Assembly (NCBI GenBank): GCA_030141605.1
Contig: JAQGDQ010000113.1
Coordinates: forward strand, 1 to 64,000
DNA from: Tubiluchus corallicola
Taxonomy: Eukaryota > Priapulida > Priapulimorpha > Priapulimorphida > Tubiluchidae
Reading direction: 5' to 3'
Length of the DNA stretch: 64,000 bases
In this document: in pieces, positions 1-64,000 of the stretch
Layout: every line of letters begins with the position of its first letter
Numbering within the stretch: position 1 is the stretch's first letter
Position numbers and translations under genes: made by a program
The notes under the pieces: model-generated
Told to the model about the DNA's origin: nothing
What the model saw: only the letters and a program-made list of their open reading frames with translations
Databases searched by the model: none

Positions 1-70
1 TGTGCCATTTTTACTTACATTCCTGGTTTGAAAGGACTGAGCCATTCACAGCACTGAGATTACTGCTTAC

Positions 71-242
71 CTGCTGAGTATTTCCGGTATAGCTGGGCGA
101 AGTTCCCGAGAATGGGCACACGAGGTCCTGCTGGAATCACATCATAATCCTTCCTCCTACCGGGCACATAGGAAATCTTCCAGGCCAACCATATTACCCA
201 AGACGTGATAACACAAAATACGAAAGTTATGAGACTCCCCAT
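71..242 (-). CDS. CYP4: Cytochrome P450 family 4, first coding exon (gene runs off left edge)
   Basis: The exon encodes an N-terminal membrane anchor (about residues 4-22, rich in Ile/Val/Phe/Trp), then WKISYVPGRR and the Pro/Gly hinge GPRVPILGN typical of microsomal P450s. Start chosen at 242 (MGSL) because it aligns with the start of the complete paralogue at 8287; an upstream in-frame Met at 299 is probably untranslated. The exon ends at 71 with a GT donor (gtaagc) after one base of a codon, the same phase as exon 1 of copy B. All later exons lie left of the window. As a family 4 enzyme it would be an ER-anchored haem mono-oxygenase, often acting on fatty acids; the substrate is unknown. 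It is transcribed away from copy A. Confidence 0.85.
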
Positions 243-1479
243 TGCCACGGCACTTGATATACAAACCGATTTCACATACCACGTTGACCATAAATGCATA
301 AATACCTTATCTCTGAAGTTCAGCCGTGTGACTACTCAAGTCGAAAGATCAAGTCGTATGTTTGCATGTTAACATAAAAAAAGGTTTTACAGCTTGATTA
401 ATAGCCAGACCTCGTTTAAATAATCCCAGCTGAAAGCCTTTTAAATAAATATCACCATTGCGCTTTTCTTAGTTACATATTTTTCTCAATTATTAGCTGC
501 ATTAAAAATCTGCAGTGAATATTTTAACCCATTTTCAGTTATAGTCCTCTGCTTAGGTTGAGTCAGTTATTAAACTTGCAGAAATGTGAAAATTGTACAC
601 GTACATGCATTTTTGTACATTGATTAAAAGCTATTATCTTTTGCGTAGGCTAAAAACCTCTCTAAACAGTGGGAAGACAAGAATACGATATATTTTTTGT
701 TCTGCGAGAAGAGTGGCTTAAAATTCAAGAAATGAAGCGGAAAATCCTTTGAAAGATAAAAATCGAAATAATGTTTAAACTTTTATTAGTTAATTTTAGC
801 CAACTTTTATATATTGCAACACTTCAGAATGTGGCATGAACATAAATGAATTAGTGTGAAATTATAGTCAATAGTCTAACTAATAAACTAACCATTTTGT
901 CTTAATTTATTAAAAGGCTTTATGACCTCGATTCAAAGGTCGTTCGCCTCTCTAGGAAAAATAATATCAAGAGATATAGTGTGTATCAGCGAATCGCAAA
1001 TTTAATTTGTTGCATCAGTTGGGACCAGGGTAGCCCTAAAAGAAAGACGCACAGCGTCGTAGCTAGAGAGCAGCACCTGTTACGGTACTTGAATTTGACA
1101 TCCTCTCCCAACCCCTCCTCCTCATGTTAGATTCATAAATTTAAAAGTGTTGCCGCTCAGGTGCGATGGATTGCGGAGATAAATTGATAAATTAAGTACT
1201 ATTGAAAAAAATCTTTGTGAAGAAATAAATTCACCCTACATATTGATATACACGCACATAACTTTCATTTGTTTTCTTGTGATCTATTATTTTTACAGGT
1301 ATAAGGCAGCTTTAAGATTTAGCAAATCGTTCTAATGCTTATTATTCAGAGAAAACATTAATTTGGTGTGTTGTAACTGTTACTGCAAAAGGGACTGTTA
1401 CCGCCTAAATCCGCCACTGATAACCTTAATTAATATTATAAGACCTTAAGATAAAATTGTACAATAATTTTTATTTTAG
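243..1479. other. Intergenic stretch between divergent P450 parts
   Basis: Read in both strands for the missing exons 1-3 of copy A (membrane anchor, the exon like 9772-9884, and the exon like 10952-11037) and none was recognisable. AT-rich, with no TATA box that I can assign. It would have to serve as the upstream region of the minus-strand P450. Confidence 0.5.
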
Positions 1480-5692
<4,213 letters not shown>

Positions 5693-5693
5693 A

Positions 5694-8286
5694 AATGAAC
5701 AAAGTTTCATTAAAATGCGCAAATTCTAATAATGCTGAACGTTAGCTGAATGCATCTTAGCTGAACGTTATGTCATAGTGGTTGTTCCATTAACGATTTT
5801 CTTCTTTTGTTACTATTATCAACATAGGCATTACCGTCTCTTACAGTACAAAAGATTCTTGAAAATTTGCAGCTCTGAAAGTCATTCGGAAAATTCAGTA
5901 ATGGTGCTAATGAGCCATTGATATAGGCGAGACAGAAAGACAGCAGTTTCCATCGAGACAAACAACCTTCATAGAAGCTTATAGTGCCATAATACCGCTT
6001 AAGAGGTCAGCTATATGTTACTTGATATCAAAAAAGATGTGAGATGATTATTAGGATGAATCAGTGAGAGAGTTGTTTTGTTTTTTAGTCAGAGGAGCAC
6101 GAGAACTTTGTACTCCTACAATAATTTGCTGAAATATTTCTAGAGGTAATTCAGATGATTGAAATGTGATTGTAAAATTGGTCTAACTAGTATATTTAGT
6201 AAGAATATTTCTAAAAAGAACACAGTAGGAAATAAATGTACGCGAATAAAAACCGCAAAAAAGTGACATTTGAAATATGATGATGACGATGATGAGGTTG
6301 ATAGCGATGATGGCGATGATAATGACGATAATGATGAAGTAACGTTTCAGTAATAATCCAGCATTTTATATCTGAAATTAGTTGATTGCTTCAATGACAG
6401 TAGAAGCATAATGTCATTACTGCATATTACTGCATACGTGTGATATGGTATTTTCATTGTTATAGCAGATCATTAATATCCATTCACATTAATGTTAATA
6501 AAATTGTTTGCGGTGTATCATTTTTGGGACAAAGCGAATACGTTTAAATAATTAATAGCAGTTGACTATATTTAAACTAATAATTAATCTGTTTCACTAA
6601 AACTACATTTTAGTAAGTTTAAGTAAGAAACTAAAAAAATAATAAAATAATGAATAAAAAATCAAAACTTAAGTTAAAAAATTGTGAATTTGCACCAAAT
6701 TTTAGCAATTAAAAAAATTATCTGTTTCGGGGTTTAGTTAGAGCCTCCATGTCACATCGTTATGGTATTTTATCAGAAATATCTACTATCATATTTCGTC
6801 TGGTTTCAGGGCGTAACTGAACTCTCCACAGTTGGCATTATAGTGGAGCACTCAACTAATATTTTGACAGTTGAGAAGCTGCTTAAACTCTGAATTCCAG
6901 TGAAGCATGGTAACCGTTGATGACTATATTCTTTTGCACAGGGAAATTAGGTTTTAATGGCTGAAACTCATATGTATAAAATCTGAGTTTTCATTTAATT
7001 TACCTCCTCTCAGTTTTTAAATTTCATACATTTCATTTGAAAAAAAGCCTTCTGGAATGGTTAGCTATACAGCTTCAGTTTTTCAGAGTTTTGCTTAAGG
7101 TCATTTTCAATGCATTTGAAAATCCATGCTTGATGGCCTATCATGTTATCACAACTGCATTTATGAGCAAACAAGTCGTTGCTGCAATGCCCATCAAAGC
7201 ATCGTTAAAGGTCACAGCCATTTAATCTAATAGGCGCCTTGGGAAAATTGCAAAATTTTGAAAAAGGCTTCAGTCAGTTCAATACGTGGCATTCTCAGGA
7301 TTTACGAGGGCTTAGATAGAATTACACCATTATTGTTGTTGACACGAATGCAGCATGTTTTTCCTGGTGCTTGGAGCAATTACAGTAATGGAAATTATTT
7401 ATATGATTCTTTAGTCTCATTTAATCTTCGTTTTTTCGTTTTTCAGCGGTACGACTTTCTTTTTTCGAATTTTTAGAGATCTTTAATCATCATATTTTTA
7501 TTATAATTATGTAAAATGTTTAACATTCAATCTCAGATTATGCCAATTATCTGAATCAATTGTACAGATTACATTCTGTTTTTAATTGTACAGATAGAAG
7601 TAGTATACCAGTTGTATAGACATTAATTTTTGTTTTCTAAAAAAGTTCTACAACTTTATTAAGTATTTCTATATTTTTAACAAGACAAAACATCTAAATA
7701 CAAGATCACTGTTGCCACAAGTATGTATAAAATTACAGCTAAGACACATGTCACACTGAGCATCGGTGTTGTAACTAAAGAGGTTCCCCTGCATTAACGT
7801 AGTTGAAATACCTCCGCTTGAGACACAGCTGAGTTATTGCTAGTATTCGTTCGCTTATAGCATCCGCAAGTAAGACGCAGTTAAACAGCACCACTTACGT
7901 TTTGCATGACATCGAGGCTCTTGCTATGTTTTTAATAAAACAAAATACTTAAATATAGGACCACTGTTGCCACAAGTGTGTAAAAATTACAGACGGCGCG
8001 CTGTAGTATTTTTTAGATCCTATTTTTGAGTGTTGCACACCGAGCACATAAAACATAGCAACAAAACTTACAGTAGTAGCAGTCAATGAGTTTCTGTCAA
8101 CTTTATCAAATGATAGCGCTATATCACATCTTCAGTTGAGACAAGGACTTAAGAGTGCAGAAGTACAAACACTTTCAAATTGATCTTTCGACTTCTACAG
8201 TCATTTGGCAATGAAGGCTCACATAAGCCCATAGATTAAAACGTCACTTGCACAAGTACTCGTAGTCAACACGAAGATAAAACATT
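5694..8286. other. Intergenic, AT-rich
   Basis: No gene recognised. Holds a degenerate GAT/GATGAC run at about 6278-6340 and, closer to copy B, a duplicated block at 7676-7992. Upstream control sequences of copy B should lie in its right part; no clear TATA box was found. Confidence 0.5.
7676..7992. repeat. Direct repeat pair upstream of P450 copy B
   Basis: Two related blocks of about 60 bp, at about 7678-7737 and 7932-7992, share cactgttgccacaagt and a following attacag with A-rich flanks. They lie about 300-600 bp before the start codon of copy B. They may be a duplicated regulatory segment or remnants of a mobile element. Confidence 0.6.
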
Positions 8287-16624
<8,338 letters not shown>

Positions 16625-16625
16625 A

Positions 16626-17860
16626 AACATAATTTGTAAAAAAAATGCAGAATGAATTCGAGGCCGTGATTTCGTTACTGTTTATAGTGAATGATGCAGC
16701 TAAAGCTTATTTTTCCTTTGCAACTTCTTTCTAACTTTCTTGCAGACTGACTTTTTTTGTAATACATCCAGATTTGGATCCACATCGTTAAATGGAAGCT
16801 GTGCTGATAATCCAATGGCACAATAGAGTCTGGCGAATGCTGTGTTTTTGTTACTACAGTTACAGATGTCTTTATGGCATGTTTCATTTGTGCCTGCCTG
16901 TCTAATACCTATAACAGGAAGTATGGACTATTATAGACATATCCACTATTTGTTCTTGATGACAGAAGTAAAATCCAGCTAAACAATTTAATGTTGAAAG
17001 GTTCGTGCATAGTAATGAGGTCTTTGCTGCCATCTACGTAGCTACCTACAATGTTTTTGCAGATTTGCGTTGGAATGTTGTTATATAGTCAGACATGATA
17101 GCACAACCATGCTGTCAAATGTACACGTCTGCCATGTTTTTCTTACTTATTGAAAATGTATTAAATGTTGAAAACAGCTATACATTCCTGTTATACAAAG
17201 ACATTTACAAAGCAATTTCATAGAATCTTCTACAAAAAAATAATAGTACATAATTAAATTAAAACATTTTCATTTATATATTCCACCAGGCAATATGTTA
17301 TCTTTCTCTATACAGCTAGGGATAAAATTTTAGTTTCTTTCAGGAGAAAACGACTAAATAATGGACTGCAAATAACTTTGCGATTTCTCACTTTACCAAG
17401 TTGTATTGAATTACTGCAAAGAATGTAGTCAATAGATGTTTTATTTTTTCATTCATTAGCGTACCAAAACTCCTGGATTTCAAAAAAGCTTCTTCGTTTA
17501 TTACTGCTCGGCTTCAGAACCAAGGCGCCCCGCCCCACATTCACGATCACCAATTCACCACTGATATAATTGATTACTGTTCCTCAGGAGTGAATGTTCG
17601 TTTTAAATGTCTAAAACAATTCGATGTAAATGTGAAATCCAACAGTTTTGAGAATTTTTCAAATTTTATCAATGAGGGACATCGCAAGCAATTGGGTTCC
17701 GACAACTTTAAGCCAACTGACAGACGAAAGAACGACAAAGCTTTCAATATGTCACAAACATCAAACTCAACAAGCCTTGCAATTTTGCTCTGTCTTCCAG
17801 TGTTATCTAAGTATACGCAAAAGCCTTATAATATGCAACAACTTTTGTTGAATGTGAACA
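16626..17860. other. Convergent intergenic region between P450 B and gene C
   Basis: No gene recognised. Gene B arrives from the left on plus and gene C from the right on minus. An AATAAA on the minus strand at about 17863 is a plausible end for gene C. Confidence 0.5.
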
Positions 17861-17918
17861 TTTATTTGCTTTTGATACGTCAATATCACATATCAAAAAT
17901 CATTTAAATTCTATCATA

Positions 17919-17942
17919 GCAATTGTGACAACAAAAAGGCCA
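17919..17942 (-). promoter_or_regulatory. Conserved 3' UTR element of gene C
   Basis: mRNA-sense core ggcctttttgttgtcacaat, about 505 bp after the stop codon. Near-identical motifs lie downstream of genes D, E and F. An AATAAA follows about 55 bp further on. Confidence 0.55.
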
Positions 17943-18446
17943 AGTTTATCAGTATTATGTTCAGCTACAAATTAATTATAGTATTTACAATGACAATCCT
18001 AGATCTGAATGTGGCTCATACAGCAACTATTGTGTATTGGTATTGCTTTCACAATGCCAAAATTTCAACGATTAACGTTTCTACCACTTTTCCATCATTG
18101 TCAGTTTTTGGTCAACTCATCCATAGATATTCCTTAGCACCGCGTACTACTCGTGTACGTGGTATGGTGTATCTTTAGCGTGATGCGGTCAAAAGTCATT
18201 TCTGGGTCATAATCAAGTGTTGAATATAGCGTTTTGGTATTTTTTCTCGAAACTTGTTATACATTTTTTTTAGAAATTTCTTCAACTAATAATAGTGAGT
18301 TGCTTTTTGCAGTAATGTTGCCATTAAATTCATAATTATGCAACAACCAGGATTAATTTTAACGATTCTGTGATTTAATTCATAATGAATGATTTAATTG
18401 TTGAAAGGCGTTTAAAGTGAACAGTGAACTGTATGGTTTATGTATT

Positions 18447-21400
18447 TTATTCTCCTCTGTAGACAGTATCAACGTCAGCAAAACCCCAAATTGGTTCCTC
18501 AATGTCGTAGTGGTACAGAGTTCTTGGTTGTTCGTAGTTGTTGCCTTCTCTAAAAATAACAACAACAAAAACGTAAATCTACAGCCCTACAGAATAAGTT
18601 TTCTTATAATGTCTATAAAACTTACCAGCTAGTAATACGCTAAGTTTTCTTCGTTAATTCGCACTTGCTACACACTTAATGAACACGGTCAGCTACAATG
18701 CAGTAGGTAAAACCATAATTAACCTACCCCCAATAACACTTGTTGGCAATCGCGTGTCATAATCAAGACGTGTTTCTTAATTGTTCCAGTGTGCAACAGT
18801 GCATAGCCCGTTTGTCGCGTATGCAAAGTGGCATCGAAAAGAACGTGAGTCTTGTATTTTACGAATTTGTGAAATTTATAGTTCTGCTTTAATACCACAT
18901 CAACATGTCACAAGACAAAAAGTTATTTTCAACGGTGATGCAGAACATTCAGTAAATTTTTAAAAACGACTTTATAATTGAACATGATAGTGAGGCTATC
19001 AAAATCAGCGGAAACTGTTTTGCTTGTAGCAAAGTTAGACTCATATGTTCTAAAATATCACAGATAGAACCAACCGCTACTTGCCATAAAAGTCAAACAA
19101 ATGGCAATCAGCAATTCACGATTTCTATGCCTGACATCAAGCAGGTCACAAGAATTAATATATCTCGAACTGGCAAAATCATAATCACCGGAGGAGGCTT
19201 CAAAAATGGGCTGTAACGAAATTGGCGAATCTGCTGCAATTAATGCGAGAGGAGATTTCTGAGAGACCTACAACAGGTGACTATGACCTAAATCGTAGTA
19301 AAGATCCTTCGGATTTAGACTTATTCCAAAATACAACATCCGATACAAGTTATGTATCAATCTTTAGCCAAGATTCTGAGCTTGAAACTATGAGTAGTAC
19401 GACACCAACAAATACTACTAGTACTATGCCTATACGCAGCGGAATTAATACAAATAATTGGCAAATGGACTTAACAAACTTTAACAACACCACATCAGCA
19501 ACACGATACGAATTTGTCAACTGCAACCAATGAAGTTAAGTCCATCGGAATTCAGTACGAAAACACACAAATTTCGTCTGGGAGAAGTGAATTTAATGAA
19601 AATTCAATTAAATCAACTGAAACTCAATGTACCCTAAACAACTCGTTTACCAGAGCAGCTGCAACACAATGCGAACACGATAAAGCTCGATTCACATCAG
19701 TGGAAACGCAGTATGAACGCAACGAACAATCACTAGACCTTCTTAAAGTTCAACGTGAACATACATCTCTAAATGAAATCATTCTAACAGATTTTGATTC
19801 ATTTCCAAGAGAAGTAAGCCTAGAAATAAGTACCATAGGCACTTTTAAACAAGAAGTATTGCTACTACGTCTATCTCTAGAGGAAAACAACATGAAAATG
19901 AACCACTTGCTAAACGAAATGACTAGCTTGTTTGTCAAAGTGCAAAAATAAAATAAAATGATGCAGCCTGCTGTGATTACTACTACGAACACTGGAAATC
20001 ACGACTACGTAAACATTTCCTACGGCAACGCACAGGCAAGTCAACGCAGTAATACAGATGCTTCCAACGACAACGTACAGGCAGGTCAGCGCAGTAACGC
20101 AAATGCTTACCACGGCAACGTACAGACAGGACCACGCAATACACGAATGACGAGGAATCTATGGGATACAACTAGCACACTCATCTTAGGAGATTCTGGG
20201 GCATCGTACGTGAAACCCCGACAGATTGGCAAAAACATTCAGGTACATTCTTATAGGGTCTCACAATTCATAAATTAGACTAAAAAGTGATAGATAGCAT
20301 GCACATACTAGATTGCATAATGTTGTTCTATGTTGAGGCATAAATGACGTGTTGAATTTTTACAAAACTAATAGGCAACTAAATGTTAATGATTTCATGG
20401 CAGTAACGATTGAAAAAGTTTGATCTTCGTCAGTAAAATAAGTTCATTAGAGCTCATTAACAGTTACTTGAGAAACAGAAAACAAAGAGTTAAATTATCT
20501 GCAAATACCGTCTCAGAATAGCTAACATTACAGCAGGGCATACCACAAGCACACTTTTGGGTCCCTTACTTTTCTGTCTTTATATTAACAATATATTTAA
20601 AACACTAACACATTGTAATATAACACAGTATGCTGACGACGCAACTATATATATTTAGGCCACGAAAATCTAGCAACAGCTCAACGACTTTTTTGAACAG
20701 GACACCGCAAAGATTAACATAGCATTTACCCATTTAAAACTTAAATTAAACAGCACCAAAACAGATTTCATGGTTCTTTCGCCATTCTCAAATGACAATA
20801 TAACTAATACTTCAATAAAAGTTGAAAATAGCATAATAAAACAGAAAAACAAAGTAAGTTCTTGATATCTGTGCAGATAACAAACTTTCTTGGGATAACC
20901 ATTTCAATAAAATTTACGACAAAATGGCATGCGGAACGCCCTACTTACGGCAGGTAAAAGGTCAATTAACTAAACAGACAAAGTTATTAATTTTTCAAAC
21001 TCTCATTTCACCGCACTTTTTATACGGATGCACACTTTTTCATGAAGTTTCAAGAGACTATAACAAACTAAATAGTCTTCAAAATTATGCATTAAGATTA
21101 GTCGCTGGCTATACAAATAAAACGTCTCTCATCACAAATCAAACCTCTGCAACAGAGTTAAGAACAATGTTTAAAATCCCAATTTTACAAGCACATAAAG
21201 ACTTCTACACAATCCTCTTTTTATATAAATACATCAACAATATTAACACGCCCTTCATCAAAAATAAGCTTCCACTCCTCTTGGAGCCAACGTTAAATCC
21301 AAGAACACACAATATTAAACAAATGCGCACTGGTAACAAATACGGCAACAATTCTGTCACTAAACAAGGAGTTCAACTTTGGAATACCCTGCCATCAAAT

Positions 21401-21732
21401 TTAAAACAAATCAAGTCTTCTGACGAATTCAAATCAAAATTAAAAATATATACATTAAATCGTTCTGAAAACCCTACATACGTAAGCGATAATATATATT
21501 CATCCTCAAATTTTATTTACCCACGTCCATTTTGAATTGTATGTATATATTGTATATAGTCTATTATAATTTGCGTGTAACATTATCATGTATGTTTTGT
21601 TTTAAATTTTTGACACAGTAGTTTTTAGTTTGCACTGGACGCATTTAACAGTTGTGTGAATTTCATTCTCATGCTGCGATGCTCTTTTATGCTTTTATAG
21701 TTATGAATATCGATTTTTTATGGCAAATAAAG

Positions 21733-21778
<46 letters not shown>

Positions 21779-23839
21779 GAAAGCAATCAAATCATGGCCT
21801 TAGTAGCTAAATTTAATTTTTAAAGCTCAACGGAATTCAATCACACTTCTCCGCTATTCTTCTTTTTTGTAGCTACAGTTGACTACAGTTCGTTATAGGT
21901 AAAGCGGCCAAAAGATGAATCTTCCTCATGACACCTGGCGGTGTGGGGTGGATATGTTGTGTAGTGTTAATGGGTCAGTGTTGTTTTGACTGGTGATCAG
22001 TAAAATCGTGGTAGCAAGAAATGAAAAAATAGAAACCTGCCACTCTTGAGTAAGATTACTATGTGCTCTACGTGTAACTACTTACATGTTTTGCTATAAT
22101 TTGAAACTCTTTGTCTTTTTATACACATTATTTTGCTAGTCTTGTTTAAATAATAGCAAATGCAAAATTCGAAAAATATTTTGCCCCTGGATCAAGAGCT
22201 AGATTAATATTTGAACCAACGAAGAAATCTGATATAACATATTAAAGAGTTTCTAAAGGCGTTTGCTTCAAAGGATTGCCCAAAGAGTTCCTGGTTTCGA
22301 ACCTAGGTTTTGCAGCCAATTTTCAACAGTTCTTTATATATCAAACAGTAATTTTGTCTAATATCAGTTTGGTTAATTTATATAATGTTATTATACACAC
22401 CTATATCTGTACTCATATCCACGTGTCTTTGACGCTGTCTCAGAAGCCTCAGCCTGGTCGCGGGTAAACAGACTTCCTGACGCACTGCCCTGCCTGGTGT
22501 AAGTCAAACTGCTTGATCGTTCACCCTCTCCTCTTAGACCACCACTGCTGATTGGTCCATACCGGGTTGTTGTAAAATACTGTGGTACTCCAGTGACAAC
22601 AGGAGAACTACCCACTCTTCTACCACTTCCTGTCAAATGGATATTTTGGGCAACCTGAACAGTAGCGCCACCACTACGACGTGGCTGAAATCCAAAACTA
22701 TCAGTGCCAGTTGACACAGTCTGTACTTTTCTAGTCTCAAAGCCTAATGTACCACCTCGTGCACCAGTCACAGCCCCTCTGCCAGTTCCTGATGTTGCTG
22801 TCCTTCCTCCTCTAAATGAGAACGTCTTCTGACCAGCACCTCCTACTCTGCCATCTAACCCACCGTCAATATCACTAGAACTGGAACCGCTTCTTCTTTC
22901 AGAAAATGTAAAGGAGGGATATTGTCTCAGTCCAGTTCCGCTTTGCACTTGAAGAGAAGCCGCAGAATCAACTCCGCCTCCACCTTCTCCAACAGCAACA
23001 CCAGACCTTCTTTCAGTAAAGGTGATGGAGGTCTGCCCCCTACCTTTTCTACTTCCTCCACTTGTGATAAAATCTTGTAAACCACCCACAGAAGACCCAG
23101 TAAGGCCACCGTCTGTGTCGCTAGACGTGGAGCTACTTCGTCTCGCAGTAAAAGAAACTGAAGAAGATTTCCTTTCTCCGTCTTTGCTTTCATCTTGGAA
23201 AAAGCCTCCCAAACCTACCTCACCACCACCACCACCGTCACTGGCCCCACTAGAGCTGCCTTGGAAAAAGCTGACAAAGTCACTACCACTGCCGTCACCG
23301 CCATCACTGCCCGCACTGGAACTGCCTTGGAAAAAGCTGGCAAAGTCACTACCACTGCCGTCACCGCCATCACTGCCCGCACTGGAACTGCCTTGGAAAA
23401 AGCTGGCAAAGTCAGCCCCACCACTATCAGCACCGGCATCACCACGACCGCGAATGCCACTTTCACTGCTTTGGAAAACGCTTCCAAGGCCAGCAACAAC
23501 GCCACCACCATCATGACCAGTACCACCAAAACTACGGGTATGGGTAGTTTCGGTCTTCTGGAACGAAGTTTGGCCTGATCCTAGTCCACTTTGTGCATCG
23601 TCAGCTATTAGAAAACCTCTTTCTCTGCCTCCTCCACTGCTCAAGAAACTTCGTCTTTCGCTGAAAGAGGACGTATCGGAACTATCATGTCCACCGTCGA
23701 TCGCATTGATATCAAACGATGCCTGTCCTGCCCCTGGCAATAGCTTCACCAGTTCTATTGGTGGCTGTTCGTCTTCTGGCTCTGGTGCCCCACAGGTCAA
23801 CATTATCAAATGGATCAGGACAAGAAGAGACAGGTTCAT
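18447..23839 (-). CDS. Gene C: secreted Gly/Ser-rich repeat protein with conserved C-terminal module
   Basis: Two coding exons: 22401-23839 (ATG at 23837-23839) and 18447-18549, joined in phase 2, giving 513 aa. I do not recognise the family. Seen: signal peptide (first about 17 residues, MNLSLLVLIHLIML), a Gly/Ser-rich region with repeated FSERRS/FTERRS/FTARRS motifs, and three tandem 22-residue units around SFFQGSSS (23256-23453). Then comes the 60-residue block from YFTTTRYGP (residue 421) to RGYEYRYR (480), and the last exon YEQPRTLYHYDIEEPIWG. The last exon was assigned by its acceptor, phase and close match to gene D. The intron is about 3.85 kb and holds a LINE and a SINE. An acceptor 5 bases before the ATG shows a leader intron. 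Inferred extracellular structural protein. Confidence 0.85.
18780..21780 (+). mobile_element. Degenerate LINE (CR1/L2-like) inside the intron of gene C
   Basis: Opposite in strand to gene C. From the left: ORF1-like frames (about 18.8-20.28 kb) rich in Asn/Thr/Gln, ending in a STLILGDS segment that resembles the start of the SGNH-esterase domain known from CR1/L2 ORF1 proteins. Then a broken reverse transcriptase with SYLRNRKQRVKL, LGPLLFCLYINNIF and the catalytic QYADDATIY (about 20.63 kb). Then an open 203-codon C-terminal segment at 20924-21535 (LWNTLPSNLK). The 3' end is an AATAAAG followed by a (TA)n tail at 21735-21776. The endonuclease part is missing between ORF1 and RT. Stops and frameshifts show it is inactive. 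Confidence 0.75.
21735..21776. repeat. (TA)n tail of the LINE
   Basis: Pure TA dinucleotide run directly after the LINE 3' end. Confidence 0.95.
22185..22335 (+). mobile_element. tRNA-derived SINE-like sequence in intron of gene C
   Basis: Contains aaaggcgtttgcttc and a B box ggtttcgaacc in tRNA-like spacing, similar to the SINE-like copies at 11180 and 29636. Ends were not determined. Confidence 0.4.
23256..23453 (-). repeat. 66-bp coding tandem repeat in gene C (three units)
   Basis: Two neighbouring units are almost identical in DNA and the third differs slightly. Each encodes 22 residues around DFASFFQGSSSAGSDGG. The near-identity points to recent slippage or unequal exchange within the gene. 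Confidence 0.9.
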
Positions 23840-24062
23840 GTTGACTAAAAAGGCAAACCAAAAAGAAAATAAATTGGAAGCAGCTAATGACTACTTGGTG
23901 TTATTAGTAAAAGTGAACATATATGGAATTTCCAGGTATTATATAATTCAAGTAAATAAATTATTTAAAATGGATTCTTACCTTTACAATTTTGGGGAAC
24001 CCCAACGCAGAAAGCTCGATCGGCTATACCATCTGTGGACTGCCAGAATGCTTGTCATTTAC

Positions 24063-24069
24063 TCTTATA
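24063..24069 (-). promoter_or_regulatory. Candidate TATA box of gene C (TATAAGA)
   Basis: Followed by a likely leader exon ending at 23982 with donor gtaaga. An acceptor just before the ATG (exon resumes at 23844) completes the leader intron. Same layout as genes D, E and F, though this TATA is a variant form. Confidence 0.55.
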
Positions 24070-25364
24070 CTACCTCGCTCCTGTTATAACCCACTTATCG
24101 CCCCTCCTTGTTTTCCCTTTTTTCAAAATCATTTTCCTACGCCTGGACAAACTTCAATAACAGCAATAATGAGAGCAAAAACTGATTTACCTTGAGCTGA
24201 GATTGTGCGAAATTTATGCTAAATTTCATTCAATCATTTTATAATTTCCTGAAAGCAAATTTCAACCTTATCATGCATCACAAACTTTTTGCAGTAACGT
24301 AAATCTAGCCTATTTAAAACCGAACTTCTTTGGCCTCTAAAACATAAACTTGTGTGTATTATTTACCCATAAATTGCATTGCACAAGTCATTATAATGGT
24401 TTCCCCACGAAAATCTCTGCACACCTAAGAAAGCTGACGATAATTATATCCTACTTTGTGATTCTCAGTTTCTCTTCCCATCTTTGTGCATTGCATCTAC
24501 ACGAGAATGGAACAAACTTTTAACTTGCGTTCAATTGCGGATTTTAACTGTTTTAAAAGTACCCTTTTTATCATAAAGTTTTATTACCTGGTGATTTTTA
24601 TTGTATGCTTATATTTTTATTGCAGTCATTTTAACTGTAAACTTGTATTACAGCTGCTAACAATAATTTGTCGCTTTTACTGCGCTCCACAAATAAGTTA
24701 TCATCACGCTTATCAAAAACATTTCTACTCTCTTCTCTCACCTTCCCTACCCCACTCAACATAAATGACATAGATTTTCTGTCATAATTCATTACGATAC
24801 CTCTTCATTACCACGATCTTTCTATGGATCTAAACAGAAGCCATTCTATTCTGAAGTGTAAATTTCTGAAAATTTAATATTTTTAATTGAATCGTTGTAT
24901 GGGATACTACATTCACATTCAGAACGAAACAATTTTGCTGCAAAGGAAAAGTTTCTCTCAGGTATATATTTTTCTGCTCACGATTGTGAAATATAACCGA
25001 AAACATATCAAGCAATCGACTGGTTATAATGTAGAAATTTTTTTTGCATGTACATAATAATAACTATAATAATGCAGCTTTCTCAAATTTGCTGTCATTC
25101 TTCAAATCTGAAGCAAATTTGGTGTGTGAATTTGTAAGAGGCTTTAAATGCGCATTATAATAGAGTCTGACTTCTCATTTTATAATTGATAATGCTGTAA
25201 TAATTTATAAAATTGAAAGTAACATCTAGTTGTCGCAGTATATAAGTAAAATTTTGTGGAAAATATTTTGTACACTTCGAATGTTATTTTCTATGGATTG
25301 ATTCTGCTGTGATCATCTTCTTGATAGCATGTTTATATCAATTAATAAATTTATCTATTTGTCT

Positions 25365-25503
25365 GTCTGTCTGTCCGTCCGTCCGCCGTCCGTCCGTCAT
25401 CCATCCATCCATCCATCCATCCATCCATCCATCCATCCATCCATCCATCCATCCATCCATCCATCCATCCATCCATCCATCCATCCATCCATCCATCCAT
25501 CCA
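25365..25503. repeat. (TGTC/CGTC)n-(ATCC)n microsatellite
   Basis: Short TGTC and CGTC runs pass into about 25 copies of ATCC. Ile-His-Pro-Ser open frames here are artefacts. Confidence 0.97.
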
Positions 25504-26819
25504 TTCTATATATCTACATTTTCATTTGCACTATAAAACACAATCTGTTTGTGAATCCACATAATAGCCACAACCAAAAAATTTAAATCAGTTGGAGAAT
25601 GACATTCTCTCGAAGCGAATAGGAAATCAAACTTAATTACTGCTGTTATGTAAGCGTTAGCTTTACCGGAATTATTAGCTTGTGTTGAAACTATGAGTCA
25701 TTACAGCACAACAGAAAATGCGCATATGAAAAATAGAAGAAACAATAAACGAAAAATGAAGAAGCTGCAGTAATAATACGCTGTTAACTTAAAGGAAAGA
25801 ACAAGTCACTCAGTATGTTGGGTTTATTTTACTATTATCAATTAAACGTAGAAAAATACAACAAAGAAATTTGCAAAAAACTCTCTATAAAGTATAAATT
25901 TAAAATATACTATCTCTGAATAGAAATTTTCAGACGTGGTGGTTGCCGCCATTCATTTAAAAATCATGACGTAACTGGGAGGCTTCGTGGCGTTCCGTTA
26001 GCGCGCGCTGCTTAAACTACTTGAAACTTCTGCAGCTTACCTAATGTTCACGCAAAAATATTTCAAAATTAGTTATCTAATTTTTTGTAAAAACTTGTTA
26101 CACTTTTGATAATGATTGACAGTGCGCTACTTTTCTTTAAGACGAAGGACGTCATTGGAAAAAGAATGGGCGTTCAAAATGGGAGCGGCCCACGCATGAT
26201 GTGATCGCGACTTTAAGGTGAGTTTGCTAATTACACGAGACGCTTATTGCAGTTTTGTTACTAAATTCTTCTATCATTGAAATAAGCCTAGCGTCCTAGA
26301 AGGCTTAGCCTTTCCTTTAAATTTTGATTGTTTATAGTAATATATAAAGTATAAAATTAATACTTTCTAGAGTAAAGGTGTGAATCGATTACGCAACTGA
26401 CGTGCAATTTTACAACGCATAAGACAGACGACAGACAGATCATGAATTCAATTTTGTTTGCTTTTGCTTCTCTTGTAAACGGTTCTATTGTTTTTGTTAT
26501 GATGTGGCTGTTTCGTTTTTCAAAAATAAGTGTGCTAAATTTTAATCGTTATTCAAATTTCAAAGATAAGAATTCACTGCCACCACAGTCACAAACGACC
26601 TTAAAACGGTATACAAATGAGATTGCTGTACAGCTTGCAAAAACATAAACTACATAAAAAATTCACAAAAGTTGTAGTCGTTGCATAAAACTTTAATTCC
26701 TAAAGCAATGACGTCAAAATTCATAAACAGGGCGACTAGATTACTAAGTTATTTTGTTGCTAATCTTAATTGCTATGCAGCTCAATAATAGTAGGGCCTA
26801 TTAGATGCAAACCTAATCC

Positions 26820-27050
<231 letters not shown>

Positions 27051-27396
27051 TAACGTCAGTGTTATGCACTTTTCCAGATTTTGAAGCCTATTTTTAGCAA
27101 ATTTGTTAGATTACGTTGCTTTTATTGTTATTTTGCACACATTTAATAAACTGATTGTAGACCTACAGTGTACGTAGCTCAAGACAAGTTGTTTTTACCA
27201 CAAAATAAAGCCAAAATCATGACAACATAGAATTTTCGTCCAAAATATTTTTTTATTGCAACATCGTAATACAAGTTTTTTTTCCAAAGGCATGTGTTCA
27301 AAAGTCAAAAATACTTTTATACAAATATCACAAGGTCGTCCGCACGGGGATGGAAGAGGTAAACAGAATGAGGTCCCCCGAGACACCTCTATCACA

Positions 27397-27421
27397 GCAA
27401 TTGTGACAACCAAAAAGGCCA
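27397..27421 (-). promoter_or_regulatory. Conserved 3' UTR element of gene D
   Basis: mRNA-sense ggcctttttggttgtcacaa, about 570 bp after the stop. Differs from the gene C copy by one inserted base. AATAAA on the minus strand occurs about 145 bp further on, near 27252. Confidence 0.55.
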
Positions 27422-27989
27422 GCTTTGTTAGTAAAATATTGCTAAAGTAACTAGATACACATTCAGCAGTTCAAAATTTACCAACGAAGTAATCCCATTT
27501 CAACTTTGTGAATGTTAACATTGCTTACTTTGCTGCCAAATTTGCAACTGAAGTTTCTACTTATTTACAATGATAAAAAGACTTGTGCAAGAACTGAGCG
27601 GTTACAAGTGCGCACATGCACACCTTTTCAACGTCGTCAGTTTTGCATATTTCCATTGTCAGAATAAAGAACCACCAGAAATGGCGTAGGTTTTCCCATT
27701 TAATGGAAATTCCGCTCGTAGTCCTGTATCGTTTCCTGGTCAAGAGGCAGTTTAGAATCATACAAACGCTTTTGATTTGAATTTTTCTGAGAAATTAATT
27801 TAAATTTAACAAGTTGCTAGTCTCACTCTTTTTTACATTTGATTATAATTAGAAACATATTAACTTTGCAACACAGTCGTTAATGTTTGATGTGGATGCC
27901 AATCATTTTTAATCGTTGAAATTAATTATTGTGATGTGATGCGAAATTAATGTCGCTTCATCTGAGGTCATTTGGATGACGTCACTGGT

Positions 27990-28204
27990 TTACTCTCCTC
28001 TGTAGATATTGTCAACGTCAGCAAAACCCCATATTGGCTCCTCAATGTCGTAGTTGTACAGAGTTCGTGGTTGTTCATAATTATGACCCTCCCTAGAAAA
28101 TAGTAATAGTCGCATATGTACTGCTGAAGGAAATGTTAGCACTGCACTTTAATAATGCCAGTAGCTGTTAAAGTACATGCAGTATATTTCACCTTAACAA
28201 CGAT

Positions 28205-28283
<79 letters not shown>

Positions 28284-29499
28284 GCAGCAGCAGCAGCAGC
28301 AACAGTGTTGTCATTGTTTACTTAATTCGTATCCACAGTACTTGCAGCTAAAACACCAAAAGAACAGACCAGTAATTTCAGAAGTTATTTCCTAACTCAA
28401 GTAACAACGTATTACATTTGTTCAATAAGAGCAAATAATGAAAGCAGAGGAAATGGTTTAATGTGTATACATACCTGTATCTGTACTCATATCCACGTGT
28501 CTTTGACGCTGTCTCAGAAGCCTCAGCCTGGTCTCTGCTAAACAGACTTCCTGACGCACTGCCCTGTCTGGTGTAAGTCAAACTACTTGATCGTTCACCG
28601 TCTCCTCTTAGGCCACCACTGCTGATTGGTCCATACCGGGTTGTTGTAAAATACTCTGGTACTCCAGTGGCAACTGGGGAAGTGTCTACTCTTCCACCAC
28701 CGCCCTCCAAACGGACATTCTGGGCAAATTGGACAGCAGCGCCACCAGTACGACGTGGTTGAAACCCAAAGGGTTCAGTGCCAGTTGACACTGTCTGTAC
28801 TCGTCGGGTCTCAAAGCCAGATGTACCACCACGACCGCCGGTCGAGAATGTCTGAAAATCAGCCCCTCCACCAGTTCCTGATGTTGAAGTCCTTCCTCCT
28901 CTAAATGAAAACGTCTGCTGGCCTGTACCTCCTACTCCGCCATCAAAGCCACCGTCAACGCCGCCTGAAATGGAGCCACCTCTTCTTTCAGAGAATGTAA
29001 AGGAAGAAGATTGTCCTTGTCCAGTTCCACTTTGGCCGTCCTGGAAGGCTCCAAAGTCACCACCACCTCTGCCACCGCCAATGGTTTGGCTGCTTCGAGA
29101 CTGCTGAAATGAAAACTGTCCACCTCCTACACCGTCTCCTGCTTCACCGGTAATTTGGAAGCCACCGTCTGCACCAGCTCTTCCTCCACGGGAGAAACTT
29201 CTCCTTTCGCTGAAGGATGCGCTCCCAGAGGTACCACCACCAGCACCACCTCTAATTGCATTTATATCAAAAGTTGGTCTTCTATCGACAAATACCTTCA
29301 GATCTTCAATAGGTTGAGTTTGAAGTCCTCCGACTCTAACACCAGCTCTCACTCCCTGCAGGTCACAGTTTGGACAGTCTCCAGTTCCACCAGTAATTGT
29401 TTGACATTCGCCGTTTTGGCATTCGGTGCTTGAAAACGTTTGCCGTAGTTCTTGCGCTAAAGCACCAACGGCCAGGAGAACCACAAGTAACAGTTTCAT
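27990..29499 (-). CDS. Gene D: secreted Gly-rich protein with conserved C-terminal module
   Basis: Exons 28475-29499 (ATG at 29497-29499) and 27990-28092, joined in phase 2; 375 aa. Unrecognised family; closest relative is gene C. Signal peptide MKLLLVVLLAVGALA, then a short segment with four Cys (spacing CX4CX10CX2C) absent from C. Gly-rich middle with FSERRSF, FSERRGG, FETRRVQ and FGFQPRR motifs. The 60-residue block runs from YFTTTRYGP (283) to RGYEYRYR (342), and the last exon encodes YEQPRTLYNYDIEEPIWG plus an Asp/Tyr tail. The intron holds a CAA/CAG microsatellite. A leader intron ends at 29506, just before the ATG; the leader exon and TATA lie at 30154-30244. Inferred extracellular matrix-like or adhesive protein. 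Confidence 0.88.
28206..28305. repeat. (CAA)n-(CAG)n microsatellite in intron of gene D
   Basis: About 26 CAA units followed by six CAG units, between the two coding exons. Confidence 0.97.
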
Positions 29500-29635
29500 T
29501 TTGTACTAAAAACAAAACAAAATCTACATGTAATTAATTATTATGATCGTAATGTCAAGATTATTGTTAATGATGGTACAAACTCACAATCAATTAAAAG
29601 TTGATATCAAAATTGAAAGGCATCAAACTTGGAAA

Positions 29636-29745
29636 AGTTGGGTACAACTCGGATTTGAATCTTGGACCGTCTACTTACGAGGCAGACGCCTTAGTTCTCT
29701 CAGCTACTGTATCTCCCAGTGATCAAGGCGATGGTCTGGTCAACT
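29636..29745 (-). mobile_element. tRNA-derived SINE-like sequence in leader intron of gene D
   Basis: Minus strand shows gtagctgagagaactaagg (A-box-like), cctcgtaag, and the B box gattcaaatcc. It aligns over its length with the copy at 11180-11272. Confidence 0.55.
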
Positions 29746-30237
29746 TTAACTAGAGTGTCTTTACTATACGCTGATGCTATAGAGATCTATGGGTCTAAAG
29801 TTTTCACCCAAATTTTTAAATTTTTAATGATATATTAATCTCAATTCGCAATGTTAACTAAATTAAAATTAAATTAAATTTTCTTTGTCTTAGTTGGCGC
29901 TGATTTGACGTAGGCTAAGTTTTTTGAGATCCTTTGCACTCCTTTGCCACCAGTTTATTAGGACACCCAAAACAAAATTATAATTTTGACGCTTTTGGTG
30001 GTAATGCAAGTTTTATTGCATCTTTTTCCTAAAAAATATCTTAAAATATTTGCTTTTGGCGAAGAAATAAATATAAGATGACCTTATGAAAACAATTGGA
30101 ATAACTTAATATGGAAAGGTCTCTAAGAATTTATTTATAATAAAAATTCTCACCTGTTTACTGGACAGAGGGATAGAACACAGGCAACTAGACACGGCTC
30201 CACCTGAGATGAACCACCCCTCTTTGCATGCCTCTTC

Positions 30238-30244
30238 TTTTATA
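30238..30244 (-). promoter_or_regulatory. TATA box of gene D (TATAAAA)
   Basis: TATAAAA on the minus strand, followed about 85 bp on by a donor (cag/gtgaga, exon end 30154). That gives a leader exon of about 55-60 nt if transcription starts about 30 bp downstream. The leader splices to 29505. Confidence 0.75.
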
Positions 30245-31435
30245 CCTCACGGAGCGTGATCGTGACCTAATTTTCACCACCTACTCCCACTTTTCCATTT
30301 TTTGTTGAAAAGATTTTTCTGGCGCCTGGCTAACAGCCGATGCGTGTACCATCTACGGCGCATGCGTGAAAATTACCAACTTTTCAACATGCTTTTTGGT
30401 AATCAAAAATTAGTTCGCACGAATTGCGAAATAATAGTCACTGAATAAATAATTTCTATTTTATGAAATAATCTAATAAATTTACTCGCAAATACGGTGT
30501 TTTGAAACGTAAAATTGCCATTGAATCTTCCAAAAATGTTGTCAATTTCAATATCGCAAGTTCGCAAATAGAGAATTGTATGTTAGTAACGAGAAGCATG
30601 AAAGGGTAAGCACACTTTCGAAAGCTAGCTAGGTCTAATAGGGTGCGGTTTTAATAGGATTTTAATTTTATGAAGGAGCAGTAATACAATTATTGTCGAA
30701 CAGTAGATTAAAAGTAACTCGATGTTTTCAAAGTTAACACGCGAGGCAGGTAGTTCATGTTAAGAATGGCCTGTTCGACTGCTAATGCATTCAAGGTTTT
30801 CCATATCGACCTGCGCACAAAGGGCGTTTCAAGTAAGGTGCAGTAGTTACGTCGCGATTTTTGAAATTTGAGATGTCGTAGAAGAATGAAACTATAACTT
30901 GAAATATGTTAGGTTTATTGAATGTTAGTTAGGATTCGGAAAATTTACCATTTAACTGTGGAATTATTGTTTGGTTAATTGCTTACAATGTCTGTTCAAC
31001 TATATTATAATTTATTGTTCGCTTAAACACACATTGGTTAGCTAATGTTACACTCCGCATCAACTCACGAAACAAACAATCATTCTTCAGATTATACTTT
31101 GTGCAAATATTTTCACTGTCAGGTAGTTTTACTCTGTGTCTGTGCGCTTAAAAAATATTGGACTGAATTCGACTTAGCTCGGGAGTTTGTGGGTCGATTA
31201 TCGATCCTGTATAGTTACTTAACTAATGAAATTTTCTAACTACAAATGTTGCCTTGATCAGTAATGATTTGTTTATGAAATAGCTGCATATACTTCTCGC
31301 AGCGTGTCATACACAAAATTTAACACTAGAATGACACTATAACCAGCTTTATTATCAGCACTTGTAGCAGAAAAGGGGGAACAAGATACACAAAAAACTA
31401 ACTTAAATAACAGTACTCGTATATTAGGCCGAAAA
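30245..31435. other. Intergenic, no gene seen
   Basis: AT-rich with a somewhat GC-richer patch at 30320-30380. No exon or recognisable repeat. Confidence 0.4.
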
Positions 31436-31439
31436 TAAT

Positions 31440-32165
31440 AATAATAATAAGTTTAATAATAATCAATTTATTTATCATTATTACAACCAAAAGGTTGAAT
31501 TACAGTACAGGATAAACATACAAAGTATAATTCTTTTTAAAAGAATAAGCAAGATAGAACATACAGCGATAAGCATTATTATACTATTACAAGATATATG
31601 AACGAAATAAGTCAAAACTCAAGTTTGGAAATTAAATAAGCCATATGAAATAAAACTGTTATTGAATCTCTCTGTTCTGCATCTAGGTACTTGAGACGGT
31701 GGCGAGTTCTATATCTATGAGTACAGGCATCTGGCAGTAAAGTGTGGATGTTACTATTAGTATTCTTAATTGATAAGAAGAACTTTTTGCAAGAATTTCG
31801 CGACGGTTAAGTAATTTCGCGACGATTGAAGATTAACAAAAAGGAGAGCATTTGCATAGTTTACACTTGGAAAAATGATTTTCAGTGAGCGTGTTTGAAC
31901 AGTTTCTAACACATCAAAAAGATTTTGGGAGAGAGATGAGTGCCATACCTGACAAGCGTATTCAACAACTAGCCTAATCACGGTGCAGTACATATCATTA
32001 GGAGATGTCACAGCTCTTTTCATTAGTCGCAAAAGATAAATTCTTTTACTCGGTTTTGCGTAAATTGAATGGGCATGGGTGCTCCGTGCTAAATCTTTAG
32101 CTATTTGTACACCTAAAAGTTTAACCGAATCATCTCTTTTTACATTAAAATTAGAGACGATTTAC
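31440..32165 (-). mobile_element. LINE 3' fragment (C-terminal end of reverse transcriptase ORF)
   Basis: Minus-strand translation gives RDDSVKLLGVQI, then YLLRLMKRA, then LVVEYACQVWHSSLSQ, FDVLETVQTRSLKIIFP and a trailing RNYLTVAKFLQK. This is the standard order of the region after the RT domain in CR1/L2-type non-LTR elements. The catalytic RT part is absent, so it is 5' truncated and dead. Confidence 0.8.
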
Positions 32166-32169
32166 CTTC

Positions 32170-34619
32170 AAAATCCAGGCTTGACCTCTATACGTTTTTA
32201 TACTGACATTCCAGGTCAGCTGGCTTCTCACACCACGTGTAGGTCTACCAAACAAGACGTCTCCCCACAAAGAAGTGATGAGTCGCTGCTAATGTGGAAG
32301 TAGGGAGTGCAAGAGGCCCTATGCCAGCAGGTGTCTCCGTAACAATGTTACTCTTCATACAGTAGCGCTTTTGTCCGTATGTCTTATGCCTTTTTGACCA
32401 GATCATTCCAGAAATTTTGATGCAGAGTGGCCAGTGCCCAGTGTATGACCGATGTGTCAAAGTCTGCATGAATTCCTGCACTTTTTCGTGCTATATGACT
32501 TAGAATTGGAAGTTTTCTGATTATATTTGTGCATTACAGATTGATAAACTAAGTAAGCTACAGCTTACAGGGCCTCGCAGCCCTAAAAATGTTCCGTTTT
32601 TGGTTTTTAAAAGTTAAAAAAGTCTGAGTGTGTTGACAGATGAAATAAGAGAAACAGTTTTATAGTCCTGAAACTTTTAAAATGAAAGATCAGAAATCCG
32701 TAAAGACAGTTTACCAAGATTTAATGCCTATACAGAGGGCGCTACTGTGCTTCTGTATGACTTGGCAACTAATATTGTTTAATTCACAAAAGCACAGCTA
32801 ACTTGTGTACAGTAAACTTGGCATTTAATTAACTCGCGCGCTGGTGTTTTGCATGAGTAACCTATATAAGATCAGCAAACCATACAAAGATAAGGTTAGT
32901 ACTTGTAAATACTTTATAACATTATTCAAAGTTATACTTAAGATTATTCACACGAGCGAATGCTGATGCTTACACGCAAAGTAACCTTGTGGAAAGCGCA
33001 AGCTATTTCTTTTCTTTGAAACGAGAGATATCTATCATTGTAATGAATTTATTATGAGTTCGTTAAGTGGATTTAGCCACAATTAACATGCTACAGCCTT
33101 TTTACTTTTTTGCCAAACTCTTGGTATATATTGAATTTTGCCCGGGGCACCAGTTGCCGCTAAATAGATGTATATGGTTGCAAATCAGTATTATGCGATG
33201 TAACATTAAAGGCATTATATGTAGTTTCACACTTTGTTTAGTTTTGAAAGTTATTAGGGGTTCTTTTCATATTAAATACTGAAAAGTAGTGACCCAAACG
33301 AGCGCAGAACTATTAAATTTTTGTAACCGAAATTAACGAAATGTGTAAAATAATACAATAATACAAAGGTCCCTTAATGCCTTGATCACAATTTAATAAT
33401 CACGAGCCCGAAACAACGTTACTTACACGACACGTAGATCTATTTATTTCGTACATGCTATTTATTTCAAAACATACAGGAGTAACAATCGTATTAATTT
33501 TTTTCTTTTTTTACTTAAACTCAAAAATTTTTGCCAGGGGAAGTGGCCTTCAGTTTTATAGGACAATTCGTTTTAATTGCTTTAATTTTCGTTCCGCCTA
33601 ATTTTATTTTATTGCATTTATTTTGATTTTATTTTTATTTTGTTGTTGTGAACTGTACTGTAATCATTTGCCATAAATAGTTAAATATTACTGAAGCATA
33701 ATTCAGTTAATAATAATAAAACAAAATTGAAATAAAATTGCGAAAAGTTGGTGCACAATGTCCAGGTTGCTGATGTGCCAGTTTTGATATTTCATTGCTT
33801 TTGGTAATGAGCAACGTTGTTCTTAATGATTACATTAAGTTTTGTATGTACACAAGGCTTAGACGTCAAATACCAGCAATCAGAATTCAAGCAGTTTTAT
33901 AGTAAAACGCTCATGCGTGAAAATTGATGACGATGAGAATTGGCGACTGCTATTCTCTATTATTATTTTTCCTTGCAAAAACTTTTCGACCCGAAAGTCT
34001 CTCTCTTTGTGCTTAATAATTACAAAATACCTTTTTACTCACGGATCAGCGTGCACAAAAGCTTAACCTTGGATTAGTGCAGCCGGGCCGCTAACCAACC
34101 GCATGTTGCCTGTTGAATAACGGGAAACGCCCTTTTTCATTTTACCTGTTCAGGTGAGAATTTTAGGGAAAGGTCAGTAAAGATCATAAGCGCACTTGTG
34201 TGAAAAATGATCTTTTTTAAACGAAAAATGTCATTACTAGGGGTTTAAGCCACTTCAAATTTAAAAACATAAAATGTCAACAGCAGGTTTAAATTAGGTT
34301 TAAAAAATGAATATGTCCTCTCCTTTTTTCCAGTCCTGAATCAGCCTCTGTTTAAGCTCGGCAAGGTCAAGTCAACTGAGCCATGAAAGGAAAAAAGAAA
34401 AGAAGAAAAGGAAAAAACATCTAGAGTGGGAGTAAAAAGCAACACAAGTTACAGTGTCCTCCGCCGTTATAATGTTAAGTACACAGGTACCGGAATGTAT
34501 TTATAACTAAACAGCCCCGGTCCGATGTTTTTTTTTAGAAAACTTTGTGCCAGGTCTGCCAAAGGTACGGTTAGTGCCTATATTCAAAGAATACTAAGCG
34601 TACTATTTACTTTCCCACC
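32170..34619. other. Intergenic, one candidate plus-strand promoter
   Basis: No gene recognised. TATATAAG at 32863-32870 with a donor-like aag/gttagt at 32894-32900 resembles the TATA-leader layout of the minus-strand genes, but no downstream coding exon was found on plus. Confidence 0.35.
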
Positions 34620-35187
34620 TCAGATGAGCCCTAAAACTTTACACTTGAGCTTTACAACGTCATCAGATGAGCCCTAAAATTTTACACTTGAGCTTTACAA
34701 AGTCATCAGATGAGCCCTAAAACTTTACACTTGAGCTTTACAACGTCATCAGATGAGCCCTAAAACTTTACACTTGAGCTTTACAACGTCATCAGATGAG
34801 CCCTAAAATTTTACACTTGAGCTTTACAACGTCATCAGATGAGCCCTAAAATTTTACACTTGAGCTTTACAACGTCATCAGATGAGCCCTAAAACTTTAC
34901 ACTTGAGCTTTACAACGTCATCAGATGAGCCCTAAAATTTTACACTTGAGCTTTACAAAGTCATCAGATGAGCCCTAAAACTTTACACTTGAGCTTTACA
35001 ACGTCATCAGATGAGCTCTAAAAATTTACACTTGAGCTTTACAATGTCATCAGATGAGCCCTAAAACGTTACACTTGAGCTTAACAACGTCATCAGATGA
35101 GCCCTAAAACTTTACACTTGAGCTTTACAACGTCATCAGATGAGCCCTAAAACTTTACAGTTGAGCTTTACAACGTCATCAGATGAG
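34620..35187. repeat. 43-bp satellite, 13 tandem units
   Basis: Each unit contains tcagatgagccctaaaa, then ttacacttgagctttaca and acgtca. Variants: ctttac or attttac, and cgtcat or agtcat. Units 1-3 and 7-9 carry the same order of variants, suggesting duplication of a multi-unit block. Units 10 and 11 are the most divergent. Confidence 0.97.
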
Positions 35188-36110
35188 TTCCACGCGCGTG
35201 AGAAGTTACTTTTTGATTTCCAAAGTCCAGTTTAACGTCCAATGAGAGAAAAGTCCATCCACATGGCTGGCTTTTTGGCTTTTAACATGCATTAACGAAA
35301 CTGTTATATAGACGATTATTGATCTTATTGAAGGAATTATCATTACAATGGGGTTATTAAAATCTATGCATATATAAAGGTCGACCTCCACCGATAAAGT
35401 GGTTTATGGTGTCTAGTTTTGAGATGCGAAAAAAAGTCTAGTTTCATTCAGCCTAAAAGTTTTTTGTATGTGCCTTTAAAATGACTTTGTGTCAAAACTC
35501 TCTTTTTGTCTAAACTGTTATGTTTTTGAAATAATTTCTGCCATAAAGCATTTTCTGCAAATGTTTTTGAGAAAGATGACTCACTTCTAGATTTGAACTC
35601 TGATGCTGCAAAGTTACATATATACCAAATATGCCCAGGCCTAGCAGACATGGAGTATTTGGAATTTCGATGTCATGAATGCGCACTAACCACAAGGCAT
35701 ATTACGTGATAAAACTTGAAACCACTTAAAACACAGATTTTGTGTTTAATCATCTTGATGTTATTTTGATGTTACTAATGTCTGAAAGGAAATGGCCTCT
35801 CTCCGAGGTTGTAATTATTTATGAAATCTTCGTAGCTTATAGTAACCTCCTATATTGACCTTCAAGTACTAGGCAAGCTGAAATGAAAATCAGATAATTT
35901 CTTTATGTAAACTTGTTTACCTTTAACGCATTAATGATTGCCATCTTGTTTTGTACAGCTTTTATAGACAGGTTGTTTAGATATCTAATCAACAGGTATA
36001 CAATAGCACTTGAACATCATTATTATGTAATTCTGAAGTACTCGAGTTCAAATTTACGAAGAGTTTTCTCTTTTGTAAAACGTGTACTGGAGATAGATAC
36101 AAAACATAGT
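35188..36110. other. Intergenic, no gene seen
   Basis: A weak tRNA B-box-like gttcaaatct on minus near 35595 may mark another SINE relic. Otherwise nothing supported. Confidence 0.35.
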
Positions 36111-36240
36111 CTTGTAAATTGAATAAAACTTATTTACACACACTTAGATTTAATTGGGGTATGTAGTAACGAACTGCTACTTTATAATATGCAAGCGAAG
36201 TACAATAAAAAGACTATGTAAAACACAAATAGAATTAGTC

Positions 36241-36262
36241 AGCAGTGACAAAGAAAAAGGTA
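36241..36262 (-). promoter_or_regulatory. Decayed copy of the 3' UTR element, downstream of pseudogene H
   Basis: Plus-strand cagtgacaaagaaaaaggta is a diverged copy of the element. It is flanked by sequence shared with the E downstream region (gattgtttatgcaact against gattatttatgcaact). Confidence 0.4.
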
Positions 36263-37025
36263 TAGTGATTTTAATTAATGATTGTTTATGCAACTTTACA
36301 AAACATTCACAACTATCAACAAAATAAATAATTACAATCGTGGTCACACATTGCCATTCTATAACGTGTGATAACGTTGTTGTTCATCTAACTGTTGACT
36401 ATGAAAAGCAAAGCCTTCAAATGGTCAACGAACTCTTCTGCTTATTATGTGAGAAATTAGTTCATAATTTCCGGAAATCTGATAATATTAGTGCTTTTAT
36501 AAATTTGGTTTGCACCAAGGTCACCTTAACTTTTGCAATAATGGGCAGTATGATTGTACTTCAATGTTTAGTTATTTGCCCCATTAAATGCTGGGGATAG
36601 TGTCCTAGAAACACGTATTAATGCCCACCTCCTCTTTCTAATCATGCATGATTTATTTTAAATTTGATTGAGTAATGGACTGATCATTTTGGTTTAAAGT
36701 ATATACAGATATTTTTCAATGCTAGCTGTTTATATCATTTCGTATAACTATGTCAACATTCGATTTCAAATCAAGTACCAGTCTTTATTTAGTATTCAAA
36801 ACTAACATTCAAGCCTTGTAAACATTCGTGAGCAATTCATAAAAAATTCTTTCATAACTTTCTCTATTTAACTTTCCATGGTGAAAATTTTTATTACAAA
36901 CAGTCTTTATTACAAAATATTATAACAGTAATTTTCTTCTTTTTTATTCTAAGGATTTTTAATCTTTACCACTAAACAAGTTCGATTGCATCTCTGGTAA
37001 ATGGAAGAACTGGTACGGCATGCAC

Positions 37026-37975
37026 TTACTTCTTCCTTACCCTGACACACCAGATTTGTTCTTCGTGATCGTAATCAAAACGTTCCCTTAAGTGGCGTTT
37101 CCGTAGTATCCGGATGTAGTATCCGGAATACTTATGCGTTTATTGTTTGCAACGCACCCGTCTATCAGACCTGCGTTATGCGTTATTTTTCTGCAGCTAT
37201 TTCCAATTGATTTTTATTCCGCAGGTGGATAACGCGTACGCATTCCGGATGCTATGTAAACGCCACTTTATTTATTCATAATCACGTTCAATGTTGGAAA
37301 AATAATGGCATAATTAGTTAAACAATAATATAGAAACTGAAAGAAAACATACTTATCATTTAAACTGATTACTGATTTTCCAATTTAATAACTGAAATTA
37401 ATTAATCTGCCTCTGCGCTGATTTTAAGTTCTAGAACAGTTATCATGCAAAAATAAATTGCATGATGCTGCCACCTTGTGCTAAGAAATGAAAATAATAA
37501 AAAGACTGTCATTTTCTTATCTCAAAACAGAAAAAGAGACTGATATTGCATCTAATTTTACTAAGACCATTACTTATAAATTGTAATTTAAATGCTTGTT
37601 TGTTTGCTTGCTCGTTCATTCGTTTCTTTGTTCATTCATTCTCCCATTCATTTATTAGCTCACACTGCTTGGCTTTGTCACTCTTTTCATACGTTTGTTC
37701 ACTCATTAATCCCATTCCCAACATTAACTTATTCATTAAACAGTTGAAGTTAAAGTAATCTAGCTAACTGGCCAGCTGTTTGTTACCACATGGATCAGCT
37801 TTTATGGTTGTTGGATAGCCATTAATTGATTGGTTCAACAGTGGAGGAACTACAAAATGGTTTGTTAATAATGCGTTTATTTTCCTGTAATCATATTAAC
37901 AGCCATGCGTTTTAGTAGCATCTTCTCTAGCTTCGACCCGGTCCGCCCTGAAAAGCGAGCCGGTAAATAAGTGAA
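37026..37975 (-). pseudogene. Gene H: decayed copy of the 3' half of gene E
   Basis: Two relic exons. About 37887-37975 matches the end of exon 2 of E (SLF, VEAREDATKTHG), but has an in-frame TAA where RGYEY should be, and its donor GT is changed to GA. At 37026-37290 the last exon keeps RFDYDHEEQIW and VRVR, but IWG has become IWC, a stop follows, the acceptor AG is changed to AA, and a MITE (37091-37267) splits the DYE/QPRE region. Intron and downstream sequence also align with E, so this is a segmental duplication of about 1.9 kb that has decayed. No exon 1 was found. Confidence 0.85.
37091..37267. mobile_element. MITE with inverted ends and TTA duplication (PIF/Harbinger-like)
   Basis: Ends agtggcgtttcc and, inverted, agtggcgttta, with a subterminal atccgga on both sides. 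The element is flanked by TTA at 37088-37090 and 37268-37270. A three-base TWA target duplication and this size fit non-autonomous PIF/Harbinger elements. Inserted in the last exon of pseudogene H. Confidence 0.8.
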
Positions 37976-37999
37976 CCTTAGAAAAACATTAGAAAAAAA

Positions 38000-38719
38000 G
38001 ATGAAGAGGGAGAGTCATTAGATGAGAGCAACAGGAAAAGTTGGGGCGATAACGACAGTAATAGCAGCAGCGACGGCTACAACAGAGCAACAACAAGATG
38101 AAACTAAATGAGCTTAAATGTTTATAGTCAATTTTCCTTAATATTCTGAACGCATTATGTGTGTGTCACCAGTTATTTATATATTACGAAATTCTGATGA
38201 TACGTTTACAGTGAATAGTGAAAAGTGATATTTCATTGCACAGATTGATAAGTTCTAGAATGCTTGAGCGATTGGCGTTTTCATGCCTCCATTTTGAGAA
38301 CAGAAGGTTATGCAAGCAGCTACATTCATGAGTCTGTTTTGTCTGTGAATACGAGACAGTACTAATTGAAACCTTTTCGCGAGATCCGTTAGAGCATCTG
38401 TTGCGTTACTTTTGTTAACTTTCTAACTTGGGGAAGTCAGAAGATCACTACGAAAGTCGACGACAGTGGTAATAACGAACTCGACACGACAACGACAATG
38501 AAAATGACAACGATGATAGTGACAAATATTAATGATAACAACAACTTTGACTACGATTTGCTGGCCGTTACCGCAGGAAATGGTTTCATAAAATTTCACT
38601 TGGGGCAGCCATAATCATAATAGAGTTTTTAATAAACAGTCATTCGATTTACCGTGATGTAATGAAATGTTGATCATCATCATAGATAGACATAATCATC
38701 ACAATCATCATCGTCATCG

Positions 38720-38786
<67 letters not shown>

Positions 38787-39540
38787 GCCACAGTGTCGAC
38801 ATTTGACTAACAAGATTCTACGTATTCTGAATTTTTATTTGAATTTGAATAACATTGAGTTTGTGGAAAGACCAAGAGTTTGCTACCTAAGCACGCCCTC
38901 TAAGATGATTCAGTGAATCGACTGAAATATTTTACTATGTTTGGATGTGAAAATGTCCTTCCTCAATGAGGCGAACAGTCATAATCATATAGCAAGAGCT
39001 GAATACAGGTGAACAAGTATCATTCACTAACCAACTTGAGTGTCGCGAAGCATACACTGTGTCTACTATAGAGTAAAATCTATATGTAACGAAAGCCAAA
39101 TTTTAAGACTTTTATCGTGAATGTTTAGAAGTTAAGCAAAATTTTTTTACTAATTTAATTCCTACATTTGTGGAATTGTTTAGTTGTATTATTTTATTTT
39201 TTTATTTAAACGAGGGATTAAAAAAGACACTGTCTAGTTATACTAGGACACATTGTGATTTAGCTAAATTTCTATTTGCAGAAAAAACTACAATATGTTG
39301 TTTAGATTTTCCGTGCAGTCACGCAAAAGGTTTTATTCCCATTAAACTTTCTCTAGGATTCAAAAGAAGTCTAATGCTTTGGCGCATGTTTAAACTTAAA
39401 CTTCCTACTGTACACGAAAAAAACTTGTATGGTGCCTAAGCTTTTTTGCATGGAAACGTTTGGGTTTTTGCGCCTGTGATGTCTTTAAAAGCCTTTGCGT
39501 TGCAGTGACGGGCTATAGCTACTGCGAAACACAAAATATA
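38000..39540. other. Intergenic with ATC microsatellite
   Basis: No gene recognised. Contains the ATC repeat at 38697-38781 and short irregular GACAAC/GATGAT runs near 38460-38530. Confidence 0.45.
38697..38781. repeat. (ATC)n microsatellite
   Basis: Near-perfect ATC run with a few GTC variants at its left end. Confidence 0.97.
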
Positions 39541-39663
39541 GTCCTATAACGTGAATAAAATTTATTTACACAAGAGTTAACTGTAACAAGTAGCAATGTA
39601 TAGCACTTTGTAACATCAAAACAAACTACAATAAAAACTATATGAAATATAAATAAAAATATA

Positions 39664-39686
39664 CAGTTGTGACAATGAAAAGGCCA
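39664..39686 (-). promoter_or_regulatory. Conserved 3' UTR element of gene E
   Basis: mRNA-sense tggccttttcattgtcacaa, about 300 bp after the stop; AATAAA on minus follows near 39557. Confidence 0.55.
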
Positions 39687-39981
39687 TCATGATAATAATG
39701 ATTATTTATGCAACTTTTACAAAATACTCATTGCTCAAAACTATTTACAATGTTTATAATTACAGTCGTGTGCACTATTCACAATAAATTTCTATACCTA
39801 TGTGAAAATGCTCAAAACTCTTTGTCCTTGTTTACATGAAGAATGTGATTTTATAATGTTAGGAGAGATTGATAACAAGATATTTGGTAAATCTTTCTAT
39901 TCAGCCCTCAGTTTGAACTATTTTATCTTTACTAAAGCACTGTAAATTCATTCTTCATTCTTCTACATGCATTCTCAGTCT

Positions 39982-41878
39982 TTACCACCCTGCTTGAGCG
40001 ACATAGGTAGGAGCTGGTGTGGGTTGCACTTCCACAGCCCTTACTCTGACACCCCAAATTTCCTCTTCTTGGTCGTAATTAAAAAGTTCTCGTGGTTGTT
40101 CGTAGTCATGTCCAAGACTGAAAAAAATAATGTAGTTAAGTTAAGCAATAGTATGAACTAGTTAAATAAAGGAGTCATTTTAAGAGATATTGTTCAGACG
40201 ATATTTTTGGTTTCCTCGTCTCACAGTATTGAAATTTAATCTTCCACTATGATGCTACTATAGTTGTAACGTAAAAGCAAATTGTATGATGCTGTCACCG
40301 TGTGGTTATATGTGCAAATAAATATCTGAATTCACGAATCTAATGAAAATGCAGGTAACCCGAACTCACACATTGAAAATGTTATCTGGATTGGTACACT
40401 ACTTAAGCGACTGACTGGGCTAGTTAGCTCGTTGGTCAACTAGTCAGCTAACCAATAACTACTGCTGCCTTGATTGGCTCAGTTGTGAAGGAGCCACAAA
40501 GTGGTTTGTTAATTTATGTTTATTTACCTGTAATCATATTCGTAGCCACGCGTCTTAGTAGCATCTTCTTTAGCTTCGGCCTGGTCTACACTGAAAAGTG
40601 AACCAGCAGCACTTCCCTCGCGCGTGTACGAGACGACGCTGGACTGTTGTCCACTACCAGAGATTCCGCCCTCCACTACAGGACCGTAATTAACAGTGGT
40701 GAAATATTCCGGTGCTGCTGTAGCTGGTTGGACTGGAACTACTGCCACACCTTCCTGAAATTTTAAAAATGAGCGTGAAGGATTATGACTAATTAAATTA
40801 AGGACTAGCATTTTCCACAGTTAAATAGACTTTGCTCAACAAATTTGTAACTCAAATGCATACACGTATTTTAAACTTAAACTCTGCTGAAATTTTGTTT
40901 ATTGTTTGCGCAGTTTACAATCGGTATGGTCTTTACTAATTACCAGTGTGTTGTACTCACCTCTTGAACCGTGAATTCTTGCCTAGCTGGCTGTGCTGCC
41001 ACAATTACCTGTGTTCCTGGGGCGGTATTAACCGTTTCTGTTGTCGTTACAGTTCCTACTGCTCCTGTTTGTGGAACTGTATTGACTGTAATTCTTCGTA
41101 CACCCACTTGGTTAACACCACCGCCACCAAGTCCCAAGTCTGTGGCACCAAATTCACGTCCAAGTCCACCAAAGGTACTGCTTAGTTGCAGTCCAGGAAT
41201 TTGATTACGAACGCCCGTCACTGGTACGCTGATTGTTCTTTGCACCTGTTGTGTGCCTCTGAAATCGACTCCAGTTCTCAAAGGCAGGCCAACTCCCAAA
41301 TTTACCCCAGCTCCTAATTGTCTGTTAACGGCAACATTGACAGCAGCTCCTAGTTGTTGTCCTCCAAGTCTAGTCCCAAGTGGTGATCCAATGGAACTAG
41401 TTCCAATAAGTCCAGTCCCAAGTTGTTGTCCAACAACTCTAGTTCCCAGCTGTTGTCCAATAACTCCTGTTCCGAGCTGCTGTTGTCCAACCCCAAGGGT
41501 AACATCAGGTGAAAAGCCTGTAGTAGTGCCTCCAAACAGTCGCTGTACCGATTCAAGTGAGTTGGTGTTGCTGAAATCTCCAGCAAACGGTCCTCCACCA
41601 GGTTGCGAAAGAGCCAGTTGGTCACGGAATGCATTTGGCAGCGCCGCTATTCTATTAAGGTATGAGCTACCGCCAAAATTTTCTCCAACAACACCTTGTG
41701 CAAAATTGTTGCGTCCAAAAGAACCGACTGTACCAGTAAATGTCCCAGCAGTGGCCAATGGACTAAGACCACTGATGCTGCCAAGAGTTGACGACGGCCC
41801 CAATCTCCCAGTCTGCCCGACAAGAGTTTGGGAGCAAGTTGCTCCTAACATCATCGATAACAGCAGCAGTGTTGCCAT
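39982..41878 (-). CDS. Gene E: secreted Gly/Gln/Val-rich repeat protein with conserved C-terminal module
   Basis: Three coding exons: 40961-41878, 40528-40754, 39982-40117 (phases 0 and 2); 426 aa. Start at 41878 (MATLLLLSMMLGATC, a signal peptide), because an acceptor lies 11 bases upstream (exon resumes at 41889); upstream Mets in the same frame would be in the leader intron. Middle region has tandem GQQLGTGV-like decapeptides and Gly/Val/Thr-rich sequence, unlike C and D. Exon 2 carries the 60-residue block from YFTTVNYGPV (323) to RGYEYDY (382). The last exon has GHDYEQPRELFNYDQEEEIWG and a longer tail ending in AQAGW. Unlike C and D, repeats and module are on separate exons. Function unknown; extracellular structural role inferred. 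Confidence 0.87.
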
Positions 41879-42560
41879 CTTGTGTGAACCTTGAAAAACA
41901 GCAACAGTTAGTTTGCAACTGACTTGACTGTTGATAGTCATTGACTTGATGAACTTAAAGCACTTTGTCTTCCTATAAAAGACTTGAATGAAAAACATGA
42001 CTATCTCTCCTATTGTGCCACCTCATTCTGCCTTTTCGTTAACTTACGTTTCAAGAATATTGGGAAATTAATAGTTATTACGCAAACTACTGTTACCACT
42101 GTACAGCTTCAGAATATTTTTCTTTAATTGCAATTGCAAAGTGTTTTCAGGAACTGAGTTTAGATTTGAAAAAATTATTTGAATTAGACGAAAATTTCAA
42201 CGGTGACAGAACGATTGCGATAACCATACTTTCGCACTTATTATCTTATACATACAAGATAATAAAAACAACGGAAGATAGAAGGCAATATAAATCTATC
42301 ACATTTTTTTAAATTTGCAATACAATATTTCCATTATTTTGTTAAGTAATTAATTAGTTAACTATTTTTAGTTCAACTAATTTAAGAAAACACGAAGACC
42401 TAGTTTTTATTTTAATTGTAAACTGCAAATAGTCAATTATAATAGTATAAGTTATGGTAACGATAGTAATAATACTAATAACAAATAAACGAATACCTGA
42501 AACAGCTGTCACACACCGTCACACGAAGCGGTTATATTGTCTATTTTCATTCACTTTCGA

Positions 42561-42567
42561 TTTTATA
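42561..42567 (-). promoter_or_regulatory. TATA box of gene E (TATAAAA)
   Basis: Minus-strand TATAAAA followed by a leader exon ending at 42497 with donor tttcag/gtattc. The leader would be about 35-40 nt. Confidence 0.75.
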
Positions 42568-44050
42568 CCCGTGTCATCTTTCTAGCGACATACTTCTCTT
42601 TGCTCCTTCTGGCAAACTCGCTATATAAACTTTTATTTTTTTATAACATGGTCAAATGTAGGACATATACGCGCCGGACAATATCATCACGTTTTTATGA
42701 CGTTTTTAATGTCCTCGGGCAGCAGATTGTGATGCGGTTTACTCCCTTCCCTCGGTTTCTTTAACTAAACGCTATGGTACGCCAAGGAGGGCATTAAACG
42801 TCATTACACTGTGTGGCTTATTTGCAGATACTTTCAGTAAGATGTGCATGTTGTACAAAATCTACCGGTAGTTTTAAGCAACATAAACTGCGTATGAAAT
42901 ACCATTATTCTGCTCGTAGTCTAATGGTTCAGTGCAATTCGTCTATTTTTAGCCTTAATCATCTATGCGTCTGTGTCCTTTAAGTGTCTTTTAGCTGTGA
43001 TCGTCCCAATTCAACTTGTTTTTTAGCAAGATTTATAATGAGCACTAAAAACTACGACGAAGTTTCTGAATAGATGTGTCTTAACAATTATGTTACCACA
43101 ACGACCAGGGGCGTATCAAGACTTAACGACGCCTAAGGCTGATACTTCTGACCCGCCCATCTATATTGTGAATTTATGGGTGTTTATGTAATGAGCACGT
43201 TAAACAATTATTTGTGGTGTATGTGAAATACTATTAACATGGTTTCTACGCTGTTATTATTAATTACCTGTATTAACGTAGCGCTTATATTCAAGTAGGC
43301 GCGCAACTGCTTGTTGTGTAATACCCTGCACCTGTTCGTTATGTGGCATTTATATAAAAGCTGTGCTTAGTAACTGCCTGTGGTGTGTTATAAAATGCGC
43401 CATTTACGTGAATAAGAATGAATACACGTTACACATTTTTGAGGAGAATAATATTTTTTTCTAACATTTGACGTCCCTCAAGCTTTGGCGCTCAAGGCTA
43501 TAGCCTAGTTAGCTTATTGGTTAATAGGCTCCTGCCAACAACAACAACAACCACAACAATAAGAACAAGAACAACAACAACATCAACAACAACTACAGTA
43601 AACTGACTTCACTGATAGTTTTGCTTAATATTCTGGACGTGGTGTTGTGCCATATCGCATGTGTCACCTCTTATTTCGACGTTACAAAATCATGGCAGAA
43701 AATTTATGATGCGTTTTAAAAGTAATATTGCATAGATAGACGGATCTTTCACAGAGACATAATTTTGCAAGTCTTTGACTTACATGATGAGTGACGTCAA
43801 AATTTTTGAAGCTTTGGAACATTCGCTACTAATGTGTTGTGGTACAAGTAGAACTGTACATAATCGCACTCGGCTACTTTTATATGCTTTTTTGTCTGAG
43901 TAACTATAGTAAATATTTACTAAACGACACATTTACGTAATGATTACTTTTTATTGGCTTGACTGCGTCTTGTCTGCTGTAAATTGTTGCACCGAGTTCG
44001 CACACGAGTGCTGGATGAGTTTGCCCGAGACAAAAAATTGAGTTCGTTTA
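42568..44050. other. Intergenic, short AAC-rich run
   Basis: An imperfect AAC/CAA run lies at about 43538-43600. No gene seen. Confidence 0.4.
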
Positions 44051-44704
44051 TTAAAAATCTGTGAGCAAAAATTTGGTGTGCATACTTAAGTATTTTTCCA
44101 ATTTTGTATGAACGTTATGATCGTTTTTATGTGTTTGTGCAAAATTTAAGTCTAAACAGGCTAAGTCTAGCATATTGATGTGACTTTGCTTAAATTTTGA
44201 CTCCCAGGCAAAAATTAAATAATTTATATTCCGACCACGGATGAAAGCATAATTATTTTTATTATAAGTCTGATCATCAGCGTAAATACAGGAACTAAAA
44301 ACTAATTCATCTACGTACGTTTTTAGAAATTTACTTAGAAATAAGTGGGTGTTAGGACTACTAGCAAATGAAACATTTCTTAAATAGAAAGGTAAATTAG
44401 GTCGAATACAACAAAGAATTTTCAAATGCGAAATGTACCGTTGGCGAAACGAAACATTTGTTAAAGGATAAGGTAATAACATAGTTATAAATTTTACAGG
44501 CGAACTGAAGCTTTTGTTAAAGGAGTAGTTTAATAGCATACAGCAGAGAACTTTTACTGGCGTATGTACTACTAGCGAAATGTACGACTGCAGGACTGCT
44601 TCACTGGCAAGCAATACCACTGGCGAACCGTACCACTGGCAAAATGTGCACTGATGAACTGTACTACTAGTGGTTTTTATACTGGCAAAGTGACATACAT
44701 TCAT
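44051..44704 (-). other. Open 217-codon frame over a degenerate tandem repeat
   Basis: Unrecognised. The frame contains three related segments (VKVLCCMLLNYSF, VKFITMLLPYPLTN, LKILCCIRPNLPF) each ending near SFSS/SFRQ/SFASS, reflecting an approximately 65-75 bp degenerate DNA repeat. There are also short actggc(g/a)aa repeats at its 5' end. No signal peptide typical of the neighbours, no family module and no clear promoter. Probably non-coding, but long for AT-rich DNA. Confidence 0.25.
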
Positions 44705-45301
44705 TACACTGTAGATGCCTATACCTTTCCCTAAGAAACAGTATAATAAGACTTCGTTTAATTTAATAACAAACTACATCAACATGTACTAAAATTGTAT
44801 TCTGTTAACTATTACTACACAAACGTGCCCTGTGAATATAATTATGATGCACATAGAAATATATAAAAGACCCAGTAATTTTTTATAGTTTAAGCAAAAT
44901 TTAGTAATTTTTCCACCAACATAAGGCCTGGACAGCGGACAATCACAATTTTTGCAGTTGATCAGCATTGCTACCACCTCACTTTTCCTATGCTAACCAG
45001 CTATGCATTATGCGGGTTTATAGTCTAATGTCACTCTACACCAGTCTTTAGTGGTAAAAACATCTAAAGGTTCATTATTTTGATCAGGAACAATAACTAT
45101 AAAATAATAATTTAATGCTAAATCAAATTTAGTATAATTAAGAAAGTGCAAATATGTTTTTGAGATTTAGAGAAAAAGCTGAGAAATCAAGCTGGAACCA
45201 TCAATGTTGGTTAGTCTGCGCTAGATATCTGAGCGGGATACTGATAACGTCATAATCATAAGCAACTGCCACTTCTGCACCATTGAGGTTTACTCAGTGG
45301 T

Positions 45302-45538
45302 TTACCACTGAGGTCCGCGCTTTCGCAACACTTCATGAGTCGCCCTTTCAATGATTTCTGGGCCACCTCTGTAACCTCGTAATCCTCCGTACCAAATGAG
45401 ACGCTCTCCGCTTAGGATCCCGTGAAGTCCTCCAAACCAAATAAGGTTCTGACCGCTGTTGTATAAGTACTGGGATGACGTAATTTCTATAAGAAACAAA
45501 CCCAGAAAGCAGAGAAGGAAAAGCACCGAGAGTTTCAT
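45302..45538 (-). CDS. Gene G: short secreted paralogue of the gene F N-terminus (78 aa)
   Basis: Signal peptide MKLSVLFLLCFLGLFLIEI, then QYLYNSGQNLIWFGGLHG and SGERLIWYGGLRG. These two repeats match the N-terminal repeat of gene F (SALIGQGGLQGGITG, ANLIAQGGLGGSISG). An acceptor (cttttag, exon resumes about 45551) just before the ATG gives the same leader-intron layout as C-F. A possible leader exon ends near 46617 with gtaaga. It lacks the YFTT block and the YEQPR/IWG exon. The frame may end at the stop near 45302 or be a truncated first exon. A reading of VAVAYDYDVIS in another frame follows at about 45230-45270. Confidence 0.6.
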   Translation of the reverse strand: MKLSVLFLLCFLGLFLIEITSSQYLYNSGQNLIWFGGLHGILSGERLIWYGGLRGYRGGPEIIERATHEVLRKRGPQW

Positions 45539-45559
45539 GTCTGTCTGCCTAAAAGAATA

Positions 45560-48175
45560 AACTAAGTATAAGAAATTTCACTGATACAGTTAGGCCCTAG
45601 TTAGAATAGAAATGATTTTTACATATTTTTTGCACAGACATTGCAAAAGAATTTATACTACTGTACAGTTTTATGTACACCATGCTATTAACGAACTTAA
45701 ATCCAATACTTATCACAATTAAGCACATAAATGTATCATCGTTGCGCACAATAATTCTAAGTACCCAGAAATTTCTTTTTCAATGCTCTTTTTCCAATAA
45801 GGTACCTTTAATATTGTGCAGTCGCACTATGCAAATTCTTGACTGTGATCTCAGATTTATGGTGCACACTTTTCTTGGTGTAAACAAATCATAGACCGGA
45901 TGTGCAAGTCACAGACTGCAAGGAAAATCAACAACACGATTTGTTAGTGTGAGCAGAAACACTGTATATAATTTGTCTGGTGTGTATATTTAGTATGTGC
46001 AAGTCTTACGCATAATATGAACCTCTAACTTAATGATGTTCAGTGGTTACTCAACTGACCAAATGGACAAAACATTCGCTGAACAGACTCCTGCTCTACT
46101 TGTTGCTTTATTCAAAAGAGCCAAACCTTTATTTATTGTGGAATAGCACTTCAAAAAAAAAATTAAACTCAACTCAAGAAGATTAAATTTCATACTGAAG
46201 AAGTCAAACCGTATCTCAGTTATGTCCCAGCCCACCATAATTAACAGTGGTATAAAGACTGTCTAAAAATTTAAAAATACAAAATGTGTAGCCCTCATGC
46301 ATCCAAATTTATGCTTCTCTGAATTTTATAATTAGTAGCTATTTGCCAGGTTTAACCACGTTTCCAATTTTTAATTAGAATTTAAATTTACTCTTTCTCA
46401 TTATCAAAAATCTTTATCTCTCCCTTTAAATACTTTATATGATAATTGTATGAAGCAATTTTTTCAAGTGCAGTTCAATTTATTGGGCTTGTACATCTCA
46501 AACAGTTTAAGAATATTTTAGTGGAACATAACATCATAGTTATTGAAATTATAATTTTACCGTTTTCGAACTGCTTGATATTAATATAAAAAACTGCGTT
46601 CTTAAAAAAGTCTTACCTTCGTTGTATGTTCCTCACGAATCAAACTACAAACAACGAATAGATAAAAATTTAATTATGTTGCTCTGAATCTCATAACAGT
46701 TTGACAAAATGACGCATTAAAATCAATGACATATTTTGCGTGGTATTGAAGTTTACAAACAGACATGATGAATAGAAAACATGTAAGAAAACTAGGACGA
46801 CAGACAACTAATTTATTCCTAAATCTGAATTACAAATTTTCACTGTCACAAATAAATTATTTTGTTGTTGAAAATATATTGAATTTTTGAAAGTGGAAGA
46901 CAATTCAGCAACTTTATTTGAATTCCTGCTCAACCATTTAACAATCTACAATATTTAATTGTGAATAATACTTCTATGATAATTGAAATGGGGTAGCGAA
47001 AGACTAAGCGGTTACTTACCAGCTACCCCTATTTAAGCAACATTAATTAGTTTGGTTAATTATGTGACACTAGAAGCACCTTTGTGCGAGCCTTTCTAAT
47101 AAATATAAGTAATTAGGTCGTACTAATTTATTTCGAGGAAAACAGTAAATCGAAATAACAAAATAAAATATAATAATAATGGTAATAATAAGCATGCATC
47201 AAAATATCCAAATAGCAAAAAACATGTTGTGTCAAAAATCAATAACAGTTGCAGTAATATTTGTAAGAAATTAGAAAAAATATTAATTACATGTATAATA
47301 AAATCACATATTCAAACAATATATTTTGTTATATTATTTTAACTGTTGAATAAAAACAGTTCATCAAATATAAAGTATAATAATAGTAATAATAACCATG
47401 CATCAAAATATCAATATAGCGAAATACATATTGTGCCAAAAATCAATAACAGTTGCAGTAACAGTTTCAAAATATTAGAAAAAAATTAATTACATGTAAA
47501 ATAAAATCACATGCAATAAACAAACAAATAACAATAGTTTAAGTACATAAATGTGAACTAAAATATCAAAATAAATCATCCATCAAAATAATCAAATATG
47601 TGTTTACTTACAAATGAAGAAATTATTATGATTTACGATGGATCACAAACCTTTATAACAGAAATCTGAGCATTTATAACCAAATTATACAATACGTAAG
47701 TAATTATCATGCTTCGTTAAATTATAAGAAACGATCATAACAAAAATTATATTATTACCATTGATACCATAATAGAATTCGACCGTACATTTTAAATTCA
47801 TTGTCTTCAAGCCTTTTTTATTGTGACCTCTTTAACATCAATAATGTCTGAAAAACAAAATGAGATTACAATGATTTATTATTACAGTAAATAATATTTA
47901 TGTCTAGTTTACTTGTCAATCTGGGTGTCGAGATTGATGACATCAGCATATCTCGAATTAAAGTGTTTTTTACCCTGTTTGCATGGATCTGCCCAGCAAA
48001 CAGGTTCTTGAACATAAACGTAGTGTTAAATTTGCATCGTAATCAATTACCAATGTAATTGTCATTCAAGCCTATAATATAGCTGGCATCGTGCCCAATT
48101 GGCCAGGTAATTAGCTAAATTAAGCTTCTTTCATATGTGTACATATATCGTTAACTGATTCTGTAATTATACTTA
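45560..48175. other. Intergenic, very AT-rich, with a duplicated block
   Basis: No gene recognised. See the direct duplication at 47190-47535. Confidence 0.45.
47190..47535. repeat. Direct duplication, about 130-bp units offset by 204 bp
   Basis: Both units share catgcatcaaaatatc, caaaaatcaataacagttgc and ataaaatcacat with the same order and spacing. Two diverged tandem copies. Confidence 0.8.
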
Positions 48176-48179
48176 TAAT

Positions 48180-49108
48180 TAAAAACAAATCTTTGGATAT
48201 AACTAGCTGTGGTAACTATAGACCCATAGCTATCTCCGCTGCAACTAGTAAGGTTATTGAGCATGTCATTTTAAAGAAATTTGTGGCCAATTTAAGAGCA
48301 CCTGATTATCAATTTTGAATAAAAAAGAAACATGGAACTGATTTATGTATATGCGCTGGAGGAAATCCTTCATATGTACAAAAGCCATGCCTGTCCTGCT
48401 TTTGTGTTCTTCGTAGATGCCAGCAAGGCTTTTGATAGAGTAAATCATCGTCTCCTGTTTCAAAAATTAGAACGTATGGATTTTGCCGTCACCTGTACCA
48501 GAATTACTTAAATTTTGGCATGCCACACAGCGCATCAGCATAAAATGGGTAAATCTTTCTCCAGTCCGTTTTATGTCAGTAATGGAGTTCGTCAAGGTGG
48601 TGTCCTCTCGCCCCAAATGTTTTCACTGTATATTGATGATCTTTCAAAAAAGTTGTCAACTATGAGGTCTGCCACGCGTCGTTTTTTTGGTACACCTATT
48701 TATCACTTATTTTATGCCGACGACATGTGTTTAGTTGCTCCCTCTACACAGGCACCACAAAAATTGCTCTTGCTCGATTGCTGTGAATAATATGCTAAAC
48801 ATGATGATATTATAATTAATGCTTTGAAAAAAAATCTGTGTATTTTATTCCTAATACATTTAGGAATGTCAGATTTGCTAATGTAACTTTGCAAAGAGAA
48901 CCGATTGAACACGAACATGAAATGAAATATCTTGGTCACATAACTAACGATAATTGTAAAGACCTAATCAACTGCACCTTTTTATATTAGTTTCAATATT
49001 CTTTGCAGAATTTTTAGTTTTTGCTCTGCTGATGTCAAACGTGTTCTATTGAAATCTTATTGTTCCACTTTTGCTGTTCTAACCTCTGGCTGCGTCACTT
49101 TTAATGTT
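48180..49108 (+). mobile_element. LINE fragment with degenerate reverse transcriptase
   Basis: Frames shift several times but in order give NYRPIAISAATSKVIEHV, FVDASKAFDRVNHRLL, GVRQGGVLSPQMFSLYIDDL, HLFYADDMCLV and MKYLGHI. These are the finger, palm (FDxVxH, RQGGVLSP, YADD) and thumb motifs of a non-LTR RT. The last 270 bp match the copy in P450 B intron 7. Inactive. Confidence 0.88.
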
Positions 49109-49109
49109 G

Positions 49110-49440
49110 TATAGTTTGCCAATCCCCAGGATTGTAATTATGGATAAATGTGTGCATAGTATGTGGTTTTTAGTATATTAATGTTTAAGTTAAGTTTGTA
49201 ATATATGCCAACATATTTACTTATTTTAGAGTTTATTAATTCTGTTTGTGGTTTCAATACATTTTATTTTTATATTTAAACCTAAGTATTTTATTGTACG
49301 TGTTTCGTCTAATACATTGTTTCTTATTGATATATGAGGTGGACGGTTTTTCCGTGAAGATGGTCCTATGAGCATGATTTTCTTAAAATTCACCGATAGT
49401 TGATTAATTTGCAGCCAGTGACCAAGTTAATGGTAGCACG
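49110..49440 (-). mobile_element. Second LINE fragment, opposite strand
   Basis: Minus-strand reading gives WLQINQLSVNFKKIMLIG, then a segment resembling TIKYLGLNI and YYAHIYP. This corresponds to the RT thumb and following region of another LINE family. It abuts the plus-strand LINE, tail to tail. Confidence 0.6.
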
Positions 49441-51180
49441 TCCTGAGTTATAGACCAACGAGAACAAGACCCACAGTTACACGTTACATTATACTTTCAC
49501 GACCAATGCGGATTATGTAGTGAGCAATTCGATAATCACAACCAATGCGGATTCATTTCAATTAGAAGGCAAAATGGCAGGAAAAAATACTGAACATCAA
49601 CTGTGATACCAATACATTTATTATCTCCCATTTTTAATACTGTACGTATTTTATTGCAAATAATTATTTTGTGCAGTGTTTTTGTGTCATGTAATTTTTG
49701 AGTTCAGGTGGGAATGAAAATGATATAAGGAGCTTTCATAGTAAAAGTTTTCTTAAGCTAAACCAAGTAGTGCTTTCCTTTTTATTCTTTGTGTGAAACC
49801 CTTCAAAGTTTACCATCTGGCGCAGGGTAATGTAGGTAGTAGTTAGTCTATTAACTAGAGGAAATTGTAATGCTCTGCTTACCTTATGGTGAGTGACAAC
49901 ATGTTATAGCTACTATATAAACGAACATTTTCATGGAACCTGATTAGTCTGATTTATTTATCAGCAACCATGATGATGATGACCGTGACGACGCGTGTAT
50001 AAAAGCCCTTGAGTTGCAGGAATAGCTGAAATCATTTCAGTGGTTTCCATATTAACCCTCTAGACTTAATGATAAACCAAGCCTGCTTCCAAATCTTTGT
50101 CAGCACAATTGTGACGTCACAAGGTGTGAAGACCCAGTTTCACGGCGTAGTTTTCAGTAGGTGTTTCTCTTCTTAGCTTTGCTTATAAAAAGAAATATAA
50201 GTGCCGTGTTCTATTTGCAAATAGTCAGTTACGTAGGTTCAAACTGATGGATCAATTTCATTAAAAACCCAAAATATGTGGACCACTTCTACAGTTTAGT
50301 TGAAATGAAAACAACCTGTAATATAGACCTGTTTTATGTTGTGCTGACGTTTTAACACTCTTTAGTGGTGCTTATACTTGAGTTGGTGTATTTACTGTCT
50401 CATGTGCCAAAATGAATTACTCTTAAAAGGGCGATTTGAAAATATTTTGCATTGTTAGTTCATTTTTCACAATTGCATTGGCCATGACAAGAATTGTTTG
50501 TGAGTTTTTAAGTATTTAATACTATGATATAAGTTAATGTACTCTATTACAGGCAGGCTACTTCCAGTTAACTAAGACTGCAGAGGTTTTAGAAACAAAC
50601 TTATAAGTACAAAATTGAAGTTTCACAAGAATTTAAAACAGTAGCACAACACTAACTTGAGTCATGATTTATTTGACAGCTGACGTTTCAACAATATTAC
50701 TTTAACGTCGAAAATCAGTTGTGAAATAACTCAGTTGTTAAAGTTAGTACTGTGCTAGTGCTTTTTTTCTTGTACGGAAATGTGCGAAACGTTTTGGGTG
50801 TTTCATCAAATTGATAAGCGCTAATAAAATAATTCTTGTAGTAAAACCGACGGTAAATAGGGTTAATTAGATTAAGTTAGGCCACATTTTATAAATAACA
50901 TTTAGACATTGTTAATATTGTCCTATATGTTAACTCATTCATTAAACTAGAGAGCAAGTAAAATATGTAGCACATGAAAAAGAACAATCATCGGACTCAG
51001 AAATTTTATTTATTTTCTGCCATACAACCGGTAAATTTGGGCAAGGTAATAATTATTATTTACACGTATACTACAGTCTAAGAAATATTTGCTCTTTGGT
51101 GTAAAGCTATAAACATAACATCAAAACTTCATAAATATTGTTATTATTATTATTCTTGTTATAATATTGTGAGATGCAAA
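49441..51180. other. Intergenic with a foldback element
   Basis: No gene recognised; the right end should be downstream of gene F. Foldback listed separately. Confidence 0.45.
50641..50758. mobile_element. Foldback (inverted-repeat) element
   Basis: Left arm tagcacaacactaactt...gatttatttgacagctgac and right arm, inverted, tagcacagtactaacttt...gttatttcacaactga pair over about 45 bp around a short centre. MITE-like, family not identified. Confidence 0.65.
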
Positions 51181-51202
51181 CAGTTATGACAATGATAGGG
51201 CC
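51181..51202 (-). promoter_or_regulatory. Conserved 3' UTR element of gene F
   Basis: mRNA-sense tggccctatcattgtcataa, about 335 bp after the stop; tttatgca context shared with E. Confidence 0.5.
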
Positions 51203-51536
51203 ATGTTCTTCCTACAAGTAGTTTATGCAAATATATTACAAGGTGATCATAATCTCAATAATAACAACAAAAATGCAGCATCTAATCAATCACAATATAC
51301 CACAGATTCATAAACGAACTTTTTAGAGTAAATCGGTCAGCATAATTTGCGTTTCATTATGAAAAAATTAAAATTATAACAAAGATTTCGGTGCACAGAA
51401 ATCAATACAATATTGTACAACGACGCAGTAGGCCTACCCAACTTCTTGTAAATTTAAAATACAAACGAAGATTATTCAAAAATCTTCAGCTTGTGTAATA
51501 GTCACCATATAATTTAGAATTGTACGGTTTGGCTTC

Positions 51537-54500
51537 TTAGTAGGCTTTTTGTGCTTGTGCGCCTGCAGCTACCGCCACCTGTCTGGTTCCCCATATCGGC
51601 TCTTCTTCGTCATAATTGTAATTTTCCCTAGGTTGTTCATAATCGTGCCCTTGTCTGTAACATGACATATAATATGTAACACACCCCGCCTGTTAATTAG
51701 TTTGTATCTGCATTTATTTAGTTCTCTTAGTGCTTCAGTAGCAACAATCAAGATGCTTTTGTTTGGCTGATTTGGTAATAAAATGTACATATTAAATCTA
51801 GTGAAAGAAAATTCTGTTGTAATTTGCACTAAATGTATCGTTTATAGTAACAACAACTACATTGTTTGTAAGAACGACAACAACAAAAACTATAATGGGC
51901 ACTAACACTGTTTCACACGGCAGCCCAAAACACTTTCAAATGTTTTTACCAAACCGTTTGGACAGGTAGTTCGAAGTCACTTTCAAACCGTTTTGTACTA
52001 AAATCTTTTGAGCGGTTTGACGTCAACAATGCATACAACTCGTTTTTTGTTTGACATACAGTTTTGAAACAAACAAGAAACGAGTTTTAGCATTGCCGAT
52101 GTCGCACTGCTCAAAGGATGTTGGTACAAAACGGTTTGAAAACGATTTCAAACTACCTACCAAAATAGTTTCAAAACAGTTTGATGAAAACGTTTTGCCA
52201 TTGTTGTTCTTATAAAACGATGTAGCTGATGTTACTATAAACAATACATTTCATGTAGATTACAGCAGCACTTTCTTACACAAGATACATTTTATTAATA
52301 TAATACATCTTTTATCATAGTTTATCAAATCAATCAAACAAAAGTATCCTGGTTGTTGTTAATGAAACTTTTAAGACAACAAAATAAGAGCAGACACAAC
52401 TACAGCATATAACATAATTTCAAGTAGGTTATACCGCCAAAATGTTACTTTTCGCTGAATTGTGTGTTATAGTTACCTACTTATGAGTTCACTCTTTTTT
52501 AAATGTTGCTGTTGTGGTTGTTGTTGTTGTTGTTGATGATGTTGTTGTTGATGATGTTGTTGTTATAGTTGTTGCTGCTGTCGTCGTCGTCATCGCCTTC
52601 GGTATTACCGTTACTGCTTGTTCTGATGAAATAATATGATTTATTGATTATACGCTACCTCGTTATAAGGTTTCGTATTGTAATTGTTGCCAAACATTAA
52701 CAACTCCTCTTTGCTATACTTGGTCCTCTTATCTTATTTATTTGTTTGTTAATTTCTTATTTATTTATTCATTCATTTACTTATTCTGTCAAGAAGGGCT
52801 ATTTCTCATTTTTGTTTTTTTTCAGTGTTGTAATACAACCAACTTGTAGCTCTTGTAACTTTTTTGTTACACTACATCTTCGTGTCCACATTCTACTTAA
52901 GTACAGGGCAAGCTTTTTTGCTTTGATTGCTTTCATAATGCACTTAGCAACACTTTCCTATTTCGTTTACTAATCGGTCAATATGCTAAATTTTGTGACA
53001 GCTAACAAAGAGGCAGGTGCTGCCCTCTCGCGGTGTAACTATTAATTTTTTGTTGCAGCAGCTGTCTGCTACATTAAACAATTCAAAGCACATTACGGTG
53101 TCCTGCCATTAGTACTTGTCTTGCCGGAACAAATTAAAATATTAATAGTTTTTTTACCGACGGACAAGTCCTCTGCTCTGCGGGCGATGTACACGATCAG
53201 ATTCCTGCACTTCTCTAAAAAGGGAGATTTGCTACTCTGTCTAGTTTTACTACTATCTGCGTACTTAATACTACTGTAGTTTTGCCATATTTTTTTGTTT
53301 TTAGAACTGACACACCAGTTGTATGTATAACAAGCAAGAAAGTTGTGATTTTATTTATTAAAAGTACTGAAAACATTATATTGACATTTAGAAAAATATT
53401 GGTTGAATTTTTCTTTTTAAAATGAAAAAAGGTAAAAGTTACAATATTAATGAAATGCCAAGCGAGTACTACACGTTGAACTTATGTTTGCAAGTATAAA
53501 TTTTCAAAAAAATAGACATCGTGTAGAAACTTCAGACATCTAATTTCTTGAGGAGAATGACATTGGTCCATTTGGTACAATGACATCAATTTGGCAGGAG
53601 GCATTCTGGCAAGCTTGCAATTTTTAGGTGTCGTCATTATCAGTTCATTGAAGCTATTGTGATTCATTGTGACATCAGATATCCGACTATCAAGTTGGTG
53701 GAGTGCAATGCTGAACGCTTTTAAGGATTTTTAACCCAAGAATTTTACTAAGGGAATCAAAAGCACTACCACCGTCTTGTCTGAGTTGTGTAGCTAAAGT
53801 GGTCCTCTGGCATGGAGATGCAAACATAGACACTTATGAAAACCTGCAAAGACAAAGTGTTTTTGAGAGAAAAGGGAAAACTAGTAGATTATCCAGGGAA
53901 AGAAAATAAGTAGTTCTAGAATTATAGTTACTAAAATGGAACAAATCAAAAGTTCTGATTGAGTAAAGTTAATAAAGAAGATTAAAAGCTTAATGGTTTA
54001 GATAGCAAAAGATGACAGAAAAGCAGCAGAAAAACCTCTTGTGCATGCATTTGTGTCCAATTCCTCGCTTGCGGTAACGAAAGAGCAGATAAAGTTAGCA
54101 GTATGAGTAGAGTCCCATACATCGTCGTTGAAACGACATGTAGCTGTTCATGAATTGACATTGAGGAACGTTCCGTCTTCCCATTTCTGACACCAGTGTG
54201 AAGAAAAATTATTATGTTTTATCGTCTCCATGGCCAGTATCTTTTGTCTCCAGTTTAGAATTTAATAACTAGCTAGTCAGATTTCATTGCATTGCATCAT
54301 TGTGTGCTCTATGCCAGGTTACTGCAAACTGAGGTGTAGAAGCCAGATTACACAAGGGCTTCGTCCGTGGTTGTCATTCTTTAATGTGGGGAATAGGTGA
54401 AGCAGTGGGTTTAAGCAGTGTATCGTGCCAAAATTTTTCTTGTATGTGCTTTTTTCACAGTGTTGTTATACTGTTTGCAACTTCTACTTGTAGTGCATAA

Positions 54501-56730
54501 TTCTGCATTGCTACAAGTTGTGGAGATAAAATGGTTTGCCATTATTTAAGTATAATGTTACTGTGTTAGTATAATCAGTTATGTGGTGCAAAACTGAACA
54601 TTGCGGAATAGTTTGAAGACTGCGCGATATTAATGTGTTGTATGTGATAAACGAAATATTGCGCAATATTATTGTCAATACTCTTGCTCCATAATCTACA
54701 ATTGACAATTGTATTATGCGTGTGTATACCTCAAAGGCTTCATACGAGCCGCCATAGCTGATGCATTTTATTATAATCCTTAAAGTGTATTTTACTAACT
54801 AGATTTGAGCATTTGTATCAAAAGTTTATCACTATTTGCTAGTACATGTATTTCCATTTCTCGATTTCATTATTTTTACTGGTATAATTGACGCATCTTA
54901 ATGCAAATAATAAATGATTAAATAAATAAATAAACAAGAAAAATAAAGTAAAATAAAATAAATGTCTTACGTTGTCTTATGCGTTTAGTCAATTATCCGT
55001 AGTTCAAGTTTACAAGGTAAATGATGTACTTACGCATGCTCGTACTCATATCCCCTCTTCTTTGTCGCTGATTCCTGTGACTCGGCTTGATCAGCGCTGT
55101 AAAGGGAACCAGCAGCTGTGCCTTCTCTTTGGTAAGAGATGCTGCTAGATTTCTTTCCCTCCCCAGATATGCCTCCCTCCACAATTGGTCCAATTCTGGT
55201 GGTGGTGAAGTAGCCAGGTCTCGAAGTTACTGGCTGAACTGCTTCCGGCCTCTGTTTTTTGCAAAAAAGGAGCAAAATTATCTATTGGTGAAGCTAAAAA
55301 TAATTTAGCAAATAAAAAGTGCATTCGTTGTTGAAACATACGAATCATTAAACGAATTATTTAAGGGAAGATGACAACAGCACAGCAAAATTTACAATCA
55401 CTCAATAAGCCAATATATATTTTGTATTCATAAGCAAAAAAGTTAGGAAAAATATCATATATAAATATTTAGATTTAGAGCTAATTTAGATCAGGAATGG
55501 AAGCAAATCTTGTACTTTTAAAAATATTTCTTTTTGCTTTATTCTTTTTAACATTAGAAAGAGTACTTTTGAATTGAAAAGTCAAACAGCAATAAATTAA
55601 GTTTAACTAATTAAACTAATTAGTAGTAGTAGTTTATCGTCCAAAGACCAAATAAATTCGAAATTCACAAAAATTAGGCATCAAAAGTAAACATTAAACT
55701 ATACACACTGAAGTACAGATAGGTTACGGAATTTGCAAAAAATTTTAAAATCCTTGGGATAAATACCCAATTTTGCTTCATTTTAAGGCATTTTATACTT
55801 CAGACAAGTGATCATGCTCACTGATTTATTATAATAATGAGTAAGCAACACTAGATGGATGACCATTGTGAGACCTGTTAAAAAGTAATTTCATCACTTA
55901 ATAGTCTTATATTTTCACTTGTTTTTAAAATGGTCACCATTATTATCAGCTTGCTACGGTGCACCATATTTGTACATAAGGCTGATACCTACCTTGTAAG
56001 ATGTAGTTTGTATTACCACTGGTGCTGAAGCTGGTGCAGAGTAGGTTGTGACTGGTGCAGTGTATGTGCTGCCACCACTGTAACTACTACCACCACGGCC
56101 ACCACCGCCACCACCGCCATAACCACCGCTATTGGCGGCAAGGAAGCCACCGTGGAATCCTGCTTGGCCTTGATCCCAGAGGGCGTCGTACGTACCGTGC
56201 TGGCTTCCTGCTGTGGAACCGGGTCCACCACTGAAGCCAAACCGGTTACCGCCGGTAACTGCCACACCCACTCCTCCGGTACCTGCTGTCTGGGGAAACC
56301 CACCAATGGCGCTTCCGTAGACCCTCCCGCCCTGGAGTCCGTTGCCATACGTGGTCGGGATGCGGTTCAGAGCGCTTCCATAACTTCCTCCGACAACGGT
56401 GTTCAAGCCGCCTCCATAAGATGGAACGCCCAAACCACCGCTTCCATAAACGCTTCCACCTCCTCCTAAACCACCACCGCCATAAGTGCCTCCTAAACCA
56501 CCACCGCCATAAGTGCCTCCTAAACCACCACCGCCATAAATGCCGCCTCCACCCACTAGCTGTTGTCCAGAGATGCTACCGCCTAATCCTCCTTGAGCAA
56601 TGAGGTTAGCTCCTGTGATACCGCCCTGAAGACCGCCCTGACCTATAAGAGCACTTCCAGAAAGATACGTTTGCGAAGAGACATCGTAGATGGCAACGGC
56701 CACCACGAAGAGAGTCAAACAGCTCTGCAT
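51537..56730 (-). CDS. Gene F: secreted Gly-rich repeat protein with conserved C-terminal module
   Basis: Exons 55993-56730, 55034-55251, 51537-51654 (phases 0 and 2); 357 aa. Signal peptide MQSCLTLFVVAVAIYDVSS, then LIGQGGLQGGITG-type repeats shared with gene G, three 9-residue YGGGGLGGT-like units, a Gly/Tyr-rich region and a TAPVTTYSAPASAP stretch. Exon 2 has the 60-residue block from YFTTTRIGPI (260) to RGYEYEHA (319). The last exon, 3.4 kb away, reads GHDYEQPRENYNYDEEEPIWG, then an Ala/Gln-rich tail ending QKAY. It was assigned by acceptor, phase and homology. Leader-intron acceptor 8 bases before the ATG (exon resumes 56739). The large intron holds a foldback element. Extracellular structural role inferred. 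Confidence 0.87.
51893..52225. mobile_element. Palindromic MITE in intron 2 of gene F
   Basis: Strong inverted repeat: ggtagttcgaag...ctttcaaaccgttttgtac on the left and the inverted ggtagtttgaaa...ttttcaaaccgttttgtac on the right, with ctttgagc further in. Outer ends and target duplication not resolved. Confidence 0.75.
52505..52600. repeat. GTT/GAT-rich trinucleotide tract
   Basis: Imperfect GTT runs with GATGAT and CGTCGT interruptions, in intron 2 of gene F. Confidence 0.85.
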
Positions 56731-56738
56731 AGTTTGAA

Positions 56739-58006
56739 TCTAAAACGACATATTTAATTTCCATTACCAGAGCCTGCTTATTATGCTGATTGTGGTGGCG
56801 GGACCGGAAGGGCAGAGACGTCTTTAATGTCTACGTACAGTATCACTCAACATAGAGTATCACTCAGTTTTAGAAATGACTGTTAAATATCGTGTCAGAT
56901 AAAACGGCGTGGAAGCGTTTTCCACCTTACAACCCACTTGTTAACTAGGCCAGACGTTGCTTAACTTTGATCGCTAAGCACACATCTTGAGCATCCAAAT
57001 ATTCACGGACCTGTTGCGGATGAATTCTACTGTTAACAGGTTGAATTCCTTTCATACTTGGGGTTACAAATACATTGGATATAAATATAAAGGTGGCCAA
57101 ATTTCTACTTGGCTTAAATTAAATCAACCTTGAGTCTCTGGAGTCTGAATCAGAGATTAGCACTCTACTGCTGGAAAAGACCAACAAAGCGGCTATAGTT
57201 CTGCGCTCTAATGAAGAGTTTCTTATGTACGTAAAATTATTAATGATCTCACATTGCGCTCAAACCAAATATTTGTATTCCATAATATTTTAATATGGGC
57301 AATTGTGACGTTTTGATGTTATTAGAAATATGGTGGTGAAAATATTTACTATCAGACATTCATATACATGACGACCACTACACGCTACCCGTAGACCATC
57401 AAAATTTAATGGCAGGTTTATCAAACAACTTGTGGTTTATGCTTCTGTAAAAATGCAAAATGTATTTGCAGTAAGGAAAGCTTTACCCCTTGCGTTTTAA
57501 TAACGTAATTAGCGATACCGCCTCAATACTACTAATAGAAGATACACAGCCTACATACGTTAATTATGCATTGTTTTTATCTTAGTAGCATTACATTCGT
57601 ATTGATGAATGGTATTCGTATATGCAATATGCAAACCACTTATAGTATGTGTTCTACTTGTAACCTACTGTGCTTTTACTTTTCAAAACATTCATATCTG
57701 CGTCAAAAATTGGCAGATTTTAAACAATTCTTCGAATATTAAGTTTAAGTCCCTGTTTTACTTCGGCAAGTTTATAGGTGTCATTTTACAGTTAAGTTAT
57801 CAGATATTTAATAACCATCGCGCACTATATCATCAATATTTCATTTCATTTTTGGCAATAAATACTGACCTTCAATCACTATAATTACACAATAATAACA
57901 ATACAACAGGCTAGACCTGCACACTCACCCTATAGGCACACACTTTCACTACGTGAGATTCTCTATAACCCAACAAGACGAAAGTAGGTCCAAGTAGTAT
58001 TTTATA
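56739..58006 (-). promoter_or_regulatory. Leader intron, leader exon and TATA box of gene F
   Basis: TATAAAA at 58000-58006 on minus; donor tatag/g-gtgagt with leader exon ending at 57929, so a leader exon of about 40-45 nt. The leader intron ends at the acceptor before 56739. No other gene seen in the intron. Confidence 0.7.
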
Positions 58007-58009
58007 TGA

Positions 58010-58583
58010 GCGAACTCTCACTTATGACACAGTTTTACACTCAGCAGCTCAACGAATTGACTTTCGCAAAGCTGGTGATGAAAAAGAGGACACCAGGACG
58101 TCAAAGCTAGATAGATTAATAATTTTATTGTCATTTGATACAGCATCTGCGTAGCTGACGTAGTTAATGTTTACCCATTGCCAGTGAAATACATGTAAGC
58201 ATCAATTGAAAAGCAAATCAGTTTTAAAGGCACTGATAAAACGTTTAATTTTTCAAAAACTGAGTAGAAAGTCGTATTCAGGATGTTAGATGTTGGCCGG
58301 TTCGTTGGTTAATTATTTGAGTACTGGGCTGATGTTGACGTCAGGTGGTTAGTCGGCTGGTTGTCAGCTGGACTGTCAGATAGTTGGTTGATTATTTTTT
58401 CTTGGCCAGGAAGTTGGTTGTTGGTTGGCTGTCAGCTGGCAGTTTGGCTGGCTGGCCAGTTGGTTGATCGTTGGTTGTTTGGGTGATTGGTTTGTTAGTT
58501 GGTAGGTTGGTAGGTGGATAGGTAGTTAGGTAGGTGGGTGGGTGGATCGGTACGTGCGTACGTAGGTAGTTAGGTAGGTAGAT

Positions 58584-58630
<47 letters not shown>

Positions 58631-60175
58631 CGGGTAGATAAGTAGGTAGGTTTGTTGGCTGGGTGATCGGTTGGTTGGTTGGTTGGTTGGTAGGTTGATT
58701 AGCTATTGGTCGGCCTTCCGACTGGTTGACCTTTCAGTGTTTGTAAGACAGCTGAAGATGGATTGGCTGGTTGAACGGCCGGTTAAATGTCACATCAGTG
58801 AAAGAAACAAGATGACTTAATTTTAGTTTCTTAGCTCTATTCTTGGAACTTTCTAAAAACCTGTCATATTCCTCTATGCCACGCAAGTAGAAAATTTGTA
58901 TTTCTAGCATCAAATAAGACATTTTTAGTAGAGGAAATTGAGGTTGTTGCTGCTGGGTGTGACGTATTGTACATATTGTCTGTGTGTCGCACCAATGCAC
59001 AAATGGACAAAGGTGTTTGCCCTATTTATGCTTTACTGTCAAATAATAATACTTATTATTCGGTTCACGTAGTTAATTGCTATTATTGTCACGTAGAGTG
59101 GCCGCCCTCCGGCCTCCGGCCAGAAATCTCCAATGATGAATAAAATTATTGTTGACCCACAGCGGAAAGAAATTCACTGACGTGTTGGTATGTCGCTTAA
59201 ATATCAATTACTGGAAGATCTTGTTAAAAATCAGCCGTGAGAGAAGTTAAAATGTTTCAAACTGGGTCATTGTGATGTGATACTGATAAGAGATGTCTCT
59301 TACGATACAAACACGTCTGTAATTTATTTATGCCTTTTGTATTTACTTTCTTAAACTTGGTTCCAGACTCATGTAATGGATATTTGTGAATTACAAATGC
59401 AAGGTTTCCGATTCACGTCTTGACTGGGACACACATTTTTAGTGTTCTTTCTTCAGCTAGTTAACTTTGGGTAATTAAGTTAATTCTTTTTTCGTATAAA
59501 CCACGTATTAGATGTTACGACAAAAGACAAAAAGTAACAATAAAAGTTTAATTAAGTACATGGGTGATGTACAAATGTCAGATGAACTAAGCAGTGCATT
59601 TCTGTGCGTCTCTTCCTCATAATAATTATTTCAGATAATTGTCCCAAATGGCTATTTGATTGCTCAACAATAATTTCGTGCTTTTGTTCGTTTTACCGTC
59701 TTATCTTATGGGCGCCAAAATAAATTAAACTAAATCTAAATAAACAGAAAAACCAAAAAACGTAAATTGAACAAAAACAGGTTCAAGCGAAGTTTACTTA
59801 ACCTATATAATTAAAAACGTCTTCCAGTTAATATTAATGAAATAAACATAGCAACTAAAATTTGTAGTTTATTGCACGGAAATTTGCTTTTAAATCTTGA
59901 CCAATACACAACTGTTTTTGTTATAGCATATGTAGAGTATTGTTTTATGATTTGAACTTCATTAGATCTATGGGTATAGGAGTGTGTTGATAATTCTGTG
60001 TTTCAATAAATAGCATTCTGGGATTACCACTAAATGTCTGCTTTGTCTTTAAATGATCTGTTAGAAAACATGACAGAACTTGACGACGACAGGGGTTTTA
60101 AATAAAGTGAGACTGTAAAAGTCATAGCGTGTCTCTACACAATAAGAAATTACTGCGGATTATTTTCGATTTTCA
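58010..60175. other. Region between gene F promoter and Gypsy element
   Basis: No gene recognised. Contains the TTGG/GGTA/CAGG repeat zone (58370-58720) and possibly the 5' LTR of the Gypsy element at its right end, which I could not delimit because no second LTR is in the window. Confidence 0.4.
58370..58720. repeat. Tetranucleotide repeat zone (TTGG, GTAG, CAGG)
   Basis: Irregular GTTGG/GCTGG units pass into GGTAGGT and a pure (CAGG)n at 58585-58631, then back to TTGG. Looks like serial drift of tetranucleotide repeats. Confidence 0.85.
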
Positions 60176-60222
60176 GGGTGCACGCCCAGCAGACAGACAA
60201 CGTGGTTTTATAATAAAGAACA

Positions 60223-61060
60223 ATGGCGAATGTCCGTGCACACGTCGGTAAAATTTCCGAGTTTAAACCAAGTTGAGAAGACTGGGGAAATTATTCAAAA
60301 AGGCTTCACTTATGGTTGCAGGTAAATGAAATCCCAGACGATGAAAAAGTTGGTGTTCTGCTGACATTGGTAGGAGCAGAAGCATTTGAATTGGTTAATA
60401 AATTTATGCATGCCTGAAGACCCGACTACAATTTCATTTGCGCAATTGACAGAAATATTGAGAACTCATTATGCTCCGCCTAGAACAGTAATGGGAGAGA
60501 GGTATAAATTTAGCAAATGCTCTCAGCAAAGTGGCGATTTTCTCTCAGATTTTATAGTGGCATTGAAAAAGCTAGCACTTACCTGTGAATTTTGTGAAAC
60601 TCTGAATGATCATTTGCCAGATCAGTTTGTTTCTGGCATTCGTTCTGAACACATAAGGAAAAAGTTACTGAGTGTTAAAGATCTCACGTGGATTAAAGCG
60701 TGTTCCGATGCAATTGCCATTGAAACTGCAGAGTGTGTGTCAGGTGAAATGATGACACAAGCTAGTAGTGGTAAAACTGACAGAACTACAGTAAATGCTG
60801 TACGCACAATTAAACGGCCCCAGTATCAACATCAGTCTAACAAGGGCAGAGGCAGAGTGCAAACCGACACGTAGCGCAGCATTCATCAAAGCTTGGGACT
60901 ACTATAGACCGCATTTGTAATAGGTGTAATGGCCACCATGATCCAGAAAAATGCTGGTATTAAAATAAGAGTTGCTTTAAGTGTGGCAAACAGAGCTATA
61001 TTTCGAAAGCATGTTTTTATAAATCAGAGAAAGCATGTAATACTGAGAAACATAAACGAA
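60223..61060 (+). pseudogene. gag remnant of the Gypsy element
   Basis: Starts MANVRAHVGKISEF; a stop codon at 60272-60274 and a frameshift near 60410 precede the long capsid-like frame to 60874. That frame has FLSDFIVALKKLALTCEF and a DQFVSGIRSE-like segment typical of retrotransposon gag. Then CNRCNGHHDPEKCW (knuckle 1), a stop, and CFKCGKQSYISKAC (knuckle 2, with Tyr where His is expected). Confidence 0.8.
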
Positions 61061-61119
61061 TGTACCAAGTTACAGATGAATATTCTGATTGTTGTGAATT
61101 GTACACCATGTCTGATATT

Positions 61120-64000
61120 GGTAGCAATAATGCCGTTACTGCAAAAATGTTGATTAATGGATTGAAAATTCCATTTATTATTGATAAAGGACCATCTGTT
61201 TCAATTTTTCTGAGAGTTTGTATAGGGAAAAATTTAGCAATGTCCCTATGATGAATTCAGGCACAAGGTTGACTAGTTATTCAGGTGATGTAAACCCTGT
61301 ACTAGGTACTATAAATATTGATGTTGAATATGAGTCGCATAAAGTGCATCTGCCTATATTAATTGTGAAGGGTGTAGGTAGACCTGACCTCTTGGGTAAA
61401 AATTGGCAGTAAAATTAAACTGGAATGAAATTTTCTCTTTGGTTGAAAATAGAACAATGCTGTCCAATTTATTAGAAAAACACAAGTCTGATTTTGAATC
61501 AAACGGTATGCCCATTAAAGCTTTTAAGGCTGATGTAACTTTACCAGTAGGTTTTAATGTGAAACCAATTTTTCATAGGCCTAGACCAGTTGTATATGCC
61601 CTAAAGGAGCGTGTTGAGAAAAATTTAATTAAGGATTAAGGCTGTTGAGTCGAATGTGTTAACAAAAGTAGAGACTTCTGTGTGGGGAACACGTATAGTT
61701 GTTGTTCCTAAACAGAAAAATGATGTTAGGGTCTGTGCTGATCATATTCTGGACATATTCTCCGTCTACCAGAAAGTCGCTACGCCAAAACAGCAGTACA
61801 GTGGGAACCACCTGGTGGGAAACGAAAAAGAGGTCGGCCAAAAACAACGTGGCGCAGATCCTTCAAAGAAGACCTTCGAGCTGTCAACAGACGTTGGGAA
61901 AACGTAGAGAACGAAGCCGCCGATAGAACTCAGTGGAAAATGCTGTCTGCCCAATGTGCATCAATGCGCAGGAAGGACTAAGGTCTAAGGTAAGGTATCC
62001 CTTACCAACACCTGATGATATTTTTTTCAAAATTGCACGGTGGCAAGGTGTTTTCAAAAATTAACTTGTCAAATGCATAGCAAGAGTTGGAATTGCCAGA
62101 AGAGTCAAAGTCCTTGCTCACCATTAGCACGCACATCGGGCTCTTTCAGTATAATCGTCTTCCATATGATATCAAGACTGCCCCAGCCATATTTCAAAAA
62201 GTGATGGATCAAATATTGGCAGGGATAGATGGTGTAATGTCGTATCAAGATGATGTGCTTGTGAGCACTGATAGTATTTTAGTATATTGTCAGGTGTATT
62301 TGATACATTGGAAAAATACAATGAAAAGCTAATAAGGATAAATGTAAATTTATGACTCCGCCTATTGACTACTTAGGTCATGCAATAGATAAAGATGATA
62401 GACATCCTAAGGCAGATAAGGTTGAAGCCACTTGGGCTGCTAAAACTCCTAAAAATGTGTCCGAGTTAAGAGCTTATTTGGGTATGCTTAACCTCTACGG
62501 TAAATTTTTACCAAATTTATCTACTGTATTGTATCCACTGCTTAAACGCGATGTAAAATGGAAATGGTCTGATGAGTGTGTTGAAGCATTCAAAAATTCA
62601 AGAGTTATTACCCAATAATTATGATCTTTCCAAGCCTATTAAACTTGCTTGCGATGCATCCCCATTTGTGGTGGCTTGCTTTTTGTCTATAAAACTTCCT
62701 GATGGCACTTAAAAACCGGTAGCTTACGCTAGTAGAAATTATGCTCATTGCGAAAAGGAGGCTCTATCCATTGTGTACGGTGTTAAATACTTTCATAAAT
62801 ACCTATATGGAAGGAAATTTCATCTAATAATAGACCACAAAACACCCTTGAAAATCTTTGGACCAAAAACAGGCGTACCCACCCTAGCAGCTCTTCGCTT
62901 ACAAAGATGTCACTCATATTAATGGCTTATGATTACACTATTGTCTACAAAAAGGGTGCAGATGACTGTAACTGTGAAACCTTAACTAAATTTCCTAATC
63001 CATCAGCACCACCAGAAGTAGCGGAGTTACCAATAAACTATTTTACTTATGTTAATGAACTTTCTGTGACAGCCAAAGAGATTGAATCTGAAACAAGGAA
63101 AGACCCTATTCTTTCTTAAGTGTGGCACTATATGATGAACACACATTCATGATACGGATTTAACTCCTAACTTTCGTAGGAGAGATGAACTATCTGCAGA
63201 TCAAGGTTGTATTCAGCGGGGTGTATGTGTGGTAGTACCACCAAAGTTCCGTGAACGAATCTTAAAAAGGAACTTCATTCTGAACACCTTGGCATTGTTA
63301 GCACAAAAGCATTGGCAAGAAATTGTCTCTGGCACCCTTCAATTGACTACGATATCGAGATGATGATTGGTAATTGCAATATTTGCTAAACAATGAGGAA
63401 CGATCCAGCCCTATCACCTTTGTTTCCATGGAAGCAAGCTTTAGCCCCATGGGATCGCATTCACATTGATTTCGCGACATTAAAGGACAAGGGCTACCTA
63501 ATATTGATCGATTCCTACTCTAAGTGGTTAGAGGTCTTTATGATGAACTCCATGACTTCTCAGAGAACAATTGATGTTCTACACAGTGTTTTGCACGTGA
63601 GGGTCTACCAAAGGAATTGTTCTCGGACAACGGCCCACAGTTTACGTCCTCGGAGTTAACCGATTTCATACAGAATAATGGCATGAAGCACACACGAGTG
63701 CCGGCATACCATGCACGTTCTAATGGAGCTGCAGAACGCAGTGCCCAGATTGCAAAGCGAGCTTTGAAGAAGCACATGCTGATGAAAGAAGCTGGTGAAA
63801 TTAGTGACACCAGAAGGCTGGATAACTTCTTGTTCAATAATCGCACAACTCCTCACTCAGTGACTGGAAGGTCACCTGCAGAACTGTTTCGTAAAAGACA
63901 GTTGCGAACCAGGCCATCAATGCTTAGACCAGATCTCTACAGCAAAGTTAGTGACAGTCAAGCTAAACAGAACGCTTACCACGACATTAACCCTCCTGCA
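61120..64000 (+). pseudogene. pol remnant of the Gypsy element
   Basis: Protease active site reads DKGPS rather than DTGAS/DSGAS, so it is dead. RT keeps RLPYDIKTAPAIFQ and the catalytic YQDD. RNase H keeps LACDASP, YASRNY, EKEALSIVYG and a DHKTPL segment, with an internal stop. Integrase shows an H..C..C zinc-finger remnant, IHIDFAT, FSDNGPQF and NGAAERS (D, D, E residues present), in more than one frame. RT is interrupted at 61743-61995 by foreign sequence. Confidence 0.88.
61743..61995 (+). mobile_element. LINE 3' fragment nested in Gypsy pol
   Basis: The Gypsy frame stops matching after RVCAD and resumes at YPLPTPDDIFF. Between lies WEPPGGKRKRGRPKTTWRR-type sequence, then FKEDLRAVNRRWENV, the usual C-terminal end of a LINE ORF2, followed by a short ctaaggtaaggta tail. 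Confidence 0.85.

What the first reader, a model, noticed from the sequence alone, without database searches (positions are those of the whole stretch)
18447..56730. Cluster of secreted proteins sharing an undescribed two-part C-terminal module
Genes C, D, E and F have unrelated low-complexity middles but the same ending: a 60-residue block with no gaps in any of the four (YFTT, YGP or IGP, GGxxGxG, SSxxxYxRxG, GSL(F/Y), DQAE, RGYEY), a phase-2 intron, then a tail exon with YEQPR, a Tyr/Asp/Glu stretch and IWG. I recognise no known domain. Such conservation beside fast-evolving repeats suggests the module does a fixed job, such as assembly, cross-linking or anchoring, while the repeats set material properties.
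Basis: partly seen in the sequence, partly recalled or inferred. Interest (0 to 1): 0.88.

Follow-up and report, generated by a model that had tools for sequence, protein, structure and literature searches.

The report
New tyrosine-rich module in secreted proteins
An animal genome carries a large, previously unnamed family of secreted-type proteins that keep the same 90-residue tyrosine-rich, cysteine-free block, split by an intron at one fixed place, while the repetitive parts around it vary freely, as one would expect of building blocks for a secreted material.

Summary
Four minus-strand genes (56730-51537, 41878-39982, 29499-27990, 23839-18447) each encode a signal-peptide-like start, low-complexity sequence, an ungapped 62-residue block, a phase-2 intron, and a tail exon. 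A decayed fifth copy lies at 37961-37007. One correction: the middles of the genes at 29 and 23 kb are related.

It is part of something larger. The same assembly (343.5 Mb) holds module exons at 37 places on 27 contigs; 36 of 37 have a tail exon downstream. GT sits exactly 8 nt after the module in 37 of 37, and AG at one column in 36 of 36 tails, which validates the join by comparison, without transcripts. The module is not strictly C-terminal: repeats lie before it, after it, on both sides or on neither. Pfam, NCBIfam and PDB show no known domain. One relative turned up among 5.8 billion proteins; it ends at the same junction.

Best reading: an expanded family of structural matrix proteins whose Tyr-rich, Cys-free core is the assembly or cross-linking node. 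Family and gene structure are shown; function is inferred. Species, tissue and fold are unknown.

The parts
55993..56730 (-). Gene G56 exon 1: signal-peptide-like start and Gly-rich middle (35% Gly)
   Evidence: ATG 56730, donor GT at 55992, phase 0
55034..55251 (-). Gene G56 exon 2: module (62-residue block 55227-55042)
   Evidence: AG/GT borders, phase 0 in, phase 2 out
51537..51654 (-). Gene G56 tail exon to stop
   Evidence: QGHDYEQPR...EEPIWG, phase 2
40961..41878 (-). Gene G41 exon 1: signal-peptide-like start and GQQLGTG-type middle
40528..40754 (-). Gene G41 exon 2: module (block 40721-40536)
39982..40117 (-). Gene G41 tail exon to stop
   Evidence: GHDYEQPRELFNYDQEEEIWG
28475..29499 (-). 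Gene G29 exon: signal-peptide-like start, Gly/Ser/Arg-rich middle and module (block 28668-28483)
27990..28092 (-). Gene G29 tail exon to stop
   Evidence: EGHNYEQPRTLYNYDIEEPIWGFAD
22401..23839 (-). Gene G23 exon: signal-peptide-like start, middle with a 66-bp tandem repeat, module (block 22594-22409)
18447..18549 (-). Gene G23 tail exon to stop, after a 3851-bp intron
   Evidence: EGNNYEQPRTLYHYDIEEPIWGFAD
37007..37961 (-). Decayed tandem copy of gene G41: module remnant 37961-37826, intron remnant 37497-37438, tail remnant 37085-37007; in-frame stop in the module and no GT at the donor place
   Evidence: 81%, 75% and 75% DNA identity to G41

Best explanation
These four genes belong to a large family of secreted-type structural (matrix) proteins. 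Each protein is a signal peptide plus a fixed core of about 90 residues, encoded by two exons that join at the same phase-2 intron, with variable low-complexity segments before the core, after it, on both sides or on neither. SHOWN by sequence: family, exon structure, purifying selection on the core among close copies, change of place of the core relative to the repeats. INFERRED: secretion from gland or epidermis into an extracellular material. The Tyr-rich, Cys-free core is the node that joins chains, by self-association and/or by oxidative tyrosine (dityrosine or DOPA-type) cross-links, while the Gly/Gln/Ser-rich segments act as spacers that set stiffness and length. Gene duplication with repeat turnover gives a palette of proteins that can still co-assemble because the core is kept.
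For: Module exons at 37 places on 27 contigs, 36 with tails; a second search with a divergent core found 36 of these 37 places and no new two-exon member. Splice sites at one fixed place in 37 of 37 and 36 of 36. Core nearly ungapped; G12, P13, G21, G23, R33, G35, D45, Y59, G66, P72 and Y78 invariant in 27 aligned cores (27 of 36 were given to that call). dN/dS in the core 0.11 for G29-G23, 0.055 for C485-C475, 0.10 and 0.11 for C1631 against G23 and G29, against 0.31-0.37 in the alignable G29-G23 middle, which has 144 gap columns. Seven columns are aromatic (Y, F, W or H) in all 35 cores examined; 0 Cys. Cores 10.5% Tyr; pooled N-terminal spacers of 80 aa or more 3.3%; Tyr nearly absent from the middles of G41, G29 and G23 (0-0.3%). 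Signal-peptide-like starts in 33 of 37 by a crude rule, plus G56 and G41 on their first exons.
Against: No expression, proteomic or biochemical evidence. Signal peptides were judged by a crude hydrophobicity rule, no trained predictor. Twelve to fourteen of 36 members have no spacer of 80 aa on either side, so not every member is a core plus long repeats. Some spacers are Tyr-rich themselves (G56 6.4%; C711 and C1796 13.2%, C2110 7.7%), and the pooled spacer figure is weighed down by C1631 (1185 residues without Tyr), so Tyr is not confined to the core. Structure prediction from 4 and 5 rows gave no fold (pLDDT 50 and 48). In G29-G23, dS is lower in the core (0.27) than in the middle (0.74 and 1.19), so part of the likeness of these two neighbours may come from gene conversion. 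Some pairs give higher dN/dS (0.58 at dS 0.017; 0.42 for C1302-C195, where the tail row is shifted by a deletion); the median over the 27 pairs with dS below 1.6 is 0.37.
Confidence: 0.55

Rival explanations
1. The core is a binding domain that anchors each protein to a polymer or mineral of the matrix (chitin, glycan, carbonate) rather than to other copies of itself; the repeats face outward.
For: Conserved aromatic columns and invariant Gly/Pro/Arg/Asp fit a ligand face as well as a self-assembly face. In some members the core follows almost directly on the signal peptide (C466, C1302, C195, C1496).
Against: No similarity to a chitin-, carbohydrate- or mineral-binding domain showed up in Pfam or PDB. 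No long acidic run in the module exon; an acidic run only in part of the tails.
Confidence: 0.25
2. The family is a set of secreted defence, venom-like or signalling proteins; the core is the active part and the repeats are propeptides or mucus anchors.
For: Large, duplicating secreted-type family; short members resemble secreted peptides in size.
Against: No Cys in 36 cores, whereas most animal defence peptides and toxins of this size are disulphide-bonded (recalled). Among close copies the core is under purifying, not diversifying, selection. Gly/Tyr/Gln-rich spacers, with an N-terminal part of up to 1205 aa, suit structural proteins.
Confidence: 0.1
3. The likeness is mainly recent duplication and gene conversion, not a function kept by selection.
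For: G29 and G23 are tandem neighbours with lower dS in the core than in the middle. Some copies look like alleles or redundant contigs (C1382/C807 dS 0.017; 13 same-scoring copies of the C2 member; C195 and C1302 with identical modules).
Against: Only 27 of the 630 pairs of 36 cores have a computed dS below 1.6, yet 27 aligned cores keep 11 invariant columns. A relative in another record keeps 48% identity and the same exon end.
Confidence: 0.07

Closest known systems
Spidroins (spider silk proteins with conserved non-repetitive terminal domains; PMC2928236, abstract and outline seen; PMC11143275 and PMC6235870, search listing only)
   Same: Secreted multigene family; hyper-variable repeats beside a conserved non-repetitive domain thought to run assembly; duplication and repeat turnover.
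   Different: The core profile found no spidroin chain in PDB (that PDB holds spidroin terminal domains is recalled). Here one Tyr-rich core, not an N- and a C-terminal domain; its place relative to the repeats changes; it is split by an invariant intron.
Silk-like structural proteins across animals (PMC4944945, passages read), including shematrins and KRMPs of pearl oysters
   Same: Signal peptide, Gly-rich low complexity, lineage-specific genes.
   Different: That class is defined by composition; here a defined homologous core unites the family. The published predictor was not run.
Arthropod cuticular proteins with short Tyr motifs GYR/YLP (PF02756/PF02757; PMC2932725, passages read)
   Same: Secreted, Cys-poor, low-complexity proteins in tandem arrays with conserved tyrosines, for which cross-linking was considered.
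   Different: GYR/YLP are short motifs; here a 90-residue core. No GYR/YLP hit at E<=1 in 27 cores or the four proteins.
Molluscan shell matrix proteins (Lottia proteome, PMC3374290, passages read)
   Same: Low-complexity secreted proteins without known domains.
   Different: My first guess that the genome is a limpet's was not borne out; six motif strings of the core occur in no paper of the library searched.

Membership tests
Spidroins | Homologous spidroin N- or C-terminal domain | tested here: not met
   Profile of 27 cores against PDB: one match up to E 10, a PKD domain at E 0.14 (that PDB holds spidroin domains is recalled); no spidroin family among Pfam hits
Spidroins | Conserved non-repetitive block beside variable repeats in a secreted multigene family | tested here: met
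   secretion rests on a crude rule
Silk-like structural proteins (class by composition) | N-terminal signal peptide | tested here: inconclusive
   Crude rule: 33 of 37, plus G56 and G41 on a separate exon; C1738 and C2 not found
Silk-like structural proteins (class by composition) | Gly-rich low-complexity region | tested here: inconclusive
   Met in many (G56 middle 35% Gly, C161 and C475 C-terminal extensions 56% and 50%), not in all (C711 4%, C1882 4.6%)
Silk-like structural proteins (class by composition) | Expression in a material-secreting tissue | not testable with these tools
   No transcripts or proteomes at hand
GYR/YLP cuticular proteins | PF02756 or PF02757 motif | tested here: not met
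   Not among hits at E<=1
Any Pfam, NCBIfam or PDB domain | Significant profile match of the core | tested here: not met
   Pfam: 27 cores scanned; six families with best E-values 0.0018-0.12, each in at most 4 members and unrelated to one another, cut-off scores not printed by the call; four full proteins: one sub-threshold hit, UPF0506, E 0.1, outside the core. NCBIfam none. PDB best E 0.14
Molluscan shell matrix proteins | Comes from a mollusc | tested here: inconclusive
   No molluscan haemocyanin domain (no control genome rang); creatine-kinase-like genes present, which molluscs are recalled to lack

The most novel reading that the evidence does not exclude
A new class of animal structural protein: one portable, Cys-free, tyrosine-rich core acts as a universal joint that can sit at the end or in the middle of otherwise unrelated low-complexity chains, so that dozens of different secreted chains can be linked into one composite material by the same tyrosine chemistry. 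The invariant intron through the core would be a relic of its origin rather than of exon shuffling.
Probability: 0.35. Interest if true: 0.78.

Novelty: new variant of a known kind. Interest (0 to 1): 0.62.

Why it matters
If true, it gives a defined, expressible 90-residue unit that can be tested directly for self-assembly and tyrosine cross-linking, and a family of natural chains in which the spacer varies while the joint is constant: a natural experiment on how repeat sequence sets material properties. It also supplies a sequence handle (core profile plus splice signature) for finding such proteins in other animals, where Gly-rich repeats alone cannot be aligned.

Tried and rejected
Limpet or mollusc origin: my first guess, from memory of genome size and composition; not supported. 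Species identification stayed open: no hits to COX1, molluscan haemocyanin domain (60), GH6 (75), annelid linker domain (76), innexin (78) or GFP (97). Only the COX1 search rang in the control genomes (8 of 14); the other five rang in none, so those absences are weak. Two single-exon frames (C1461, C1820) match the phosphagen-kinase family; for C1461 the top PDB sequence is a two-domain arginine kinase by summed score, and the best single-domain matches are creatine kinases; a third, intron-split locus (C1070) was not read. That this argues against molluscs and arthropods is recalled. A rhodopsin-type receptor near the window looks to me, from memory, like a trissin receptor; with creatine kinase and no innexin this would fit an ambulacrarian, but I hold that loosely. 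A search for 18S rRNA gave no usable answer.

Structure: two AlphaFold jobs (4 and 5 rows, module exon only) gave pLDDT 50 and 48 and no strands, only a helix at 55-64 (55-63 in the second); too few rows to tell disorder from lack of data, so no fold search was run. Relatives sought in viral contigs with the G29 module and in bacterial and archaeal genome contigs with P0001: none. Literature: six motif strings in 5.39 million papers, 0 papers; other searches gave no paper that I recognised from the listings as describing this family. PMC12621633 (tubeworm cement) was seen as abstract and outline only. Supplements could not be searched.

A tree of 35 cores has only 5 of 32 inner branches well supported, so the order of duplications is mostly open.

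Rejected: known domain; chance; tail exons belonging to other genes; gene conversion as the sole cause of likeness.
Full report
WHAT IS THERE. The window is the first 64 kb of contig C1408 (613 kb) of an unnamed 343.5-Mb assembly with 2344 contigs. Four minus-strand genes were modelled by reading the DNA and checking borders. I name them by kilobase: G56 (56730-51537, 357 aa), G41 (41878-39982, 426 aa), G29 (29499-27990, 375 aa) and G23 (23839-18447, 513 aa). Each starts with a hydrophobic signal-peptide-like stretch, continues with low-complexity sequence, and ends with a block of 62 residues, a phase-2 intron and a tail exon. Module and tail align without a gap from the first conserved residue to IWG in all four. 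G56 and G41 carry a further phase-0 intron just before the module; G29 and G23 do not. A fifth copy, related to G41 (81%, 75% and 75% DNA identity in three pieces), is decayed.

CHANCE AND CORRECTION. Profiles from the four copies hit nothing in 8606 reversed or 8606 shuffled ORFs of the fetched loci. The claim of unrelated middles fails for one of six pairs: G29 and G23 share 71% identity over 45 aa (E 3e-16). They are tandem neighbours.

A GENOME-WIDE FAMILY. A search of the whole assembly with the G29 core returned 94 matches at E<=10, module and tail exons counted apart; the tool calls such counts lower bounds. After iteration over the fetched loci there are module exons at 37 places on 27 contigs, 4 of them in the window; C195 and C1302 have the same module sequence, so 36 sequences differ. 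I counted once a member found with the same score on 13 contigs (5 of the 13 were fetched; their modules are the same). C1382 and C807 differ by dS 0.017 and may be alleles. The true number of genes may therefore be slightly lower, or higher if the search missed divergent ones. Some lie together (C2157 three, C2047 three, C485, C1796 and C466 two each). A last search with a divergent core (C1496) found 36 of the 37 places (not C1399) and no new two-exon member. In it, two weak matches already seen at E 0.17, on C448 and C593, reached E 6e-4 at 31% identity. The C593 one is a Gly-Tyr-rich protein in which the second half of the module and the tail lie in ONE exon (profile E 1.3e-5, with strong composition bias). 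If truly related, it supports that the two exons encode one continuous unit. On a tree of 35 cores G41 and G56 fall in one well-supported group of four with members on C1738 and C1796 (100/98); G29 and G23 pair weakly (85/0); only 5 of 32 inner branches are well supported.

SPLICING WITHOUT TRANSCRIPTS. Exactly 8 nt after the last module codon, 37 of 37 module exons have GT (for two, C1399 and one of C2047, the module end was extrapolated by two columns); no other of the 24 offsets looked at exceeds 12 of 37. At one alignment column 36 of 36 tail exons have AG; the next best of the 40 columns looked at has 20 of 36. These two places make a phase-2 join. The 37th module (C1399) has no recognisable tail within the fetched 4.5 kb. 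Intron lengths run from 263 to 3851 bp, median 889.

ANATOMY. In 27 aligned cores (27 of the 36 were given to the call), G12, P13, G21, G23, R33, G35, D45, Y59, G66, P72 and Y78 are invariant. In 35 cores (C1302 dropped because a deletion shifts its tail), seven columns hold Y, F, W or H in every row, Tyr averages 9.5 per core, and there is no Cys. Over 36 cores Tyr is 10.5%, against 3.3% in the pooled N-terminal spacers of 80 aa or more (12 genes; C1631 alone gives 1185 of 4165 residues and no Tyr, while C711, C1796, C2110 and C206 have 7-13%) and 6.5% in C-terminal extensions of that size. In that call four donors had been taken 6 nt early, which changes those four cores slightly. By the same count, 10 of 36 have a long N-terminal spacer only, 10 a long C-terminal extension only, 2 both, 14 neither. 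G56 and G41 fell into 'neither' only because their middles lie on another exon, so 12, 10, 2 and 12 is the fairer count; three C-terminal extensions are cut by the end of the fetched stretch (C1738, C2110, one of C485). The longest are an N-terminal part of 1205 aa (C1631) and a C-terminal one of 951 aa (C2157). So the module is a fixed unit around which low-complexity sequence comes and goes on either side.

SELECTION. In the core, dN/dS (Nei-Gojobori) is 0.11 for G29-G23, 0.055 for C485-C475, 0.16 for the C466 pair, 0.11 and 0.10 for C1631 against G29 and G23; it is 0.58 for C1382-C807 (dS 0.017) and 0.42 for C1302-C195 (shifted row). Only 27 of the 630 possible pairs have a computed dS under 1.6; the median of these 27 is 0.37. 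The alignable G29-G23 middle gives 0.37 with 144 gap columns, and 0.31 for the last 150 columns, against no gaps in the core. Core dS there (0.27) is below middle dS (0.74 and 1.19), so gene conversion may add to the likeness of these two neighbours.

KNOWN OR NOT. The four proteins and 27 cores match no Pfam family convincingly, no NCBIfam family and no PDB chain (best E 0.14, a PKD domain). Of about 5.8 billion proteins, a single-sequence query found none and a 27-row profile found one, P0001: 112 aa, E 1.7e-13, 48% identity over 70% of the first row, from a 3269-base contig of a source called lgn. It has its own signal-peptide-like start and Gly-rich spacer and ends with RGYEYYYR, the last residue before the family's intron. 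That is independent evidence for the family and its junction in another record, whose organism I do not know. Six motif strings occur in none of 5.39 million papers searched; published sequences are mostly in supplements, which were not searched.

MECHANISM. I take the core to be the joint of a secreted material. Shown: secreted-type family, constrained Tyr-rich Cys-free core, changeable repeats. Inferred: association of cores, oxidative tyrosine cross-linking, and repeats as spacers. The closest working analogy is the spidroin plan of conserved assembly domain plus variable repeats (PMC2928236, abstract), with tyrosine chemistry as considered for Tyr motifs of insect cuticle (PMC2932725, passages). 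It works like these but belongs to neither: no homology was found to spidroin domains or GYR/YLP motifs. Two AlphaFold runs on the module exon (4 and 5 rows) were uninformative.

LIMITS. The species is not identified, so the material cannot be named. Signal peptides were judged by hydrophobicity only. Expression, localisation and biochemistry are untested.

Noticed in passing
window 37961-37007 (minus): Decayed tandem copy of gene G41 with recognisable module, intron and tail remnants.
   Followed up: yes
G000 C1209:1084343-1085401 and C2157:258582-259253: Two members with long C-terminal extensions share a second ending, CSFYIG...C...L.LIA.GYGVRRI..IW.
   Followed up: partly
G000 C593:1192-2001 (L051) and C448:497983: Weak matches with module second half and tail in one exon; the C593 frame, the one read, is Gly-Tyr-rich: possible intron-less relatives.
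   Followed up: partly
L043, G000 C593:11983-13266 (minus): A neighbouring Pro-rich frame with its own long repeats (LDQLNWLAWQQPSFKHQGYQD); no likeness to the core seen.
   Followed up: no
G000 C2 and 12 other contigs: One family member occurs with the same score on 13 contigs, three of them at the same coordinate: the assembly seems to hold redundant contigs.
   Followed up: no
L047:5560-6963 (C1408:69560-70963, minus): Open rhodopsin-type peptide GPCR frame just outside the window.
   Followed up: partly
window, among the 66 ORFs of alignment A4 (e.g. 62081-62329 for reverse transcriptase): Reverse-transcriptase and integrase fragments and six ORFs matching cytochrome P450 (which does not list the ORFs; for 62081-62329).
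   Followed up: no
window 34620-35187: Tandem array of a 43-bp unit, 13 copies at 96%.
   Followed up: no
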